A stretch of 64,000 bases of DNA from Paracoccaceae bacterium (GTDB lineage: Bacteria > Pseudomonadota > Alphaproteobacteria > Rhodobacterales > Rhodobacteraceae): the NCBI GenBank assembly GCA_018607905.1, contig JABBAP010000027.1, positions 1-64,000 of the forward strand. Direction: 5' to 3'. Below are positions 1 to 64,000 of the stretch, piece by piece. The position numbers were made by a program, and so were the translations under genes. The notes under the pieces are model-generated. The model did not search any database and was not told the origin of the DNA. It worked only from the letters and a program-made list of their open reading frames with translations. The stretch's first letter is position 1, and every line of letters begins with the position of its first letter.

Positions 1-51
1 AACTGACTTTTAATCAGTAGGTCGATGGTTCGAACCCATCAGGGCTCACCA
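1..51 (+). tRNA. tRNA-Lys (TTT), 3' part only
   Basis: The window starts inside a tRNA. An anticodon arm is visible with stem ACTGA/TCAGT and loop CTTTTAA, which gives anticodon TTT (Lys). It is followed by a variable region, a T arm (GATGG, TTCGAAC, CCATC), the 3' acceptor strand AGGGCTC, discriminator A and an encoded CCA ending at 51. The D arm and 5' acceptor strand lie upstream of the window. Confidence 0.93.
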
Positions 52-72
52 CTTTACCCCTCAAACGCGAAA

Positions 73-108
73 AACGACCCCAATCGGGCCAGCAGTGTCG
101 TTATTTTT
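73..108 (+). terminator. Probable terminator of the tRNA-Lys transcript
   Basis: Outer arms AACGAC (73-78) and GTCGTT (97-102) enclose a small CCC/GGG stem and are followed by ATTTTT. The structure has an internal bulge, so it is weaker than a textbook terminator, but its place just after the tRNA fits. Confidence 0.45.
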
Positions 109-168
109 CCATTGGTCAATGCCCTGCTTCGTAAACTTTAGGGAACAGATTCGGTTTGGGAGGATTGA

Positions 169-1032
169 ATGGCGCACCTGACATCAGAGCAAAAAGATCA
201 ATTTTGGCGCGACGGCGTTTTGGTTGTCGAAGACGCGGTAACCCCCGCACAGTTGGCCGCCCTGCGCGCCACTTTTGACGGGTGGGTAGAAGAAAGCAAA
301 TCCCACACCACAGATTTTGGCGAAACAAAAGATGGCCGCCCGCGCTTTGATTTGCAACCCGGTCACAGCGCAGAGGTTCCGGGCCTGCGCCGCATCCAAT
401 CACCTGAAGAGGTTTCAGGCGTTTATGCAAACATCATGCGAAACGGCCGCACCGTTGATATTTGCGCCGAATTGATTGGCCCTGCCTTGCGGTTTCACCA
501 CGGCAAGCTGAACTCAAAATTACCTGGAACCGCAACCAAAGTGAATTTCCACCAAGATTTCCCATTTCAGCCAATGACCAACGACGACATCATCACATGC
601 CTTTTATTTCTGGATGACGTCACACTGGAAAACGGCCCGCTAGAGGTTGTTCCGGGCACCCACAAAGGCCCGCTTTTTTCCCATTGGCACAACGGCGTGT
701 TCACAGGTTCCGTGTCCGACGCGGTGTTTTCAGAACACGAAGACAACATCGTAAAATGCACCGGCAAAGCTGGGTCTGTTTGCTTGATGCACGCCAGCCT
801 TCTGCACGGCTCAGCACCCAACCTGTCGGCGTCACCACGCACGCTTTACATCACCACCTATTACGCAGAAGACGCCATCGAGCTCAGCCCGAACCACCTC
901 CCCAGCACCTTTACCCACGAAATCGTGCGCGGGAAAGCATCAGGGCGGGTGCGATGCTCCTCTTATGAAATGGAGGTACCAGAAGTACCCACCGGCACGT
1001 CCTTTTTCGCACAACAAGAAGAAACTGCCTAA
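169..1032 (+). CDS. Phytanoyl-CoA dioxygenase (PhyH) family oxygenase
   Basis: A 287-residue non-haem Fe(II)/2-oxoglutarate oxygenase of the PhyH family. The facial triad is visible: H128 and D130 in the NFHQD motif and H213 in LLHGSAPN, with R224 (ASPR) placed to bind 2-oxoglutarate. The length is usual for bacterial PhyH proteins. The start at 169 is preceded by GGGAGG (158-163). No signal peptide or membrane segment is seen. The gene stands alone after the tRNA and is followed by about 160 nt before the PKS gene. PhyH relatives hydroxylate varied small molecules, including ectoine and acyl-CoAs; nothing here fixes the substrate. Confidence 0.88.
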   Translation: MAHLTSEQKDQFWRDGVLVVEDAVTPAQLAALRATFDGWVEESKSHTTDFGETKDGRPRFDLQPGHSAEVPGLRRIQSPEEVSGVYANIMRNGRTVDICAELIGPALRFHHGKLNSKLPGTATKVNFHQDFPFQPMTNDDIITCLLFLDDVTLENGPLEVVPGTHKGPLFSHWHNGVFTGSVSDAVFSEHEDNIVKCTGKAGSVCLMHASLLHGSAPNLSASPRTLYITTYYAEDAIELSPNHLPSTFTHEIVRGKASGRVRCSSYEMEVPEVPTGTSFFAQQEETA

Positions 1033-1192
1033 AAACGAAACCCGGTCTTCGTCGCGCCACTCGCCCCAACCAGCATGACGCACCAGATTCGCTCTATTGT
1101 AAAACCGCGCTATCTTACTGTAGAAATCAAATCTGCGCGTAAGATCAAGATCTGTGGCACGATCTTCGCCTAAAATTATCAGAGGCGCGATC

Positions 1193-2254
1193 ATGTCTGT
1201 TTACCTTCACGGCCTCTCGACGGCGCTCCCGCCTCACACCCTTCCCCAATCGCAAGTTCAGGAACGTGCGGCAATTATTTTCGGGGATAAATACCCACAG
1301 TTTTCACGGCTTGCCAAAACCTTTGCCACCGCTGAAATTGATGAACGTCATTCGGTTGTGCCAATCGATTGGTTTTCGGAATCCCACGGCTGGAAAGACC
1401 GCAACGCGGTTTTCATGGTCGAGGCAAAAAAGCTGTTCATCAAAGCTGCAAAAACCGCCCTTGCCAACGCAGGTTGGGATGGATCAGACGTGGACACCGT
1501 AGTCACCGTGTCTTCCACAGGCATCGCCACCCCAACACTCGAAGCACAGGCCTTTGACGACATGGGCTTTCGCGCCGATATCATGCGCGTCCCGCTTTTC
1601 GGCCTAGGCTGCGCAGGCGGCGTTTCTGGCCTGTCGATTGCACAGGCGCTCGCCGCTGCGAAACCGAACTCCAAGGTTCTGCTGGTCGTCGTTGAAACCT
1701 GCTCCCTGTCGTTTCGCGCGGATCGGTTGCAAAAGGCCGATATCATCGCATCGGTTCTATTTGGCGACGGCGCAGCGGCCGCGTGCATTTCAACACAGAC
1801 GCCCACATCGCGCGCAATCACCGTTGCCGCTGGGCATCAAAAAATGTGGCCAGATACGTTGGGGATTATGGGTTGGGATGTGGATGAAACAGGCTTTGGC
1901 GTGGTCTTTGATCGCTCCATCCCGTCTTTTGTGACCGAACACTTCGCCCCCGCCGTAGACGACGCGCTACAAGCTGCGAACCTAACCCACAACCAGATTG
2001 ACCGCTATGTCTGCCACCCCGGTGGCGCAAAAGTTGTCGAGGCAATCGAGGGCGCGTTGCATCTAAACCAAGGCAGCCTAAACGCCGAACGTGACGTGCT
2101 GCGCAAAGCGGGCAACATGTCCGCCCCAACTGTTTTATTCGTGCTTGAAACCGTCTTAAAACAAGGCACCACAGGCCAAATGATGGCCTGCGCTTTGGGG
2201 CCGGGTTTCACGGCCTCCTTCCTCCCATTTCACGTCGCACAAGGGCTAAACTGA
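1193..2254 (+). CDS. Type III polyketide synthase (chalcone/stilbene synthase family)
   Basis: A 353-residue homodimeric-type condensing enzyme that would extend an acyl-CoA starter with malonyl-CoA. The catalytic triad is visible: Cys140 in GLGCAGG, His275 in YVCHPGG and Asn308 in AGNMSAP, in the order and spacing of type III PKSs. I chose ATG 1193, with GAGGCG 6 nt upstream, over an earlier in-frame ATG at 1154 that would add 13 residues without a ribosome binding site. It overlaps the next gene by one base (TGATG), so the two are translationally coupled. The pairing with an ICMT-like methyltransferase resembles Bacillus bpsA-bpsB and Streptomyces srsA-srsB, which make O-methylated alkylpyrones or alkylresorcinols; that product class is inference. 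Confidence 0.9.
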   Translation: MSVYLHGLSTALPPHTLPQSQVQERAAIIFGDKYPQFSRLAKTFATAEIDERHSVVPIDWFSESHGWKDRNAVFMVEAKKLFIKAAKTALANAGWDGSDVDTVVTVSSTGIATPTLEAQAFDDMGFRADIMRVPLFGLGCAGGVSGLSIAQALAAAKPNSKVLLVVVETCSLSFRADRLQKADIIASVLFGDGAAAACISTQTPTSRAITVAAGHQKMWPDTLGIMGWDVDETGFGVVFDRSIPSFVTEHFAPAVDDALQAANLTHNQIDRYVCHPGGAKVVEAIEGALHLNQGSLNAERDVLRKAGNMSAPTVLFVLETVLKQGTTGQMMACALGPGFTASFLPFHVAQGLN

Positions 2255-2751
2255 TGCAAACTGGCGCACTTCTTTTCCTCGCATTTATCATCCTGCAACG
2301 GCTATCCGAATTGGCGATTTCCAAAGCCAACACCAAACGTCTGCTGGATCGTGGCGCCTATGAAATCGGCGCGAACCACTATCCCACAATGGTCGCGATG
2401 CACTCCGCTTGGATCGTTTGTCTTGTGGTGTTTGGCTACACCCAACCCGTGTCGCTGTTCTGGCTCGCGCTGTTCGCAATCTTGCAGGTTTTCCGTGTTT
2501 GGATCCTCGCCAGCCTTGGCGCACGTTGGACAACCCGCATCATCATCCTAGAAGAACCGCTGGTCACACGCGGCCCGTTCAAATTCATCCGCCACCCGAA
2601 TTACACGCTGGTCGTGGCAGAAATAATCGTCGCGCCAATGGTGCTCGGCCTGTGGTGGCTCGCCACCATTTTCACCGTGCTGAACGCGGCAATGTTATGG
2701 GTCCGCATCGGCGCAGAGGAACGCGCCTTGTCACCCCTGCGCGATCAATAA
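2254..2751 (+). CDS. Isoprenylcysteine carboxyl methyltransferase-like membrane protein
   Basis: A 165-residue integral membrane protein with about four hydrophobic segments. The C-terminal half carries the ICMT-type SAM-binding region, including PFKFIRHPNYT and the later GAEERAL. Bacterial homologues next to type III PKSs (BpsB/YpbQ, SrsB) O-methylate the polyketide product. The coupling with the upstream PKS (shared base TGATG) supports the same role here. The 3' end overlaps the convergent TRAP permease gene by 7 nt, so no terminator fits between them. Confidence 0.82.
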   Translation: MQTGALLFLAFIILQRLSELAISKANTKRLLDRGAYEIGANHYPTMVAMHSAWIVCLVVFGYTQPVSLFWLALFAILQVFRVWILASLGARWTTRIIILEEPLVTRGPFKFIRHPNYTLVVAEIIVAPMVLGLWWLATIFTVLNAAMLWVRIGAEERALSPLRDQ

Positions 2752-4067
2752 ATCAGCCAGACCAGCCCCAGCGTAATCGCGGGCATCGCCAGCAAAATAC
2801 AAACCCGCACCAGATCGGCCACCACAAACGGCAGCGTCCCACGAAAGGTTTCGCCAATCGGCGTGTCTTTGTCTAGCGCGTTGATCACAAACAGATTCAT
2901 CCCGACAGGGGGCGTAATCAGCCCCACCTCGACCACGATCAACACCAGAATACCGAACCACAATCCAAAATCATCAGGGCTCATTCCAAAATCCAATCCC
3001 ACCATAATTGGATAGAATATCGGCACGGTCAGCAGGATCATCGACAGGCTGTCCATGATGCAGCCAAACACCAGATACAGCGCTAGCACGGCGAACAAAA
3101 CCAACCACGGGCTGAACCCCTGCGCACCGACCCAAGACGCGGTGTTTTGCGGCAATTGGGTCAACGCGAGGAAATTGTTAAACAGCGACGCCCCCAGAAT
3201 AATCATAAAGATCATGCCAGTGGATTTTGCGGTTCCCAAAATCGCATCGCCGGTCTTGCGCAAATTCAATTGCCCCGAAAACAACGCCAACAATCCCGTA
3301 CCAGCAGCGCCCACAGCAGCGGCTTCGGTCGGGGTAAAAAATCCAAAATAAATCCCGCCAACGACCGCCATGAAAATCATCAAAACAGGCCAAACCCGCA
3401 CCAGCGCCAAAAGGCGCTCCTCGAATGTTTTGCGTTCCAGAACGGTGCCAGCTTCGTTTTTCATCCGCACCAAAATCGCGATTGTAATCATGTATCCAGC
3501 CGCAGCCAAAATACCGGGAACCATCGCCGCCACAAACAGCTTGGCGATGTTCAGCTCGGTCAGGATCGCATAAATCACCAGCACCACAGAGGGCGGGATC
3601 AAAATTCCCAGCGTCCCACCAGCCGCCAATGCACCCGTCGCCAAACGGCCCGAATACCCGTAGCGTTTCAGCTCAGGCAGCGCCACCTGCCCCATCGTTG
3701 CAGCCGTCGCCAGTGACGACCCACAGATCGAGCCGAACCCAGCACATGCCCCAATCGCAGACATCGCAACACCGCCGCGCAGATGCCCAAGCCATGCTTC
3801 TGCCGCCTTAAACAAATCGCGCGACATGCCACTGATCGTGGCAAACTGACCCATCAACAGGAACAGCGGAATGATCGAAAACGAATAATTCGCGAAGGTG
3901 CCAAATGTCAGGTTCTTCAGCTGCGCCAAGGTCATGTTCGGCGTGCCCGTCACCAGCCACGTCCCGCAAAACCCGATCAGCGCCATCGCAGGGCCGATAG
4001 GCACGCGCAGGAACAACAGAACCAACAGCGCGGGAAACGACCACAACCCAATTTCAAAATTGCTCAT
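2745..4067 (-). CDS. TRAP transporter large permease (DctM family)
   Basis: A 440-residue polytopic protein of the DctM family, which forms the sodium-driven transport channel of tripartite ATP-independent transporters. Repeated hydrophobic segments cover the whole length, and the family pattern GTLGILIPPSVVL is present in the middle with a matching GLITPPVGMNLF near the C-terminus. The start at 4067 (MSNFEIG) is chosen because its ATG overlaps the DctQ stop as ATGA; a longer frame to 4229 would only read through dctQ. It is the last gene of a dctP-dctQ-dctM operon. The substrate is unknown. Confidence 0.93.
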   Translation of the reverse strand: MSNFEIGLWSFPALLVLLFLRVPIGPAMALIGFCGTWLVTGTPNMTLAQLKNLTFGTFANYSFSIIPLFLLMGQFATISGMSRDLFKAAEAWLGHLRGGVAMSAIGACAGFGSICGSSLATAATMGQVALPELKRYGYSGRLATGALAAGGTLGILIPPSVVLVIYAILTELNIAKLFVAAMVPGILAAAGYMITIAILVRMKNEAGTVLERKTFEERLLALVRVWPVLMIFMAVVGGIYFGFFTPTEAAAVGAAGTGLLALFSGQLNLRKTGDAILGTAKSTGMIFMIILGASLFNNFLALTQLPQNTASWVGAQGFSPWLVLFAVLALYLVFGCIMDSLSMILLTVPIFYPIMVGLDFGMSPDDFGLWFGILVLIVVEVGLITPPVGMNLFVINALDKDTPIGETFRGTLPFVVADLVRVCILLAMPAITLGLVWLIY

Positions 4068-4567
4068 GACGCACCCCCAAAGGATCGCAACGATCGAAGC
4101 ACGCAGAACACCGAAACAATCGTGAATACCGCCATGCCCAGAACACCCGCGCCGTAGGCCTGCCAGATCGGGAATTGCAAAATGAACGTCGTCTCGCCGT
4201 AGCTTTGTTTGTCGAGCATACCGAGCCACAACCGATAGCCAACAATCACGGCAATCGCCAACAACAACAGATCAGACGCCAAATCGGAGACCAGATTTTG
4301 CCACCGCGCCATCGCAGCCTCGAACAGATCGACCCGCGCATGACCCTTGGCATATTGTGCCCAAGGCAAGAATGCGAAAATGGCAAAACCAACGCCCAGT
4401 TCGACCAATTCATAATCGCCCTTAACTTGGTTCAACCCCACAAAAGTAAGGGACCGCCCGATGATGCTGACGCAAGTTATTGCGATCAGCAAGATCAGGA
4501 CGATCCCCCCTAAAATGGCCATTGCCCGCGCCAAAATGCCGACAGTTTTGTCCAAAACGTCAAACAC
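4064..4567 (-). CDS. TRAP transporter small permease (DctQ family)
   Basis: A 167-residue protein with four predicted membrane segments, the usual size for DctQ. It starts with GTG at 4567, preceded on its strand by GGAGGG at a spacing of about 6 nt. The stop overlaps the DctM start (ATGA). It lies 27 nt after the DctP gene. DctQ supports the large permease in the inner membrane. Sequence conservation in this family is low, so the call rests on size, topology and position. Confidence 0.9.
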   Translation of the reverse strand: MFDVLDKTVGILARAMAILGGIVLILLIAITCVSIIGRSLTFVGLNQVKGDYELVELGVGFAIFAFLPWAQYAKGHARVDLFEAAMARWQNLVSDLASDLLLLAIAVIVGYRLWLGMLDKQSYGETTFILQFPIWQAYGAGVLGMAVFTIVSVFCVLRSLRSFGGAS

Positions 4568-4594
4568 TGTCAGCCCTCCGCCGCGCGCTTTGTC

Positions 4595-5641
4595 TTAACC
4601 GCCGTTCGCCGCGATCAGTTCTTTGGCCCGTGCGATCAACGCTTTACCGTCGATGCCTTTGCCTTCCATTTCTGCGATCCAAGCATCCACAACAGGTTGT
4701 GATGCTGCTTTCCAGCGCGCAACCTCTGCTTCGTCCAGAACAGTGATGTCATTGCCAGCTTTCACCGCAATCCCACGACCGGGTGCATCTGCTGCCAGCA
4801 TCTCTTCGGCTGCCAATTTCGTCAACGCCATGCCACTGTTTGCATCCAAGGCCGCTTTCAAATCATCTGGTAGGCTGTTGTATTTGTCGATGTTCATCAC
4901 AGCCACAATCGCCGCCGTGTACAACGCTTCTTTGCCAGAAAACTCAGTGTGTTTGCCCACCAATTCAGTCAGGCGGATCGCGGGCGTCACTTCCCACGGG
5001 ATCACTGTGCCGTCGATCACTTTCTTAGACAGCGCCTCTGGAATTGCGGGCAACGGCATACCAACCGCAGTTGCGCCCAATTCGCCCAGAAGGTTGTTGA
5101 TCATACGGGTCGGACCGCGCAATTTCAGGCCCTGCATGTCTTCCAACTTCGAAACACCACCGCCAGTGTGGATCACACCAGGCCCGTGAACCCACGCCCC
5201 CAGAACCTTAACGCGGTTGTATTCGCTGTCTTGGAAATCTTCCTCAACCATCTGCTGAAATGCCATCGACGTTGCAACCGAATCCGTCATCATAAACGGC
5301 AGCTCAAACACCTCGGTGCGTGGGAAACGGCCAGGCGTATAGCCCACAACCGTCATGATAATATCCGCAACACCGTCTTGTGCTTGGTCCATCAACTGTG
5401 GTGGGCGCCCACCAAGTGCCATCGCATCAAAATGTTCGATTTTCAAACGACCACCCGTGGCTTCTTCAATCTTGGCGCCCCAAGGTTTCAGAACCGCCTT
5501 TGGAACAGTGGCAGGGGGTGGCAGAAATTGGTGCAGCCGAAGCGTTACTTCTTGCGCCACAGTTGGCACAGCCGTCATCGTCGTGATCATTGCGGCTGCA
5601 ATACCTGCAGCGGCCATTTTGAACTTTGCTGAAAATGTCAT
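4595..5641 (-). CDS. TRAP transporter periplasmic solute-binding protein (DctP family)
   Basis: A 348-residue secreted binding protein with a signal peptide ending near TVAQE (about residue 30). The mature part begins VTLRLHQFLPP and shows DctP-family patterns such as GVADIIM and the central region PGVIHTGGG followed by GLKLRGPTR, which contains the conserved Arg that binds a carboxylate in most DctP proteins. It is the first gene of the minus-strand TRAP operon. It differs clearly from the second DctP at 9405, so the two systems probably take different organic acids. The substrate is not identifiable. Confidence 0.92.
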   Translation of the reverse strand: MTFSAKFKMAAAGIAAAMITTMTAVPTVAQEVTLRLHQFLPPPATVPKAVLKPWGAKIEEATGGRLKIEHFDAMALGGRPPQLMDQAQDGVADIIMTVVGYTPGRFPRTEVFELPFMMTDSVATSMAFQQMVEEDFQDSEYNRVKVLGAWVHGPGVIHTGGGVSKLEDMQGLKLRGPTRMINNLLGELGATAVGMPLPAIPEALSKKVIDGTVIPWEVTPAIRLTELVGKHTEFSGKEALYTAAIVAVMNIDKYNSLPDDLKAALDANSGMALTKLAAEEMLAADAPGRGIAVKAGNDITVLDEAEVARWKAASQPVVDAWIAEMEGKGIDGKALIARAKELIAANGG

Positions 5642-5734
5642 TGGAATCTCCCTTTTTCGGCGGCACAGCCGCGCATGGAAGATGTTTGATTATTTATTTA
5701 ACAAGTTCAACCAATAGTTTTCAACAATCGCGCC

Positions 5735-6208
5735 CTAATCCAAAGTCGCCCAAAATGCCTTTGCCTTTTTGATCATCGCATCTTGGCCCTGTTCGAACTT
5801 TTTACCACCAACGGGTTGGGCAAACATATACAGCTTGTGGTCGTAAATACGCCAAACTTCGGGGTCCGCAGGCACTAGCTTTTTGAACGATGCAGCCCGT
5901 GTGCAATACCCGCCAAATTGCGGTGCGTAACCTTCTGGGTTCGCACTAAACAAATCCGCGTCCTCTTGTGATGCAAACCGCCACGTCGCCCCGCGCCAAT
6001 TGACCGCAAAAACTTCGGACCCTCGTGTCGCTGCGTTCTTTACGAAATATGCAGTGGTGTCATAACCCCGAATAGCCGCGCCCGTTGCGCCGTCTTTTGC
6101 GATACGCCCCGTTGCAAAAACAGGCAGCGCCAACGAAACGCCACCAACAAAAACAGAGGCCACCAAAACAGCGCGCCGAGTCGGTGTGAAAGTTTTAGAT
6201 TTGGACAT
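5735..6208 (-). CDS. Exported YHS-domain protein
   Basis: A 157-residue protein with a twin-Arg-like N-terminus (TPTRRAVLVAS) and a hydrophobic stretch ending about residue 35, so it is probably exported. The rest matches the YHS type: IRGYDTTAYF, then WRGATWRFAS and PEGYAPQFGGYC with a conserved Tyr-Cys. YHS proteins of this sort are common in Alphaproteobacteria and are suspected metal-binding proteins; the function is unproved. It has its own upstream region and is followed by about 75 nt before the dctD stop. Confidence 0.82.
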   Translation of the reverse strand: MSKSKTFTPTRRAVLVASVFVGGVSLALPVFATGRIAKDGATGAAIRGYDTTAYFVKNAATRGSEVFAVNWRGATWRFASQEDADLFSANPEGYAPQFGGYCTRAASFKKLVPADPEVWRIYDHKLYMFAQPVGGKKFEQGQDAMIKKAKAFWATLD

Positions 6209-6283
6209 AAAGGCCTCCGTTCAATTTTTCATAAACTTAGCGGCCACAACGCGCCCGCGCCAATCACATTCGCGTGGCGCAAT

Positions 6284-7450
6284 TTATTGATAATCGCGCG
6301 GCCGCAAACCGTGGCGCGCCAAACGATCATACAGCGTTTTTCGGGGCAAGCCCAAAGCTGCTGCCGTTTGCGTGGCTTTGCCTTTGAACCGACGCAAACT
6401 CTCTTCTAAAACTGTGCGTTCAAAATCGTCGACTTGGTCAGCCAGTGTCTTGCTGATTTGCGAATGCGCTTCCAGAAAATCATTGGCAAACCTGCGCAAT
6501 TCCAACAAGTTTTCCGCCCAATCACGCGCCTCCAAATCTCGCAGCACCTCTGACGAAACGCTTGGCATCTCCAAGTTTCTGTTGCGCACGGCTTGGCGTA
6601 AAACTGCCTCGAACATCGCACCGATATCCCCCCGGCGATCCGCAAAACTCGGGATCGCCACGTGAACACACTCCAGCGCATCCAACGCCGCAACAGGGCG
6701 CATCGCCGAGGCAATCAAACGCACGTCATCCCGCCCCCGCACAGCATCCAAAACACAACTAACTTGGCGGGGCGTCGCTTCGTCAAAGGAGCGAACCGAC
6801 AAATCAACCGCCCCACTTTCAATCGTAAAACTCTGGGGGTCAGTTTCAGGTGCGCGCACAATCTGAAACCGTTCTCGCCCTTCAGACAACGTAAAAATCG
6901 TGTGCGCTGCCAGCCGTTTACCGACACCAATCGCGCCGGTCAGCATCACATTCTGGCCTGTATCCGCCGCTGCCCGCAGATCGCTGCGCAGCTGTTTGCT
7001 AGCTGCACTTTCCCCTTGAAAATTCATCGACGCGGGGTCACTGCGCTGCATTTTTCGTTCTATCCTGCGCGCGCGCAAAACCAGTTCGCGGTGCGACAAT
7101 GCGCGGTTCAAAACGCCCAGCAAATGCGACGTTTCGCAGGGCTTTTCCAGAAAATCATAGGCCCCTTCTTTCATCGCGCGAATGGCCATCGGCACATCGC
7201 CTTCGCCTGTTAACATCACCACGGGCAGATCAGGATCAATCCCCTGCGCCAGTGCCAAAATATCGAACCCGTCTTTCTGAGGCATCCGAATATCCGTCAG
7301 CACGACGCCTGCAAAATTGGCCCGAATGGTGCGCCGTGCCTGCACGTAATGCGCGGTTGAAATCACACTTATCCCCTCCAAATCGAGCATTTGTGCCAAG
7401 GAAGCGCGCAACGCATCGTCGTCTTCGATCAAAAGAACCTGCCGCGTCAT
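6284..7450 (-). CDS. dctD: DctD-like response regulator with degenerate AAA+ domain
   Basis: A 388-residue NtrC-family regulator. The receiver domain covers residues 1-120 with acidic pocket E9-D10-D11, phosphoacceptor D53 and K103. The central domain starts near 143 with a Walker A-like GAIGVGKR (172-179), but it is shorter than usual and lacks GAFTGA, the loop that contacts sigma-54; the normal Walker B LFLDE region is reduced to SFDEA. A Fis-type helix-turn-helix lies at about 345-385. It overlaps the kinase gene by ATGA. Its partner and position beside a TRAP operon support a DctD role, but it probably does not activate sigma-54. Confidence 0.85.
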   Translation of the reverse strand: MTRQVLLIEDDDALRASLAQMLDLEGISVISTAHYVQARRTIRANFAGVVLTDIRMPQKDGFDILALAQGIDPDLPVVMLTGEGDVPMAIRAMKEGAYDFLEKPCETSHLLGVLNRALSHRELVLRARRIERKMQRSDPASMNFQGESAASKQLRSDLRAAADTGQNVMLTGAIGVGKRLAAHTIFTLSEGRERFQIVRAPETDPQSFTIESGAVDLSVRSFDEATPRQVSCVLDAVRGRDDVRLIASAMRPVAALDALECVHVAIPSFADRRGDIGAMFEAVLRQAVRNRNLEMPSVSSEVLRDLEARDWAENLLELRRFANDFLEAHSQISKTLADQVDDFERTVLEESLRRFKGKATQTAAALGLPRKTLYDRLARHGLRPRDYQ

Positions 7451-9165
7451 GGTGCGGCCCTCAACTCAACACAAAACTCTGCACCTTTGTCCAAGTTGCG
7501 ACAGCTCAACGTCCCGCCAAAACTGCCGATAATTCCAAAAGATATCGACAGCCCAAGCCCCAACCCCTTGGACGCGCCCACATCCTTGGTCGTGTAAAAC
7601 GGCTCAAAAACACGACCAGGTTCGCGCAACCCGGTCCCGGTATCCGCCACGAAGATCCGCACGACTTCGCCACCATTCTCCACCCACAGGCGCAACACTT
7701 TTTGCGGCGCATCCGCCATCGCATCCACCGCGTTGCCGATCAAGTTAACCAAGACTTGTTGCAACCGCACAGGCCCGCCCATCACCATCAACGGCCCAGC
7801 GATCGGCGTATTTTCCAGCATCACATCACCGTCGCGCAGCCGTTGTTCTGTAAGCCGGATCGCATCGCCAAGCACCACATTCAAATCCACGGGTTCGGGC
7901 ACTTCGACCTCATTGCGCGCAAATCCCCGCAGGTTTTTAATGATCCGATTTATCCGTTCCACCTGCTGGGTGATCATCCCAAGGTTCTCCGATGCCTCAG
8001 CTAACCGATCCCGCTCAATCAATTTCACACTGTTCGCCGCAAAATTGCGAATGGCGGCCAGCGGTTGGTTCACCTCGTGGCTGATCCCCGCAGACATTTG
8101 GCCCAGCGCCGTCAACTTGCCAGCCTGCACCAACTGATCCTGCGCCGCGCGCAATTGCGCTGTGCGCTCTTCAACCCGCGCTTCCAGCCGCGCATTGGCC
8201 TGCGCCTCTACTTGCAAACGATCCGAAAGCCGACGACGACGTTGGTTCAACGCAACCAGAACCGCCCCGATCAACGCCAACAAAGCAACCGCAAGGTACG
8301 CCGAAATTCGCGCATTTGCCGCCGCAGTTTTGGTATCCAGAAACAACTTCGCCGTCAGCCCTAACCGCGGAATAAATTCCGATAGAACCAACGCCCGTTC
8401 AGGCATCACTGACCCTGCGCCAAAATTGAAAATAGGCGCGCCAAACCAATCGGATCGCGCATATTTTGCGAATGGTTTCACCTCCCCGCGCGGAAACAAT
8501 CGCGCGGCCTCCTCGCGCATGCCATCCGCGCCATCACGCGTTAAAACCAACTCCACACGGTTGGTCACAAACACCACATCGAACTCATCCTCAAAGACCA
8601 AAACGGCCTCGTCCACTTCCCATTCAAATTCCAACTGCGCCACATCGGCGCGTACTACAACCACGCCCACGGGTGGTGCTTGGCCATCAATGACACCGCG
8701 CGCAAAAAAGAAATCTCGCCCCCGATCTCTCGGCTCGAACGCATGATCATATCCCAAGCCACCTTTCAACGCGCGCTGAACATAATTCGCCCCTGCCAAA
8801 TTTTGCCCAACAGCAGAAAACGGGTCTTCGAAGTTTGACGCAGCAACCACTAGCCCTTGTCGATCCAGAACCAAAATCTCCTCTGCGCCCACCGTCAAAG
8901 CCGTGTTCACCAGATAGGCATTCGCCGCGTCCACACTGATCGCGCCGTTCAATGCACCCACAACAATGGGATGACGCACCAACAGATTTGGCAGCTGTTG
9001 AAAGCTCTCCAATTGTCCCAGCAACCGATCAGCGGCCTGTTCCAACTGCACGTTTCCTGTGCGCTGTAACTGGTTTAAATTCGCGCGGTAAGCTAAGGCG
9101 TAAACGCCCAGCGCGACCACCGAAGCGACACCTAAGAACACCAAAAAAGGCAGTAACCGTTTCAC
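7447..9165 (-). CDS. dctB: DctB-like sensor histidine kinase
   Basis: A 572-residue membrane kinase. An N-terminal membrane segment (about residues 3-25) is followed by a periplasmic double-PAS-type sensor (to about 270), a second membrane segment, a coiled linker, the dimerisation box GISHEVNQPLAAIRNF with the phospho-His, and the ATPase boxes VNLIGNAVDAM, DTGTG and GLGLGLS. I chose GTG 9165: the frame is open to TTG 9258, but that would start inside the regulatory palindrome and add about 31 residues before the membrane segment. It probably senses C4-dicarboxylates and signals to the overlapping dctD. Confidence 0.87.
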   Translation of the reverse strand: MKRLLPFLVFLGVASVVALGVYALAYRANLNQLQRTGNVQLEQAADRLLGQLESFQQLPNLLVRHPIVVGALNGAISVDAANAYLVNTALTVGAEEILVLDRQGLVVAASNFEDPFSAVGQNLAGANYVQRALKGGLGYDHAFEPRDRGRDFFFARGVIDGQAPPVGVVVVRADVAQLEFEWEVDEAVLVFEDEFDVVFVTNRVELVLTRDGADGMREEAARLFPRGEVKPFAKYARSDWFGAPIFNFGAGSVMPERALVLSEFIPRLGLTAKLFLDTKTAAANARISAYLAVALLALIGAVLVALNQRRRRLSDRLQVEAQANARLEARVEERTAQLRAAQDQLVQAGKLTALGQMSAGISHEVNQPLAAIRNFAANSVKLIERDRLAEASENLGMITQQVERINRIIKNLRGFARNEVEVPEPVDLNVVLGDAIRLTEQRLRDGDVMLENTPIAGPLMVMGGPVRLQQVLVNLIGNAVDAMADAPQKVLRLWVENGGEVVRIFVADTGTGLREPGRVFEPFYTTKDVGASKGLGLGLSISFGIIGSFGGTLSCRNLDKGAEFCVELRAAP

Positions 9166-9239
9166 AAAATCGCATCCGATCCTTGCGCGAATCTGCGCTG
9201 CTCCATTCTGTGCACCGTGAAATAAAGCACAAGGCAAAC

Positions 9240-9257
9240 TGTCCGAAATTTCGCACA
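9240..9257. promoter_or_regulatory. 18-bp palindrome, candidate DctD operator
   Basis: TGTCCGAAATTTCGCACA is a palindrome with 8 of 9 base pairs matched. It lies between the divergent dctB and dctP starts. Its form is like the TGTGC...GCACA sites I recall for rhizobial DctD. A looser pair of the same half-sites, TGTGC (9209-9213) and GCACA (9227-9231), lies beside it. I found no clear -24/-12 (GG-N10-GC) promoter in this gap by eye. Confidence 0.5.
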
Positions 9258-9404
9258 AATCGCTCCGCCTTCAAAAGGGCGGTAAATTTTCCGTTATCTT
9301 TCAATCCCTTGCCCATCGGCCAAAAAACACTTTGCACTAAACCCCAGCTTGCGATGATTTAATGTCAGTCGGACCACGATCCGCAAATCCACTGGGAGAG
9401 AATT

Positions 9405-10409
9405 ATGAAATCATTTTTGAAAGCCGCCTGCATCAGCGCAGTCGCATTTGTACCATCCATCGCCGCCGCATCTTGTGAAGACGGCGAAGTCGTAGTGAAA
9501 TTCGCGCACGTCACCAACACGGACAAGCACCCAAAGGGCATCGCGGCCACATTGTTGGAACAGCGCGTGAACGACGAAATGAACGGCAAAATGTGCATGG
9601 AGGTCTTCCCGAACTCCACTTTGTACGATGACAACAAAGTCCTAGAGGCAATGCTGCAAGGCGATGTTCAACTGGCCGCGCCGTCGCTTTCCAAGTTTGA
9701 AAAATTCACCAAACAGTTCCGCATTTTTGACCTTCCGTTCATGTTCAACGACATCAACGCGGTTGACGCTTTCCAAAACTCTGACACGGGTCAGGCGATG
9801 AAAGATTCCATGCAAAAACGTGGTCTTCAGGGCCTCGCGTTTTGGCACAACGGCATGAAACAAATGTCTGCAAACGTGCCATTGGTTTCGCCAACAGATG
9901 CAAACGGTTTGAAATTCCGCGTGCAATCCTCTGACGTTCTGGTTGCCCAAATGGAAGCCATCGGCGGTTCCCCGCAAAAGATGAAATTTGCCGAAGTTTA
10001 CGGCGCTTTGCAAACAGGCGTTGTTGATGGTCAAGAAAACACTTGGTCCAACATCTACGGCAAAAAATTCTTCGAAGTCCAAGACGGCGTCACAGAAACC
10101 AACCACGGCATCATCGACTATCTTTTGGTGACATCCGTTGATTGGCTCGATGGATTGGAAGCAGACACACGCGACCAATTCATGACAATCGTGGCCGAAG
10201 TAACGCAAGCGCGTAACGGCGAATCCACAGCCGTGAACGCAGGCGCAAAACAAGCCATCATTGATGCAGGCGGCACCGTGCGCCAACTGACAGCCGAACA
10301 ACGCGCAGAATGGGTTACAACCATGAAGCCAGTTTGGTCCAAGTTTGAAGGCGACGTAGGTGCAGAAAACATCGCCGCTGCGCAAAAAATCAACGCGATG
10401 ACCAACTAA
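9405..10409 (+). CDS. dctP: TRAP C4-dicarboxylate-type solute-binding protein (DctP)
   Basis: A 334-residue periplasmic binding protein with a signal peptide ending at about residue 22 (SIAAAS). It carries strong DctP patterns: KFAHVTNTDKHPKG at the mature N-terminus, GLKFRVQSS with the carboxylate-binding Arg, and the YGALQTGVVDGQEN block. GGGAGAG lies 5 nt before the ATG. It is divergent from dctBD, which suggests it is their target and takes C4-dicarboxylates. A terminator hairpin follows before dctQ, so this gene is probably expressed above the permease genes. Confidence 0.93.
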   Translation: MKSFLKAACISAVAFVPSIAAASCEDGEVVVKFAHVTNTDKHPKGIAATLLEQRVNDEMNGKMCMEVFPNSTLYDDNKVLEAMLQGDVQLAAPSLSKFEKFTKQFRIFDLPFMFNDINAVDAFQNSDTGQAMKDSMQKRGLQGLAFWHNGMKQMSANVPLVSPTDANGLKFRVQSSDVLVAQMEAIGGSPQKMKFAEVYGALQTGVVDGQENTWSNIYGKKFFEVQDGVTETNHGIIDYLLVTSVDWLDGLEADTRDQFMTIVAEVTQARNGESTAVNAGAKQAIIDAGGTVRQLTAEQRAEWVTTMKPVWSKFEGDVGAENIAAAQKINAMTN

Positions 10410-10428
10410 GTCAGTTGATCTAAAATCT

Positions 10429-10459
10429 GGGCGAGCCTGCAACGGCTCGCCCTATTTTT
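10429..10459 (+). terminator. Rho-independent terminator/attenuator between dctP and dctQ
   Basis: A perfect 9-bp stem, GGGCGAGCC (10429-10437) with GGCTCGCCC (10444-10452), has a 6-nt loop and is followed by TATTTTT. It starts 20 nt after the dctP stop and 46 nt before the dctQ ATG. Since dctQM has no other evident promoter, it probably acts as a partial terminator. Confidence 0.85.
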
Positions 10460-10474
10460 ACGGGGCATTTGCAA

Positions 10475-11143
10475 ATGGCACACCAGATAAAATCACCAAC
10501 GGATCGGTTTGAGGAAACGCTCATCGCGCTTATCCTCGGCTCCATGACCCTTGTGACATTTGCCAACGTCGTCGCCCGTTACGGGTTCAATTCCAACATC
10601 CTCTGGGCGGTTGAATTTACCGTTTTCCTGTTCGCGTGGATGGTTCTTCTTGGTGCATCTTACGCCGTGAAAATCGGCGCGCACATCGGTGTTGATGCGA
10701 TCCTCAACCTCGTCTCGCCCGGTGTTCGCAAGGTCATGAGCCTGATCGCGGTCTGTGTTTGCATCGCCTTCTCGTTGCTCCTGCTCAAAGGATCATGGGA
10801 TTACTGGGCCAATTTCGCCAACCTTCCCGGCACCGAGGGCCGTTGGTTCCCCACAGGGTTCGAGGATAAATTTCGCGGCAAAGCATGGTACGAAACCGAC
10901 GACATCCCCATGCCCGCAATCCTCAGTTGGATGGAAGGCGCGTTCAATGATGGCGACGAATACGAAAAATTGCCCCGCCTGATCCCCTACATGATTATGC
11001 CCATATCAATGGCCCTGCTGGTGTTCCGTTTTATTCAAGCCGCCTTTCGATTGCTGCGCGGTGACATCACCATGATCATCGTCAGCCACGAAGCTGAAGA
11101 TCAAATCGAAGACGCCGCGCAATACGTGAAGGATAACGCATAA
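10475..11143 (+). CDS. dctQ: TRAP transporter small permease (DctQ), enlarged
   Basis: A 222-residue small permease, longer than the usual 160-180. Segments 1-3 look normal (for example NILWAVEFTVFLFAWMVLLG), but a hydrophilic stretch of about 60 residues lies between segments 3 and 4. It is rich in Trp, Asp and Glu and includes EGRWFPTGFEDK. The ATG at 10475 is preceded by CGGGG; a TTG two codons earlier is less likely. The stop overlaps the DctM start (TAATG). It acts with DctM in the inner membrane. Confidence 0.88.
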   Translation: MAHQIKSPTDRFEETLIALILGSMTLVTFANVVARYGFNSNILWAVEFTVFLFAWMVLLGASYAVKIGAHIGVDAILNLVSPGVRKVMSLIAVCVCIAFSLLLLKGSWDYWANFANLPGTEGRWFPTGFEDKFRGKAWYETDDIPMPAILSWMEGAFNDGDEYEKLPRLIPYMIMPISMALLVFRFIQAAFRLLRGDITMIIVSHEAEDQIEDAAQYVKDNA

Positions 11144-12672
11144 TGGAAGTCATCCTCCTATTCGCGATGGTCGTCGGCCTGTTGATGATCGGCGTTCCCA
11201 TCGCTGTTTCGCTCGGTTTTTCCTCCGTCCTATTCCTGCTATGGTTCTCGGATTCCTCGCTCGCATCGGTCGCGCAAACCCTGTTTAACGCGTTTGAGGG
11301 CCACTACACCCTCCTCGCTATCCCGTTCTTCATCCTCGCCAGCAGTTTCATGTCAACAGGTGGCGTCGCACGCAGGATCATCAACTTTTCTATCGCTTGC
11401 GTCGGCCATTTCCACGGCGGCCTTGCTATCGCGGGCGTCTTCGCGTGCATGCTGTTCGCTGCCCTTTCGGGATCGTCCCCCGCCACCGTGGTTGCCATCG
11501 GCTCCATCGTCATCGCGGGCATGCGCCAAGTCGGCTACACCAAAGAATTCGCCGCGGGTGTAATCTGTAACGCAGGCACGCTCGGCATCCTCATCCCACC
11601 TTCCATCGTGATGGTCGTCTACGCCGCCGCGGTCGAGGTATCGGTCGGCCGCATGTTCCTCGCAGGGGTCATCCCGGGCCTGCTCGCTGGGCTTATGCTG
11701 ATGGTCGCGATCTATGTTATCGCCCGCATCAAAGACATGCCCAAAGGCGTGCGCGCATCTTGGGGCGAACGCCTTAGAACAGGGCTCGAAGCAGGCTGGG
11801 GATTGTTCCTTATCGTCATTATTCTTGGCGGCATTTACGGCGGTATCTTCACCCCAACCGAGGCCGCAGCCGTCGCCGCCCTCTATGCTTGGGCCATCGC
11901 CAGCTTCGTTTACAAAGATATGGGCCCATTCAAAGCCACCCCTGCCAAAGCAGGCAGCGCCGCCGCGATCCTCACCCTTGGCACGGCCCTCCTTGCGGTG
12001 CCTTTCTGGTTCTTCATGGAACCAAAAGCCGCCCTCGCCCTTGGCTTCATCATGGCGATCGGCCTGTCGTTTTACATCGCGCGCTCCAACAACACATCCA
12101 TCGCACCAACAGACCTCGCCAGCGACCTCATCCGCATGCCAATTGCCTTTTGGCACCGCGATACCGTCGATACTTTGTTCGAGGCAGGCAAACTCACCGT
12201 CACGTTGCTGTTCGTCATCGCCAATGCGCTGATCCTGAAACACGTCCTTACCGACGAACAAATCCCGCAACAAATAACAGAAGCCATGCTTGCCGCAGGC
12301 CTTGGCCCCATCGCATTCCTGATCGTGGTCAACGTGATCCTGCTCATCGGCGGGCAATTCATGGAACCATCAGGCCTGCTGGTGATTGTCGCACCGCTGG
12401 TGTTCCCCATCGCTATCCAACTCGGTATCGACCCGATCCATCTTGGCATCATCATGGTCGTGAACATGGAAATCGGCATGATCACCCCGCCGGTCGGCCT
12501 CAACCTGTTTGTCACCTCGGGCGTCGCAGGCATGCCGATGATGGCCGTGGTCAAAGCCGCACTTCCTTTCCTCGCCGTGCTCTTTGTGTTCCTGATAATG
12601 ATCACCTACATCCCGATCATCTCAACCTTCTTGCCCAACCTTGTGATGGGCCCAGAAATCATCACCAAGTAA
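11143..12672 (+). CDS. dctM: TRAP transporter large permease (DctM), enlarged
   Basis: A 509-residue DctM protein, about 70-80 residues longer than the family norm of roughly 425-440 and than the other DctM in this window. The core patterns GTLGILIPPSIVMV and GMITPPVGLNLF are intact. The extra part lies between the FTPTEAAAVAALYAW segment and LFEAGKLTVTLLF and adds about two hydrophobic segments plus a polar link. The matching enlargement of DctQ suggests the two inserts belong together. It is coupled to dctQ by a one-base overlap. Confidence 0.92.
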   Translation: MEVILLFAMVVGLLMIGVPIAVSLGFSSVLFLLWFSDSSLASVAQTLFNAFEGHYTLLAIPFFILASSFMSTGGVARRIINFSIACVGHFHGGLAIAGVFACMLFAALSGSSPATVVAIGSIVIAGMRQVGYTKEFAAGVICNAGTLGILIPPSIVMVVYAAAVEVSVGRMFLAGVIPGLLAGLMLMVAIYVIARIKDMPKGVRASWGERLRTGLEAGWGLFLIVIILGGIYGGIFTPTEAAAVAALYAWAIASFVYKDMGPFKATPAKAGSAAAILTLGTALLAVPFWFFMEPKAALALGFIMAIGLSFYIARSNNTSIAPTDLASDLIRMPIAFWHRDTVDTLFEAGKLTVTLLFVIANALILKHVLTDEQIPQQITEAMLAAGLGPIAFLIVVNVILLIGGQFMEPSGLLVIVAPLVFPIAIQLGIDPIHLGIIMVVNMEIGMITPPVGLNLFVTSGVAGMPMMAVVKAALPFLAVLFVFLIMITYIPIISTFLPNLVMGPEIITK

Positions 12673-12707
12673 CGCCAAGACATCCTTGCGATACACGAAC
12701 CCAAACC

Positions 12708-12737
12708 GTAAACCTCCTGCATCAACAGGAGGCTTAC
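12708..12737 (+). promoter_or_regulatory. Hairpin that hides the ribosome binding site of the SCP2 gene
   Basis: GTAA-A-CCTCCTG (12708-12719) pairs with CAGGAGG-C-TTAC (12726-12737), giving 11 pairs and one A/C mismatch around a 6-nt loop. The 3' arm holds AGGAGG, the ribosome binding site, and ends directly before the GTG start at 12738. There is no T-run, so it does not look like a terminator. Translation control by this structure is inference. Confidence 0.6.
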
Positions 12738-13031
12738 GTGTCTAAAATCATCGAAGAATTCATCGCCCACCTTGCGCCGCGTGTCACGGGTACGCTGCAA
12801 GGCACCGCCAAGCTGGTGATCACCGATGAAGGCAGCATCATGCTGTCCGATCAAGGCGCGATTGAAGGCGACGGCACCGCTGACGTGACCCTGAAAGCAT
12901 CCGAAAAAGTGTTCCGCAATATCCTCGATGGCAGCCAGAACCCTGCGATGGCGTTTGTGTCTGGTAAGCTGAAAGTGGACGGTTCCAACATGCGCGCGCT
13001 GAAAGTGTCGGAAATCCTCACTTCGGACTAA
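12738..13031 (+). CDS. SCP2 sterol-transfer-domain protein
   Basis: A 97-residue single-domain protein of the SCP2 (sterol carrier) type, with the pattern KLVITDEGSIML, then ADVTLKASEKVF and an AMAFVSGKLKVDG block. It starts at GTG with AGGAGG 5 nt upstream; that site is folded into a hairpin. Stand-alone bacterial SCP2 proteins bind lipids or acyl-CoAs, and their exact task is usually unknown. It follows dctM by 65 nt on the same strand, so it may be read from the TRAP transcript, though a link in function is not evident. Confidence 0.85.
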   Translation: MSKIIEEFIAHLAPRVTGTLQGTAKLVITDEGSIMLSDQGAIEGDGTADVTLKASEKVFRNILDGSQNPAMAFVSGKLKVDGSNMRALKVSEILTSD

Positions 13032-13072
13032 ACACCGCGATTTTTGTGATTCGCCCCGCCAGTCAAGCAAAA

Positions 13073-13151
13073 ATATGGCGAAAATAATGCTAGGCTTGTA
13101 AATATAAACACACTAAAGTCGGTCGCTACTTGATTCCAAATGTGGCGAAAA
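13073..13151 (+). repeat. 12-nt direct repeats upstream of the ribokinase gene
   Basis: ATATGGCGAAAA (13073-13084) and ATGTGGCGAAAA (13140-13151) differ at one base and are 67 nt apart from start to start. They lie in the AT-rich promoter region before the nucleoside operon. They may be regulator sites; a bare coincidence is possible. Confidence 0.35.
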
Positions 13152-13160
13152 CTGACCTAA

Positions 13161-14036
13161 ATGATCCTAAATTTCGGCTCCATAAACCTCGATCTTGTGT
13201 ACCGCGTGGCATCCCTGCCAACGCCCGGCGAAACGCTGGCCAGCACGAGTTACGAGAAATATTTGGGCGGCAAAGGTGTGAACCAATCCATCGCCGCACA
13301 ACGCTGTGGCGCAGACGTTCTGCACATCGGTTGCGTTGGACCAGACGGCGAATGGCTGCGCGAACAAATCGTTGAATTTGGTCTGTCCCTTGAAGGCGTG
13401 AAAACCGTGCCCGATCACACGGGGCACGCGGTCATTTTTGTGGCCGACAGCGCGGAAAACCAGATCGTCCTATTTGGCGGTTCAAACCAAGCCTTCACCA
13501 CCGATCAAATCGAGACCGCGTTGAAAAAGGCAAACCCAAAAACCGATTGGGTTATCTGTCAGAACGAAACCAACCTAGTGCATGAATTGGCCCAATCCGC
13601 AAAATCCAAAAACCTGCGCGTCGCCTATTCCGCCGCCCCGTTTGAGGCAGAGCACGCCATCCCCATGCTTGATCACATCGACCTTCTCGCAGTGAACGAG
13701 GTCGAAGCCGCCGCGCTCCAAGCCGCACTTGGCAAAGATCCACGCGACATTGGCTTGCGGTACTTGCTGGTCACAAAAGGGGCAGAGGGCGCAGATTTGC
13801 ACACACACCACGAAACCATCCACCAACCCAGTTTCAAGGTTTCGCCCCAAGACACAACTGGCGCAGGCGACACATTTCTTGGCGCGTTCATGGCCGAATT
13901 TACCCTGTCAAACAGCCCCGCCAAAGCCTTGCGTTTTGCCGCCGCTGCCTCTGCAATTCAAGTCACGCGCGCGGGTGCTGCCCCTGCGATCCCGCTGCGC
14001 GACGAAGTGCTGACCTTTTTGAAAGAACACGCATGA
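13161..14036 (+). CDS. rbsK: PfkB-family sugar kinase, probable ribokinase
   Basis: A 291-residue PfkB-fold kinase. The N-terminal signature with YLGGKGVNQS (G36-G39) and the C-terminal signature DTTGAGDTF (231-239, catalytic base D237) are both present. It overlaps the nucleoside hydrolase gene (ATGA), so the natural substrate is the ribose that enzyme releases, to be fed to ribose 5-phosphate. Ribosome binding at the ATG is weak, but no better start is seen. It is the first gene of the nucleoside operon. Confidence 0.87.
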   Translation: MILNFGSINLDLVYRVASLPTPGETLASTSYEKYLGGKGVNQSIAAQRCGADVLHIGCVGPDGEWLREQIVEFGLSLEGVKTVPDHTGHAVIFVADSAENQIVLFGGSNQAFTTDQIETALKKANPKTDWVICQNETNLVHELAQSAKSKNLRVAYSAAPFEAEHAIPMLDHIDLLAVNEVEAAALQAALGKDPRDIGLRYLLVTKGAEGADLHTHHETIHQPSFKVSPQDTTGAGDTFLGAFMAEFTLSNSPAKALRFAAAASAIQVTRAGAAPAIPLRDEVLTFLKEHA

Positions 14037-14953
14037 CCCACAAGATCATCATCGACACAGACCCCGGCATCGACGATGCAATGGCGATCTTTTACGCGGC
14101 CCTGCACCCCGAAATCGACATCGTCGGCATGACGGGCGTGTTCGGCAACGTCACCGCCGATATCGCCACGCGCAACGCAATCGTGCTGGCCGAACGCTGC
14201 AAACAAACCATCCCCGTTGCCAAAGGCGCGAACACCCCGCTGGTGATGGCGCCAAACGGCGTCTCCGATTATGTGCACGGGGTCGAAGGCTTTGGCACGA
14301 TGGCGGCGCAACCCATCACGGGCAAACCCCTTGATGAACCTGCGCATGAATTTATCTGCCGCATGATCAACGAAAACCCGGGTGAAATCACGCTTTGCCC
14401 GATCGGCCCGCTGACCAATATCGCGCGGGCTTTGCAACACGATCCGTCTATCGCGGCGAAAACCAAAGCGGTGTTCATCATGGGCGGCGGCCTTGATTTG
14501 GGCAACGTCACGGACTTTGCTGAGGCCAACATTTGGAACGATCCGCACGCCGCAGATATCGTTTTTGCCGCCAACTGGCCCATCACGATGGTCGGCCTTG
14601 ATGTCACCACACAAGTCCAATGCACCCCCGCCGATTTTGAACGGCTCGCCAAATCCACACCTGTTTTGGGCGGCTTTTTGAACGAGGCCGTGCAATTCTA
14701 CTTTGATTTCTACGCCTCTCATTACGGCGAGCGGGGTTGCCACATGCATGACCCTTCGGCAATCATCGCAATCACCGATCCGCAGTATTTTACCATTGAA
14801 ACCCACGCCCTAGAGGTTATCGTGGACGGCGCTCGCATTGGTCAGACCACACGGTCTGCCGATCCTTCTCGACCAAAACACAAGGTCCCGATGGGCGTCG
14901 ATGCCGAAGGTGTGAAACAACGGTTTTTATCCATGATCGAAACTGGTTTTTAA
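14033..14953 (+). CDS. Nucleoside hydrolase (inosine-uridine preferring family)
   Basis: A 306-residue nucleoside N-ribohydrolase that splits ribonucleosides into base and ribose. The calcium-binding N-terminal motif DTDPGIDDA (8-16) and the later MGGGLDLGN and H-D region (CHMHDPSA) are present. The length is normal for the RihA/RihB/IunH group. The start overlaps the ribokinase stop by 4 nt. The neighbouring kinase, BMP-type transporter and cytidine deaminase all support nucleoside breakdown. Base preference cannot be read from the sequence. Confidence 0.92.
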   Translation: MTHKIIIDTDPGIDDAMAIFYAALHPEIDIVGMTGVFGNVTADIATRNAIVLAERCKQTIPVAKGANTPLVMAPNGVSDYVHGVEGFGTMAAQPITGKPLDEPAHEFICRMINENPGEITLCPIGPLTNIARALQHDPSIAAKTKAVFIMGGGLDLGNVTDFAEANIWNDPHAADIVFAANWPITMVGLDVTTQVQCTPADFERLAKSTPVLGGFLNEAVQFYFDFYASHYGERGCHMHDPSAIIAITDPQYFTIETHALEVIVDGARIGQTTRSADPSRPKHKVPMGVDAEGVKQRFLSMIETGF

Positions 14954-14964
14954 AGGAGACTGAA

Positions 14965-15807
14965 ATGACTGAATTTTCCGTACTCGCCGTCAGCCCATCT
15001 GACCCTGACGCGCCTGCGAAATTTGCAAAATCCCTGCGCGAAACAGGCTTTGCCGTGATCAAAGACCACGACATCGACATGAATGAAATCAGCGCCATGT
15101 ACGATGTGTGGCAACCCTATTTCGCCTCCGATGCGAAAGACGGCGACGCCACAGATATGGGCGATCCATCAGGGTATTTCGGCTATAAATCCGAAAACGC
15201 CAAAGGGGCTGCGCAAAAAGACCTCAAGGAATTTTACCACGTCTATCAAAAGAACAAACTGCCAGACGGTGTTTCTGATGTGACCAAGAATTTCCATTCT
15301 AAAATGGTTGATATGGGCGCGATGCTGCTGGATTGGCTTGATCAAGCGACCCCAGACGACGTGAAATCTCAACTCACCATGCCCTTCAAAGACATGGTAA
15401 AAGACAGCGAAAGCAATCTTCTGCGTGTTCTGCACTATCCGCCTCTGCCAGATGAAGTGCAGCCAGGCGAAGTTCGCGCGGCGGCCCACGGTGACATCAA
15501 CCTGATCACACTGCTGGTCACTGGATCCGAACCAGGCCTGCAAGCCCAAGACGTGAACGGCGATTGGCATGACATTCCGTGTGGAACAGGCTATATCAAT
15601 GTGAACGCGGGTGACATGCTGGAACGCGCGTCCCGCAACCACTATCCATCGACCATTCACCGCGTGGTGAATCCACCCGCACAGGAAAACAAATCCCGCT
15701 ACTCCCTACCGTTGTTCATGCACCCCCGACCCGAGGTTCAGCTTGACCATCAAACAGCAGGAGAGTTTCTGGAAGAGAGATTAAGAGAGATCGGTCAACG
15801 CGGGTAA
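14965..15807 (+). CDS. 2-oxoglutarate/Fe(II) oxygenase, isopenicillin N synthase-like
   Basis: A 280-residue oxygenase of the IPNS-like superfamily. The iron ligands are H175 and D177 (AAHGDINL) and H232 (TIHRVV), and R245/S247 (SRYSL) match the 2-oxoglutarate-binding RxS motif. It has a good ribosome binding site (AAGGAG) and sits between the nucleoside hydrolase and the nucleoside-binding protein, so it is co-transcribed with salvage genes. Fungal relatives hydroxylate pyrimidine bases and nucleosides or xanthine; a similar substrate here is inference. Confidence 0.86.
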   Translation: MTEFSVLAVSPSDPDAPAKFAKSLRETGFAVIKDHDIDMNEISAMYDVWQPYFASDAKDGDATDMGDPSGYFGYKSENAKGAAQKDLKEFYHVYQKNKLPDGVSDVTKNFHSKMVDMGAMLLDWLDQATPDDVKSQLTMPFKDMVKDSESNLLRVLHYPPLPDEVQPGEVRAAAHGDINLITLLVTGSEPGLQAQDVNGDWHDIPCGTGYINVNAGDMLERASRNHYPSTIHRVVNPPAQENKSRYSLPLFMHPRPEVQLDHQTAGEFLEERLREIGQRG

Positions 15808-15830
15808 TCGCGTGCGCCGTTAAAAAGCAA

Positions 15831-15847
15831 GGCACCGCTGCGGTGCC
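15831..15847. other. Short perfect hairpin between the oxygenase and BMP genes
   Basis: GGCACCG (15831-15837) and CGGTGCC (15841-15847) form a 7-bp stem with loop CTG. There is no T-run on the plus strand. It may set a processing or stability boundary ahead of the binding-protein gene. Confidence 0.4.
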
Positions 15848-15865
15848 ATCAACTAGGAGAAACCC

Positions 15866-16873
15866 ATGAAAAAAGTATTCACAACCCTGCTCGCAGGCGC
15901 GTTCACAGCTGTCGCTGGCTTCGCACTTGCAGACGGCCACGGCTTTAAGCCAGCGGTCATCTACGATATGGGCGGCAAATTCGACAAATCCTTCAATGAG
16001 GGCGTTTACAACGGCATCAAAAAGTTTTCCGAAGAAACTGGCGTCGAAGTGATGGAATTCGAAGTAACGAATGAAGCACAGCGTCAACAAGCCATGGAAA
16101 AAATGGTTCAGCGCGGCGCGACTGTTGTTCTGGGTGTGGGCTTTGCTCAGGCTGATGCAATCTCCGCTGTTGCAGCTGCAAACCCTGACGTGAAATTCTC
16201 GATTATCGACGTGTCATGGTTGGATCACCCGAACCTGCGCCAGTACGGCTTTAAAGAGCAAGAAGGCTCCTACCTCGTTGGTATGGCTGCTGCGATGGCG
16301 TCCAAAACTGGCAAAGTTGGCTTTGTTGGCGGCATGGACATCCCTCTGATCCGCGCATTTGGTTGCGGCTATGAACAGGGTGTTAAAGCGGTAAATGCTG
16401 ATGCAGAAGTTCTGCAAAACATGACAGGCACAACACCTGCTGCGTGGAATGACCCAACTAAGGGTGCTGAGCTCACACAAGCCCAAATCGACCGTGGCGC
16501 AGACGTTGTTTATGCCGCTGCTGGTGCAACTGGCGTTGGCGTTTTGCAAGCTGCAACTGATGCTGGCAAATTGTCCATCGGCGTTGATTCAAACCAAAAC
16601 CACATCCACCCGGGTTCTGTTCTAACGTCCATGCTGAAACGCGTTGACGTTGCAGCATACGACACCATGAAAGACGCAATGTCTGGTGATTTTGAAACTG
16701 GCGTTCGTATCTTGGGCGTTAAAGAAGGTGGCGTTGGCTGGGCATTGGACGAAAACAATGCAGCCCTGATCACTCCAGAAATGAAAGCCGCTATCGACGC
16801 TGCTTCTGCAAAAATCTCTTCTGGCGAAATCATGGTTCACGACTACCGTTCAGACAACACCTGCAAAATGTAA
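15866..16873 (+). CDS. BMP-family nucleoside-binding protein of an ABC transporter
   Basis: A 335-residue periplasmic protein with a signal peptide ending about residue 23 (GFALADG). BMP/PnrA features are visible: YDMGGKFDKSFNEG, the central GFVGGMDIPLI and the late KRVDVAAYD. AGGAGA precedes the ATG by 5 nt. The family binds purine nucleosides or related ligands. Its ATPase and two permeases follow on the same strand. No Cys lipobox is present at the cleavage site, so it is probably a free periplasmic protein. Confidence 0.92.
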   Translation: MKKVFTTLLAGAFTAVAGFALADGHGFKPAVIYDMGGKFDKSFNEGVYNGIKKFSEETGVEVMEFEVTNEAQRQQAMEKMVQRGATVVLGVGFAQADAISAVAAANPDVKFSIIDVSWLDHPNLRQYGFKEQEGSYLVGMAAAMASKTGKVGFVGGMDIPLIRAFGCGYEQGVKAVNADAEVLQNMTGTTPAAWNDPTKGAELTQAQIDRGADVVYAAAGATGVGVLQAATDAGKLSIGVDSNQNHIHPGSVLTSMLKRVDVAAYDTMKDAMSGDFETGVRILGVKEGGVGWALDENNAALITPEMKAAIDAASAKISSGEIMVHDYRSDNTCKM

Positions 16874-16896
16874 GCAGGCGTTTGCCAAACACCGGG

Positions 16897-16959
16897 GGCA
16901 GCTTTCGGGCTGCCTTCACCCTCCCAAAACAGTTTTCGTTTTGGTTCCCACGGGGAACC
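16897..16959 (+). other. Three tandem hairpins after the binding-protein gene
   Basis: Stems are GGCAGC/GCTGCC (16897-16902, 16909-16914), CCAAAAC/GTTTTGG (16924-16930, 16938-16944) and GGTTCCC/GGGAACC (16943-16949, 16953-16959). The last two share bases and are mutually exclusive. No clean T-run follows. Such structures after a binding-protein gene often stabilise its message or attenuate the downstream genes. Confidence 0.5.
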
Positions 16960-17015
16960 CAATCGTAAGCTGGGCATAGACCCACAAAACACCTTCAACA
17001 GGGTGAGGGATGGAA

Positions 17016-18545
17016 ATGACTTACGCACTCGAACTTAAAGACGTGTCCAAATCCTTTGGCCTTGTCCATGCGAACAAAGACATTGATCTGGCCGTTTCGC
17101 CCGGCTCCATTCACGGCATCATCGGTGAAAATGGCGCGGGCAAATCCACCCTGATGAACATCATCTACGGCATGCACCGCGCCGACAAAGGCACCATTTC
17201 GTTCAACGGCCAACAGGTCGATGTGCGCTCCTCCGCCGACGCGATTGAACACGGCATCGGTATGGTCCACCAACACTTTATGCTGGTCCCAACATTCTCG
17301 GTTCTTGAAAACGTCATGCTCGGATCAGAAGGCGGTCTTACCCTATCCGAAGGGCGCGCAACCGCGCTCGAACGCCTCACGCACCTGTCCACAACCTACA
17401 ATCTAGAGGTCGATCCACACGCCCTCGTCTCCGACCTCAATGTCGGCCAACGCCAGCGCGTGGAAATCATTAAAGCCCTCAAAGGCGGCGCCAAAGTCCT
17501 CATCCTCGATGAACCCACAGGCGTGCTCACCCCGCAAGAAGCAGACCAGCTTTTTGAAATTCTCAAAGTCCTGCGCGATGACGGCGTTTCCGTCCTGTTG
17601 ATCACCCACAAACTGACCGAGATCATGGACATCACCGACACCGTTTCCATCATGCGCCAAGGTGAAATGGTCGGACATCGCAAAACCTCTGAAACATCCC
17701 CCCAAGACCTCGCCGAACTGATGGTTGGCCGCGAAGTCCTGCTCGAAGTAACCCGCACCCCCGCCACACCCGCCGAAGTTCGCTTCTCCGCCAAAAATCT
17801 CGGCTACACAAACTCCCAAGGCGTAGTCGAGTTAGAAGACATCAACTTTGAGGTCCGCGCAGGCGAAATCCTCGGTGTTGCTGGCGTCTCGGGCAACGGC
17901 CAAACTCAACTGATGGAAACCCTCGCAGGCATGCTGCCCCTCACCACTGGCGTGATCAACATTCTGGGCACCGAAGTCACCTCTGCGGATGCAACCAGCC
18001 CCCGCATCATCCGCGATCTTGGCGTGGGTCACATCCCCGAAGACCGCCACACCCACGGCCTAATCCTCGATTTCGAAGCCCGCGAAAACATGATCCTCGG
18101 CTTTCACGACAGCGAACTGGCGGGCAGCGGCAAACTGTTTGATTATTCGGCGATCCAACAAAATTGCGAAGACAAAATGGCCCATTTCGATGTGCGCCCT
18201 TCAAACCCCCGTCTTAGCGCGAAAAACTTTTCGGGTGGCAATCAACAGAAAATCGTCATCGCGCGCGAATTTTCCGCCAACCCAGGTGTGCTGCTGGTCG
18301 GCCAGCCCACACGCGGCGTTGATGTCGGCGCAATCGAATTTATCCATAAACAACTGCTAGAACTGCGCGACGCAGGCTGCGCGATCCTGTTGGTTTCCGT
18401 GGAACTCGACGAAGTCATGTCGCTCGCGGATCGCATCATGGTGCTGTGCGATGGTCAAAACGTCGGCATCATCGACGCCGAAAAAGCAGACAGATCAACC
18501 CTAGGCCTGATGATGGCCGGTCAAAAAGCAGAGGCCGCCACATGA
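17016..18545 (+). CDS. ABC transporter ATPase, double-domain nucleoside/sugar type
   Basis: A 509-residue protein with two fused nucleotide-binding domains. The first has Walker A GENGAGKST and the signature region LNVGQRQRVEI; the second has GVSGNGQTQL in place of a full Walker A and signature NFSGGNQQKIVIA. A degenerate second site is normal for this group (RbsA/YufO type). I prefer ATG 17016, which leaves GAGG at a useful spacing; ATG 17010 is possible. It overlaps the first permease (ATGA) and drives nucleoside uptake with the BMP protein. Confidence 0.93.
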   Translation: MTYALELKDVSKSFGLVHANKDIDLAVSPGSIHGIIGENGAGKSTLMNIIYGMHRADKGTISFNGQQVDVRSSADAIEHGIGMVHQHFMLVPTFSVLENVMLGSEGGLTLSEGRATALERLTHLSTTYNLEVDPHALVSDLNVGQRQRVEIIKALKGGAKVLILDEPTGVLTPQEADQLFEILKVLRDDGVSVLLITHKLTEIMDITDTVSIMRQGEMVGHRKTSETSPQDLAELMVGREVLLEVTRTPATPAEVRFSAKNLGYTNSQGVVELEDINFEVRAGEILGVAGVSGNGQTQLMETLAGMLPLTTGVINILGTEVTSADATSPRIIRDLGVGHIPEDRHTHGLILDFEARENMILGFHDSELAGSGKLFDYSAIQQNCEDKMAHFDVRPSNPRLSAKNFSGGNQQKIVIAREFSANPGVLLVGQPTRGVDVGAIEFIHKQLLELRDAGCAILLVSVELDEVMSLADRIMVLCDGQNVGIIDAEKADRSTLGLMMAGQKAEAAT

Positions 18546-19660
18546 GCAAGCCAACCCCACCCCTCCCGCGTTGGGCCGATATTGTCCTCCTCCCGCTGAT
18601 CAATCTGCTCGCCGCACTGGTCCTGTGTGGTCTCGTCATCTTCGCCATCGGTGAAAACCCGTTTGCCGCGCTCAAAGTCATGATCAACGGCGCGTTCGTC
18701 TACCAAGGCGCACTCGGTTACACCCTGTTTTACACCACAAGCTTCATCTTCACGGGCCTCGCCGTTGCCATCGCCTTTCACGCCAGATTGTTCAACATCG
18801 GCGCCGAAGGCCAAGCCTCCCTCGGCGGTCTCGGCGCGACACTCGTCGCCTTCGCAATGGCCCCCATCCCTGGCATAATCGCCCTCCCCCTCGCCATAGG
18901 CAGCGCGGCCCTGTTTGGCGCAGCATGGGGCATCGTACCGGGATATTTACAGGCAAAACGCGGCTCCCACATCGTGATCACCACAATCATGTTCAACTTC
19001 ATCGCTGCCGCTCTCCTCGTTTGGCTGCTGGCAGGCATGATGCTCGAACCGGGTCAATTTTCGCCACAATCGAGCCTGCTGCCCGAGCAAACTTGGCTTC
19101 CAAAAATCCACGAAATGCTCGGCTGGATCGGCCTAAAAACCACCGCCACGCCTCTCAACGCCAGCTTCCTCATCGCGCTATGTGCTTGCCTGTTCTTTTG
19201 GGTCCTCGTCTGGCGCTCGCGCCTTGGCTACGAAATCCGCACGGTTGGTCAAAACCAAGAGGCCGCCCATTATTCAGGCATCAACGTCGCGCGCGTCATC
19301 ATCATCACCATGGCCATTTCTGGCGCATTTGCGGGCCTTATGGCAATCAACCAAATCCAAGGCGTGTCGCATAAACTCATCCTCGGCTTCACCGCTGGCT
19401 ACGGCTTTACAGGCATCGCCGTCGCGCTGATGGGCCGCAACCACCCCGTCGGCATTTTCCTCGCCGCGCTGCTATTTGGCGCACTAGTCCAAGGCGGCAC
19501 TGAGTTGGACTTTGAATTCACCGTTATCACCCGCGAAATGGTGCTGCTGATCCAAGGCATGATCATCCTGTTCTCAGGCGCGCTCGCCTACATGTTCAAC
19601 CCGCCGCTCGCCCGATTACTGGCGCGAATATTCGGCACAAAGGAGGACGCAAATGCTTGA
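18542..19660 (+). CDS. ABC transporter permease, nucleoside type (YufP-like)
   Basis: A 372-residue integral membrane protein of the branched-chain amino acid/nucleoside permease fold, with about nine hydrophobic segments and the family patterns FNIGAEGQ and TGIAVALMGRNHP. The start is set by the ATGA overlap with the ATPase gene. It ends 8 nt inside the second permease gene. It forms half of the heterodimeric channel of the BMP-type transporter. Confidence 0.92.
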   Translation: MSKPTPPLPRWADIVLLPLINLLAALVLCGLVIFAIGENPFAALKVMINGAFVYQGALGYTLFYTTSFIFTGLAVAIAFHARLFNIGAEGQASLGGLGATLVAFAMAPIPGIIALPLAIGSAALFGAAWGIVPGYLQAKRGSHIVITTIMFNFIAAALLVWLLAGMMLEPGQFSPQSSLLPEQTWLPKIHEMLGWIGLKTTATPLNASFLIALCACLFFWVLVWRSRLGYEIRTVGQNQEAAHYSGINVARVIIITMAISGAFAGLMAINQIQGVSHKLILGFTAGYGFTGIAVALMGRNHPVGIFLAALLFGALVQGGTELDFEFTVITREMVLLIQGMIILFSGALAYMFNPPLARLLARIFGTKEDANA

Positions 19661-20621
19661 TTTCCTCTACCAAACCCTCCTTGCATTTGATGCAACTCTG
19701 CGCATCGCAACACCGCTCATGCTCTGCGCAATGGCTGGCATTTTCTCCGAACGCTCTGGCATCGTAGATATCTCGCTAGAAGGCAAACTCTTGTCAGGCG
19801 CATTCGTCGCCGCCACCGTTGCCGCGCTCACTGGCTCAGCTTGGCTTGGCCTTGGTTGCGCGATCCTTGCAGGCATCACCATGTCGCTCATCCACGGGTT
19901 CGCCTGCATCACCCACAAGGGAGATCAAGTCGTCTCTGGCGTCGCCATCAACATCCTCGCCAGCGGCCTGACCATCGTTCTGGGCATCGCCCTGTTCAAA
20001 CGCGGCGGCCAAACACCGAGCCTACCAAAAGAGGATCGCTTCACCCCAATCGAGTGGTGGGGCGTTGAAATGATGGACAGCGTCCCCGTGCTCGGCAGTA
20101 TCTATCGACAACTCATTTCAGGCCACAACATGCTGGTCTACGTTGCACTCCTCTGCGTGCCGCTCACCGCATTTATCCTGTACAAAACACGCTTTGGCCT
20201 GCGCCTTCGCGCTGTCGGCGAGGTCCCCCAAGCGGTTGATTCCGCTGGTATCTCGGTCACGTGGCTGCGCTACCGCGCCCTTATTCTTGGCGGCGCACTC
20301 TGCGGTATCGCAGGCGCATATCTGTCCATCGCCCAAGGCGGCAACTTCGTAAAAGAAATGTCAGCGGGCAAAGGTTACATCGCGCTCGCCGCCGTAATTT
20401 TCGGCAACTGGAAACCTTTCACCGCATTCTTCGCCTGCCTCATGTTTGGCTTCCTAGACGCGGTAACCGCGCGGCTCGAGGGCTACGAGCTCTTCCTCAT
20501 CGGCGAAATCCCCAGCCAGCTGATGCAGGCAATCCCCTACATCCTCACCGTGCTCCTGCTCGCGGGATTCATCGGCAAACCGAGGCCACCCGCCGCAATC
20601 GGCCAGCCCTATCACAAATAG
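19653..20621 (+). CDS. ABC transporter permease, nucleoside type (YufQ-like)
   Basis: A 322-residue permease related to the one before it, with about eight hydrophobic segments. The family blocks ERSGIVDISLEG and AGKGYIALAAVIFGNW are visible. AGGAGG lies 8 nt before the ATG, which overlaps the first permease by 8 nt. It makes up the second half of the nucleoside channel. Confidence 0.92.
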   Translation: MLDFLYQTLLAFDATLRIATPLMLCAMAGIFSERSGIVDISLEGKLLSGAFVAATVAALTGSAWLGLGCAILAGITMSLIHGFACITHKGDQVVSGVAINILASGLTIVLGIALFKRGGQTPSLPKEDRFTPIEWWGVEMMDSVPVLGSIYRQLISGHNMLVYVALLCVPLTAFILYKTRFGLRLRAVGEVPQAVDSAGISVTWLRYRALILGGALCGIAGAYLSIAQGGNFVKEMSAGKGYIALAAVIFGNWKPFTAFFACLMFGFLDAVTARLEGYELFLIGEIPSQLMQAIPYILTVLLLAGFIGKPRPPAAIGQPYHK

Positions 20622-21134
20622 ATGCGCCGTTTCCTAATCGCCGCAGTCATTCCCGTTGGATTAATCGCAGGCTATTTTGGCATGGCAAATTTGAACACAC
20701 CCACGGACCGCCCATTGGCAGCCCTAAACCTGTTCAAAAGGTTTTGCGTGCCCTTGGCACAAGGCCGCACGATCCCCATTCCGCCCCAGTTTGAAGACAT
20801 ATCAAGCCTGCCAAATGAAACACGCTGGGCCGAGTCCAAAAGCGCGATTGAATTAACCCGGCATTCCAATGGATGCAGCGTCTCGGACCAATTGTTGCAC
20901 TTCACACCGACAGAACGCGCGGCATTCCAAACCAAAGCAGCCGCGATGGTTCAAGCCGCTTTCCCTGCTCTAGAGCTCGATGTAAATCACAGCGGCGGGT
21001 CTTGGGATCATTTCACATCTTGGGCGCAATATCCAAAAAATGATCCACGACATTGGGCCGTTTTGCTTGTTCGATTTTCCTCCGTGGGTGACGACGCCAC
21101 AACCTCCCTAAGCTTGGCACTTCCCCGAAAATAG
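20622..21134 (+). CDS. Hypothetical exported or anchored protein
   Basis: A 170-residue protein of unknown family. The N-terminus (MRRFLIAAVIPVGLIAGYFG) is a signal peptide or single anchor; the rest is soluble with two Cys (about 43 and 86). The ATG directly follows the stop of the permease gene with no gap, so it is probably translated by coupling. It ends 7 nt from the convergent HD-domain gene. No motif points to a function; a link to nucleoside uptake is only positional. Confidence 0.7.
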   Translation: MRRFLIAAVIPVGLIAGYFGMANLNTPTDRPLAALNLFKRFCVPLAQGRTIPIPPQFEDISSLPNETRWAESKSAIELTRHSNGCSVSDQLLHFTPTERAAFQTKAAAMVQAAFPALELDVNHSGGSWDHFTSWAQYPKNDPRHWAVLLVRFSSVGDDATTSLSLALPRK

Positions 21135-21141
21135 CAGCGGC

Positions 21142-21699
21142 CTACCCCATCCGCGCGCGCGTCTTTTCATCCACCAATCCACGCAAAACACCCAGAACAG
21201 GATGCCCATCCATCCACTTCTGCCCATACTCCAGATTGAACCCGTAATCGAAATCGCTCGGGTTCTTGCCCTGCGTATGCTGCAAAATCGTCTCTAACTT
21301 ATCCAGCCCCTTGATCACCTTCGCTTCATCCGACGTGGCCCCATCATATTCATCTAACAACGCCAAAAATCCCGCGCTCAAATCCCCATCCAATCCTCCC
21401 ATCAGCTCAACAAAATCTGCACGCTCCTCACCACTTTTATCGCCCACCTGCTCTGTCGCAGGGATGTCGCCAGACACCGCTTCGCCCAAATCATGCAACA
21501 CGGCCATCTTCAGCAACTTGGCCATATCCAACCCTGTCAACTGATCCTCAAACACCAAAACCCACAAACACAACCGCCAGGTATGGCTTGCCGTATCCTC
21601 GCGCCGTCCCTCCGCGGTAAACCCAGATCGGAACGTGTCCTTCAACGCCTCCGCCCGCTCCAAAAATGCCACCCGTTCGCGTGCCTCGTGCAAATCCAT
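21142..21699 (-). CDS. HD-domain hydrolase, YfbR/HDDC2-like 5'-nucleotidase
   Basis: A 185-residue HD-superfamily protein. Metal ligands are visible as H39 (ASHTWRL), H69-D70 (VLHDLGE) and the later Asp in KGLDKLE. The pattern HTWR...LHDLGEA...GDI is that of the YfbR/HDDC2 group, which removes phosphate from (deoxy)nucleoside 5'-monophosphates. It is on the opposite strand to the nucleoside operon and divergent from cytidine deaminase. The nucleotidase role is inference from family and neighbours. Confidence 0.8.
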   Translation of the reverse strand: MDLHEARERVAFLERAEALKDTFRSGFTAEGRREDTASHTWRLCLWVLVFEDQLTGLDMAKLLKMAVLHDLGEAVSGDIPATEQVGDKSGEERADFVELMGGLDGDLSAGFLALLDEYDGATSDEAKVIKGLDKLETILQHTQGKNPSDFDYGFNLEYGQKWMDGHPVLGVLRGLVDEKTRARMG

Positions 21700-21711
21700 T
21701 CCAACCTACCG

Positions 21712-21732
21712 TTTCTTTTGTCCAAAATACTC
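21712..21732 (+). repeat. Intergenic 22-nt motif, copy 1
   Basis: TTTCTTTTGTCCAAAATACTC is a diverged copy of the motif found six times between genes in this window. It lies in the divergent gap between the HD-domain gene and cdd. Confidence 0.55.
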
Positions 21733-21800
21733 ATCGCCAACACCCGTTGCCGCGCACTCCGCTTCAGTCTAATCTGCACCAAAACCCAAAGGCCAGCCCG

Positions 21801-22196
21801 ATGACCCTGACAGACGCACAAATCCAATCCCTAAAATCCGAAGCCAAAGCCGCGATGGAACAGGCCCACGCGCCCTATTCCAACTTCACCGTTGGCGCGG
21901 CAATCCTGATGGAAGGTGGCACAATCATTCGTGGTGCCAACATCGAAAACGCCAGCTTTGGCGCAACAATCTGCGCTGAACGCAGCGCCATCGCCTCCGC
22001 CCTCTCGCAAGGGCATCGCGGCATCAAAGCCATCGCCGTCACCAACGCCACAGACACGAAAATCACGCCCTGCGGCATCTGCCGCCAAGTCATCTATGAA
22101 TACGGCACAGACATCCCGATCATCTGCTCCAACCAATCGGGCGAGCACATGATCCACAGCATTTCCGATCTATTGCCACACGCCTTCACCCTTTGA
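21801..22196 (+). CDS. cdd: Cytidine deaminase
   Basis: A 131-residue homotetrameric-type cytidine deaminase. The zinc ligands C58 (ICAE), C91 and C94 (PCGIC) and catalytic E60 are in place, and NFTVGAA is the usual substrate-loop motif. It deaminates cytidine or deoxycytidine to uridine or deoxyuridine. The next gene starts directly after its stop codon. It fits with the upstream transporter and nucleoside hydrolase. Confidence 0.95.
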   Translation: MTLTDAQIQSLKSEAKAAMEQAHAPYSNFTVGAAILMEGGTIIRGANIENASFGATICAERSAIASALSQGHRGIKAIAVTNATDTKITPCGICRQVIYEYGTDIPIICSNQSGEHMIHSISDLLPHAFTL

Positions 22197-22643
22197 ATGG
22201 ATCAGCCCGTCCCCATCCGATCAGGCCGCGATCGCTTGCGTTACACGTTCCTGTTCGAATTGCTTCTTGTTTCGATGATCATCCCGGCAGGATCCTTTTT
22301 CTTTGACAAACCCTTCTCAGAAATCGGCACCCTCGCCATTCTGCTGTCCCTAAAGGCAATGATCTTAAATCTAATTTACAACTGGGTATTTGATAAAATA
22401 GATGCCAAAGCAGGCCGGATTTCCAGCGACCGCTCCACCCTTGGCCGCTTGTTGCACGCCATTGGATTCGAGGTTTCCCTCACCATCACCTCACTGCCGC
22501 TCTATGTTTGGCTTATCAACGTCACCGTGGTTGAGGCCCTGATCGCTGACATTTTCGTCACCACATTTGTCGTCGGCTACACCTACGTCTTCACGCTCGG
22601 GTACGATAAAATCTACCCCGTGGTGCCCGTCAAATCCGCCTAA
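22197..22643 (+). CDS. PACE-family (bacterial transmembrane pair) efflux protein
   Basis: A 148-residue protein with four membrane segments arranged as two related pairs. The features match the PACE family: RSGRDRLRYTFLFE at the start of pair one, AMILNLIYNWVFD, then the second Arg-rich GRLLHAIGFE and a late Tyr-Asp (GYDKIYP). PACE proteins export chlorhexidine, and short-chain diamines are thought to be natural substrates. The ATG follows the cdd stop without a gap, so it is co-translated with a salvage enzyme, which is an odd pairing. It overlaps the convergent amidase gene by 4 nt. Confidence 0.82.
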   Translation: MDQPVPIRSGRDRLRYTFLFELLLVSMIIPAGSFFFDKPFSEIGTLAILLSLKAMILNLIYNWVFDKIDAKAGRISSDRSTLGRLLHAIGFEVSLTITSLPLYVWLINVTVVEALIADIFVTTFVVGYTYVFTLGYDKIYPVVPVKSA

Positions 22644-24073
22644 AGATGGCGCACGTTCGGATCAATTGGCGCGTTTGGCAGGTTCAACGCGCGCTCTAAC
22701 GCCAGCCCAACTTGCAACACCAGCGCATCGCCTTTTGGCGGGCCAATCAACTGTATCCCAATTGGCATCCCTGACTTTGTGAACCCAGCAGGCATCGCCA
22801 ACGCGGGCAGCGCGGCCGTTGTCGCCAAAAACGAAAACCGCAACCAATCCACATAATCTGGCATCGCAACACCGTCCACAAACGGCGGCCATTCTTGCTC
22901 CACTGGCCCCGCTTCCAGCCCCACAACAGGGATCGCCAGCACGTCGAAATCTTCCAAAAACACCCGCATCTGCTGGTACACTTCGGTGCGCCCGCGTTGC
23001 GCAAGGTAAATGTCATGGCTCGTTTGGTTCACGCCCACGTCGATGTTTTCTTGCAGCGTTTTCTTGAAATGTTTCTTCACGGCGTCAGGCACAAAATTAT
23101 TGACCGAGCCGTAGTGCATCCCGCGCAACGCGCAATAACTGTCGTACAACGCGGGCATTTCTGGGCAGTCTTCTTCCACCACCATGCCAGCGCCCTGCGC
23201 CGTTTTCATCGCGCCCGCCAAGATATCGCGCACTTCGCGTTCCACGGGCGCAAACCCGCCCTGATCATCGCTAAACGCAATGCGGATGTTTTTCTTGTCT
23301 TCTTTCAACGCATCTTGAAACGAAACCTCAGGGGCGTGCAAACTGATCGGACAGCGCGGATCAAATCCCGTCATCGCATCCAAAAACAACGCGCAATCCT
23401 CAACGTCACGCGCCAACGGCCCGCTGATACCTTCATTCAAAAACGCCGCTGGCCCCGGCCCACCGCTCGCACGACCAGGGGTTGGGCGCAAACCAACCAC
23501 ACCGCAATAGCCCGCTGGGGTGCGGCAACTGCCCGCCAAATCGGACCCGTGACTTAACCACGTTTCCCCAACCGCCAGTGACGCCGCAGCCCCACCAGAC
23601 GACCCGCCCGCATTTTTGCGCGTGTCATACGGGTTGCGCGTGTAGCCAAACACATCGTTAAACGTATTGCCGCCCGCGCCAAATTCAGGCGTGTTCGTTT
23701 TGCCAGTCGGCACACCGCCACGGCTTTCAAGCACATCAACCAACGGCGTGTTCACTGTCGAAATATTATCGCGCAACCCCCACGAGCCCATCGTGGTTTT
23801 CACGCCGCTCACTTCGTTTAAATCTTTGATGCCAATCGGCAAACCGCCCAACCATCCGGGCTCTGACGGGTCCGCATCCCCAATACGATCCAACTGCGCA
23901 TAGGCCCGCTCGCGGCACTGCGTCACCGTTGCATTTACCGCCTCGCCCACCTGATCCATCCGCGCATAAGACGCATCTAACAGCTCTTTTGGCGACACCT
24001 CTTTGGCGCGCAGCATGCCCACAACCTCCCGTGCCGATTTTGCGCAAACCTCTGGTCCTGTGAACTCTGCCAT
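22640..24073 (-). CDS. Amidase-signature family hydrolase
   Basis: A 477-residue amidase with the Ser-cisSer-Lys triad: Lys in GIKDLNE, cis-Ser in AGGSSGGAAA and the nucleophile Ser in GSDLAGSCRTPA. In that last motif Ala replaces one of the usual Gly. The start is one of two adjacent ATGs; 24073 leaves GGGAGA at a better spacing than 24076 and shares a base with the stop of the amidohydrolase gene. It hydrolyses an unknown amide, probably taking the product or precursor of the coupled amidohydrolase. Confidence 0.9.
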   Translation of the reverse strand: MAEFTGPEVCAKSAREVVGMLRAKEVSPKELLDASYARMDQVGEAVNATVTQCRERAYAQLDRIGDADPSEPGWLGGLPIGIKDLNEVSGVKTTMGSWGLRDNISTVNTPLVDVLESRGGVPTGKTNTPEFGAGGNTFNDVFGYTRNPYDTRKNAGGSSGGAAASLAVGETWLSHGSDLAGSCRTPAGYCGVVGLRPTPGRASGGPGPAAFLNEGISGPLARDVEDCALFLDAMTGFDPRCPISLHAPEVSFQDALKEDKKNIRIAFSDDQGGFAPVEREVRDILAGAMKTAQGAGMVVEEDCPEMPALYDSYCALRGMHYGSVNNFVPDAVKKHFKKTLQENIDVGVNQTSHDIYLAQRGRTEVYQQMRVFLEDFDVLAIPVVGLEAGPVEQEWPPFVDGVAMPDYVDWLRFSFLATTAALPALAMPAGFTKSGMPIGIQLIGPPKGDALVLQVGLALERALNLPNAPIDPNVRHL

Positions 24074-24948
24074 CATTCTCTCCCGTCAAAATAAAACGCT
24101 GTGGCCGTCTCCCCGAACACCGCGTCGTGATCCGTTTCGGGAACCAATTCCCGATAGGCTTGCATCAGAGTTTGATAGTCGCTGCTCAAACTGTCCACTG
24201 GAAAGTTCGATCCAAACATCACCCGATCCGCACCAAATTGGCCCAAAACATGGCCTACAATCGGCGCGATCTTGGCTGCCGTCCAATCGTGATCAAACAT
24301 CCCCAACCCTGATAATTTGCACCACACATTTGGCAAAGCCGACAAATGGCGCAAATTCTCCGCCCATTTCGCGATACCCTCAGCCGTGCGATCATACGGC
24401 GATCCCGCATGGCACAGAACCACCCGCAACTCGGGCACTTGGGCAATAATTTGCGCCATGCGCGGCATCAATTCTGGGATCAATTGCAGATCAAACGAAA
24501 ACCCGCGCGCCGCCGCCAATCGCAATCCCTCGACAAACGCGGGATCATCCAACAGATCATTTGTCCCAGATTTCGCGTCTTCCTCTGGCGCACGGCCAAC
24601 GATTTGGCGCACCCCAACAACGCTGTTCAACGCGCCAAACGCATCCAGTTGCGTGGCCACATCTGGTGCCGTCAAATCGCAAAACACCACCTGCACCATC
24701 GGCCAATCCGTTGCACTGCTTGCAACGCCGTCAACCCAAACGGCCTCGGCCATGCCATCCGCTGCACCCACCTGAATATGCACCGAACCGCCAATCCCTT
24801 GCGCCCCAGCACCCTGCGAAAACTCTGGCAATAAATAGTTGCGCCGAATGGGTTTCGGGTCGCCAAAAAACCGAACCGCGTCTTCCATCAACCATGGATA
24901 TTGCACCGCGTCCAAATCCCACAAATGATGATGCGCATCGACTTTCAT
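24073..24948 (-). CDS. Amidohydrolase family 2 protein, lactonase-like
   Basis: A 291-residue TIM-barrel hydrolase of the COG3618/amidohydrolase_2 group, which includes L-fuconolactonase and related sugar-lactonases. The N-terminal DAHHHLWD motif, the mid VLCHAGSP and the C-terminal VMFGSNFPVD with its Asp are present. I chose ATG 24948 (MKVDAHH) with GGAGAG upstream; the open frame to 25008 runs across the LacI-type operator. It is the first gene of the amidase operon and is transcribed away from the ATPase operon. Confidence 0.88.
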   Translation of the reverse strand: MKVDAHHHLWDLDAVQYPWLMEDAVRFFGDPKPIRRNYLLPEFSQGAGAQGIGGSVHIQVGAADGMAEAVWVDGVASSATDWPMVQVVFCDLTAPDVATQLDAFGALNSVVGVRQIVGRAPEEDAKSGTNDLLDDPAFVEGLRLAAARGFSFDLQLIPELMPRMAQIIAQVPELRVVLCHAGSPYDRTAEGIAKWAENLRHLSALPNVWCKLSGLGMFDHDWTAAKIAPIVGHVLGQFGADRVMFGSNFPVDSLSSDYQTLMQAYRELVPETDHDAVFGETATAFYFDGRE

Positions 24949-24966
24949 TTCGGCTCTCCTACCGTT

Positions 24967-24982
24967 TTGCATACGTTTGCAA
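24967..24982. promoter_or_regulatory. LacI-type operator, site 1
   Basis: TTGCATACGTTTGCAA, with central CG, is a 16-bp near-palindrome flanked by further T and A bases (24965-24984). It lies 18 nt before the amidohydrolase start and 79 nt before the ATPase start, so it could control both. Site 2 at 38612 differs by one base. Confidence 0.75.
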
Positions 24983-25061
24983 AAAACCCTTGCCCTAGCC
25001 CCTCCCACGAGTCTAGTGTTTTTCAGATTGTCATCTTCATTCTGATTCCGAAAGGCACGTC

Positions 25062-26108
25062 ATGGCCGAAATTCAACTCAAAAACCTGTCCAAACGCTGG
25101 GGCAGCTTTGTTGGTGTCGATAATTTCGACCTGACCATCGCTGACCAAGAATTTCTTGTGCTGCTCGGCCCGTCTGGCTGTGGCAAAACCACGACGATGC
25201 GGATGATTGCGGGCCTTGAAGACATCACCGAAGGCGAAATTATCATCGACGGCAAAGTGATCAACGACCTTGATCCGAAAGATCGCGATGTGGCGATGGT
25301 ATTCCAATCCTACGCGCTTTATCCCCACATGAACGTCTACGAAAATATCCGCTTTCCCCTGATGGTTCGCAAAATAGACCCAGCCACCCACGATGAAAAA
25401 GTCCGCCGCGCCAGCGCGATGGTTGAACTGGATGATTTCCTGCATCGCAAACCCGCAGAACTGTCGGGTGGTCAACGTCAGCGCGTTGCCCTTGCGCGGG
25501 CAATCGTGCGCGAACCAAACGTGTTCCTGATGGACGAACCCTTGTCCAATCTCGATGCAAAATTGCGCGTTTCTACCCGTGCGCAGATCAAAAACCTGTC
25601 CCACGAACTTAAGGTCACAACCGTCTACGTGACTCACGACCAGATCGAGGCGATGACCCTCGCGGACCGTGTTGTCGTGATGAAAGCAGGCATCGTGCAA
25701 CAGGTCGGCACGCCCACCGATATCTACGACAACCCCGCCAACACCTTCGTTGCCAGCTTCATCGGCTCCCCCGCCATGAACCTGATGAACGGCTCCGTTT
25801 CGGGCGGCACATTCACCGCAGAAAACACCACAATCGAAGGGATGACCGCCGCTGACGGCCCCCTAACCCTCGGATTTCGCGCCGAAGATGCGCAACTCAC
25901 GGAAAGCGGTGGCCAGATCAAAGCTCCCGTCTATACGATGGAACTACTCGGCGATGCCACAATGGTTACATTCAAAGCAGGCGGTGAATTGGTCTCTGTG
26001 AAAGCCCACAAAGATTTCCGCGCCAACATCGGCGACATGGTCGAAGTCTCTGTTCCATCCGCCATTTGCCACGCATTCGATGCGACCTCTGGCGAACGTC
26101 TGGCATAA
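25062..26108 (+). CDS. ABC transporter ATPase, MalK/UgpC type, without partners
   Basis: A 348-residue single-domain ATPase with Walker A GPSGCGKTT, signature LSGGQRQRV and Walker B VFLMDEPLSNLD, followed by a MalK-type C-terminal TOBE region (from about 235). These ATPases drive uptake of sugars, polyols or glycerol phosphates. No binding protein or permease of the matching kind is present in the window, so it either serves a transporter elsewhere or was left after loss of its partners. It opens the plus-strand operon controlled from operator site 1. Confidence 0.93.
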   Translation: MAEIQLKNLSKRWGSFVGVDNFDLTIADQEFLVLLGPSGCGKTTTMRMIAGLEDITEGEIIIDGKVINDLDPKDRDVAMVFQSYALYPHMNVYENIRFPLMVRKIDPATHDEKVRRASAMVELDDFLHRKPAELSGGQRQRVALARAIVREPNVFLMDEPLSNLDAKLRVSTRAQIKNLSHELKVTTVYVTHDQIEAMTLADRVVVMKAGIVQQVGTPTDIYDNPANTFVASFIGSPAMNLMNGSVSGGTFTAENTTIEGMTAADGPLTLGFRAEDAQLTESGGQIKAPVYTMELLGDATMVTFKAGGELVSVKAHKDFRANIGDMVEVSVPSAICHAFDATSGERLA

Positions 26109-26122
26109 GGGGAAGCCGCCAA

Positions 26123-26650
26123 ATGAAAGGTTCACGCCCCGAACAGGCCGTCTTGTCGCGCGACACAGATATGTCAAAAACTGCCGAAACCCGCGCCGTA
26201 ATTGAAGGCATGGTCGACGGCTTGAACGATCATCGTATCGCCGACATAGGCGATTTTTTCTCAGAAACATTTCGCTGGATGGGCAACACCGGTTGCGGAT
26301 CGAAACAGGGCATTCGCGAGTTTCAAAACAACTGGCAAAAACCATTCCAAGCCGCGTTTCACGACAAAACCTGCATCGACGAAGCCCGCCTTTACATGGG
26401 CGAATGGGCCGCCGCGTTCGGGCGTCAAGAAGCCACCCACGGCGGCGATTTCATGGGGCTCAAAGCCAGCGGAAAACGCATTGAAATCCGCTACATGGAT
26501 TTCTGGAAAGTCGTAGACGGCAAAATCATCGACAACTGGGTCATGGTCGATTTCCCCCACATCCTGTCCCAACTCGGCGTCGATGTGTTTGGCGGAAAAG
26601 GCTGGGAAATCTATGATCGGGGCGAAGAAACGCCGCCCGCACCCGCGTAA
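26123..26650 (+). CDS. SnoaL/NTF2-like protein (single domain)
   Basis: A 175-residue protein of the SnoaL-like (NTF2 fold) superfamily. The block from [10 protein letters not shown] through [19 protein letters not shown] to NWVMVDFPH is typical of SnoaL/ester-cyclase proteins. It is clearly related to the second half of the protein at 28678, which shares the DFW...NWV.VD and QLGVDV patterns. The start at 26123 follows AAGGGGA; an internal ATG at 26171 lacks a ribosome binding site. NTF2-fold proteins act as isomerases, cyclases or hydrolases, or only bind ligands; the role here is unknown. Confidence 0.8.
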
Positions 26651-26672
26651 TTCGAAAGACAGGACACCACAC

Positions 26673-28004
26673 ATGGCCATCACCTACCTCAAAACCGCCC
26701 GCTCCGCGCAAGATCGCGCCGACGACGACGCCAAAACCCGCGCCATCGTGGAAAGCACGCTCAAACAGATCGAAACGGGTGGCGACGCCGCCGTACGCGA
26801 ACTGTCCGAAAAATTCGACAACTACTCCCCCGCGTCTTTCAAACTGTCGCAATCCGAAATCGACGCCCTGATCGCATCCCTCACGGATCGCGAACTTGCC
26901 GACATCAAATTCGCCCAAGAAAACGTCCGCAAATTCGCCCAGGCCCAGCGCGATAGCATGTTGGACATCGAAGTCGAACCCATGCCGGGCGTGATTTTGG
27001 GGCACAAAAACATCCCCGTGCAATCCGTCGGCTGCTACGTTCCGGGCGGTAAATTTCCAATGGTCGCCTCTGCGCACATGTCCGTCGCCACGGCATCTGT
27101 CGCCAAAGTACCCCGCATTATCGCCTGCACGCCGCCCTTCAAAGGCAAGCCAAACGCAGCCGTGATCGCTGCAATGCACCTTGGCGGCGCGCACGATATT
27201 TACGTCATGGGCGGCATCCAAGCCATCGGCGCGATGGCTCTTGGCACAGAAACCATTGATCCCGTCCACATGCTCGTCGGCCCCGGCAACGCCTTTGTGG
27301 CCGAAGCAAAACGCCAACTGTTCGGCCGCGTCGGCATTGACCTGTTCGCTGGCCCCACCGAAACCATGGTCATCGCAGACGACACAGTCGACGGCGAACT
27401 TTGCGCCACGGACCTGCTCGGCCAAGCCGAACACGGCTACAACTCCCCTTCGGTCCTGCTGACCAACTCCAAAAAGCTCGCTGATGACACGTTGTCTGAA
27501 ATCGACCGCCTCCTCGAAATCCTCCCAACCGCTGACACGGCCTCCGTGTCTTGGGAAGAATACGGCGAGGTGATCCTCTGCGACACTTACGACGAAATGC
27601 TTACCGTTGCGGACGACATCGCGTCCGAGCACGTCCAAGTCATGACCGACTGCGACGATTGGTTTCTAGAACACATGACCTGCTACGGCGCACTGTTCCT
27701 TGGCGCGCGCACCAACGTGTCCAACGGCGACAAAGTCATCGGCACCAACCACACGCTCCCAACTAAAAAAGCAGGCCGTTACACGGGTGGCCTTTGGGTC
27801 GGGAAATTCCTCAAAACCCACAGCTATCAAAAAATCACCACAGACGAGGCCGCAACCCTCATCGGCGAATACGGCTCTCGATTGTGCATGCTTGAGGGCT
27901 TCGTCGGCCACGCCGAACAATGCAACGTCCGCGTGCGCCGCTACGGTGGCATCAATGTGCCCTACGGCGAAGGCGCGGCCTACCGCGAACCCGAAAAATC
28001 ATGA
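26673..28004 (+). CDS. HisD-family dehydrogenase, HpsN-like (not histidine synthesis)
   Basis: A 443-residue zinc-dependent alcohol dehydrogenase of the histidinol dehydrogenase family. The four zinc ligands Q251, H254, D353 and H413 and the catalytic pair E319-H320 are all in place. The QAEHGYNSP motif, with Gly after the His in place of the usual Asp, is like HpsN, the sulfopropanediol dehydrogenase of Roseobacters. No other his gene is near. It probably oxidises a primary alcohol to an acid in two NAD-linked steps. It overlaps the next gene (ATGA). Confidence 0.85.
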
Positions 28005-28681
28005 CAACTCGCGCCCCAAAATCCATGTGGTCACTCGAAACTTTGGGGCGCACCCGCCTATCTCGTCACTTTTTCATGCGTGATTTTTTCTTCTCTGAAA
28101 TCTCGGCGTTTCACGGCATTCCAAATATCCCAGACGATCCCGACACGATGATCACCGCGGCCCAAGGCCTCGCGCAAAATCTGCTGGATCCGATGGTCGA
28201 AACCTTCGGCCCCCTTGCGATCCGATCAGGTTATCGCTCCCCAACGCTGAACCAATTTGGCAACGACAACAAACTCAACTGCTCCCACAACCGCGCGAAC
28301 AAGGCGCAGCGCATGTGGGATTACCGCGACGATAACGGCCACATCGGCGCATGCGTGTCCGTCGTTATCCCGTGGTTCGCAGATCAGTACGGCGACCATC
28401 CACACCCACGCCGAGACTGGCGCGATCTAGCCTATTGGCTGCATGACCACATCCCTTATTCCGCCATCTGGTTCTTCCCCAAACTCGCCTGTTTCAACCT
28501 CACTTGGAACGAACAGCCAAAACGCACTATTTCCAGCTACATCGCCCCGCGCGGCACGTTATTGGCAGCAAATGCAGAACCCTCGGAAACCCTAAAACAA
28601 CGCCAAAAACGCTACGCCGATTTCCCGCCGTTCCGCGCAATCACCTACCCCGAAACACCAGACACATGGTCAGCGGCATGA
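28001..28681 (+). CDS. Divergent M15 (DD-peptidase)-like protein, probably inactive
   Basis: A 226-residue protein. [11 protein letters not shown] (75-84) is the start of an M15_3/hedgehog-type peptidase domain and a Ser-His follows at 95-96, but the expected HxxGxAxD spacing is missing (next Asp at 107) and the late Trp-x-His is replaced by CFNLTW. Zinc binding is therefore doubtful. No signal peptide is seen, which is unlike a wall peptidase. It is coupled by ATGA overlaps to both neighbours, so it is an integral part of the catabolic operon. Its function is unknown. Confidence 0.6.
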
Positions 28682-29697
28682 ACGATATCACCGCCAAATT
28701 CCGCGCTGCCCTCTACCACTGCGACACAGCAACAGCCCGTAGTGAGCTGTTGGATATCGCACACCCTGACGCCCCCTTGCGCCTCTCCTTCCCCTTCGAA
28801 ACGCTCAACGGCGCGACCGCATTTTTCGACACTGCCCTCACCCCGCTCACATCCGCAATCCCAGACCTTGAGCGCCGCGATACGATCGTCACCAGCGGCA
28901 CCTGCAACCAAGGCCACACTTGGATCGGCTGCTGCGGTTACTACACTGGCACCTTCCTGCACCCCTTCCTCGATATCCCGCCAACGGGCCTTCAAGCCCA
29001 CATGCGCTTTCACGAATTTTACCGCATCCAAGACGGCAAAATCACCGAAATGCAGGCGCTTTGGGACATCCCAGAACTGATGATGCAGGCAGGTGCATGG
29101 CCAATGGCCCCCAGCTTGGGCCGCGAATGGCGCGCACCGTCCCCCGCCACCCAAGACGGCCTGAACCGTGCAAAATCAACACCCGATCAGAACGCCACCA
29201 ACTGCCAGATCATCCTCGATATGCTCGAACACATGATCAAACACCCGTCCACAGGCGGCCCCGAAGTCATGGAGCTAACCCGTTTCTGGCACAATAACTT
29301 TAGCTGGTACGGCCCCGCAGGCATCGGCACAGGGCGCGGCGTCTCGGGCTTTCGCGATATCCACCAAATCCCCTTCCTCGCTGCCATGCCAGATCGCGGC
29401 CAACATGAAGATGAAATCACCCACCACTTTTTCGCCGATGGCCCCTACGTCGCCGTCACAGGTTGGCCGAACATGGCACAAACCCACCTGAACGATGGAT
29501 GGATGGGCATCGCCCCAACTGGCAAGAAAATCACCCTGCGCAGCCTTGATTTCTGGCGCATTGAAAACGGCCTCATTCGGGAAAACTGGGTGCTCGTTGA
29601 CATCCTTTCCGTATTTAACCAGCTCGGCGTTGACGTCCTCGCGCGGATGCGCGAATTCAACAAACTGAAACCACCTTACACAGGACGCACACCATGA
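28678..29697 (+). CDS. Double SnoaL/NTF2-domain protein
   Basis: A 339-residue protein with two NTF2-like domains, about residues 5-140 and 180-330. The second half resembles the single-domain protein at 26123 (FSWYGPAGIG, then GWMGIAPTGKKI, DFWRIENG, NWVLVD and QLGVDV), which points to duplication within the locus. The ATG is fixed by a 4-nt overlap with the M15-like gene. It is coupled to the SDR gene by another ATGA. Its role is unknown. Confidence 0.8.
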   Translation: MNDITAKFRAALYHCDTATARSELLDIAHPDAPLRLSFPFETLNGATAFFDTALTPLTSAIPDLERRDTIVTSGTCNQGHTWIGCCGYYTGTFLHPFLDIPPTGLQAHMRFHEFYRIQDGKITEMQALWDIPELMMQAGAWPMAPSLGREWRAPSPATQDGLNRAKSTPDQNATNCQIILDMLEHMIKHPSTGGPEVMELTRFWHNNFSWYGPAGIGTGRGVSGFRDIHQIPFLAAMPDRGQHEDEITHHFFADGPYVAVTGWPNMAQTHLNDGWMGIAPTGKKITLRSLDFWRIENGLIRENWVLVDILSVFNQLGVDVLARMREFNKLKPPYTGRTP

Positions 29698-30458
29698 CCT
29701 TGCCCCGCACTCCCTCCTTTCGCCTTGATGGCAAACGCGCCCTTGTTACGGGCGGCACATCTGGCATCGGCCTTGGCTGCGCCGTTTCGCTCGCCGAATA
29801 CGGGGCGCATGTCACACTGGCCGCACGCAACGTGGATCGCATGCAGGGTGCCGCCGAAGAAATGCGTGCCGAGGGCTGGAAGGTCGACACAATCGCAATG
29901 GACGTCGCGGATATCGCCCCCATGCAAGCCAAAATCGCGCAAACTGGCCCCTATGATATCTGCGTAAACTCCGCAGGATTCGCACGCCACGCCCCCGCGA
30001 TTGATACCACCGAGGAAGACTTTGACGCGATGACCGACCTCAACGCCAAAGGCGCGTATTTCCTCGCGCAATCTATCGCCAAAGGCCTGATCGCTGCGAA
30101 AAAACCTGGTTCCATCGTGCAAATCTCCTCCCAAATGGCACACGTCGGTGGCCAAGAACGCGCCGTCTATTGCGGTTCCAAACACGCGGTCGAGGGTTAC
30201 ACCAAAGCCCAAGCGATTGAGTGGGGCCCACACGGCATCCGCGTCAACACAATCTGCCCCACCTTCGTGCGCACACCGCTCACAGAACAAACCTTCAAAC
30301 GCCCAGAACTGGTCGCGTGGATCGAAGACAAAATCAAATTGGGGCGCATCGGTGAAGTCGAAGACATCATGGGCGCAACCCTCTTCCTCGCGTCTGATGC
30401 CTCCGCGTTGGTCACAGGAACCCACCTCCTCGTGGATGGCGGTTGGACAGCCGATTGA
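29694..30458 (+). CDS. Short-chain dehydrogenase/reductase
   Basis: A 254-residue classical SDR. The cofactor motif TGGTSGIG (19-26), the NAG-equivalent NSAG, the catalytic Ser in QISSQM and the Tyr-x3-Lys (YCGSK) are all present. The absence of an acidic residue cluster or Arg pair that I can judge leaves NAD versus NADP open. It is most like sugar or polyol dehydrogenases of catabolic operons. It overlaps the SnoaL-like gene and is followed by a hairpin and the intergenic repeat before lacI. Confidence 0.9.
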   Translation: MTLPRTPSFRLDGKRALVTGGTSGIGLGCAVSLAEYGAHVTLAARNVDRMQGAAEEMRAEGWKVDTIAMDVADIAPMQAKIAQTGPYDICVNSAGFARHAPAIDTTEEDFDAMTDLNAKGAYFLAQSIAKGLIAAKKPGSIVQISSQMAHVGGQERAVYCGSKHAVEGYTKAQAIEWGPHGIRVNTICPTFVRTPLTEQTFKRPELVAWIEDKIKLGRIGEVEDIMGATLFLASDASALVTGTHLLVDGGWTAD

Positions 30459-30490
30459 TGCAAAACCCCCGGAACATCATCCAACGAAGT

Positions 30491-30525
30491 GCCGCCTCAA
30501 CTGGGGCGGCTTCTTATGTTTCTTT
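30491..30525 (+). terminator. Weak terminator after the SDR gene
   Basis: GCCGCC (30491-30496) pairs with GGCGGC (30505-30510) around an 8-nt loop, followed by a T-rich but interrupted stretch. It may lower read-through from the catabolic genes into lacI. Confidence 0.5.
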
Positions 30526-30540
30526 GTTCCAAAAATACTC
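30519..30540 (+). repeat. Intergenic 22-nt motif, copy 2
   Basis: TTTCTTTG then TTCCAAAAATACTC is a diverged copy of the repeated motif. It lies just upstream of the LacI-family gene. Confidence 0.5.
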
Positions 30541-30557
30541 AATAAAGGCCGCATCAA

Positions 30558-31571
30558 ATGCCCAACGATAAGGTCACATCCCTAGACGTCGCCAAACGCG
30601 CAGGCGTGTCCCAATCCGCCGTCAGCCGCGTGTTCACCAAAGGTGCATCCGCCAGCCAAAAAACTGTTGAAAAGGTCAAAAAAGCCGCCGCAGACCTTGG
30701 CTACCGCCCCAACGTGCTCGCGCGGTCCCTGATCACGGGCCGTTCGCGCATTATCGGCCTCGTCGTCGCTTACCTCGATAACTACTTCTACCCAGATGCG
30801 ATGGAAAAACTGTCCAACGCCCTCCAAGAACGCGGCTATCACGTGATGATTTTCATGGCCTCCAACACCACTGAAAACATCGAATCCATCGTCGATGACA
30901 TGCTCGATTATCAGGTCGACGGCATCGTCGCAGCCTCCGTTTCCATGTCCTCCAACCTCGCGGATCGTTGCGCCTCCGCTGGCATTCCACTGGTATTTTT
31001 CAACCGCTCGCAAGTGGGCGAAAACCTATCCTGCGTCACATCTGATAATTTCGCAGGCGGCCAAAAAGTCGCCAAATTCCTCACCTCTCACGCCCCAAAA
31101 CGCATCGGCTACATCGCTGGTTGGGAAGGCGCATCAACCCAGCGCGACCGCGAAGCAGGCTTCATCGCAGGCCTCAAATCCGCAAACCTGTCACTCCATT
31201 CGCGCACCGTTGGCAACTTTCACACCGATCAGGCCCGCCAAGCAGCACTTGATATGTTTACCAAGACCGATCACCCAGACGCCGTGTTTGTCGCCAATGA
31301 TCACATGGCATTTGCTGTCATGGACGTGTTGCGATCCGACCTCGCAAAACACGTACCGAACGATGTGAAACTCGTCGGCTTTGATGATGTCCCCCCCGCT
31401 GCATGGCCCGCCTACGACCTCACGACTGTGCGCCAACCCGCCAATCGCATGGTGGCCGAAACCGTCACCCTGTTGATGGAAACGATTGAGGACGGCGCGC
31501 CGCACCCCCGCACAATTGAAATCGACGGACCGCTGATCATTCGCGGCTCTGCGCCAGACCCAAAAGGATAA
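30558..31571 (+). CDS. LacI-family transcriptional regulator
   Basis: A 337-residue repressor-type protein. The N-terminal helix-turn-helix (VAKRAGVSQSAVSRVF) and hinge helix (NVLARSLITGRS) are followed by a periplasmic-binding-protein-like ligand domain with IGLVVAYLDN and VFVANDHMAFAVMDVL. The hinge Leu that opens a central CG step is present, matching the central CG of the two operators at 24967 and 38612. It is set among the genes it probably controls, and the next gene begins 3 nt after its stop. The effector is unknown, probably a sugar-like compound. Confidence 0.92.
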   Translation: MPNDKVTSLDVAKRAGVSQSAVSRVFTKGASASQKTVEKVKKAAADLGYRPNVLARSLITGRSRIIGLVVAYLDNYFYPDAMEKLSNALQERGYHVMIFMASNTTENIESIVDDMLDYQVDGIVAASVSMSSNLADRCASAGIPLVFFNRSQVGENLSCVTSDNFAGGQKVAKFLTSHAPKRIGYIAGWEGASTQRDREAGFIAGLKSANLSLHSRTVGNFHTDQARQAALDMFTKTDHPDAVFVANDHMAFAVMDVLRSDLAKHVPNDVKLVGFDDVPPAAWPAYDLTTVRQPANRMVAETVTLLMETIEDGAPHPRTIEIDGPLIIRGSAPDPKG

Positions 31572-31574
31572 ACC

Positions 31575-32543
31575 ATGCGTGGATTTGACAATCGTTGGAA
31601 AGATTTCCCCGATTACATCATCGGCATCACCAAAGAAATCTGGGAAGATCGCGGCCTCGCCACGCTGCACGATTACTACGCGCCCGACATTCCTGTCCGC
31701 TCCCCAGGGGGCTTCGTGAAAGGCAACCAAGGCGTGATCGCCGCCACAATGGCAACCCTCGCCGAATTTCCTGACCGTACCCTTTACGGCGAAGACGTGA
31801 TCTGGAGCGGCACACCCGAAGACGGCATGTTGTCCTCTCACCGCCTGCATTCCACCGCCACGCACACGGGCGATGGCGTTTACGGCAAAGCAACAGGCAA
31901 GCGCCTATCCTACCGCATCATCGCGGATTGCCACGCCATCAACAATCAGATTAACGACGAATGGTTGATCCGCGACCAAGGCGCAATTGTACGCCAAATG
32001 GGCTGGGATCCCGCCGATTACGCCCGTGATTCCATCACGCGGGAGGGCGGCGCAGAGGTCTGCATCAAACCCTTCACCCCTGCAATCGACGAGGCTGGGC
32101 CATACCTTGGCAAAGGCAACGACAATGAATGGGGCCAAAAATACGCCGATATCTTGACCCGCATCATGGGCGCAGACCTCGCCGTGATCCCCGCCGAATA
32201 TGACCGCGCCTGCCAGCTGGAATACGCAGGCGGCCGTTCAGGGATTTCCCACGGCGATGCAGATAAATTTTGGACTTCTCTTCGATCTTCCTTTCCAAAC
32301 GCCACCTTCACGATTGAACACCAAATCGGCCGCGATGATCCGATGATGCCACCGCGCGCCGCCATCCGCTGGGCGCTGCACGGCAAGCACGAAGGTTGGG
32401 GCGCATTTGGCCAACCCACAGGCGCAGAGGTTTACATCATGGGCGCAAGCCACGCCGAATTCGGTCCATGGGGCCTGCGCCGCGAATACACATTGTTCGA
32501 TGAAACATCGGTCTGGAAACAGATCATCCTGCACACAGGATAA
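31575..32543 (+). CDS. SnoaL/NTF2-like protein, probably double domain
   Basis: A 322-residue protein. The first half (about 10-155) shows the SnoaL pattern LHDYYAPDIPVRSPGG with ECHAIN-like IIADCHAINNQ and NDEWLIRDQG; the second half (about 185-320) carries a matching fold pattern ending in WGLRREYTLFDE. It is the third SnoaL-type gene of the locus and more diverged from the other two. It starts 3 nt after lacI and ends 3 nt before the PPOX gene. Confidence 0.75.
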   Translation: MRGFDNRWKDFPDYIIGITKEIWEDRGLATLHDYYAPDIPVRSPGGFVKGNQGVIAATMATLAEFPDRTLYGEDVIWSGTPEDGMLSSHRLHSTATHTGDGVYGKATGKRLSYRIIADCHAINNQINDEWLIRDQGAIVRQMGWDPADYARDSITREGGAEVCIKPFTPAIDEAGPYLGKGNDNEWGQKYADILTRIMGADLAVIPAEYDRACQLEYAGGRSGISHGDADKFWTSLRSSFPNATFTIEHQIGRDDPMMPPRAAIRWALHGKHEGWGAFGQPTGAEVYIMGASHAEFGPWGLRREYTLFDETSVWKQIILHTG

Positions 32544-32546
32544 CCC

Positions 32547-33191
32547 GTGGACACCTACAACACCCATCTGTTCGGCCAAGCCGCGCTCGATCTGCAACAC
32601 AAGGTCGGCAAGCGAGATCAATTTGCCAAGATGTACGCCAACCGCTGGACCGACGGTATCACCGATCGGTTTCGCGATTTCGTCGCCAATACGACAACGA
32701 TGTACATCGCCAGCACGGTCGAAAACGGCTGGCCCTATGTCCAACATCGCGGCGGCCCACGTGGGTTTTTGAAAGTCATCGAAAAGGACACGCTCGGATT
32801 TGCAGATTACCATGGCAACCAACAATTCATCACGCAAGGCAACTTACAAACCGATGATCGCGTATCCCTAATTCTGATGGATTACGCTGCCAAAGCCCGC
32901 ATCAAAATGATCGGCCACGCCAAAATGGTTGAGGCCTCAGACGATCCAGAACTCGCCGAAAAACTAGCGGTAGAGGGCCAAGGCCCCGTTGAACGTCTCA
33001 CCACAATCAAGATCACCGCCATTGATGTGAATTGCCCGAAATACATAACCCAACGCTTCGACGAAGGTGAAATCGCAACCCTGCTCGGCCCCCGCATTTC
33101 CGAACTCGACCGCCAAGTCAGCGTGCTCGCAGATCGGCTCAAAGACCTTGGCGAAGACCCCGCCGCATTACTTCAAAAGGAAACACCATGA
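32547..33191 (+). CDS. Pyridoxamine 5'-phosphate oxidase-fold flavoprotein
   Basis: A 214-residue PPOX-like protein (COG3576 type) with a split beta-barrel. The pattern MYIASTVENGWPYVQHRGGPRGFLKV is typical of FMN-binding members, followed by HGNQQFITQGNL and ARIKMIGHAKMVE. The start is GTG, three bases after the previous stop. Members of this group bind FMN or F420-like cofactors and reduce small molecules; it is not a vitamin B6 enzyme by default. The stop overlaps the bicupin start. Confidence 0.8.
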   Translation: MDTYNTHLFGQAALDLQHKVGKRDQFAKMYANRWTDGITDRFRDFVANTTTMYIASTVENGWPYVQHRGGPRGFLKVIEKDTLGFADYHGNQQFITQGNLQTDDRVSLILMDYAAKARIKMIGHAKMVEASDDPELAEKLAVEGQGPVERLTTIKITAIDVNCPKYITQRFDEGEIATLLGPRISELDRQVSVLADRLKDLGEDPAALLQKETP

Positions 33192-34153
33192 CCCCAACCG
33201 AAATGGAAGCTCGCATCGTTCGTTACGGCGATCTGATCCCATGTAAAACCGCCTTTATCGACGCCCACACACCGGGTTCCGATCAAAAGGAAAACTTCAC
33301 CATCATCGGTGGCGGCGTGTCCGAATCCGCCGATCAACACGTGCACATCGCCGACACACCTGGCTTTAACATCGGCGCGGCGGGTCAACCGCCCAAATGC
33401 CGCAACTCCCTGCACACCCACCGCACGGCGGAAGTCTTCTTTGTGCTCAAAGGCACATGGCGTTTCTTCTGGGGCCGCTTTGGTGACGCAGGCGAGGTAA
33501 CTTTGCAAGAAGGCGACATCATCAACATCCCAACCCACATGTTTCGTGGCTTTGAAAACATCGGCACTGACTACGGCATGATCATGGCGATCTTAGGTGG
33601 CGACGATGCAGGCGGCGGCGTTGTTTGGGCCCCCCAAGTGATCGAGGATGCGAAAGCCCACGGCCTCATCCTTGGCGACAACAGCAAACTCTACGACACC
33701 AAAAAGGGTGAAACCCTGTCCCAAGGCGTGAGCCCGATGCCCCTGCTGACAGACGAAGAACTCAAAGAGTTCCCCGAACCCACAACCACCGAGGTCGTCC
33801 CCCATTACGTGGCCCGCTATTGGGACATGATGGCACTGGCCGACAACCAACCCTGCGACGTGATCGGCGAAAGCGGCCTGTTGCGCGATCGCCCGGGGTT
33901 CGACGTAGAATTCATCACGCGCGGCTCCATCCCAACAACGCCCTACACCCACGCAGATCACGAAGTCATCATGCCAATGCGCGGCCACTGGCGCCTCACG
34001 TGGGAGGGCGGCACAACCACGCTGAACCCTGGCGACACCGTTGCGATCCCGCCAAACGTAGCCCACAGCCTTGAGCCGAGCATGACAGGTGAAGCCAGCC
34101 TGTTCCGCATCCGCGCCAACAGCGATCCTGCTGGGCGGACGATGTCACTTTAG
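33188..34153 (+). CDS. Bicupin protein
   Basis: A 321-residue protein with two cupin domains. The first has the metal motif SLHTHRTAEVFFVLKG and a later GDIINIPTHMFRGF (about 75-125); the second has YTHADHEVIMPMRGHWRL and PGDTVAIPPNVAHSLE (about 255-300). Bicupins of this form include dioxygenases, decarboxylases and isomerases. The ATG overlaps the PPOX gene, making it the last gene of the operon. The reaction is unknown. Confidence 0.83.
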   Translation: MTPTEMEARIVRYGDLIPCKTAFIDAHTPGSDQKENFTIIGGGVSESADQHVHIADTPGFNIGAAGQPPKCRNSLHTHRTAEVFFVLKGTWRFFWGRFGDAGEVTLQEGDIINIPTHMFRGFENIGTDYGMIMAILGGDDAGGGVVWAPQVIEDAKAHGLILGDNSKLYDTKKGETLSQGVSPMPLLTDEELKEFPEPTTTEVVPHYVARYWDMMALADNQPCDVIGESGLLRDRPGFDVEFITRGSIPTTPYTHADHEVIMPMRGHWRLTWEGGTTTLNPGDTVAIPPNVAHSLEPSMTGEASLFRIRANSDPAGRTMSL

Positions 34154-34171
34154 AAATCGGCGATATTTTTC

Positions 34172-34204
34172 ACGACACAGGTTTCCCTAGGACGCCTGTG
34201 TCGT
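34172..34204. other. 10-bp perfect hairpin at the bicupin/lysE convergence
   Basis: ACGACACAGG (34172-34181) pairs with CCTGTGTCGT (34195-34204). The structure covers the stop codon of the convergent LysE-type gene. Neither strand has a proper T-run after the stem, so termination is only possible, not clear. Confidence 0.45.
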
Positions 34205-34813
34205 CCGCGCTGTAAAGATACCTGCAACAAATAGAAACCCAGCACCTGTGCGGTTCAACATCCGCATGGCCTTTGGTTTTTGAAAATACATCCGTAGCCC
34301 GTTCGCAAAGAACAGCCACATCAATGTATTGATCGTCGCGACGCCCACAAAAGTCGCAATCAAAATTGCAAACTGCAAAAATGCAGGCCCTGCCACATCA
34401 ATAAACTGCGGTACAAACGCGATGTAGAAAACAGGCCCTTTTGGGTTTAACGCGCTTACAAGGAAGGATTGCCAAAACAACGTTTTCAACGGCTGGGCGG
34501 TTATTTTTGCGCCCACCTGCGTTTGCGCGACAGGGGCTGTCCACAACGAATACGCCAACCAAATTAGGTACGCAGCACCCGCCAGTTTTAGGATCGAAAA
34601 CAAAGTAACCGACGCCGCCAATACCGCCCCTGCGCCTGCCAACGAAACCGACATGCCAACCAACGCCCCAAAAGAAACACCTGGAACAGTCGCAAGCCCC
34701 GACCGCTTCCCACTTCGCAATGCATGGCTAACTGTCAGAATGATGTTCGGGCCAGGAATAAGCACCACAACAGCACTGGCGATCACAAAGGCAATCCATG
34801 TTTCAAAACTCAT
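34187..34813 (-). CDS. LysE/RhtB-family exporter
   Basis: A 208-residue membrane protein with about six hydrophobic segments. The N-terminal PGPNIILTVSHALRSGKRSG and the mid LNPKGPVFYIAFVPQF are diagnostic of the LysE/RhtB family, which exports amino acids and related compounds. I chose ATG 34813, with GGGAAG upstream, over ATG 34828. It is convergent with the LacI-linked operon, and its 3' end is within a strong hairpin. Confidence 0.9.
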   Translation of the reverse strand: MSFETWIAFVIASAVVVLIPGPNIILTVSHALRSGKRSGLATVPGVSFGALVGMSVSLAGAGAVLAASVTLFSILKLAGAAYLIWLAYSLWTAPVAQTQVGAKITAQPLKTLFWQSFLVSALNPKGPVFYIAFVPQFIDVAGPAFLQFAILIATFVGVATINTLMWLFFANGLRMYFQKPKAMRMLNRTGAGFLFVAGIFTARTTQAS

Positions 34814-34988
34814 CGCGGTGCTTCCCATCCTGTGAATTCACACCATCAAGACATGAAAACCTACGAACATAAAGCCTGTTTTCCCGCAATGCTGTCGGGG
34901 TGCAGAATTGAATGCACGAGTCCCCCCTTGCACCCTACGCACCTTTCCCCTAAATCGGCGATCCACCCGTTCACCGAAAGCCGTTCGA

Positions 34989-36242
34989 ATGCAAAACACC
35001 ACAAACACCCTTGGCATAGATTTCGGCACCTCCAACTCAGCCGCTGGAATTTGCGTGAACGGCCAACCGTTCCTGATCGAACTCGAAGCAGGCGAACAGA
35101 CCCTGCCCACATCCGTATTTTTCGATTTTGACACCCGCAAAACCACCTTCGGCACCCCCGCCAATCGCGCCCTGATCAACGGATCAGATGGGCGCTACAT
35201 GCGTTCGCTCAAATCCGTGCTCGGCACATCCATCATGCATGAACCGCGCCGCATGATGGGCGAAACGATCACCTTCGTGGACATCATCGCGCGCTTCCTC
35301 AAAGCCCTCAAAACGCGGGCCGAGGAAACTTGCCACACCGAATTCCCCTATGCCCTTTCAGGTCGCCCCGTTCATTTCCATTCCAACGATGCCCAGCGCG
35401 ATGTTCAGGCCTTACGCGATCTGCAACAATGCTATGAGCGCGCAGGGTTTCGCGATGTGACCTTCTTGAACGAACCAGAGGCAGCCGCCCTCGCCGCAGG
35501 CCCACTCCCAGACAAATCACTTAACCTCATCGTCGATATTGGCGGCGGCACATCGGATTTTACAGTCTTTCGCACCCACGGCGAAGACACCGAAATCATC
35601 GCCTCCTACGGCGTGCGGATCGGTGGCACGAACTTTGATAAATCCATCAGCTTTGATCACATCATGCCGCTGTTTGGCCGTGGCACACAAATCCGCAAGG
35701 AACTCGGCGCTGAACTCCTCACCGCCCCAAATGCCCTGTTCCAAGACCTCGCAACGTGGGAAAAAATCCCGTTCCTGTACACCGCAGAAACACGGCGCAA
35801 CGTCGAACAATTGATCCGTGTCGGCGTCGATCCGCACCTGTTTGAACGCCTGCAAACCATTCTTACAGATGAACTTGGCCACGACCTTGCCTTTACGATT
35901 GAACGGGCCAAAATCGAAACAAACAAGGCCGAGCGTGATGCAACCCCGATTGACCTTGGCCTGATCGAACGCGGCCTTACCGCCACGCTAAACGGCGAAA
36001 ACCTGTCGGCATCTCTGCACGACCATGCCAAGGCGATTGGCGAAACCGCGACTGAGACCTTGCGCATGGCGCAACTCGAAACCGACCAAATCGACACCAT
36101 CATTTTTGTGGGCGGCTCCTCGCTGATGTCGGCTGTTCAATCCGAACTTACCGCGCGATTCCCCAACGCCACCCAAAAACACCAAAGCGCGTTTACCGGC
36201 ATCGTTGAAGGCCTCGCGCTCGCCTCCGCACATACTGCTTGA
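34989..36242 (+). CDS. Hsp70-like protein of the YegD type
   Basis: A 417-residue protein with an actin/Hsp70 ATPase fold. LGIDFGTSNSAAG (phosphate 1), LIVDIGGGTSDF (phosphate 2) and FVGGSSLM (adenosine motif) are present. The C-terminal substrate-binding domain of DnaK is missing, which is normal for YegD-type proteins. ATG 34989 begins right before the conserved N-terminus. It has its own 175-nt upstream region and is followed by a small membrane protein. The client and role are unknown. Confidence 0.88.
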   Translation: MQNTTNTLGIDFGTSNSAAGICVNGQPFLIELEAGEQTLPTSVFFDFDTRKTTFGTPANRALINGSDGRYMRSLKSVLGTSIMHEPRRMMGETITFVDIIARFLKALKTRAEETCHTEFPYALSGRPVHFHSNDAQRDVQALRDLQQCYERAGFRDVTFLNEPEAAALAAGPLPDKSLNLIVDIGGGTSDFTVFRTHGEDTEIIASYGVRIGGTNFDKSISFDHIMPLFGRGTQIRKELGAELLTAPNALFQDLATWEKIPFLYTAETRRNVEQLIRVGVDPHLFERLQTILTDELGHDLAFTIERAKIETNKAERDATPIDLGLIERGLTATLNGENLSASLHDHAKAIGETATETLRMAQLETDQIDTIIFVGGSSLMSAVQSELTARFPNATQKHQSAFTGIVEGLALASAHTA

Positions 36243-36243
36243 C

Positions 36244-36260
36244 CTTCCAGCTACTGGAAG
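36244..36260. other. Short hairpin after the Hsp70-like gene
   Basis: CTTCCAG (36244-36250) and CTGGAAG (36254-36260) form a 7-bp stem with a 3-nt loop directly after the stop codon. No T-run follows, so termination is uncertain. Confidence 0.35.
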
Positions 36261-36275
36261 CATTACCAAGTACAA

Positions 36276-36686
36276 ATGATGCACAGACTCATCAAGATAT
36301 TCCCACGCCCAACATGGCTTGCAGCCCTTAGCGCGCTCTATGTTTTTGCCCTAATCATCAGCCACGCTAGCCTGCCCAAAGCCCACGTTTGGGTCATCGC
36401 CGCCATCTTCTCCATCATTATGAACGGCGTCTACATCTCCAGCGCGATCCAAAAACGCCGCTACATTTCCACCGAATTTCTGGTCGCAATCATCTTGATC
36501 ACACTGTCCGTGCTCGGCCCGATCCTGTCACCGCTCTTTGTAATTGCCGCAATCATAGGCCACGGCCTGTGGGACGTCGCCAAACACTACGGCGCAGGCA
36601 TTCCATTTTTCAGTTGGTACACGTGGGGCTGCGCTGCGGTCGATTTCACCTACGCCACCACACTCACACTCTACCTAATGACCTGA
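36276..36686 (+). CDS. Small membrane protein of unknown function
   Basis: A 136-residue protein with four hydrophobic segments (about 14-32, 36-55, 66-95 and 112-133). Polar residues in the last half (IGHGLWDVAKHYGAG) include a His-Trp-Asp-His set that could be functional. I cannot assign a family with confidence. It follows the Hsp70-like gene by 33 nt and may share its transcript. The intergenic repeat begins 8 nt after its stop. Confidence 0.65.
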   Translation: MMHRLIKIFPRPTWLAALSALYVFALIISHASLPKAHVWVIAAIFSIIMNGVYISSAIQKRRYISTEFLVAIILITLSVLGPILSPLFVIAAIIGHGLWDVAKHYGAGIPFFSWYTWGCAAVDFTYATTLTLYLMT

Positions 36687-36693
36687 ACGCCAC

Positions 36694-36715
36694 CTTCTTC
36701 TGGCCCAAAATATCC
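36694..36715 (+). repeat. Intergenic 22-nt motif, copy 3
   Basis: CTTCTTCTGGCCC then AAAATATCC is a close match to the window consensus. It lies in the short convergent gap between the small membrane protein and the RraA-like gene. Confidence 0.65.
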
Positions 36716-36740
36716 CCAACGGAGCGTCCGCCGCCCGCCC

Positions 36741-37433
36741 TCAGGTCCGCGACGCCTCAAATGCAGCCCAAGCCGCCTCGAACGCCTCAAAATCAAACCC
36801 CTCGGCGCGCGCTGGCTCCAGCACAACTTTCTCGGTCTCCAACAGCTTCAAAATCGCCGCTTCCAACACCTCCACCAAATCGCTCGGAATAACCAACGCG
36901 CCGTGGCGATCCGCATGAACCAAATCGCCGTCGTTCACTGTCATGCCAAAAATTTCAACAGGCGTGCCAATCTCGCGCACATGCACAAACCCGTGGCTTG
37001 GCCCGATGGATCCCGCCACCACAGGAAAATCGCTCGGCAAATCACCAAGGTCGCGCATCACCCCATTCGTAAGCGCGCCCGCCATGCCAAAACCCTTGTG
37101 CACAGTCGTGTTAATCTCGCCCCAATAGGCGCCAATCGCGTGCGGATAATCCAGATCCTGAACCACCGCCACACAGCCCGCACCGCCATCCGCCATGTGC
37201 CGATAATAATCCATCCGCCGCGCTTTGATCACATCCGCTGGCTCGCTCGGGGCCTCCACGGCAGCAATCTTCGCAGTCCGCGCATAGCCAACAACCGCTT
37301 GTGTCACATCCGAACATTGCATGGTGCCGCGCGTGAAATCATTGAACCCGCGTTTCCCTTGCGCCACCTCAATCGCGTTGCAAACCGTCGGTGTATCGAC
37401 GTCGCGCAACAGCGCCATCAAAGACGGCGTCAT
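36741..37433 (-). CDS. RraA-like / HMG-aldolase family protein
   Basis: A 230-residue protein of the RraA/HMG aldolase family. The motif GALTNGVMRDLGDL, in which Arg and Asp bind pyruvate and the metal, and the later VHADRHGALVIPSDL are typical. Family members are class II pyruvate aldolases/oxaloacetate decarboxylases or the RNase E inhibitor RraA; the extended C-terminus favours a catabolic enzyme. It overlaps the MetE-like gene (ATGA) downstream of the LacI-type operator, so it is probably part of the same regulon. Confidence 0.83.
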   Translation of the reverse strand: MTPSLMALLRDVDTPTVCNAIEVAQGKRGFNDFTRGTMQCSDVTQAVVGYARTAKIAAVEAPSEPADVIKARRMDYYRHMADGGAGCVAVVQDLDYPHAIGAYWGEINTTVHKGFGMAGALTNGVMRDLGDLPSDFPVVAGSIGPSHGFVHVREIGTPVEIFGMTVNDGDLVHADRHGALVIPSDLVEVLEAAILKLLETEKVVLEPARAEGFDFEAFEAAWAAFEASRT

Positions 37434-38557
37434 TTGCTTGCGATCCCGGCACCTTTGGACAGGCTTTCCAGTTTCGCATAGGCAATTTCAGGATCAACCG
37501 CGCCAAAACCCGCAAACGTGCCAAAGCCGCAATCAGACCCCGCCACAACGCGGTCCGCACCAACAATGTCCGCAAATCGTTCAACGCGCTGCGCCACCAA
37601 TTCTGGATGCTCGATAAAGTTTGTCGTCGTATCCACAACGCCCGGAACCAACACTTTGTTGTCTGGAATTTCGTTTTTGCGATCACGGAAAACGGTCCAT
37701 TCATGGGCATGGCGCGGGTTCGATGTTTCAAACAAAACATATTTCGATTTCGTCCGCATCAACGTGGAGAACACCGTGTCCATGTCGATGTCACAACAAT
37801 GCGGCCCCTCGTAGTTGCCCCAGCAAATATGCACGCGAACCTGTTCCTGTGGCACATTTTCGAGCGCATAATTCAGCGCGTCAACATGGCCCTCAATCAC
37901 CTTCACAAACTCCGCATCCGACAGATCGGCGAACAGCATGTGCCGCGATAACGCCAGATCAGGGCAATCCAACTGCACGTCCAAACCAGCCGCCACAATC
38001 GTCTCATACTCCGCCTTCATCGCATCCGCGAGCGCGCCTAGATACGCCTCTCGGGTTTTGTAAAAGTCATTCTGCAAGAACAACGAAATCACCCCAGGCG
38101 ACGCCGCATTCATAAACCCGCGCTCTACGCCGTGCTTGGCCATCGCCGCCTTCAGATTACTGATATCTTTGTTCAGCTCACCCTGCCCTTTGGATTTCAC
38201 CTCGGATGTGCACATCGGGCGCGCGTATTGCGGCGTGCCACCGTCATCTGCCAAACGCTGCAAAAACGTCGGAAACATCTTCAAATCTGCGGGCGCATTG
38301 CGTGGGCTATCGCCCGAAAACCCAGTGTAGCGATCCTTCACATAGGTCGCATAGGAAATTTTCGATGTCTCGCCGTCCGAAACAATATCCACACCCGCCA
38401 CAACCTGTTTGCGCACCGTTTCATCTACCGCCGCCGTCATGCAGGCATCAAACGCGCCCTGATCGTAAGGCTGCTCGTTTTCACGCGCGAAAATGAAATC
38501 AACAACCTCCTGCGTGCGGGGCAATGATCCAACATGGCTGGTCAAAATTTTGGTCAT
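37430..38557 (-). CDS. MetE-like (cobalamin-independent methionine synthase II family) protein
   Basis: A 375-residue protein with the zinc-binding barrel of MetE. SHVGSLPR at the N-terminus, VHICWGN (His and Cys ligands) and VAGSDCGFG (Cys ligand) near the C-terminus are present. The length equals one MetE barrel and it lacks the folate-binding half, so it is not a full methionine synthase. Related stand-alone proteins transfer methyl or alkyl groups to thiols or work in catabolism. Its promoter carries LacI-type operator site 2, and it is coupled to the RraA-like gene. Confidence 0.85.
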   Translation of the reverse strand: MTKILTSHVGSLPRTQEVVDFIFARENEQPYDQGAFDACMTAAVDETVRKQVVAGVDIVSDGETSKISYATYVKDRYTGFSGDSPRNAPADLKMFPTFLQRLADDGGTPQYARPMCTSEVKSKGQGELNKDISNLKAAMAKHGVERGFMNAASPGVISLFLQNDFYKTREAYLGALADAMKAEYETIVAAGLDVQLDCPDLALSRHMLFADLSDAEFVKVIEGHVDALNYALENVPQEQVRVHICWGNYEGPHCCDIDMDTVFSTLMRTKSKYVLFETSNPRHAHEWTVFRDRKNEIPDNKVLVPGVVDTTTNFIEHPELVAQRVERFADIVGADRVVAGSDCGFGTFAGFGAVDPEIAYAKLESLSKGAGIASK

Positions 38558-38611
38558 GGGGTGATCCTTCTCACAAATCCGTGACTGTCAAACTATCAGC
38601 CCCAACCCATT

Positions 38612-38627
38612 TTGCAAGCGTATGCAA
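38612..38627. promoter_or_regulatory. LacI-type operator, site 2
   Basis: On the minus strand the sequence is TTGCATACGCTTGCAA, which differs from site 1 at 24967 by one base in 16. It lies 55 nt upstream of the MetE-like start, on the same strand as that gene. The shared site is the main evidence that the RraA/MetE-like operon belongs to the LacI regulon. Confidence 0.75.
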
Positions 38628-38633
38628 CATCGC

Positions 38634-39410
38634 CTACCGCAAAACACCCGCCGCCGTTAATTCTGCTATCGTTGGCGTCCATAAATCCGCAGACGGAGTC
38701 GCAAAAACGCGCTCGACAAAAACAGCATCAAACCCCTGTGCAATCAAAAACGCACGGTCTTTGTCTTCAATCACATCCTTGCTCACCGTCTGCACACGCA
38801 TCGATTCATCCAACCGATACCCGTGAAACCCCAACTGCCCTTGGGGGCCCAATGCACGTTGAACACCGCCCGCGAACACCAACGTACAGGCTGAAAAACA
38901 CTGCCCATCCACCCGCGTATCAATGCCGTTTGCCGACACAAACAACCCAATGGCCCGCCCCGCCTGCACACTGCCACCAGCACTTTGCAAAACAACTAGC
39001 CGCACCCCGTGCGTCGTCTTTAACTCCGTCAAAATTTGATAATCAATATCTCCAGAAACAGTCGCAACACCGTCTAAAACCGCAACCTTCGCCGCATAAC
39101 CCTTAACCGCCAAATCCACAGGCGGCGCTGGTAACAACACTCCAACGCCAACCAAAAAATTCGAAACCAACGCCACGCCCATCGACGCATAAGCCCCATA
39201 AACCCGCGACAATGCCCCGTCCCGAAGCACCCGTTCCCCAAACCGAACCGCCCCAACCCCCTGCCAGATCGACACCGCCACCAGCACCAAAATCACCGGC
39301 CAGCCGATCCAAGCCGCCCCATAACTCAGCGCGCCAGACACCCCGATCAGCCCTAGAATGGTCCAAACAAACCCCAATCGCCCGTGCCAAAATTTGCTGA
39401 TAAGTTCCAT
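38634..39410 (-). CDS. Membrane-anchored ClpP/crotonase-fold protein (COG3904-like)
   Basis: A 258-residue protein. About three hydrophobic segments (to residue 95) are followed by a soluble domain with ATVSGDIDYQ, LQSAGGSVQAGRAIG and the candidate nucleophile Ser in CFSACTLVFAGG, as in predicted periplasmic ClpP-like proteases. GFHGYR comes after, where a His could serve the active site. The start at 39410 puts the first membrane segment close to the N-terminus. It stands alone, with operator site 2 just past its 3' end. Confidence 0.75.
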   Translation of the reverse strand: MELISKFWHGRLGFVWTILGLIGVSGALSYGAAWIGWPVILVLVAVSIWQGVGAVRFGERVLRDGALSRVYGAYASMGVALVSNFLVGVGVLLPAPPVDLAVKGYAAKVAVLDGVATVSGDIDYQILTELKTTHGVRLVVLQSAGGSVQAGRAIGLFVSANGIDTRVDGQCFSACTLVFAGGVQRALGPQGQLGFHGYRLDESMRVQTVSKDVIEDKDRAFLIAQGFDAVFVERVFATPSADLWTPTIAELTAAGVLR

Positions 39411-39456
39411 CCGAAAACCAAACGCGAAACGCGCGCTAAAAACAACCCGCCCCCCG

Positions 39457-39478
39457 TTTCTTCTGGCCTAAAATATTC
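39457..39478 (+). repeat. Intergenic 22-nt motif, copy 4
   Basis: TTTCTTCTGGCC then TAAAATATTC, close to the consensus. It lies between the ClpP-like gene and rsmD, both on the minus strand. Confidence 0.6.
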
Positions 39479-39486
39479 TGGGTGAA

Positions 39487-39515
39487 TTGGCCCTCGGGCC
39501 AAGAGGGCAACGCCC
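39487..39515 (-). terminator. Tandem small hairpins at the 3' end of rsmD
   Basis: TTGGCC/GGCCAA (39487-39492, 39497-39502) and GGGC/GCCC (39505-39508, 39512-39515) form two adjacent stems on the stop side of rsmD. No strong T-run follows on the minus strand, so termination is only likely. Confidence 0.35.
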
Positions 39516-40075
39516 TAAGCCACCTCTAAAACATGCACCCAAGTGTCGCCATAATTTCGCGCGTCCAACATCGTGAACCCCTTAGGGCAAACCTGCTGCG
39601 CATTTTCTTCCCAGATAATCAACGCGTCATCTGCCAGCCAACCACCGACAAGCGCAGCCGCCAAGGCCGTCTCGCCCATCGACTTGCCGTAAGGCGGGTC
39701 CAAAAACACCAACCCAAACGGATCGCCGTTCCAATCATCCAACTTACACGCATCACGGCGCGCCAGCTTCACCTCGCCTTGCACACGCAACATTTTTGTA
39801 TTCTCAGAAATCAACGCCGCCGCTTTGCGCCCATCATCGACAAATTGCACAAACGACGCCCCACGCGACAACGCCTCAAACCCCAACGCGCCGGTTCCCG
39901 CAAACAGATCGAGCACGCGGATACCCGAAATCGGATCCCCATACCCGCCATTCACCAACAGATTAAAAATGCTCTCGCGAACGCGATCCGTCGTGGGCCG
40001 TAAATGCGCCCCCGCATCGCCATTGCCCACAGACGCCAGCGCAGTTCCCTTAAACCGCCCCGAAATAATCCGCAT
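39515..40075 (-). CDS. rsmD: 16S rRNA (guanine966-N2)-methyltransferase
   Basis: A 186-residue SAM-dependent methyltransferase of the RsmD family. RIISGRFKG at the N-terminus, RPTTDRVRESIFN, LDLFAGTGALGFEALSRGA (SAM site) and the catalytic LDPPYGK (NPPY-type) are all present. It modifies G966 of 16S rRNA in the small subunit. Its ATG shares a base with the stop of the flavoprotein gene (TAATG), so the two form an operon, although the functions do not seem linked. Confidence 0.95.
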   Translation of the reverse strand: MRIISGRFKGTALASVGNGDAGAHLRPTTDRVRESIFNLLVNGGYGDPISGIRVLDLFAGTGALGFEALSRGASFVQFVDDGRKAAALISENTKMLRVQGEVKLARRDACKLDDWNGDPFGLVFLDPPYGKSMGETALAAALVGGWLADDALIIWEENAQQVCPKGFTMLDARNYGDTWVHVLEVA

Positions 40076-41280
40076 TACAGCAACGTCTTCAGAACAACCG
40101 CAGGGTCTGCCACCGCCGCTTTGTCAGGGGATTTCCCCGCCTCGATCAACCGCTTGCCAACCATGTAACTGCGCGGTTCATTTGCGGCATCCACCGCCAG
40201 TAACTCATCGCCCTTGAAATACCAAAACGACGCATCACCCGGCTTATCGCCCGCCCGCGTTACAACCGTGTCATACCCAACATTCAGCCCAGCAATCTGC
40301 AATTTCACATCATACTGATCCGACCAGAACCAAGGCTTTGCGACATATTCCTTGCCAACACCCATAATATTTTGCGCCACGATTTCCGCCTGATCAATCG
40401 CGTTTGGAACACTTTCCAGCCGAATACGCCCACCGCGATACGGGAAAGACGCGCAATCCCCTGCCGCCCAAATTCCATCTACCGAGGTACGTCCTTCAGC
40501 ATCCGTCGAAATCCCGTTGTCGATGACACAACCCGCCATTTCAGCCAGCCCAATTTCGGGCACAATCCCCACACCAACAATCGCAAAATCCACATCCAGC
40601 GTGCGACCATCCGACAAAACCGCGCCAGACACACGCCCATCGCCAGTCAACCGATCCAGCCCCACACCCTCAACAATTTCAACGCCGTGCGCCCTGTGCA
40701 AAGCGCGGAAAAAATCAGATGTTTCGGGTGCTGCAACCCGCTGCAAAATCCGATCTGCCATTTCAACCAACGTGACCGACACACCCTTTTTCGCCGCAAC
40801 CGCCGCCGCTTCCAAACCGATGTACCCGCCACCGATAATCAACACCCGTTTCCCATCGGCAAACTCAGGCTCCATCGCATTCACATCATCCAGCGTGCGC
40901 ACCGTGTAAACACCGTCCAATTCCCCGCCAATGCTTGCAGGCAATCGACGCGGCGCAGACCCGGTCGTCAGAACAAGATCATCATATTTCAGATCACGCC
41001 CAGCAACCGTCACGGTTTTCGCACCCGCATCAACGCCGCTCACTTCGGCGCCAAGAATCAACTCAATCCCGTTCTCAGCGTAAAAACTCTCGGGCCGCAG
41101 ATACATCCGCTCCAGCGTCATTTCACCCAGCAAATACCCTTTGGACAGCGGCGGGCGCTGATATGGTGGCGCAGTTTCCGCCCCGATCAAGGTGATCTCG
41201 CCCTCAAAACCAGAATTGCGCAACTTCGCAACGCAAGAACTCCCTGCTTGCCCCGCACCCACAACAACCACATGACCCAT
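40075..41280 (-). CDS. FAD-dependent ferredoxin/rubredoxin reductase-like oxidoreductase
   Basis: A 401-residue flavoprotein of the putidaredoxin/rubredoxin-reductase group. The FAD motif VVVGAGQAGSS, the YQRPPLSKGYL block, the NAD motif IIGGGYIGLEAAA and the C-terminal WAAGDCASF are intact. It passes electrons from NAD(P)H to a ferredoxin or similar partner that is not in the window. ATG 41280 has CGGAGG upstream; the open frame to 41316 is not needed. It is divergent from the peroxiredoxin gene. Confidence 0.9.
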   Translation of the reverse strand: MGHVVVVGAGQAGSSCVAKLRNSGFEGEITLIGAETAPPYQRPPLSKGYLLGEMTLERMYLRPESFYAENGIELILGAEVSGVDAGAKTVTVAGRDLKYDDLVLTTGSAPRRLPASIGGELDGVYTVRTLDDVNAMEPEFADGKRVLIIGGGYIGLEAAAVAAKKGVSVTLVEMADRILQRVAAPETSDFFRALHRAHGVEIVEGVGLDRLTGDGRVSGAVLSDGRTLDVDFAIVGVGIVPEIGLAEMAGCVIDNGISTDAEGRTSVDGIWAAGDCASFPYRGGRIRLESVPNAIDQAEIVAQNIMGVGKEYVAKPWFWSDQYDVKLQIAGLNVGYDTVVTRAGDKPGDASFWYFKGDELLAVDAANEPRSYMVGKRLIEAGKSPDKAAVADPAVVLKTLL

Positions 41281-41364
41281 AAAACGCCTCCGTTTGGACT
41301 GGCACACCGCCGTCACCGCACTATAGTTATGCTCAACCTAAAACCAACTCAAAAGGAAACTGCA

Positions 41365-41853
41365 ATGGCTATCGGAACAGGCGACACGCTCCCAACCGCA
41401 AAACTTTCAAAAATGGGCGCTGATGGCCCCGAAGTGGTGGATTTGAACGCATTCGGCAAAGGCAAAAAACTCGCGATCTTCGCTTTGCCGGGCGCATTCA
41501 CAGGCACATGCTCGATGGCCCACGTGCCGTCATTCATGCGCACAATTGATCAATTCAAAGCCAAAGGCGTAGACGAAGTGATCTGCGTGTCCGTCAACGA
41601 CGTGTTTGTGATGCAAGCATGGGGCGAACAAACGGGCGCAACTGAAGCTGGCATTCAGATGCTCGCAGACGGCGACGCGTCGTTTACGAAAGCAATGGGT
41701 CGCGATTTTTCTGCGCCGCCAGTTGGCTTGATTGATCGCTCAAAACGCTACGCGATGATCGTGGACGACGGCAAAATCACAGTGCTGCAAGAAGAAGAAA
41801 ACCCTGGCGTCTGTGATGTTTCAGGCGGCGAAGCCCTGCTCGAAGCGGTATAA
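41365..41853 (+). CDS. Peroxiredoxin, Prx5 type
   Basis: A 162-residue thiol peroxidase of the Prx5/AhpE-like redoxin group. Peroxidatic C49 lies in PGAFTGTCS; the usual Pro before the Thr-Cys is replaced by Gly. Further Cys at 74 and 150 may act as resolving residues. AAAGGA is placed 9 nt before the ATG. It is single, divergent from the reductase gene and ends at a strong terminator. It reduces peroxides in the cytoplasm. Confidence 0.92.
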   Translation: MAIGTGDTLPTAKLSKMGADGPEVVDLNAFGKGKKLAIFALPGAFTGTCSMAHVPSFMRTIDQFKAKGVDEVICVSVNDVFVMQAWGEQTGATEAGIQMLADGDASFTKAMGRDFSAPPVGLIDRSKRYAMIVDDGKITVLQEEENPGVCDVSGGEALLEAV

Positions 41854-41860
41854 AATTCTA

Positions 41861-41889
41861 AAAGGGGGCCGACAAAGCCCCCTTTTTCT
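41861..41889. terminator. Strong bidirectional terminator
   Basis: AAAGGGGGC (41861-41869) pairs perfectly with GCCCCCTTT (41877-41885) and runs into TTTTTCT. The A-run on the other arm gives a T-run for the opposite strand, so it can serve both the peroxiredoxin gene and the convergent mscS gene. Confidence 0.9.
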
Positions 41890-41892
41890 GCC

Positions 41893-42678
41893 TTAATCTT
41901 CAGCGCGAACCACGGTCGTAGTCGGGAACGGAATATCAATTCCACCCGCATCAAACGCATCCTTGGCTTGGCGCGTTAGATCGAACTTCACGTTCCAGTA
42001 ATCGCTCGATTCCACCCAAACCCGCAGCGTGAAATCAACCGAACTGTCCCCCAGATTTGTCACTTTCACAAAACTTTCAGGGTCCGTCAAAATTCGATCA
42101 TCCGCCTCAATTAGTTTGCGCAAAATCTCTTCTGCCGTTTTTAGATTGCTGGCGTAACTGACGCCAAACACCAAATCCACACGTCGCGTATCGTGGAAAG
42201 AATAGTTCTTGATCGCCTGCCCAAACACTTTGCCGTTTGGCAGAATAATCTGAACATTATCGCCCGTCGCCAATTCCGTTGTGAACAGGTTTACCTCTTT
42301 TACGGTGCCAGACAGTCCGCCCAATTCCACAAAATCACCGATCTTGAACGGGCGGAATATCACCAGCATCACACCCGCTGCCAAATTCGCCAACGTACCC
42401 TGCAACGCCAACCCAATCGCCAGCCCCGCCGCACCAATAACCGCAATCAGTGATGCCGTTTGTATCCCAAACCGCGCCAACACAAAGATGATCGCAAAGC
42501 CGATCATCGCATACCGCGCAATGCTGCCTAGAAACGCAAATAGGGTCTCGTCAATGTCCTCGTACTGTCGCGAAAACCCAATAATATAGCCGCGCAGCAA
42601 CCCGCTCAGCCAAATCGCAGCCACCAGAATCACACCCGCATAGGCCACGTTCACGACCAACTCACCAATCCAAGCCAT
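41893..42678 (-). CDS. Small-conductance mechanosensitive channel (MscS family)
   Basis: A 261-residue channel with three membrane segments, the pore helix GLAIGLALQGTLANLAAGVML, and the beta domain starting FRPFKIGDFVELGG and FTTELATGDNVQIILPNG. The length and order match MscS itself. It opens under membrane tension and releases solutes on osmotic downshock. It ends at the shared terminator and starts 9 nt after the pterin dehydratase stop, so it is probably in the same transcript. Confidence 0.95.
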   Translation of the reverse strand: MAWIGELVVNVAYAGVILVAAIWLSGLLRGYIIGFSRQYEDIDETLFAFLGSIARYAMIGFAIIFVLARFGIQTASLIAVIGAAGLAIGLALQGTLANLAAGVMLVIFRPFKIGDFVELGGLSGTVKEVNLFTTELATGDNVQIILPNGKVFGQAIKNYSFHDTRRVDLVFGVSYASNLKTAEEILRKLIEADDRILTDPESFVKVTNLGDSSVDFTLRVWVESSDYWNVKFDLTRQAKDAFDAGGIDIPFPTTTVVRAED

Positions 42679-42687
42679 AATAATTCC

Positions 42688-42975
42688 CTAACCCGCCAAC
42701 GCGTCCATTTTCTTTGCCAGCTTCACGTCCAACTCGGACAAGCCATCCACGTCATGGGTGATCAACACCACTTCGACACGGTTGTAAACATTCGACCATT
42801 CAGGATGGTGGTTCCATTTTTCCGCCCAGATCGCAGCGCGTGTCATAAACCCAAAGGCATCGATGAAATTCTTAAATTTGAACTCTTTTCGAATGGCATC
42901 GCGCCCCGCAACCCGCTCCCAACCACTTGCGAACAGCGGCTCTAAAACGCTCTCATCGCTCAGTTTTTCAGCCAT
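42688..42975 (-). CDS. phhB: 4a-hydroxytetrahydrobiopterin dehydratase
   Basis: A 95-residue pterin-4a-carbinolamine dehydratase. The active-site motif [17 protein letters not shown] and [14 protein letters not shown] are diagnostic. I chose ATG 42975 (MAEKL); ATG 42978 directly before it is equally possible. It overlaps the upstream GNAT-like gene by 8 nt. It recycles the pterin of aromatic amino acid hydroxylases, none of which is in the window; in many Alphaproteobacteria it stands alone as here. Confidence 0.92.
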
Positions 42976-44155
42976 CATCTTCATCCCTATCTTTGCGAAA
43001 CGGCCCATAATCCGTCAGTATTTCGATCTCTTCATCCACTGCATCGCGTTCCGCATCCACAAACCGCGCAACCGCATCTTTGAACCCCGGATCAGCGATC
43101 CAGTGCAACGAATGCACGGTTGACGGCAAATACCCCCGCGCCAATTTGTGCTGCCCTTGGGCCCCCGCTTCTACGCGACCCAAACCATGTTCAATCGCGT
43201 AATCAATCGCTTGGTAATAGCACACCTCAAAATGCAAACACGGGTGATCCTCTTGGCAGCCCCAATACCGCCCATAAAGCGTATCGCGGCCAATCAAATT
43301 CATCGCGCCCGCAACCCAATGCCCGTCGCGTTCGCACATAATCAGCAAAATATCATCGCGCATTGTGTCCTGCGCAATTTCAAAAAATTCACGGCTCAGA
43401 TAGGGCGTTCCCCATTTGCGCATGCCCGTGTCTTGGTAAAATTGCCAAAACGCATCCCAGTGTTCTGGCGTGATCTGATCGCCGGTAAACTGATGGATTG
43501 TGCCGTCAAAATCCTGTGCCACCCGCCGTTCTTTGCGGATATTTTTGCGTTTGCGCGATGACAGCGCAGCCAAGAACCCGTCGAAATCCTCATACCCATC
43601 GTTGTACCAATGAAACTGCTGCCCCGTGCGATGCAACAACCCCATCTCTGCCCCTGCCAACGCCTCGGCCTCCGTGCAAAACGTGGCATGGATCGACGAC
43701 AATTCGTTTTGCGCAGCCAACTGCACCGCGCCCTGAACCAACGCCGACATCCCAACCTCGTCGCAGCCCGCAGCCGTCAAAAATCGCCGCCCCGTTGCAG
43801 GCGTGAACGGCACCGCCACCTGCAATTTCGGGTAATACCGCCCGCCCGCATTTTCGTACGCATGGGCCCAGTTGAAATCGAAAATATACTCGCCCTGCGA
43901 ATGATTTTTGGCATAGCACGGCATCACCCCGATCAACGCCCCATCGCGGCGCGCCAAAACATGGCGTGGCTCCCAGCCCGTGCCAGCACCAACCGATCCA
44001 CTGTCCTCCAACGCTTTTAAAAAACGATAGGTGGTGAACGGATCAATCGCGCGGCCATCGCCCGCCTCGGGGCACGCACACAAATCCCATTCTGTCGCAT
44101 CCACCTGATCGAGCGATCCAACAACCGTTACTTCAATTTGTGCTTCATCCGTCAT
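42968..44155 (-). CDS. GNAT-fold protein of the DUF482 (peptidogalycan) family
   Basis: A 395-residue protein with the GNAT-like fold seen in DUF482/FemAB-type proteins. The blocks [27 protein letters not shown] and [22 protein letters not shown] are characteristic. I chose ATG 44155; the TTG three codons earlier is less likely. It is in an apparent minus-strand operon with phhB and mscS. The family is widespread and its substrate is not known. Confidence 0.85.
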
Positions 44156-44186
44156 CTGAAACAAAATGGCCTTGGCGGCTGCGGGT

Positions 44187-44933
44187 TCAAGGCAAATACC
44201 CCTCGAACGTCACATTATCGACAATCCGCCGCGCCTGCGCTTCTTGTTCAGCCGAACGAACCGTCCAGCAAAACACCGCCGCTCCCTGCGCTTTCAACGC
44301 GCCAACCCGCGCGCTGCCCAAATCATTCACGTTGTGGGAAATGAAACTTGCGCCAACACGGTCGTAATCAGGAATACCCGCCAGCTCTGTCAATCGCGCG
44401 CCATCCACATCTGGCCAATCATCTGCCAAAAACGGGTCTGTCACCAACCCACGCGGAATGTCTGGGGCAAACTTTGCACAATTGGCAACCGAATGCGGAT
44501 TGAAAGACATCAGCGCGACCGCACCTTTGTATCCTTTCAAATCTGCGCAAATCGCCTGCTCTGCCCCATGCGTATTTTCCCCCAACGCGCCGTCTTGATC
44601 CTTCACCTCAACCAACAACGGAACCGCGCCATCAACCAGCTTCAGAAACTCCGCAAACGTCGGAATACCCTCATCACCGTGGCTCAACCGCATGGCCGAC
44701 AACTCCGCCAGCGAATGCTCGTTCACCCGCCCGTAATGCCGCGTCAATCGTTGCAAAATATCGTCGTGAAACACCATCGCCACACCGTCCGAGGACATCT
44801 GCAAGTCAATTTCTAGCCCATAGCCAGCCGCCATCGCAGCCTTGGCCCCCGTCATTGAATTTTCGGGTCGGCCACCGCGCACGTCATGCAGGGTTCGGTG
44901 CGCCAGCGGCGCTTTTTTGAACGCATCTAACAT
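44187..44933 (-). CDS. ugpQ: Glycerophosphodiester phosphodiesterase
   Basis: A 248-residue GDPD-fold hydrolase. LAHRTLHD, PENS, GLEIDLQMSSDG and VFHDD contain the metal-binding Glu and Asp and the catalytic His residues. The loop between HR and PENS is a few residues longer than in the usual family form. It has no signal peptide, so it is cytoplasmic. It is coupled to the RidA gene (TGATG). It releases glycerol 3-phosphate from glycerophosphodiesters. Confidence 0.9.
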   Translation of the reverse strand: MLDAFKKAPLAHRTLHDVRGGRPENSMTGAKAAMAAGYGLEIDLQMSSDGVAMVFHDDILQRLTRHYGRVNEHSLAELSAMRLSHGDEGIPTFAEFLKLVDGAVPLLVEVKDQDGALGENTHGAEQAICADLKGYKGAVALMSFNPHSVANCAKFAPDIPRGLVTDPFLADDWPDVDGARLTELAGIPDYDRVGASFISHNVNDLGSARVGALKAQGAAVFCWTVRSAEQEAQARRIVDNVTFEGYLP

Positions 44934-45397
44934 CAGGAAATCTGGAAAATACCCTCAACTTCAACGGCAACACCAAAGGGCAAAGACGAACAGCCAACCG
45001 CCGCACGGGCATGCGCGCCCGCTTCCCCAAAAACTTCGCCGACAAAATCGGATGCACCGTTAATCACCGCGGGATGATCCACAAAATCGGGCGTCGCATT
45101 CACGAATCCGCCCAGCTTCACAACCCGTTTCAACCGATCCAAATCGCCGCCACAGGCTGCCTTTAGTTGCGCAATCAGGTTCAACGCACAGACCTGCGCC
45201 GCACTTTGGCCACCCGCAATGTCCATGTCATCGCCCAGCTTGCCCACAATCAAACCATCGCTGTCTTTTGCAATCTGGCCCGACACATAAACCATGTCGC
45301 CAACAATCACATAAGGCACATAATTGGCCGCAGGTGCAGGTGCATCTGGCACCGTGTGGCCCATTTCATTCAGCCGCGTTTCGTAAATTCCAGCCAT
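44933..45397 (-). CDS. RidA-family (YjgF) protein
   Basis: A 154-residue RidA-family protein. VYVSGQIAKDSDG, the AAQVCALNLIAQLKAACGGDLDRL region and ARAAVGCSSLPFGVAVEVE with the conserved Arg are present. Such proteins hydrolyse reactive imines or enamines. ATG 45397 has GGAGG at the proper spacing; the four-codon longer frame would place its start on the ribosome binding site. It is coupled to the GDPD gene. Confidence 0.9.
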   Translation of the reverse strand: MAGIYETRLNEMGHTVPDAPAPAANYVPYVIVGDMVYVSGQIAKDSDGLIVGKLGDDMDIAGGQSAAQVCALNLIAQLKAACGGDLDRLKRVVKLGGFVNATPDFVDHPAVINGASDFVGEVFGEAGAHARAAVGCSSLPFGVAVEVEGIFQIS

Positions 45398-45488
45398 GAT
45401 ATCCTCCAAAGAAAAGTTGCCGCCACGCTACTCTACACGGCCTCACCTGCAAGCGAAAAACCACATGAATTGAGCGCTAATTCGCAGA

Positions 45489-46805
45489 TTAACTCTCGCG
45501 AAAGGCGCGGTTGAAATAATCCATGAACGGCTTGGTGAGGTAACTTAACGGCGAACGATCCTCGGTTTTGATGAACGCCTCCACGGGCATACCGGGCAGC
45601 AATTCAACGTCCCCCAACCGATCCATCTCGCCCGCATTCGGTTCAATTTCCGCCGAATAATACGACCCACCCGTCACTTCGTCCTGAAACACATCGGCCG
45701 AGACCTTCACGACTTTGCCAAAAATTTCGGGCGTGGTGCGCTGATCAAACGTCGAAAACCGCAAACTCGCGTCTTGGCCCACATGCACCTGATCCACGTG
45801 GATCGCCTCAATCCGGCTGCTAATCACCAGCGCACTGTCCGATGGCACAACGTATAAGATCGGATCAGCCGCACGCACAACAGATCGCAGCGCATGCACC
45901 GTCAGGCCATGCACAATCCCAGACATCGGCGCGCGCACATCCATGCGCGACAGGGTCTCATCCAGCGACAATTTACGCTCAATCATCTCAATTTCTGTAT
46001 AGGTCAAATCGCGCAACGTGGTGATCGCCTCTTCACGGCGCGCACTGGACAGTTGCAAAATCTGGATATCCGTTTCGATGATCTGCGCTTCACCGCGCGC
46101 AGCAGAGCTTTTCAATTCTCCAACAGATCCGTTCAACCGTGATGCTTCGCGCTGCAACGATAAAACACGCCCTGCCTGCGCCAACCCTTTGTCGAGCAAC
46201 GACTGCTGCCCAGCCAATTCTTGCTGGATCAACGCGGCCTGTTCGGACGATGAAACCAACTGCGCTTCGACCCCTTTGATCTGCAATCGGATTTGCACTT
46301 TGCGCTCATTCAACTGCTTGGTTTGCTGCTGCAACGATTTGCGCCGCGCCTCGAACAATCGCGTTTGGCCTTGCATCAATTGCACCGTGGATTGGTCGGT
46401 TTTGCCCAATTCCACCAGCTCGGGCGTGAACACCAGACTGTCTGCATCATCGCGCTCTGCAATCAACCGTGCGCGACGCGCGAAAATCTCTTTCAGCTGG
46501 CTATCGACAGTTGTCAGCTGCGAGCGCAGCAATTTATCGTCAAAACGGATCAACACTTGCCCCGCCTCAACGCGGTCGCCCTCTTTCACATCAATGGCAC
46601 CGACCACACCGCCTTGGGGGTGCTGCACCACCTGACGCAGGCTTTCGCCTTGGATCATGCCACTGGAAATAATCGCCCCAGAAATGGTGGCAAAATTTCC
46701 CCAAACCCCCAGCACACCAAACAAAATGGCAACCGACAGCATGCCAAACCACATCGGCATTTTGGCCGACCATTTCCGTCGCGCTGGTGGGTTTTGCCCG
46801 CTCAT
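45489..46805 (-). CDS. Type I secretion membrane fusion protein (HlyD/PrtE family)
   Basis: A 438-residue adaptor protein. A single membrane segment (about 18-40) is followed by a lipoyl-like half (GVVGAIDVKEGDRVEAGQ), a long coiled-coil region (about 95-290) and the second lipoyl half (VRAPMSGIVHGLTVHALRSVV). It links the inner-membrane ABC protein to a TolC-type channel. The ATG overlaps the ABC gene stop (ATGA). No secreted RTX-type substrate or outer membrane partner is in the window. Confidence 0.92.
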   Translation of the reverse strand: MSGQNPPARRKWSAKMPMWFGMLSVAILFGVLGVWGNFATISGAIISSGMIQGESLRQVVQHPQGGVVGAIDVKEGDRVEAGQVLIRFDDKLLRSQLTTVDSQLKEIFARRARLIAERDDADSLVFTPELVELGKTDQSTVQLMQGQTRLFEARRKSLQQQTKQLNERKVQIRLQIKGVEAQLVSSSEQAALIQQELAGQQSLLDKGLAQAGRVLSLQREASRLNGSVGELKSSAARGEAQIIETDIQILQLSSARREEAITTLRDLTYTEIEMIERKLSLDETLSRMDVRAPMSGIVHGLTVHALRSVVRAADPILYVVPSDSALVISSRIEAIHVDQVHVGQDASLRFSTFDQRTTPEIFGKVVKVSADVFQDEVTGGSYYSAEIEPNAGEMDRLGDVELLPGMPVEAFIKTEDRSPLSYLTKPFMDYFNRAFRES

Positions 46806-48544
46806 GATGCTTTTCCTTTTTTCAACGCGCTTATGATTTGCGCCACGTTGCGCACCTGATCTTTCAACACTTCGTCGCGCGGGCCAAACGCCTTGCGCAT
46901 CCCGTTTTCCAGCACCAACAGGTTTTCACATTCGGCAATCGCCGCAGGACGGTGTGCCATGATAATCACAGATTTGCCTTCGGATTTCATGGTGCGAATG
47001 GCATCGTTCAACGCCTCCGACCCTACGCTATCAAGATTCGAATTCGGTTCATCCAGCACAAGGATCAACGGATCACCGTACAACGCGCGCGCCAATCCCA
47101 ATCGTTGCCGTTGCCCACCTGATAGCCGCCCACCAAAGTTGCCAATCGGCGTGTCATACCCCTGTGGCTGCTGCAAAATCATCTCATGTGCGCCCGCCCG
47201 TTTAGCGGCGTCCACCACAGCAGCGGAATCAGGTGTTTCCGACATCCGCGCAATATTTTCGGCAATCGTTGCATCAAACAAAGTCACGGTTTGGGGCAAA
47301 TACCCGATGTAGCCGCCCAAAACATCTGGGTCATAATTATCGAGCGCGGCACCATCCAAACGGATCTTACCAGACGCAGGTCGCCAAATCCCGCAGATCA
47401 CCCGCGCCAACGATGATTTACCCGCCGCCGATGGCCCAATTACCCCGAGCGCGGTTCCCGGCTCTACACGAAACGATACCATCTTCAGGCTGGCTTGCGA
47501 TTCACCGGGGGGCACAGCTGTCAGGTTTTCAGCAACCAGCAACGCCGCAGGGCGCGGCAGCGGCGTACGGGCAATTTCCTCTGGTACAATTTCGAGCAAG
47601 CGCGACAGGTTAAACCACCCCTGACCAGCCCGCGTCACCAGCGGCCACTGACCAATCGCCATTTCAATCGGTGCCAACGCGCGGCCCATTAGAATAGACC
47701 CCGCAATCATCGCGCCGGGTGTCAGTTGATTTTGCAAAACCAGATACGCCCCAAGGGCCAGCATCGCCGATTGTAAAAACAGACGAAACGCTTTGGTAAA
47801 GGATGAAAAACTGCCTGTCAGATCGCTCGATCTAATACTTGATCCCAGCGATTGATCCCGCGATTTGCGCCACCGCGACATCACAGAACTGCGCATCCCC
47901 AGCCCTTGAACCACTTCACGATCATCGCGCACACTGCTGGCAAAACTATCTGCCTGCGCGCTTTGAACCTGCGCCTCGATGATGCCGCGTTTCGAAACCC
48001 ACTGGTTCACAAACGTCACCACAATCAACAACGCACCACCCGCCAACGCCAAATAGCCCAACATCGGGTGGAACATGAAAATCGCGATGGCAAAAATCGG
48101 CGTCCAAGGAATATCGCACACCGCAAACAGCGCGGGCGAGGTCATCAATTTTTGCACGGCTTCCAAATCGCGCAGTCCAGATTGTACTTTGTCCGCAGAT
48201 CCCGGCTGCGCGGGCACCCGCAGAACCGCCTTGAACACACGTTCATCTAAATCGGTCTGAAATTGTGCCCCAGCACGGGCCAAAACCCGCCCCCGCGCCC
48301 AATCGAGCACGCCAAACAGCGCATACAGCAGCACCACCAGCACAAACAACGCCATCAACGTGGCCTCAGATCGGCTGCCCAGCACGCGGTCATAGACCTG
48401 CAGCATAAAGATCGGGCCGGTGAGCATCAGCAAATTCACGAAAACACTGAAGAATCCGACCGAGACAAACAAACCACGGCTGCGTTTACGCACATCACGC
48501 AATTCCGCCAGCCCCACTGGATAATGCATCTTTTCGCCAGCCAT
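46802..48544 (-). CDS. Type I secretion ABC transporter (PrtD family)
   Basis: A 580-residue fused membrane and ATPase protein. The membrane domain (about 25-300) holds six segments, and the ATPase domain has Walker A GPSAAGKSS, signature LSGGQRQRLGLARAL and Walker B LILVLDEPNSNLD. No N-terminal peptidase-like domain is present, which fits the PrtD group that exports RTX proteases and similar. It is the first gene of a two-gene operon with hlyD. The upstream 300 nt are AT-rich and probably hold its promoter. Confidence 0.93.
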   Translation of the reverse strand: MAGEKMHYPVGLAELRDVRKRSRGLFVSVGFFSVFVNLLMLTGPIFMLQVYDRVLGSRSEATLMALFVLVVLLYALFGVLDWARGRVLARAGAQFQTDLDERVFKAVLRVPAQPGSADKVQSGLRDLEAVQKLMTSPALFAVCDIPWTPIFAIAIFMFHPMLGYLALAGGALLIVVTFVNQWVSKRGIIEAQVQSAQADSFASSVRDDREVVQGLGMRSSVMSRWRKSRDQSLGSSIRSSDLTGSFSSFTKAFRLFLQSAMLALGAYLVLQNQLTPGAMIAGSILMGRALAPIEMAIGQWPLVTRAGQGWFNLSRLLEIVPEEIARTPLPRPAALLVAENLTAVPPGESQASLKMVSFRVEPGTALGVIGPSAAGKSSLARVICGIWRPASGKIRLDGAALDNYDPDVLGGYIGYLPQTVTLFDATIAENIARMSETPDSAAVVDAAKRAGAHEMILQQPQGYDTPIGNFGGRLSGGQRQRLGLARALYGDPLILVLDEPNSNLDSVGSEALNDAIRTMKSEGKSVIIMAHRPAAIAECENLLVLENGMRKAFGPRDEVLKDQVRNVAQIISALKKGKAS

Positions 48545-48869
48545 TACACGTGTTCCAGTTCTTTTACTGCTTTGAATTTACACATTACTTTATCAATACT
48601 CTTAAAGAATAACCATTAAGGCGTTACTTTATCGGTTTCAGTGCCGTTTGAAAATGCTTCAAACAAAAGGTGGGAAATAATATGACCAATATCAATCACT
48701 TAACGCTCGCAATTTTGCACTCGACATAAATAGCAATCGCATTAGATGGACTCTTTAGTGGTGTTACGGCACAAAAACAACAATCCTGACAAAACCATTG
48801 CACGATATCGACACCAACCAGCGATCCGCGTATGACGGCGGCTCGAAACCTTAAAAAACGTTGCCAATT
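48545..48869. other. AT-rich gene-free stretch
   Basis: This 325-nt divergent gap between the PrtD-type gene and mlaA is markedly AT-rich. It must hold promoters for both. I see one 15-codon frame at 48682-48729 with AGGTGGG before its ATG, but no homology or structure that makes it a convincing gene. No repeat or strong hairpin stands out. Confidence 0.6.
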
Positions 48870-49607
48870 ATGAAAATCTATTCCTTTCGAGCCCTAATTT
48901 CCATCGCAGCACTTGCTGTGCTTTCTGCCTGTTCTTCCCCGTCCTCCAAAACCGCCATCCACGACCCTGACGAGGCTGAAAACCGCAAGGTTCACAACTT
49001 CAACAAAGCCTTGGATACGCATCTTGTTGCGCCCGTCGCGCGTGGCTACGGCAAAACCGTCCCGTTTGAGGCAGACCGTGCCATCAGCAACGTCGCCGCG
49101 AACCTCGCGATCCCGGGCGAAATCGTAAACTCCTTTTTGCAGTTCAACTTCGAAGATGTGGCAACAAACACCATTCGTTTTGCGACCAACACGATTTTCG
49201 GCCTTGGCGGCATTTTCGATGCAGCAACCGCGCTTGGCATGGAAGAAGACGTTGAAACTGATTTCGGCGAAACACTGGCGGTTTACGGCTTCCCAGAGGG
49301 TCGATACCTCGAAGTACCTGTTTACGGCCCACGGACTGAACGCGAAACTTACGGGCTTGTGGTCGATTTCTTCCTTGATCCGGTCGGCAATTTCTTGCCA
49401 TCCGAAGCACGCCAAGTCACCTTCCCGCTTTATGTCGTAGACAAGGTTGGCGACCGCAACGAATATGACGACGCTATTAACGGCATCCTCTACGAGTCAG
49501 AGGACAGCTATGTCGCCGCGCGGTCTTTGTATCTGCAAAACCGCCGTTTCAATATTGGTTCCTCCGCCGATAACCTGGAGGATCTGGAGGATCCCTATGC
49601 AGACTAA
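48870..49607 (+). CDS. mlaA: Phospholipid-transport outer-membrane lipoprotein MlaA
   Basis: A 245-residue lipoprotein with a lipobox LSAC (C21). VHNFNKALDTHLVAPVARGY, a long IPGEIVNSFLQFNF and the block GETLAVYGFPEGRYLEVPVYGP are typical of MlaA/VacJ. MlaA forms a ring in the outer membrane that removes misplaced phospholipid from the outer leaflet and passes it to MlaC. ATG 48870 is preferred to the TTG three codons earlier. It overlaps mlaC by 11 nt. The MlaFED inner-membrane part must be elsewhere. Confidence 0.94.
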   Translation: MKIYSFRALISIAALAVLSACSSPSSKTAIHDPDEAENRKVHNFNKALDTHLVAPVARGYGKTVPFEADRAISNVAANLAIPGEIVNSFLQFNFEDVATNTIRFATNTIFGLGGIFDAATALGMEEDVETDFGETLAVYGFPEGRYLEVPVYGPRTERETYGLVVDFFLDPVGNFLPSEARQVTFPLYVVDKVGDRNEYDDAINGILYESEDSYVAARSLYLQNRRFNIGSSADNLEDLEDPYAD

Positions 49608-50193
49608 TTTATTCACCCGCCGTGCCGTAATGGCCATGATGGCCGCCCTTCCGATGGCAGGCCCAGCCTTGGCTTTGTCACAATCAGACGCAGAAAGCCT
49701 GATCGGCAAACTCACGGGCGAAATTTTCCGCGTCATTAACGCTGGCAAATCTGAATCTGCCATGTTCCGTGATTTTGAACGCATCTTTGCGAAATACGCA
49801 GATGTGCCCGTGATCGCGCGTTCATCGCTTGGCGTCGCACGTCGCAGCGCATCCAAATCACAAATCAACGCCTACACCAAAGCGTTCCAAGGATACGTTT
49901 CGCGCAAATACGGCAAACGCTTCCGCGAGTTTATTGGTGCAGAAATCTTGGTGACAAAATCCCAGAAGTCCAAACGCGGCTATCTGGTGGACAGCAGCGT
50001 TACCTTCAAAGGTAAACGCCCGTTCTTGGTGCAATGGCAAGTGTCTGACGCATCTGGCCGTGATAAAATGTTCGACATCATCATCGAAGGCATCTCAATG
50101 TTGCGCCTTGAACGCGAAGAAATCGGCGCAATGCTGGATCGTCGCGGCGGTGACATCGACAAACTGATCGCACACCTCAAAACCGCGTCTTAA
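49597..50193 (+). CDS. mlaC: Phospholipid-binding protein MlaC
   Basis: A 198-residue periplasmic protein with an Arg-Arg signal region (FTRRAVMAMM) and cleavage near ALALS. The tail has the MlaC fold features: FERIFAKYADVPVIARSSLG, FQGYVSRKYGKRF and the late DIIIEGISMLRLEREEIG. GGAGG is repeated before the ATG. It shuttles phospholipids between MlaA and the inner-membrane MlaFEDB complex. The Arg pair suggests possible Tat export, which would be unusual for the family. It ends at a clear terminator. Confidence 0.92.
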   Translation: MQTNLFTRRAVMAMMAALPMAGPALALSQSDAESLIGKLTGEIFRVINAGKSESAMFRDFERIFAKYADVPVIARSSLGVARRSASKSQINAYTKAFQGYVSRKYGKRFREFIGAEILVTKSQKSKRGYLVDSSVTFKGKRPFLVQWQVSDASGRDKMFDIIIEGISMLRLEREEIGAMLDRRGGDIDKLIAHLKTAS

Positions 50194-50213
50194 ACAGACT
50201 GGAATTTGAATTT

Positions 50214-50240
50214 GGGCGCGGCCATTGGCTGCGCCTTTTT
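50214..50240 (+). terminator. Rho-independent terminator of mlaAC
   Basis: GGCGCGGCC (50215-50223) pairs with GGCTGCGCC (50227-50235), including one G-T pair, with a 3-nt loop, followed by TTTTT (50236-50240). It ends 4 nt before the convergent hydrolase gene. Confidence 0.85.
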
Positions 50241-50243
50241 CGT

Positions 50244-50969
50244 TTAAAACGTAATATCCACGATCAGGGCGACATGATCGCTCAATCCGTTGCCGACCCA
50301 ATCTTCAAACCTGCCCACCTCAAACCGATTGATCTGCGCGCTGCGTGGCACAAACGCGTAATCAATGTGGTACACAGGCCCGTCCTTTTTACGATCCCGC
50401 CAATAATGTGTCGGGATGCTCTCACTGCCTTGGGGTTCGCCCATCACCTCGTGATACGCACTGACCAGCCCCAAATCCGTTGCCGTTGCAACCATCTTGG
50501 AATGATTGATCCGCCAACCTGGCTTGTCCCAAAAGATGTTGTTGTTCAGATCACCGCCCATCACGCTTGGCCCGCCAGACAGAAAATCGCGGTACTTGGT
50601 CAGCCCGCGCCGCAACGGCCCCAACGTGTGTTTTCGAATGTTACCGCTGTTGGCATTCTGCGCCCAAACCGCCAGCAGGTTAAACTGCACTGCGCCCGTC
50701 ACAACCACGGGCAACACAAAATCCAGCGTCGGGAAAAACGGCTCCGCGCGCTGCAGCGCCACATCCCCAAAGGCAAACACCCCCAGCCCCTTGTTCGGAT
50801 TTTTGCCCATCCAAAGGCAGGTTTCAGGGCTGAACCGATCCAACCCGCGTAGGGCCAGTATTTCGGGCGCAGCGCATTCTGAAATCACGGCAATATCTGG
50901 CTTTAACGGCAGGATCGCCTCAATCTTTCGATGAAACGCCATGTTGCAGTTCCAAAAAATTAACCGCAC
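50244..50969 (-). CDS. Endonuclease/exonuclease/phosphatase (EEP) family protein
   Basis: A 241-residue EEP-fold protein. The N-terminal FWNCNMAF, SECAAPE (metal Glu), MGGDLNNN and the C-terminal LSDHVALIVD (catalytic Asp-His) are visible. The start is GTG with GGAGG 4 nt upstream on its strand. No signal peptide is present. Family members cut DNA, RNA or phosphoesters; the substrate here cannot be told. It lies 18 nt after the PBP stop region on the same strand and may share its transcript. Confidence 0.83.
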   Translation of the reverse strand: MRLIFWNCNMAFHRKIEAILPLKPDIAVISECAAPEILALRGLDRFSPETCLWMGKNPNKGLGVFAFGDVALQRAEPFFPTLDFVLPVVVTGAVQFNLLAVWAQNANSGNIRKHTLGPLRRGLTKYRDFLSGGPSVMGGDLNNNIFWDKPGWRINHSKMVATATDLGLVSAYHEVMGEPQGSESIPTHYWRDRKKDGPVYHIDYAFVPRSAQINRFEVGRFEDWVGNGLSDHVALIVDITF

Positions 50970-50987
50970 AAAGCCTCCTGCACCTGC

Positions 50988-53216
50988 CTAGTTTTTCTTA
51001 CGTCCAAAAATGCTGCCCAACACTTTATCCACGATGTTCTCGGCGTCTTTTTCCAGCTTCTTTAAGTCGCGCTCAACTTGCTGGGCCAAATCACGCAATG
51101 GATCATTGCCCTTCTTTTTTCGCGACGGGTTGCGCGCATTTACTGTCGGTTCAACAACTTTGCGCGGCGGCACAAACATCGGCAACGGCGCTGGAATATG
51201 GCCATCCAAAACACGGGTCATGGTTTCGCGCCAAATATCCGTCGGCAATCCGCTGCCCGTCACACCCGTTAGCTTTGTGTTGTCGTCATAGCCCATCCAA
51301 ACACCAACAACATAATCGCTGTTAAACCCGATAAACCACGCATCTTTTGCGCCCTGCGTCGTGCCTGTTTTGCCTGCAATTTCCACACCATCAATCCGCG
51401 CTTTACCGCCAGAGCCAGCTTCAACAACTTGGTTCATCATGTACATCAACTGGCCCGCGGCACGCTGGGAAATCACACGCTCACCTGCCGCATTTGAATG
51501 CACCATCATCGGCGTCTTTTCACCCTGAATGGTCAGCTCTGTAAGGCCATACGGCTTTACCGCCACGCCTTCATTCAGAATGCCCGCATAGGCGCCGGTC
51601 ATTTCCAGCAACGTGCTTTCCGATGCCCCGAGCGCCATCGCTGGTCCGGGGGAAATCTTGTTTTGAATGCCAAAGCCTTGCGCAATATTCGCAACTTTAT
51701 CCGTGCCAATCGCAACCGCAACCTTTACCGCAACCGTGTTCTTGGACTTGGCCAACGCCTTGGTCAGCGACATCTCGCCTTCATATTTCTTGGTATAGTT
51801 TTTGGGGCAATATTCACCGGAACCGGGCACATTCATGCAGAATGCCTCGTCCACAACGGTCGTGTCCCAGCGCCAGCCATCTTGCAATGCGGCAGCATAA
51901 ACGAACGGCTTGAACGACGAACCTGTCTGGCGCAATGCCTGTGTTCCGCGATTGAACCCGCCCGCATTGCCAGTCTTTTTGCCACCCACAATCGCACGCA
52001 CCGCACCGTCGCGCGACAAAACAACAATCGCGGCCTGCGCCTTTGATCCTTCTCGGACCTTGTTTTCAAAAACAAAGTTCATTCCGTCTTCCGCAGCTTT
52101 TTGAACCCGCTTGTCAAACGTGCTGCGAATAACAACATCTTCTTTGGTTTGCTTCAAAAGGAAATTTGGCCCGTCTTCCACGATCCAATCCGCAAAATAT
52201 GTCCCGACTTGCCTCTTTGCCGTGGCCGACAATTGCGCAGGATTGGCCCGCGCTGCGTCGGCTTCGCGTGCGCTCAGATAATCCTGTTTTTCCATCAACC
52301 CTATGATCAATTCCGCGCGATCCTGCGCCTTACCAATGTCGCGTGTCGGCGCGGTAGACGAAGGTGCCTTCAACAGGCCAGCCATCATCGCGGCCTCAGG
52401 AACGCTCACAGTAGATGCGGATTTCGAAAAATACCGCTGTGCTGCAGCCTCAAACCCGTTGCTGCCCGCACCCAAGTATGCGCGGTTCATGTAAATGGTC
52501 AGGATTTCCGCTTTGGTGTATTTCAGCTCCATCGCGAATGCCATCGGCACTTCTTTGATTTTGCGTTCCTTGGACCCCATGTCAGAAAAGAACACCAGCT
52601 TGGCAACCTGCTGCGTGATCGTTGAACCACCATGCCCCTTTAGCGGATGCCGCCCTTCGCGAATGTTGGTGCGCAATGCACCCGCAATACCGCGCGGTGA
52701 AATCCCTAGATGACGAAAGAACCGTTTATCCTCGGTCGCAACAACGGCATTTTTCAAATGCGGCGCAACAGAATCGGCATCCACCAAACCGCCAAACTGA
52801 TCCCCGCGCCACGCAAACACTTGGCCCGTATTATCCAAAATCGTGACCGAGCCATGCTGGCGATCATCCATCAATTCCAACGCATCAGGCAATGTCGAAT
52901 AATAATAGGCAGTCGATCCGCCAACCACCACGGCCGTCACAACCGCAAGCCGCGAAAACACCCACCACAAAATCCGAAGGATACCGCCAAACACAAATTT
53001 GAACGCCCGAACAAAGATATTTCCACTGGCTTTGCGCTTCGGGGCTTTCTTCGCTTTTGGCTTTGGGGTCGCAGCCGCTTTTTTCTTGGCCGCGCCCGGT
53101 GTCATTTTGGAAGCCAAAGACGACGCCACACTAGACGAGACAGAAGCCTTCGCCTTTTTGGACTTAAACACCCTTTTGGGCGCAACCAACGTGCGCCGCT
53201 TTCCATTTTGTGCCAT
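50988..53216 (-). CDS. Class A penicillin-binding protein (PBP1 type)
   Basis: A 742-residue bifunctional peptidoglycan synthase. A basic, Ala/Lys-rich cytoplasmic tail of about 65 residues comes before one membrane segment (about 78-105). The glycosyltransferase domain has catalytic E162 (ATEDKRFFRH) and HGGSTITQQ; the transpeptidase has S433-x-x-K436 (SSFK), SKN (490-492) and KTGT (615-618). A Lys-rich C-terminal tail follows. It polymerises and crosslinks the cell wall. The long basic tails are an Alphaproteobacteria-like feature. Confidence 0.94.
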   Translation of the reverse strand: MAQNGKRRTLVAPKRVFKSKKAKASVSSSVASSLASKMTPGAAKKKAAATPKPKAKKAPKRKASGNIFVRAFKFVFGGILRILWWVFSRLAVVTAVVVGGSTAYYYSTLPDALELMDDRQHGSVTILDNTGQVFAWRGDQFGGLVDADSVAPHLKNAVVATEDKRFFRHLGISPRGIAGALRTNIREGRHPLKGHGGSTITQQVAKLVFFSDMGSKERKIKEVPMAFAMELKYTKAEILTIYMNRAYLGAGSNGFEAAAQRYFSKSASTVSVPEAAMMAGLLKAPSSTAPTRDIGKAQDRAELIIGLMEKQDYLSAREADAARANPAQLSATAKRQVGTYFADWIVEDGPNFLLKQTKEDVVIRSTFDKRVQKAAEDGMNFVFENKVREGSKAQAAIVVLSRDGAVRAIVGGKKTGNAGGFNRGTQALRQTGSSFKPFVYAAALQDGWRWDTTVVDEAFCMNVPGSGEYCPKNYTKKYEGEMSLTKALAKSKNTVAVKVAVAIGTDKVANIAQGFGIQNKISPGPAMALGASESTLLEMTGAYAGILNEGVAVKPYGLTELTIQGEKTPMMVHSNAAGERVISQRAAGQLMYMMNQVVEAGSGGKARIDGVEIAGKTGTTQGAKDAWFIGFNSDYVVGVWMGYDDNTKLTGVTGSGLPTDIWRETMTRVLDGHIPAPLPMFVPPRKVVEPTVNARNPSRKKKGNDPLRDLAQQVERDLKKLEKDAENIVDKVLGSIFGRKKN

Positions 53217-53307
53217 AACCGCTCGTGCCTGATTTAGGTCATTTTTCCTAAGATAGTCTTTCTATACATGTTTGTGGAGTGCAAGGAGGTCACGATTGTT
53301 AGAATCT

Positions 53308-53361
53308 TTTTTGCATAAAATTTGGTCAGAAAGCCTGTTGTGTACATTTTTTATGCAAAAA
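53308..53361. promoter_or_regulatory. 13-bp perfect inverted repeat upstream of glnK
   Basis: TTTTTGCATAAAA (53308-53320) and TTTTATGCAAAAA (53349-53361) are exact reverse complements, separated by 28 nt. They lie about 110-165 nt before the glnK start in the divergent gap to the PBP gene. The spacing suits two dimer sites or a looped operator rather than a terminator. No clear NtrC or -24/-12 site was found by eye. Confidence 0.5.
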
Positions 53362-53470
53362 CGAAGTTTTCTGCACTGCAGCATTGCCAAGGCATTGCAC
53401 CCGACGCTCAATTCTTCGTTGCTTGCCCCATCAGCAAACACATGCACCGACCCAAACAAATGAGGACACG

Positions 53471-53809
53471 ATGAAACTCGTCATAGCAACAATTAAACCC
53501 TTTAAGCTGGAAGAGGTCCGCACCGCGCTCACCGAAATCGGCGTCAAAGGCATGATGGTTACAGAAATCAAAGGCTACGGCGTTCAATCTGGCCATACCG
53601 AAATCTATCGCGGTGCAGAATACGACGTGAATTACGTACCAAAAATTAAACTCGAAATAGTAGTGACATCGGACATGGTCGACCAAACAGTGGCCGCAAT
53701 CGAAGAGAGCGCAAAAACTGGCAAAATTGGTGATGGCAAAATTTTCGTACTTGAAGTCCAACAAGCAGTTCGCGTCCGCACCGGTGAATCCGGCGAAGAC
53801 GCAATTTAG
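53471..53809 (+). CDS. glnK: PII nitrogen regulatory protein
   Basis: A 112-residue PII protein. The T-loop with GHTEIYRGAEYDVNY contains the uridylylation site Y51, and the ATP-binding KTGKIGDGKIFV is intact. ATG 53471 is preceded by GAGGA. Genetic linkage to amtB, 31 nt downstream, marks it as the GlnK type that blocks the ammonium channel when nitrogen is plentiful. It reads ATP/ADP and 2-oxoglutarate and is expected to be under nitrogen control. Confidence 0.96.
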   Translation: MKLVIATIKPFKLEEVRTALTEIGVKGMMVTEIKGYGVQSGHTEIYRGAEYDVNYVPKIKLEIVVTSDMVDQTVAAIEESAKTGKIGDGKIFVLEVQQAVRVRTGESGEDAI

Positions 53810-53840
53810 GCCGACACAGACAAAGAACTAGGAAACGACA

Positions 53841-55163
53841 ATGAACACTCCTTTGAAAAAAATCATCCTCGTGGGAGGCGCTACCCTCCTTCCTGCAACC
53901 GCCTTTGCACAGGATGCGCCCACCGCTGTTCCGACCGAAGTGGGCTTCATCCTCACCACTCTTCTTTTCTTGATCGCTGGTTTTCTGGTGTTCTTCATGG
54001 CCGCTGGCTTTGCTATGCTCGAAGCAGGTCTCGTGCGCTCTAAAAACGTTACGATGCAGTTAACCAAAAACATGGGCCTCTTTGGCTTTGCTTGTTTGGC
54101 CTATTACATCATCGGCTTTAACCTCATGTACCCAGCCGACGCTTGGACAATCTCCAACATTTTGGGCGCATTCTCCCCAACCTCCCTCGAACCCGTTGGC
54201 TTAGCCGCAGCAGATGCCGATCTGTCCTATGCTTCTGTTGGCTCGGACTTTTTCTTCCAGCTGATGTTCTGTGCCGCAACAGCCTCCATCGTATCTGGCG
54301 CACTCGCTGAACGCATCAAACTATGGCCATTCCTTGTATTCGTCATCATCCTGACAGGCCTGATCTACCCGATCCAAGCGTCTTGGAAATGGGGCGGTGG
54401 TTTCCTTGAAGTCGCAAATTTCCAAGATTTTGCCGGCTCCACAGTCGTCCACTCCGTCGGTGGTTGGGCAGCTCTAACAGGCGCGATTATCCTCGGCCCG
54501 CGCATCGGCAAATACAAAGACGGCAAAGTGACACCATTCTTGGGTTCAAACCTTCCGCTCGCGACACTTGGTGCATTTATTCTGTGGCTCGGTTGGTTCG
54601 GCTTTAATGGCGGCTCGCAACTTGCGATGGGCACCGTGGGCGACATCGCCGACATTTCGCGCATCTTTGTAAACACAAACGCCGCCGCAGCAGGTGGTGT
54701 GGTCGCAGCCCTTATCGCCACACAATTGTTGTACAAGAAACCAGACCTAACAATGATCCTAAACGGCGCATTGGCTGGCCTCGTGTCCATCACCGCAGAA
54801 CCGCTGACACCATCAATTGGCATGGCAACTTTGATTGGCGCTGTTGGCGGCATCATTGTGGTCATCACGATCCCGCTGCTGGATAAATTCCGCATCGACG
54901 ATGTGGTTGGTGCGATCCCAGTTCACCTTATTGCAGGTATCTGGGGCACAATCGCCGTGGTCTTCACCAACCCTGCCGCAACTATTGGTGCACAACTTTT
55001 TGGCATCCTCACAGTTGCATTCTTTGTGATCATCACCTCTTCGCTGGTCTGGCTGATCCTTAAAGTCATCGTTGGCATCCGCGTGGACGAAGAAGCCGAG
55101 ATCATGGGCCTCGACCGCTCTGAGTTGGGCATGGAAGCCTACCCAGAGTTCAAAACGAACTAG
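53841..55163 (+). CDS. amtB: Ammonium transporter AmtB
   Basis: A 440-residue Amt-family channel. A signal peptide (to about residue 24, ATAFAQD) is followed by eleven membrane segments. The family motif near DFAGSTVVHSVGGWAAL, with the first pore His, and the second pore His in IPVHLIAGIWG are present. The C-terminal tail (GLDRSELGMEAYPEF) is the part that couples to GlnK. It is co-transcribed with glnK and ends at a terminator. Confidence 0.96.
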   Translation: MNTPLKKIILVGGATLLPATAFAQDAPTAVPTEVGFILTTLLFLIAGFLVFFMAAGFAMLEAGLVRSKNVTMQLTKNMGLFGFACLAYYIIGFNLMYPADAWTISNILGAFSPTSLEPVGLAAADADLSYASVGSDFFFQLMFCAATASIVSGALAERIKLWPFLVFVIILTGLIYPIQASWKWGGGFLEVANFQDFAGSTVVHSVGGWAALTGAIILGPRIGKYKDGKVTPFLGSNLPLATLGAFILWLGWFGFNGGSQLAMGTVGDIADISRIFVNTNAAAAGGVVAALIATQLLYKKPDLTMILNGALAGLVSITAEPLTPSIGMATLIGAVGGIIVVITIPLLDKFRIDDVVGAIPVHLIAGIWGTIAVVFTNPAATIGAQLFGILTVAFFVIITSSLVWLILKVIVGIRVDEEAEIMGLDRSELGMEAYPEFKTN

Positions 55164-55174
55164 CACAAACGAAT

Positions 55175-55207
55175 CCCACGGGGCGGGGCACCATCCCGTG
55201 GGGTTTT
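55175..55207 (+). terminator. Rho-independent terminator of glnK-amtB
   Basis: CCCACGGG (55175-55182) pairs with CCCGTGGG (55195-55202) around a 12-nt loop, followed by GTTTT. It begins 11 nt after the amtB stop. Confidence 0.8.
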
Positions 55208-55294
55208 CCATCCGTTTACGCCAAACCCACGTCGTAAACAGCATTGCAAATGGCCCTGCCGCCATGCTTCATATCCCCAACAAGGGAGAGCATC

Positions 55295-56050
55295 ATGGCC
55301 GTCGCACAATTACACACGAATATGGATCACTGGGCCGAACGCGTAGACCTCGCCGCCGCCTTTCGCTGGACCGAGCGCCTGAATTTCCACGAGGCAGTCG
55401 CGAACCACTTTTCCTTCGCAGTAAACGACGACGGCACACAGTTCCTGATGAACCCCAACCAAATGCACTTCGCACGGATCAAAGCCTCCGATCTGCTGCT
55501 GCTCGATGCAAACGATCCAGACGTGCTCGAAAAACCGGGCGCACCCGACCTCACCGCGTGGGGATTGCACGGCGCGATCCACCGCCACTGCCCACACGCC
55601 CGTTGCGCCATGCACGTGCATTCCGTCCACGCCACCGTTCTGGCATCTCTCGCAGACAGCAACCTGCTGCCAATCGATCAAAACACCGCCATTTTCTTTG
55701 ATCGCTACGTGATCGACAATCACTACGGCGGCCTCGCGTTTGAAGGCGAAGGCGAACGCTGCGCCGCCCTGTTTTCCGACCCCAAGAAAAAAGTCATGAT
55801 CATGGGCAACCACGGCATCCTGATCATCGGAGACAGCGTCGCGGACACTTTCAACCGCCTGTACTATTTTGAACGCGCCGCCGAAACCTACATCCGCGCA
55901 TTACAAACAGGCCAAAAACTCCGCGTCCTATCCGACGAGATCGCCGAAAAAGCCGCCAGTGAGCAAGAAGAATACCCAGAACAAGCCGACCGCCACCTCG
56001 CCGAATTAAAAGCCATCCTCGACGACGAAGGTTCCAACTATGCAAGCTAA
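55295..56050 (+). CDS. Class II aldolase/adducin-family protein
   Basis: A 251-residue class II aldolase-fold protein. The zinc ligands are visible in MHVHSVHATV (three His) and a later NHGILIIGD, with the FHEAVANHFS phosphate-side motif near the N-terminus. ATG 55295 has AGGGAGAG upstream; an in-frame start at 55244 is less likely. Members are fuculose- or ribulose-phosphate aldolases, epimerases or unrelated adducin-like proteins. It lies 2 nt before the first fatty-acid hydroxylase gene; the substrate is unknown. Confidence 0.87.
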   Translation: MAVAQLHTNMDHWAERVDLAAAFRWTERLNFHEAVANHFSFAVNDDGTQFLMNPNQMHFARIKASDLLLLDANDPDVLEKPGAPDLTAWGLHGAIHRHCPHARCAMHVHSVHATVLASLADSNLLPIDQNTAIFFDRYVIDNHYGGLAFEGEGERCAALFSDPKKKVMIMGNHGILIIGDSVADTFNRLYYFERAAETYIRALQTGQKLRVLSDEIAEKAASEQEEYPEQADRHLAELKAILDDEGSNYAS

Positions 56051-56052
56051 CA

Positions 56053-57024
56053 ATGCCTGAAAACCGCGACTGGAACTATCACCCAGACCTGCCCCTTCCC
56101 GATAAATCCATCTGGCAGTGGCCGCCTAGCCCACGTTCAATCGGCGGTTATTTCGCCCGCAATTGGCTGCGCCTGTCCGAATTCATGCTCCTATTTTTGA
56201 TGGGCCTATTCTGCTGGTTCTTCCTCTACCCATCCCTTGAAACCACCAAGACATTCGCCATCGGCTGGGTCGCCCAAATCTGGGCCGTGAACATGGGTGC
56301 CCTGCTGGTTTTTGCAGGCGGCCTGCACTGGTATTTCTACACGCGTAAGGCCCAAGCAAAAGAGCTCAAATTCTCCCACCGCGATATGATGCGCGAAAAC
56401 CGAACCTTTAAATTTGGCGACCAAGTCAAAGACAACATGTTCTGGTCCCTCACCAGCGGCATCGCCCAAATCACTGTCTTTCAGGCGGTCTCACTCTGGC
56501 TCATGGCCAACGGCTACGTCCCGACAATCACATTCACCAGCAACCCAATCCTGTTCATCGCGATTATCCTCGCGCTGCCCGTCTGGTCCGCCTTCCACTT
56601 CTACTGGATCCACCGTTTTCTGCACGTGCCGTTCATGTACACGCGCGTGCATTCCCTGCATCACCGCAACATCAACATCGGCCCGTGGTCTGGCTTTTCG
56701 ATGCACCCCGTTGAACACTTCTTCTATCTGACATCGCTGTGCATCCACTGGATCATCCCCTCCAGCCCCGTGCACATCGCCTTCCACGTCATGTACCTCG
56801 CGCCTGGGGCCGCCATGAGCCACACAGGCTATGAATCCCTGCTGATCAAAGACAAACGCAAGTTGGAACTGGGCACGTTTTACCACACGCTGCATCACCG
56901 CTATTACGAGTGCAACTACGGCAACCAAGAAATGCCGTGGGACCGCTGGTTCGGCACCTTCCACAACGGCACGGCCGAGGGCACAGTTGAGACCCGCGCG
57001 CGCAAAAAGAAGATGTACCAATGA
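56053..57024 (+). CDS. Sterol desaturase/fatty acid hydroxylase family protein A
   Basis: A 323-residue membrane di-iron hydroxylase. Four hydrophobic segments and the His clusters HRFLH, HSLHHRN and the C-terminal HTLHHRYYEC are present, as needed for the di-iron site. It is strongly similar to the next protein along its whole length. Related bacterial enzymes hydroxylate lipid head groups (for example OlsE) or acyl chains; which applies is not known. It overlaps gene B by 4 nt (ATGA). Confidence 0.9.
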   Translation: MPENRDWNYHPDLPLPDKSIWQWPPSPRSIGGYFARNWLRLSEFMLLFLMGLFCWFFLYPSLETTKTFAIGWVAQIWAVNMGALLVFAGGLHWYFYTRKAQAKELKFSHRDMMRENRTFKFGDQVKDNMFWSLTSGIAQITVFQAVSLWLMANGYVPTITFTSNPILFIAIILALPVWSAFHFYWIHRFLHVPFMYTRVHSLHHRNINIGPWSGFSMHPVEHFFYLTSLCIHWIIPSSPVHIAFHVMYLAPGAAMSHTGYESLLIKDKRKLELGTFYHTLHHRYYECNYGNQEMPWDRWFGTFHNGTAEGTVETRARKKKMYQ

Positions 57025-58004
57025 CCACCCGCAAAGAGTGGAACCACCTGCCTGAAACCCCGATCCAAGTCTCTCCGCTTTGGCAATGGCCCCCCAAACC
57101 CTACGCCGCGTTTCGTTGGTATTTCGACAGCTGGTTTTTCATCACGGTCCACCTCGCCATTGTCGCCATCGCATTTTCGAGCCTTGCGCTCGCCAGCCCA
57201 ACACTCGCGCAAGCGGCCTCGTTTGAGGTTTGGTGGATCGCCCTTATTTGGGCGCGCAACGCCGTGATCGTCACCCTGCTCGCAGGCGCTTTGCATTTGT
57301 GGTTCCACAAATACGCGATGCAGGACACCACTCTAAAATACGATCCGCGCCCATTCCCCCGCATGGGCCGGATGTTCACGCTCGACAGCCAACTCCTCGA
57401 CAACATGCTCTGGACCATTGCCTCGGGCGTCACAATTTGGTCCGCATTCGAATGCCTGCTCTGGTGGTCGATGGCCAACGGCTATGCCCACGTTATCACG
57501 TTTGACACAAACCCCATCTGGTTCGTCGCGATCTTCTTCCTGATCCCCATCTGGGAGAGCTTTTATTTCTACTGGATGCACCGATTTTTGCACACGGGCC
57601 TGATGTACCGCTTTCACGCCCTGCACCACCGCAACACCGATATCGGCCCGTGGTCTGGCCTGTCTATGCACCCCGTTGAACACTTGTTCTACTTTGGCAC
57701 CGTGCTCACCCACTTTGCGATCGCCAGCCATCCCGTCCACGTCATCTTTCACCTCATGTTCTACGGCCTATACGCAATCACAACCCACACAGGCTTTGAG
57801 GGCGTGATGTTTCGTAACAAAAAGCGCCTAAATCTGGGCATGTTCCACCACCAAATCCACCACCGCTTTTTTGAATGCAACTACGGCAACCTCGATGTGC
57901 CGTGGGACCGCCTGTTTGGCAGCTGGCACGACGGCACAGCCCAAGGCAAAGAAGCGATGAAACAACGGTTGCGCGAACATTCTAAAAAGCGCACAAAATC
58001 GTAA
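57021..58004 (+). CDS. Sterol desaturase/fatty acid hydroxylase family protein B
   Basis: A 327-residue paralogue of the preceding protein. It keeps HRFLH, HALHHRN, SMHPVEH and HQIHHRFFECNYGN. The two share the same N-terminal WQWPP motif and membrane layout, which points to a tandem duplication. As both retain the di-iron ligands, both are probably active, perhaps as a heterodimer or on different substrates. It starts on the stop of gene A and is followed after 22 nt by the acyl-CoA dehydrogenase gene. Confidence 0.9.
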   Translation: MTTRKEWNHLPETPIQVSPLWQWPPKPYAAFRWYFDSWFFITVHLAIVAIAFSSLALASPTLAQAASFEVWWIALIWARNAVIVTLLAGALHLWFHKYAMQDTTLKYDPRPFPRMGRMFTLDSQLLDNMLWTIASGVTIWSAFECLLWWSMANGYAHVITFDTNPIWFVAIFFLIPIWESFYFYWMHRFLHTGLMYRFHALHHRNTDIGPWSGLSMHPVEHLFYFGTVLTHFAIASHPVHVIFHLMFYGLYAITTHTGFEGVMFRNKKRLNLGMFHHQIHHRFFECNYGNLDVPWDRLFGSWHDGTAQGKEAMKQRLREHSKKRTKS

Positions 58005-58026
58005 AAATTCTACAGGGAACACCGCC

Positions 58027-59187
58027 ATGCAATACGGCCTAACCGAAGAACAAGAGATGATCGTCTCAACCGTTCGCAGCTTCGTTGAAAAAGAAATCTA
58101 CCCCCACGAAGAACTGGTCGAACGCACTGGCGAAGTCCCTGCTGAGATCGCGAATGAGATTAAACGCAAAACCCTAGAGCTTGGTTTTTACGGCTGTAAT
58201 TTCCCGGAAGAGGTCGGCGGCGCTGGCCTAAACCACACCGATTTCGCACTGGTGGAACGTGAACTTGGGCGCGGCTCAATGGCGCTCAACCACTTCTTTG
58301 GGCGCCCGCAAAACATCCTGATGGCGTGTAATCCAGAACAACGCGAACGCTACCTGATGCCTGCCATGCGCGGCGAACGGATGGACGCGCTCGCCATGAC
58401 AGAACCGGGTGCCGGATCTGACGTACGCGGCATGAAATGCAACGCGGTACGTGACGGCGGTGATTGGGTCGTGAACGGAACAAAGCATTTCATCTCGGGC
58501 GCAGAACACGCCGATTTCATCATCGTTTTCATCGCTACAGGCGAAGACGACACGCCAAAGGGCCCGAAAAAACGCATCACCACATTCCTCGTGGATCGCG
58601 GCACACCTGGCTTCACAATCCGCGACGGTTACAAATCCGTATCCCATCGCGGCTACAAAAATATGATCCTAGAATTCGACGATTGCCGCCTGCCAGACGC
58701 GCAGGTCTTGGGTGAAGTTGATGGCGGTTTCGCGGTCATGAACGAATGGCTTTACGCCACACGCATCACCGTCGCCGCAATGTCTGTGGGCCGCGCGCGC
58801 CGCGTGTTTGATTACGCGCTGAACTATTCCGCAGAACGCGAACAATTTGGCCAGCCAATCGGTAAATTCCAAGGCGTCAGTTTTCAAATCGCCGACATGA
58901 TCACAGAAATCGACGCCGCCGATCTGCTCACCCTCGCCGCCGCTGATCGCCTCGACAAAGGCCTGCCAGCGAACCGCGAAATTGCTTCCGCAAAACTCTA
59001 CGCTTCCGAAATGTTGGCGCGTGTTACCGACACCGCAATTCAAATACACGGCGGTATGGGGCTGATGGATGATTACCCGCTAGAACGGTTTTGGCGCGAC
59101 GCCCGAGTAGAACGTATCTGGGACGGCACATCCGAAATCCAACGCCACATCATCAGCCGCGATCTGTTGCGCCCGCTCGGTGCATAG
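58027..59187 (+). CDS. Acyl-CoA dehydrogenase, CaiA-like
   Basis: A 386-residue flavoprotein. The FAD/substrate motif ALAMTEPGAGSD and the C-terminal QIHGGMGLMDDYPLERFWRD are intact. Where most family members have EGT near the end, with the catalytic Glu, this protein has DGT (IWDGTSEIQ), so the base may be Asp. The acyl-CoA synthetase and CaiD-like genes downstream suggest it acts on a crotonobetaine- or other short acyl-CoA. It probably belongs to the same operon as the hydroxylases. Confidence 0.91.
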   Translation: MQYGLTEEQEMIVSTVRSFVEKEIYPHEELVERTGEVPAEIANEIKRKTLELGFYGCNFPEEVGGAGLNHTDFALVERELGRGSMALNHFFGRPQNILMACNPEQRERYLMPAMRGERMDALAMTEPGAGSDVRGMKCNAVRDGGDWVVNGTKHFISGAEHADFIIVFIATGEDDTPKGPKKRITTFLVDRGTPGFTIRDGYKSVSHRGYKNMILEFDDCRLPDAQVLGEVDGGFAVMNEWLYATRITVAAMSVGRARRVFDYALNYSAEREQFGQPIGKFQGVSFQIADMITEIDAADLLTLAAADRLDKGLPANREIASAKLYASEMLARVTDTAIQIHGGMGLMDDYPLERFWRDARVERIWDGTSEIQRHIISRDLLRPLGA

Positions 59188-59205
59188 GTTTAATGCGCTC
59201 CGCGC

Positions 59206-59230
59206 GGGGGATATTTAAGGCCAGAAGAAA
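59206..59230 (-). repeat. Intergenic 22-nt motif, copy 5 (minus strand)
   Basis: On the minus strand it reads TTTCTTCTGGCC then TTAAATATCCCCC. It faces copy 6 across about 130 nt. Between them a longer imperfect stem is seen: TCCTCTG near 59250 pairs with CAGAGGA near 59273, and the outer AAGG pairs with CCTT. Confidence 0.6.
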
Positions 59231-59357
59231 GTGGCAGATTAAGGTCCAGTCCTCTGCCCCATTTCCGGCTGACAGAGGACCTTCTCCTGGCGCGGTCATC
59301 GGCTTCCCAACCTGTACCGCAAAACTACTAACCGCGATTCTGGTTAACAAACCCTTG

Positions 59358-59379
59358 CTTCTTTTGGCCCAAAATATCC
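59358..59379 (+). repeat. Intergenic 22-nt motif, copy 6
   Basis: CTTCTTTTGGCCC then AAAATATCC, one or two bases from the consensus. It lies 50 nt before the acyl-CoA synthetase gene and forms an inverted pair with copy 5. Confidence 0.6.
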
Positions 59380-59428
59380 AAATCCCGTCACAGCAATCAC
59401 ATGCCCATTCGTCTAAGGTTACGAACTT

Positions 59429-61459
59429 ATGACACTCCAACGTCTATTTAATCCGAAATCCATCGCCATCATCGGCGGCGGCGCATGGTGCGAAGCCGTG
59501 GCTGAACAAGCCATCAAAATCGGCTTTACTGGCGCGATCTATCCCGTTCATCCAAAACAAAAACCACTTGCGGGTATCGACAGCTACGCATCACTCGCCG
59601 ATTTGCCAGAACCGCCAGACGCCTGTTTTATCGGCGTAAACCGTCACGTAACACTCGATGTCGTTGCCCAGTTGAACGCAATGGGCGCAGGGGGCGCAAT
59701 CTGTTTTGCCTCTGGATTTTCTGAGGCAGAACAGGAAGACGACACAGGGTCCGATCTGCAAGCACAACTGGTCACAGCCGCAGGCGACATGCCGATCCTC
59801 GGCCCCAATTGTTACGGCATTATCAACTACTTGGACCGCGCAATTCTGTGGCCCGACCAACACGGCGGCGCAACCGTTAACAACGGCGTTGCGATCATCA
59901 CCCAGTCGTCCAACATGGCGATCAACATCACCATGCAACAGCGCGCCCTACCCATCGCCACCATCGCATGCGCGGGAAATCAGGCGCAAACAGGCATGGC
60001 AGATATCGGCATCCACCTGTTGAACGATCCACGCATCACCGCGCTCGGCCTCCACATCGAAGGTTTCAACGACATCCGCGCCTACGAAAAATTGGCAGCG
60101 GTGGCGCAGCAATTGGGCAAGCCCATCGTCGCCCTCAAAGTCGGCAAATCCGACCAAGCCAAAGCCGCAACCGTTTCCCACACCGCATCCGTCGCGGGTG
60201 GCGATGCCGGTGCAAATGCCTTGCTGAAACGACTGAATATTGCGCGGGTCAACAGCCTGCCAACCTTTATGGAAACCCTCAAACTCCTGCATTTCACGGG
60301 CGCACTGCAAAGCGCAGAAATCGCGTCCATCAGCTGTTCAGGGGGCGAAGCCAGCCTTGCTGCAGACACCGCCGTTGGCCACAACGTCACCTTCCCACCC
60401 CTCACGCTAACGCAAAAAACTAACCTTCGCACAGCGCTCGGCCCGATGGTGGCACTGGCCAATCCGCTCGATTATCACACCTACATTTGGCGCGACGCCG
60501 ACGCCATGACCGCCGCGTGGTCCGCCATGATGGAACCCCACCTCGCGCTCACGTTGCTGATCGTCGATTTCCCTCGCGCAGATCGGTGCAGCGATGCCGA
60601 TTGGGATTGCGCCATCGCCGCCGCTGGCCGTGCCAAGGCGCAAACAGGCGCGAACGTCGCAATGGTCACAACACTGCCTGAAAACTTGTCCGAAACCGTG
60701 GCAAACCGCTTGGCCGAATTGGGGGTCGTGCCGATGCTCGGCCTTGCCGAAGCAATTGAGTCCGTTGCGGCCGCCGCCAGTTTCACCCAACCCGAAACCG
60801 CACCCATTTTATTGCCAACGCCCAGCAACGACCCGCAAATCGTTTCCGAAGCCGAGGCAAAAACCGCCCTTGCCAGCCACGGCCTTCGCGTTCCAATATC
60901 GACCCGCGCACAATCCCCAAACGCGGCCGCAAAAGCCGCACAAGCCATCGGTTTTCCCGTCGCGCTAAAGGGCGAAGGCATCGCCCACAAATCCGAAGCA
61001 GGGGCCGTTGCCCTGAACCTGAACGCCGCTCAATCCGTCACAGACGCCGCAACCACGATGCCAACGGATGCCTTCCTCGTTGAAGAAATGTTAACAGGCG
61101 GCGTGGCCGAACTCCTCGTCGGGGTTGTCAAAGACCCCGCGCACGGATTTGTCCTTACGCTTGGCGCAGGCGGCACGCTCACCGAACTTCTGAACGACAG
61201 CGCCTCCCTTCTCATTCCGGCGACGCGTGCAGGCATGGAATCCGCACTTCTTTCCTTGAAATCCGCAAAACTCCTGTCGGGATTTCGCGGCGCACCAGCT
61301 GCGCATATGCCATCGATTCTCGATGCAATCGAAGCGATCCAAAACTACGTGCTTGCCAACGCCGACGGCTTGGAAGAAGTTGAAGTGAACCCGCTGATCT
61401 GCACACCCACAGACGCAATCGCCGCAGATGCTTTGCTGCGCCGCGACCCCAAACCATAA
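59429..61459 (+). CDS. NDP-forming acyl-CoA synthetase (acetate-CoA ligase family)
   Basis: A 676-residue fused protein with a CoA-binding Rossmann domain (1-125), a succinyl-CoA-synthetase-like domain with the phospho-His H251 (TVSHTASVAGGD) and a C-terminal ATP-grasp domain (from about 470, with IGFPVALKGEG and GFVLTLGAGG). It forms an acyl-CoA from an acid, CoA and ATP with release of ADP and phosphate. It is coupled in position to the CaiD-like gene 9 nt downstream. The substrate is probably a carnitine-related or other short acid; this is inference. Confidence 0.9.
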   Translation: MTLQRLFNPKSIAIIGGGAWCEAVAEQAIKIGFTGAIYPVHPKQKPLAGIDSYASLADLPEPPDACFIGVNRHVTLDVVAQLNAMGAGGAICFASGFSEAEQEDDTGSDLQAQLVTAAGDMPILGPNCYGIINYLDRAILWPDQHGGATVNNGVAIITQSSNMAINITMQQRALPIATIACAGNQAQTGMADIGIHLLNDPRITALGLHIEGFNDIRAYEKLAAVAQQLGKPIVALKVGKSDQAKAATVSHTASVAGGDAGANALLKRLNIARVNSLPTFMETLKLLHFTGALQSAEIASISCSGGEASLAADTAVGHNVTFPPLTLTQKTNLRTALGPMVALANPLDYHTYIWRDADAMTAAWSAMMEPHLALTLLIVDFPRADRCSDADWDCAIAAAGRAKAQTGANVAMVTTLPENLSETVANRLAELGVVPMLGLAEAIESVAAAASFTQPETAPILLPTPSNDPQIVSEAEAKTALASHGLRVPISTRAQSPNAAAKAAQAIGFPVALKGEGIAHKSEAGAVALNLNAAQSVTDAATTMPTDAFLVEEMLTGGVAELLVGVVKDPAHGFVLTLGAGGTLTELLNDSASLLIPATRAGMESALLSLKSAKLLSGFRGAPAAHMPSILDAIEAIQNYVLANADGLEEVEVNPLICTPTDAIAADALLRRDPKP

Positions 61460-61468
61460 GGCGAACAC

Positions 61469-62251
61469 ATGACAAACCCGATCAAAACCCACCGCGAAGG
61501 CGGCATTTTGCAAATAACTTTGGACCGCCCAAAGGCGAACGCCATTGATCTGGAAACCAGCAAAATCATGGGCGACACCTTCGCCGCGTTTCGCGACGAT
61601 CCCGAACTGCGCGTTGCAATCATCACCGGTGGCGGCGAGAAATTCTTTTGCCCAGGCTGGGATCTAAAGGCTGCCGCAGACGGCGACGCGGTCGACGGTG
61701 ATTACGGCGTCGGCGGTTTTGGTGGCTTGCAAGAATTGCGCGGCATGACCAAACCCGTCATCGCGGCCGTGAACGGAATTTGCTGTGGTGGCGGATTGGA
61801 ACTGGCGCTTTCCGCAGACATTATCCTTGCCGCAGATCACGCGTCTTTCGCCCTGCCTGAAATTCGTTCAGGCACCGTGGCAGATGCCGCCAGCATCAAA
61901 ATGCCCAAACGCATCCCCTACCACGTCGCAATGGAAATGTTGCTGACGGGTCGCTGGCTGAATGTCGAGGAAGCGCATCGTTGGGGGTTTGTGAATCACA
62001 TCCATCCCGCCGCTGATTTGATGGAAAAGGCCTGGGATTTGGCCCGTCTTTTGGAAAGCGGCCCACCGCTGGTTTACGCCGCAATCAAAGAAATCGTGCG
62101 CGATGCTGAAGACAGCAAATTCCAAGACACGATGAATCGCATTACCAAAAGACAACTGCAATCCGTCGATACGCTTTACGCTTCTGAGGATCAGTTGGAA
62201 GGGGCAAAAGCATTTGCCGAGGGGCGCGATCCCGTATGGAAAGGGCGCTAA
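61469..62251 (+). CDS. Enoyl-CoA hydratase family, CaiD (carnitinyl-CoA dehydratase)-like
   Basis: A 260-residue crotonase-fold enzyme. The blocks FFCPGWDLKAAADGDAVD, GGFGGLQELRG, NGICCGGGLELALSADII and ASFALPEIRSGTVAD resemble the corresponding CaiD segments as I recall them. CaiD hydrates crotonobetainyl-CoA to carnitinyl-CoA. With the CaiA-like dehydrogenase and the synthetase this suggests a carnitine/butyrobetaine CoA route. CaiB-type CoA transferase is absent here, which fits use of the synthetase instead. It ends 3 nt before the convergent HlyD gene. Confidence 0.85.
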   Translation: MTNPIKTHREGGILQITLDRPKANAIDLETSKIMGDTFAAFRDDPELRVAIITGGGEKFFCPGWDLKAAADGDAVDGDYGVGGFGGLQELRGMTKPVIAAVNGICCGGGLELALSADIILAADHASFALPEIRSGTVADAASIKMPKRIPYHVAMEMLLTGRWLNVEEAHRWGFVNHIHPAADLMEKAWDLARLLESGPPLVYAAIKEIVRDAEDSKFQDTMNRITKRQLQSVDTLYASEDQLEGAKAFAEGRDPVWKGR

Positions 62252-62254
62252 TCC

Positions 62255-63544
62255 CTAATCTTGTAGCGACCCTTTGAACATCGTCATAAAGGGTGCAAAC
62301 AGGTATTGGCCAAAGGTCACGCTCCGCCCCTCAAGCGCGATGCTTACGGGCATATCCGTTGCCAAATGCAAATCGCCATCCATCGCCGCGACGATTTTTT
62401 TCATGTCGTCGGGGTTAATTTGCGCCTGCGCGGGATAGCCCAAAACATTTCCATCCGCATCCCGTTTGGCATCGGGCGCGATTGAGCTGAGCCGAATACG
62501 TACCTTCGGCAGATTTCGCTGGGGCAACGCGGGAATGGTCAGCGATCCCTCCATCCCGGCACGCACCTGATCAATTGCTTGGGTTGGAATCGTGAAATTC
62601 ACGCTCGGATCTTTCAGCGGTTGGGCCAGCGTCAATAAAGTTGTCCCGCGCGGCGCGTACATTTGTTCGGTATCAAACCCCAACAAAACCACCACCCCAT
62701 CCACGGGCGAACGTACAATCGCGCTGTCAATTTCCGACCTTAAATTCACTGCTTGGCGTTGCAATTCTGGCAATCGTTCGCCGTTCGATTTCAACTGATT
62801 GAGCAAGGCAACGCGATGTTTTGTGCGCAAGTTTCGGGCATTCGCCTCTGCTTGGTCCCGCTGATCCCGAAGCTGGATTAAATCCGACATCTGCGTGTTT
62901 ATTTGCGATTGAACAGACAACAATAAATCGGTCTGCCCTTCTGTTTGGGCCGCGGCCAAAACACCTTTTTTCACCAACGCCGTCATCTGCTCGGATCGCT
63001 GCGTTAACGCCGCCACGCGCTGCTGCAAAATCGCAATTCCTGCTTCAATCGCCTGCCCGCGTAACACGGCCGCGCCCGCTGTCGCCTCTGCTGTTCCAAT
63101 TTCCGTTTCCAGCTGCATCTGCATACCGTCGTACCGCGCAATTAACGCAGGATCAGGCGCGCCGCTCAGGTCATCGCGCGCCGCCAGCCCCAGCAGGTTT
63201 CGGATGATCTCATTCTCTGCACGCAACTGGTTGATATGCCCCTCAACCAGCGACAGGTTTTTCCCTTGAACCGAAACATCCAGTTCAAAAATGACCTGCC
63301 CAATCGAAACCACCGATTGATGCTCGACCATCACAGAAACGATATGCCCGCCAAAAGGGTGCTGCACATCATAACTTGGAGCAGAGGATGCAATCGTGCC
63401 GTTCGCGCGAATTGTCGTCGCCAATGGAGCAACTGCGGCCCAGGTTCCCAGCGCAAACAACGCCAAACCCAGCATGATCGCAGCCATGAACAAAGGGCGA
63501 GTAACCGAAAACGGCAACGCATTTTCTGTATCTTGCAGCTCCAT
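62255..63544 (-). CDS. HlyD-family membrane fusion protein, second copy
   Basis: A 429-residue periplasmic adaptor. One membrane segment (about 17-40) precedes a first lipoyl-like half (VQHPFGGHIVSVMVEHQSVVSIGQ), a coiled-coil region (about 95-265) and a second half (VRSPVDGVVVLLGF). It differs from the HlyD at 45489 in the loops, so it serves another exporter. It starts at ATG 63544 sharing a base with the stop of the upstream gene. No ABC partner is visible in the window; it may lie past the end. Confidence 0.9.
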   Translation of the reverse strand: MELQDTENALPFSVTRPLFMAAIMLGLALFALGTWAAVAPLATTIRANGTIASSAPSYDVQHPFGGHIVSVMVEHQSVVSIGQVIFELDVSVQGKNLSLVEGHINQLRAENEIIRNLLGLAARDDLSGAPDPALIARYDGMQMQLETEIGTAEATAGAAVLRGQAIEAGIAILQQRVAALTQRSEQMTALVKKGVLAAAQTEGQTDLLLSVQSQINTQMSDLIQLRDQRDQAEANARNLRTKHRVALLNQLKSNGERLPELQRQAVNLRSEIDSAIVRSPVDGVVVLLGFDTEQMYAPRGTTLLTLAQPLKDPSVNFTIPTQAIDQVRAGMEGSLTIPALPQRNLPKVRIRLSSIAPDAKRDADGNVLGYPAQAQINPDDMKKIVAAMDGDLHLATDMPVSIALEGRSVTFGQYLFAPFMTMFKGSLQD

Positions 63545-64000
63545 CAATGGGGCCTCAAATCGTTGGCTGCGGATTGGGATTTATCGCTCGATAAAATGGC
63601 AGAAAACAGCGACGCATCTTTAATATTTTCCACCTTTAATGCGTCCGCCATTTGGGCCACCACTGCCAGCGCAATTTCATCGGACGGCAGATCCAGCATG
63701 CTGACCTCGGGATGTTGAATAAGCGATTTTATCTTCGGCATTTTTTCGGCAGCGGCGGATTGGCGTTCTTCACGCAGCACCAATTCGCACAAATGTTCTT
63801 TTTGAAAACGGAAGGTAAAAATCGCATCGCGTTGTTCATCGGCTGGGCCATTTAGACACGCTGCATTGAACAATTCCGTGCCAACCATCGCCGCTTTGAC
63901 ACAAAACTCTTGGTCGGAATGGCGTGAAAATTGCGCCACAATCCAATCGTTCAAATCTTGCACCGAGGCCGCATTCAGCGGGATTTTCAAACACTGTTTG
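63544..64000 (-). CDS. Hypothetical protein, cut by the window end
   Basis: At least 152 codons are open on the minus strand to the end of the window. The visible part is soluble and rich in charged residues, with FCVKAAMVGTELFNAAC and QKEHLCELVLREERQS. The nearest start-like codon is TTG 63990, but the frame stays open beyond it, so the true start is probably outside. It is coupled to the HlyD gene (TGATG), which makes an export-linked role possible. I do not recognise the family. Confidence 0.65.
   Translation of the reverse strand, partial: KQCLKIPLNAASVQDLNDWIVAQFSRHSDQEFCVKAAMVGTELFNAACLNGPADEQRDAIFTFRFQKEHLCELVLREERQSAAAEKMPKIKSLIQHPEVSMLDLPSDEIALAVVAQMADALKVENIKDASLFSAILSSDKSQSAANDLRPH

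Follow-up and report, generated by a model that had tools for sequence, protein, structure and literature searches.

A probable LacI-type regulon for uptake and catabolism, with a core-MetE-like protein, in a Paracoccaceae bacterium

Introduction

Does the region from 22640 to 38627 in a 64,000-nucleotide stretch of a Paracoccaceae bacterium genome (the window) encode one catabolic system controlled by a LacI-family protein, and on what kind of compound might such a system act? A preliminary description had grouped three operons under a shared palindrome into a single regulon serving uptake and breakdown of one compound. We assign a probability of about 75% to the reading that this is a LacI-type regulon, with three operators in this genome, that imports and degrades one compound. 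No description of the cluster was recognized in searches of the open-access literature.

Results

Operator palindromes in the source genome

Both 16-bp palindromes of the preliminary description are present exactly: operator O1 (TTGCATACGTTTGCAA) at 24967-24982 on the plus strand and operator O2 (TTGCATACGCTTGCAA) at 38612-38627 on the minus strand. O1 lies, as proposed, between the amidohydrolase-amidase operon and the ATPase-headed operon, 18 nt from the ATG of the amidohydrolase gene AHYD (24948) and 79 nt from that of the ABC-ATPase gene (25062), and O2 does precede the MetE-like/RraA-like operon, with 54 nt to the METE ATG (38557). The only exact matches to TTGCATACGYTTGCAA in the 3.17-Mb genome are O1 and O2. 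We then used a symmetric consensus, TTGCATACGTATGCAA, which is the window sites made symmetric and was chosen after viewing them and a few relatives. With up to two mismatches, it matches three places genome-wide, all of them at promoters of the system, compared to one place for the reversed control; the third is on contig C60, ~0.1 kb ahead of an operon for a sugar-type binding protein and permeases. Rather than recurring at unrelated promoters, the palindrome is confined at this threshold to cluster and transporter promoters, and a palindromic operator with a central CG, the kind found in LacI regulons, is conserved at the target promoters.

At up to three mismatches, TTGCATACGTATGCAA matches 7 places in the genome and the reversed control 16, so three-mismatch matches in the source genome carry no weight. 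Within the window alone, the excess at this threshold is weak (four strand-matches versus 1.76 expected, a number reached by 9 of 100 shuffles). The nonsymmetric pattern TTGCATACGYTTGCAA gives 92 strand-matches genome-wide at up to three mismatches, versus 58 for its reversed control. Of these, 13 reproduce TTGCATACGYTTTGCA exactly and belong to an unrelated 11-bp repeat array, the rest are little above the control number, and the matches were dropped as extra operators. Two same-genome places with two mismatches to TTGCATACGYTTGCAA (L003 and L004) were also rejected, being by eye coding sequence without a cluster gene.

A LacI-family regulator and a complete importer

The LacI-family gene placed at 30558 (LACI; 30558-31571, plus strand) was confirmed by matches above cut-off to PF00356 and PF13377, a LacI helix-turn-helix joined to a periplasmic-binding-type effector domain; its best NCBIfam model is RbsR, below cut-off. 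A LACI homologue is conserved in the cluster of relatives, and the recognition-helix letters of cluster-linked homologues read QSAVSR in 93 of 102 and RSAVSR in 7 of 102, irrespective of whether the fetched stretch showed a site. Paralogues of the LacI family have similar sites, and many family genomes have ten or more first-look LacI candidates, which would fit the palindromes being operators of another LacI-family protein and the linked LACI regulating something else. However, the LACI gene and the sites occur in the same clusters and the genome contains few such sites, which makes that explanation very improbable.

The product of the gene at 25062, described earlier as an ATPase, is in the ABC family and can be refined to an ABC-importer ATPase with partners on C60. 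The protein (ABC; 25062-26108, plus strand) is of the MalK/UgpC type, with NF008653 (UgpC), PF00005, and TOBE_2 above cut-off and OB_MalK just below. The C60 operon, under the third site, encodes a binding protein and two permeases (SBP-PERM1-PERM2; 52%, 61%, and 72% identity, respectively, to cluster-linked copies) together with two tandem SnoaL-like proteins. A MalEFGK/CUT1-type importer is therefore complete, its ATPase encoded in the window and its binding protein and two permeases on C60. The solved relatives of SBP (MalE3/SmoF) are distant only and gave no substrate lead.

Sites and genes in relatives

We examined 120 homologous loci, comprising 40 family-genome loci (from the 40 best-scoring of 50 other METE-positive genomes, in a search that retained 30 of 54 matches as loci) and 80 further loci (the best 80 of at least 577 relatives); three pairs are near-identical (L087/L129, L094/L176, and L099/L183), and the counts are not independent. 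Across these loci, TTGCATACGTATGCAA yields 64 sites, versus 3 for the reversed control. Of the 64, 59 sit upstream of a cluster gene at a distance of no more than 300 nt, and they come from 37 of the 120 loci. Because many loci are cut off short of the operon head, failure to find a site in those does not argue against one. A site was found within 300 nt of the apparent operon head for SBP in 12 of 13 cases, ABC in 14 of 21, HISD in 12 of 18 (a class in which some members are cluster-adjacent HISD paralogues at 43-44%), and METE in 2 of 42, while the control pattern scored 0 in each class; heads lacking a site at up to three mismatches, which speak against the regulon reading, numbered 7 of 21 for ABC, 6 of 18 for HISD, and 40 of 42 for METE. 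Three genomes in which METE stands apart from LACI (G126, G001, and G146) carry a like palindrome before METE (TTGCATACGCTTGCAA, CTGCATACGATTGCAA, and CTGCATACGATTGCAC), and the 16-mer in G126 (L072) is identical to O2. Within the genus, 9 one-mismatch places lie outside the source genome, and all 7 of the fetched loci carry cluster genes. The AHYD/ABC gap of Ruegeria AD91A holds two one-mismatch sites.

The expectation that the gene families co-occur in other genomes was also borne out. METE, SNO3, and LACI are present in 51, 56, and 55 of 149 family genomes, respectively, and all three together in 45 (Fisher p 7e-23 to 4e-29, phylogeny ignored). The genes are syntenic in relatives: HISD, SDR, LACI, and SNO3 occur together near METE in 29 of the 40 family loci and in 59 of the 80 (best 80 of at least 577 relatives). 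On account of this co-occurrence and of the excess of sites near cluster genes, it is very probable that the gene set forms a genuine LacI-type catabolic regulon of wide occurrence. Because the checks of palindrome rarity and gene co-occurrence were passed, the regulon and its uptake function, as originally proposed, are well supported; breakdown of one compound is the part that we infer.

The original extent needs correction. The segment 34187-36686, which encodes LysE, an HSP70-like protein, and a small ORF, is foreign to the system (found in 0 of 120 loci, including the best 80 of at least 577); from the span 22640-38627, this segment has to be removed, and the C60 operon under the third site has to be added. 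The SnoaL, PPOX, and cupin genes at 31575-34153 belong to the same gene run, directly after LACI. Four genes (AMID, AHYD, PPOX, and the gene at 28001) are rare in the fetched loci (the best 80 of at least 577 plus 40), which means that the pathway varies between genomes.

Hydrolases, dehydrogenases, and SnoaL-type proteins

Pfam supports the families assigned earlier to most products (amidase, Amidohydro_2, three SnoaL, Histidinol_dh, SDR, PNPOx, cupin, RraA-like, and Meth_synt_2). The M15 label given to the uncharacterized protein at 28001-28681 (plus strand) fell away, as it has no match in Pfam (E≤0.001) or NCBIfam (E≤0.01); homologues occur in 10 of 40 family loci and were counted in 0 of the best 80 of at least 577.

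The divergent operon on the minus strand encodes two hydrolases. Its second gene, for an amidase-signature hydrolase (AMID; 22640-24076; PF01425, 307 bits), has a homologue (82%) in a same-genus genome (G410, L232), where AHYD and an operator lie next to it, and otherwise appears in 3 of 40 family loci at 27-29% identity and in none counted of the best 80 of at least 577. AHYD (24073-24948; PF04909) is an Amidohydrolase-2/lactonase-like hydrolase whose best NCBIfam model, L-fucono-1,5-lactonase, is below cut-off and whose closest solved structure is 4dlf. A role as a LigI/LigJ-type gallate-degradation enzyme was weakened by this search of solved relatives. AHYD was counted in 1 of 40 family loci and 1 of 80 (best 80 of at least 577), and it is divergent from ABC across operators in Ruegeria AD91A (62%) and L154 too.

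On the plus strand, ABC is followed by a single-domain SnoaL-type protein (SNO1; 26171-26650; PF07366) and an HpsN-type dehydrogenase of the HisD superfamily (HISD; 26673-28004; PF00815), which, judging from its relatives, probably oxidizes an alcohol to a carboxylate. Among solved chains, the closest are dihydroxypropanesulfonate (DHPS) 3-dehydrogenases (8wwe/8v35; 1e-109), which align over nearly the full length; true HisD (4g07; 3e-72) comes after them. HISD nevertheless scores above cut-off with the hisD domain model of NCBIfam. No other his genes were found near HISD in three annotated neighborhoods, and a function as the histidinol dehydrogenase of histidine biosynthesis was rejected on this context and the closeness to DHPS dehydrogenases. 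These relatives, together with a short-chain dehydrogenase (SDR; 29694-30458, plus strand; PF13561) distantly like HpsO, would fit a variant of the DHPS pathway. We regard such a variant as very unlikely, since the importer is sugar-type, the regulator is LacI-type, the neighborhood of HISD differs from that of HpsN, and no sulfolyase or DHPS partners were noticed on reading the annotation of three clusters. SnoaL, MetE-like, cupin, and RraA genes are also not known to us from DHPS operons. Polyol/gluconate-type SDRs stand near the top among the solved relatives of SDR, with HpsO lower down.

Five SnoaL-type proteins are encoded under the sites in the source genome. Those of the window include two tandem proteins, SNO2 (28678-29697, plus strand; two PF07366 stretches) and SNO3 (31575-32543, plus strand; PF07366 on the first half). 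The SnoaL fold is supported by PF07366 and by the SNO3 model (pLDDT 90.9), for which a fold search matches Lsd19 and IdmH. Polyketide synthesis is the best-known setting of SnoaL-fold proteins, and these matches might suggest a biosynthetic, polyketide-like cluster rather than a catabolic one; with no polyketide synthase in three annotated clusters and a binding-protein-dependent importer under the same operator, we find this highly improbable.

The run continues with an accessory PPOX-fold flavoprotein-like protein (PPOX; 32547-33191, plus strand; PF01243; 3 of 40 family loci and 4 of 80) and a bicupin (CUP; 33188-34153, plus strand; two PF07883 stretches; 29 of 40 and 70 of 80), for which no solved relatives were found at E≤0.01. 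A candidate RraA-like aldolase/decarboxylase (RRAA; 36741-37433, minus strand; PF03737) occurs in 16 of 40 family loci and 53 of 80; its solved relatives are weak ones only and gave no substrate lead. The sets of 80 are again the best 80 of at least 577 relatives.

The core-MetE-like protein

METE (37430-38557, minus strand; PF01717) is a putative core-MetE-like zinc methyltransferase of 375 aa with one barrel. Its model matches the MetE/core-MetE fold (T. maritima MetE, TMq 0.77 and TMt 0.41), and it is not a full-length, two-barrel MetE with a folate-binding N-terminal half. Residues S11, E63, D197, H243, C245, and C343 are kept in all 126 aligned sequences and E277 in 125 of 126, so that the Cys/His/Cys/Glu zinc ligands of core-MetE are present as H243, C245, C343, and E277; the correspondence to MetE ligands is taken from an alignment together with MetE residue numbering and is least certain for E277. 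With the zinc and homocysteine residues kept in nearly all 126 sequences, the best-supported candidate for an unusual step is a methyl transfer in which homocysteine takes part.

Core-MetE proteins are described as able to use methylcobalamin (PMC12366255), so the sequence does not require that the methyl group be removed from the substrate. METE might then be a methionine-making helper within the same regulon, with methylcobalamin or methyl-THF as donor, and not serve pathway demethylation. METE is a core-MetE by fold and residues. Some METE homologues are accompanied in the fetched stretch by hardly any of the cluster or by none of it (L097, L106, and L145), and at one such distant locus, cobalamin-synthesis genes are adjacent. 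A core-MetE-like gene of Phaeobacter inhibens, a possible orthologue of METE, is mentioned as a possible second methionine synthase (PMC12366255). Against this, METE has the catabolic operator before it in this genome, and many loci place it between the cupin and RraA genes. A P. inhibens mtgCDE mutant is also reported to be a methionine auxotroph despite its core-MetE homologue, for which reason the function of marine core-MetE homologues is called questionable (PMC12478193). We consider the helper role possible but unlikely. The regulon offers a concrete, testable role for these marine homologues.

Discussion

We infer induction and the enzyme steps, whereas the sites, genome rarity, conservation in relatives, and gene co-occurrence were computed. 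The LacI repressor would act at three operators, two in the window and one on C60. O1 would control AHYD-AMID and the run from ABC-SNO1-HISD to SDR (with LACI-SNO3-PPOX-CUP after it), O2 would control METE-RRAA, and the C60 site would control SBP-PERM1-PERM2-SnoaL-SnoaL. The MalEFGK-type importer would take the compound up, and the compound or a product of it would bind LacI, causing the repressor to leave its operators. The hydrolases may open amide- or lactone-type bonds, the HpsN-type enzyme may convert a primary alcohol, adjacent to a hydroxylated carbon, into a carboxylate by oxidation, and SDR and the several SnoaL-fold proteins could perform redox and acid-base steps (dehydration, retro-aldol, or ring). 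Methyl transfer between pathway and homocysteine would fall to the core-MetE-like enzyme, with aldol cleavage or decarboxylation by the RraA-like enzyme as the last step. A small, polar algal metabolite, methylated and polyol-like, is the most likely substrate. Both LacI and SBP offer a ready starting point for ligand screening.

METE is found at E≤1e-120 in 122 of 292 order genomes, and among the matches listed, the cluster is also on contigs labeled HTCC2255, Planktomarina, SUP05/Thioglobus, and Granulosicoccus; the regulon probably handles a common marine compound. A divergent version is on a contig labeled Porticoccaceae, again among the matches listed. No paper tying such a compound to these genes was found in searches of the open-access literature. 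One specific idea is that mycosporine-like amino acids (algal sunscreens), or the deoxygadusol at their core, are degraded by this regulon, which would be the bacterial pathway still missing for them. Here, the hydrolases would free the amino acid, the HpsN-type enzyme would oxidize the ring CH2OH beside a tertiary OH to a carboxylate, SnoaL/NTF2 dehydratases would aromatize or open the ring, the core-MetE-like enzyme would move the methoxy methyl onto homocysteine, and the cupin and RraA-like enzymes would finish. If true, this would explain the carbohydrate-type importer, the primary-alcohol oxidase, the methyl-acceptor enzyme, and the many SnoaL proteins, as well as the marine distribution. 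We nevertheless hold it to be clearly unlikely, and the apparent nearness of AHYD to a sugar lactonase speaks mildly against an aromatic version.

The proposed LacI-type catabolic regulon resembles known LacI catabolic regulons with MalEFGK-type importers (maltose and polyol) in its CG-centered palindrome, in-cluster LacI, importer, and catabolic enzymes, but here the operons lie far apart from each other in the genome. We know of no sugar pathway that fits five SnoaL-type proteins together with core-MetE, HpsN-type, cupin, and RraA proteins. METE shares the fold, the HxC...E...C zinc site, and homocysteine-site residues with core-MetE and the C-terminal barrel of MetE (3rpd and T. maritima MetE), but has ~13-21% identity in the best structural matches, belongs to a catabolic regulon, and lacks the N-terminal folate half. 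GapR is described as a global Rhodobacterales LacI regulog (PMC4052901), and the terms histidinol and SnoaL are absent from the main text of that paper. Literature searches and PMC10130141 yielded no link between the homarine pathway and the cluster.

A further likeness is found in O-demethylation/C1 clusters on sphingomonad plasmids (Novosphingobium pLA3, Sphingobium RAC03, and Croceicoccus), where a METE homologue (49-52%) adjoins an NTF2-like gene. These homologues lie in or near genes annotated as aminomethyltransferase/GcvT-like (presumably of the LigM/DesA type), MTHFR, PurU, and methylene-THF dehydrogenase, a context that points to methyl-group metabolism. The regions also encode an alpha/beta hydrolase resembling ABHY, at 34-37% in the comparisons made for Sphingobium and Croceicoccus. 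The sphingomonad clusters differ in having IclR rather than LacI and no ABC importer or HisD-type gene in the stretches seen, and two of the three contain aromatic ring-cleavage genes (ligA and its partner).

Conservation of the gene cluster

The gene for the core-MetE-like zinc methyltransferase (METE; 37430..38557, minus strand) was matched in 51 of 149 family genomes (E ≤ 1e-30). We took ~20 kb around METE from 40 genomes and added 80 titled loci of a public genome collection (the best 80 of at least 577), and across these 120 loci the neighborhood is strongly conserved. A typical locus encodes a binding protein (SBP), two permeases and/or an importer ATPase (ABC), the SnoaL-type protein SNO1, an HpsN-type dehydrogenase (HISD), SNO2, a short-chain dehydrogenase (SDR), the LacI-family regulator (LACI), SNO3, a bicupin, METE, an alpha/beta hydrolase, and an RraA-like protein. 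HISD, SDR, LACI, and SNO3 all lie near METE in 29 of the 40 loci and 59 of the 80 (the best 80 of at least 577), several contigs being short. Annotated examples are found in Ruegeria sp. AD91A, Marinovum algicola, and Octadecabacter arcticus. The preliminary description treated positions 22640 to 38627 as one system; the conserved gene set bears this out, but the LysE gene, the HSP70-like gene, and the open reading frame at 36276, which separate METE and the RraA-like gene (36741..37433, minus strand) from the bicupin gene (33188..34153, plus strand), were present in none of the 120 loci. On M. algicola plasmid pMaD9, the cluster adjoins genes annotated for dimethylsulfoniopropionate (DMSP) demethylation (DmdA and neighbors) and a selenium-binding protein.

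The gene families also co-occur: METE, SNO3 (E ≤ 1e-60), and LACI (E ≤ 1e-95) were found together in 45 of the 149 family genomes and individually in 51, 56, and 55. Both members of a given pair were missing from 88 to 90 of the 149, with Fisher P values for pairs of 7e-23 to 4e-29, uncorrected for descent. METE occurs in 122 of 292 genomes of the order (E ≤ 1e-120); within the genus the system is patchy, with METE present only in the source genome and G388 among the seven members listed in the order-wide search.

The linkage of these genes, and the operators with their rarity and conservation, are direct observations, and a LacI-controlled catabolic regulon is very probably real and widespread. 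No recognized description of the cluster was found in the open-access literature (most subscription papers and all preprints lay outside this scope); in all likelihood it is known in kind and new in composition, and undescribed as far as that literature shows.

Operators and importer

The two 16-bp palindromes lie exactly where the preliminary description placed them (24967-24982, plus strand; 38612-38627, minus strand), and TTGCATACGYTTGCAA has no exact copies besides these in the 3,172,758-base genome. In the window alone, up to three mismatches gave a modest excess (4 versus 1.76 expected; 9 of 100 shuffles reach as many). The whole genome was scanned with the symmetric consensus TTGCATACGTATGCAA, using the reversed pattern as a control. 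Up to two mismatches, three places were found versus one for the control, two of them being the palindromes; up to three mismatches, the 7 places were not above the 16 of the control.

The third place, TTGCATACGAATGCAA at C60:20964 on another contig, is separated by 118 bp from the aligned stretch of an SBP gene (C60:19632-20846, minus strand); no other gene in the genome matches the binding protein found in related clusters (E ≤ 1e-10). Downstream are genes for two permeases and two tandem SnoaL-like proteins. This operon provides what the window cluster lacks; there, no partner gene for the ABC ATPase (25062..26108, plus strand) was present among the examined surrounding genes. Judged by sequence, the importer is of the carbohydrate type. 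A 16-kb contig labeled Porticoccaceae carries a locus with a sodium:solute symporter and a TonB receptor gene, without an ABC importer gene. Adjoining the binding-protein operon on the opposite strand (L208:13317-15331), two open reading frames resemble, by eye, arginase and ornithine cyclodeaminase.

Across the 120 loci (2.29 Mb; including the best 80 of at least 577), up to three mismatches gave 64 sites, and the reversed consensus gave 3. Of the 64, 4 are exact, 12 differ at one position, 24 at two, and 24 at three. Fifty-nine are upstream of a cluster gene at a distance of at most 300 nt, spread over 37 of the 120 loci; the remaining five all have three mismatches. Sites precede apparent operon heads in 12 of 13 cases for SBP, 14 of 21 for ABC, and 12 of 18 for HISD, a class that takes in some paralogues of 43 to 44% identity, and less often for METE (2/42), SNO2 (2/12), SNO1 (1/11), SDR (1/7), and the amidohydrolase (1/1). 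No sites were found at apparent permease, cupin, LACI, M15 (28001..28681 in the window), SNO3, or dipeptidase operon heads in this set, and the reversed control gave zero in every class. Among members of the genus, SBP and/or ABC genes lie beside a site in G388, G407, G421, G424, G425, G426, and G429. In Ruegeria sp. AD91A, two one-mismatch sites occupy the gap between divergent SnoaL-amidohydrolase genes and ABC, the position of the first palindrome in the window. Where METE is apart from LACI (G126, G001, and G146), a similar palindrome precedes it, in G126 letter-identical to the second 16-mer of the window.

Within the genus, nine one-mismatch places lie outside the source genome; all seven that were fetched have cluster genes, as does one of eight fetched two-mismatch loci. 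The latter (L232, genome G410) has amidase (82%) and amidohydrolase (75%) genes divergent from SDR (91%) across a site, an arrangement that ties the amidase operon (22640-24948, minus strand) to the regulon. An HSP70-like homologue (81%) comes next in this minimal locus, as if the cluster middle had been lost or gained.

The recognition helix of 102 cluster-linked LacI homologues reads QSAVSR in 93, RSAVSR in 7, and QAAVSR and QPTVSR in one each, which agrees with putative binding of LACI (30558..31571, plus strand) to a single shared operator type. Repression by LACI would give way to induction, the compound would enter through the carbohydrate-type importer, and a presumptive order of reactions would follow.

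Enzymes of the putative pathway

HISD (26673..28004, plus strand) is nearest to (R)-DHPS 3-dehydrogenases (1e-109), ahead of histidinol dehydrogenase (3e-72), and therefore likely converts a primary alcohol into a carboxylate. By its predicted structure, SNO3 resembles a double SnoaL protein. NTF2-family enzymes of lignin-dimer catabolism are reported to release formaldehyde (PMC12997858), and so set an example of the NTF2 fold at work in a degradative pathway.

The METE model (pLDDT 80.2) matches MetE and core-MetE structures, and its HxC, second-Cys, SDGE, and D-P motifs align with MetE-type proteins of known structure. In an alignment of 126 sequences that takes in sphingomonad, actinobacterial, and haloarchaeal homologues, S11, E63, D197, H243, C245, and C343 are invariant and E277 varies once. 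Thus, a zinc-bound homocysteine in METE would accept or donate the methyl group. The METE homologue of Novosphingobium, Sphingobium, and Croceicoccus adjoins an NTF2-like gene and is located within or close to a set of genes for folate-linked one-carbon metabolism that comes with a GcvT-like gene, which we take to encode an O-demethylase. Demethylation by METE is the most distinctive step of the proposed pathway, and we consider its chances about even. Methionine supply by METE as a helper is the less probable alternative. A Phaeobacter inhibens core-MetE homologue is treated as a possible methionine synthase (PMC12366255). Several cosmopolitan marine bacteria have core-MetE homologues with the four conserved residues, whose function there is called questionable (PMC12478193). 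As for the substrate of a demethylating pathway, mycosporine-like amino acids are a bold and improbable candidate; the suggestion that Vibrio harveyi hydrolyzes them, cited in PMC3083659, leaves room for this reading and lends it no support.

Other neighborhoods of METE homologues were also seen. At L145, genes for cobalamin biosynthesis (CbiD, CbiJ, and CbiC families) come after a homologue of 81% identity, the rest of the cluster being absent from the fetched stretch. On Rhodococcus and Dietzia plasmids (L211 and L216), 47% homologues have as neighbors an HD-domain gene and genes whose annotations name iron/2-oxoglutarate and phytanoyl-CoA-type dioxygenases, a setting that suggests further uses of the MetE-like family.

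Short intergenic repeats

Outside the window, an 11-bp unit, TGCCATACNNG/TTTGCATACNC, recurs in arrays scattered over the genome, with a few units each and a spacing of about one helical turn (e.g., C8:54350, C20:99988, and C40:54321; loci L025-L056 and L217). Up to two mismatches, the pattern has 59 matches in the genome (overlapping registers included) versus 1 for the control; it has none in G120 of the same genus, and variant units occur in some other genomes. Fifteen of 18 examined arrays sit between called open reading frames, and 13 of 92 near-matches to the 16-mer of the preliminary description come from such arrays. In the gap before METE in other species (L064, L078, and L083), different short direct repeats with a period of ~11 bp (GTGCATC-, CCATACG-, and GTGTAC-type units) were seen by eye just before the METE start; they may belong, with the 11-bp arrays, to one rapidly changing class of intergenic repeat.
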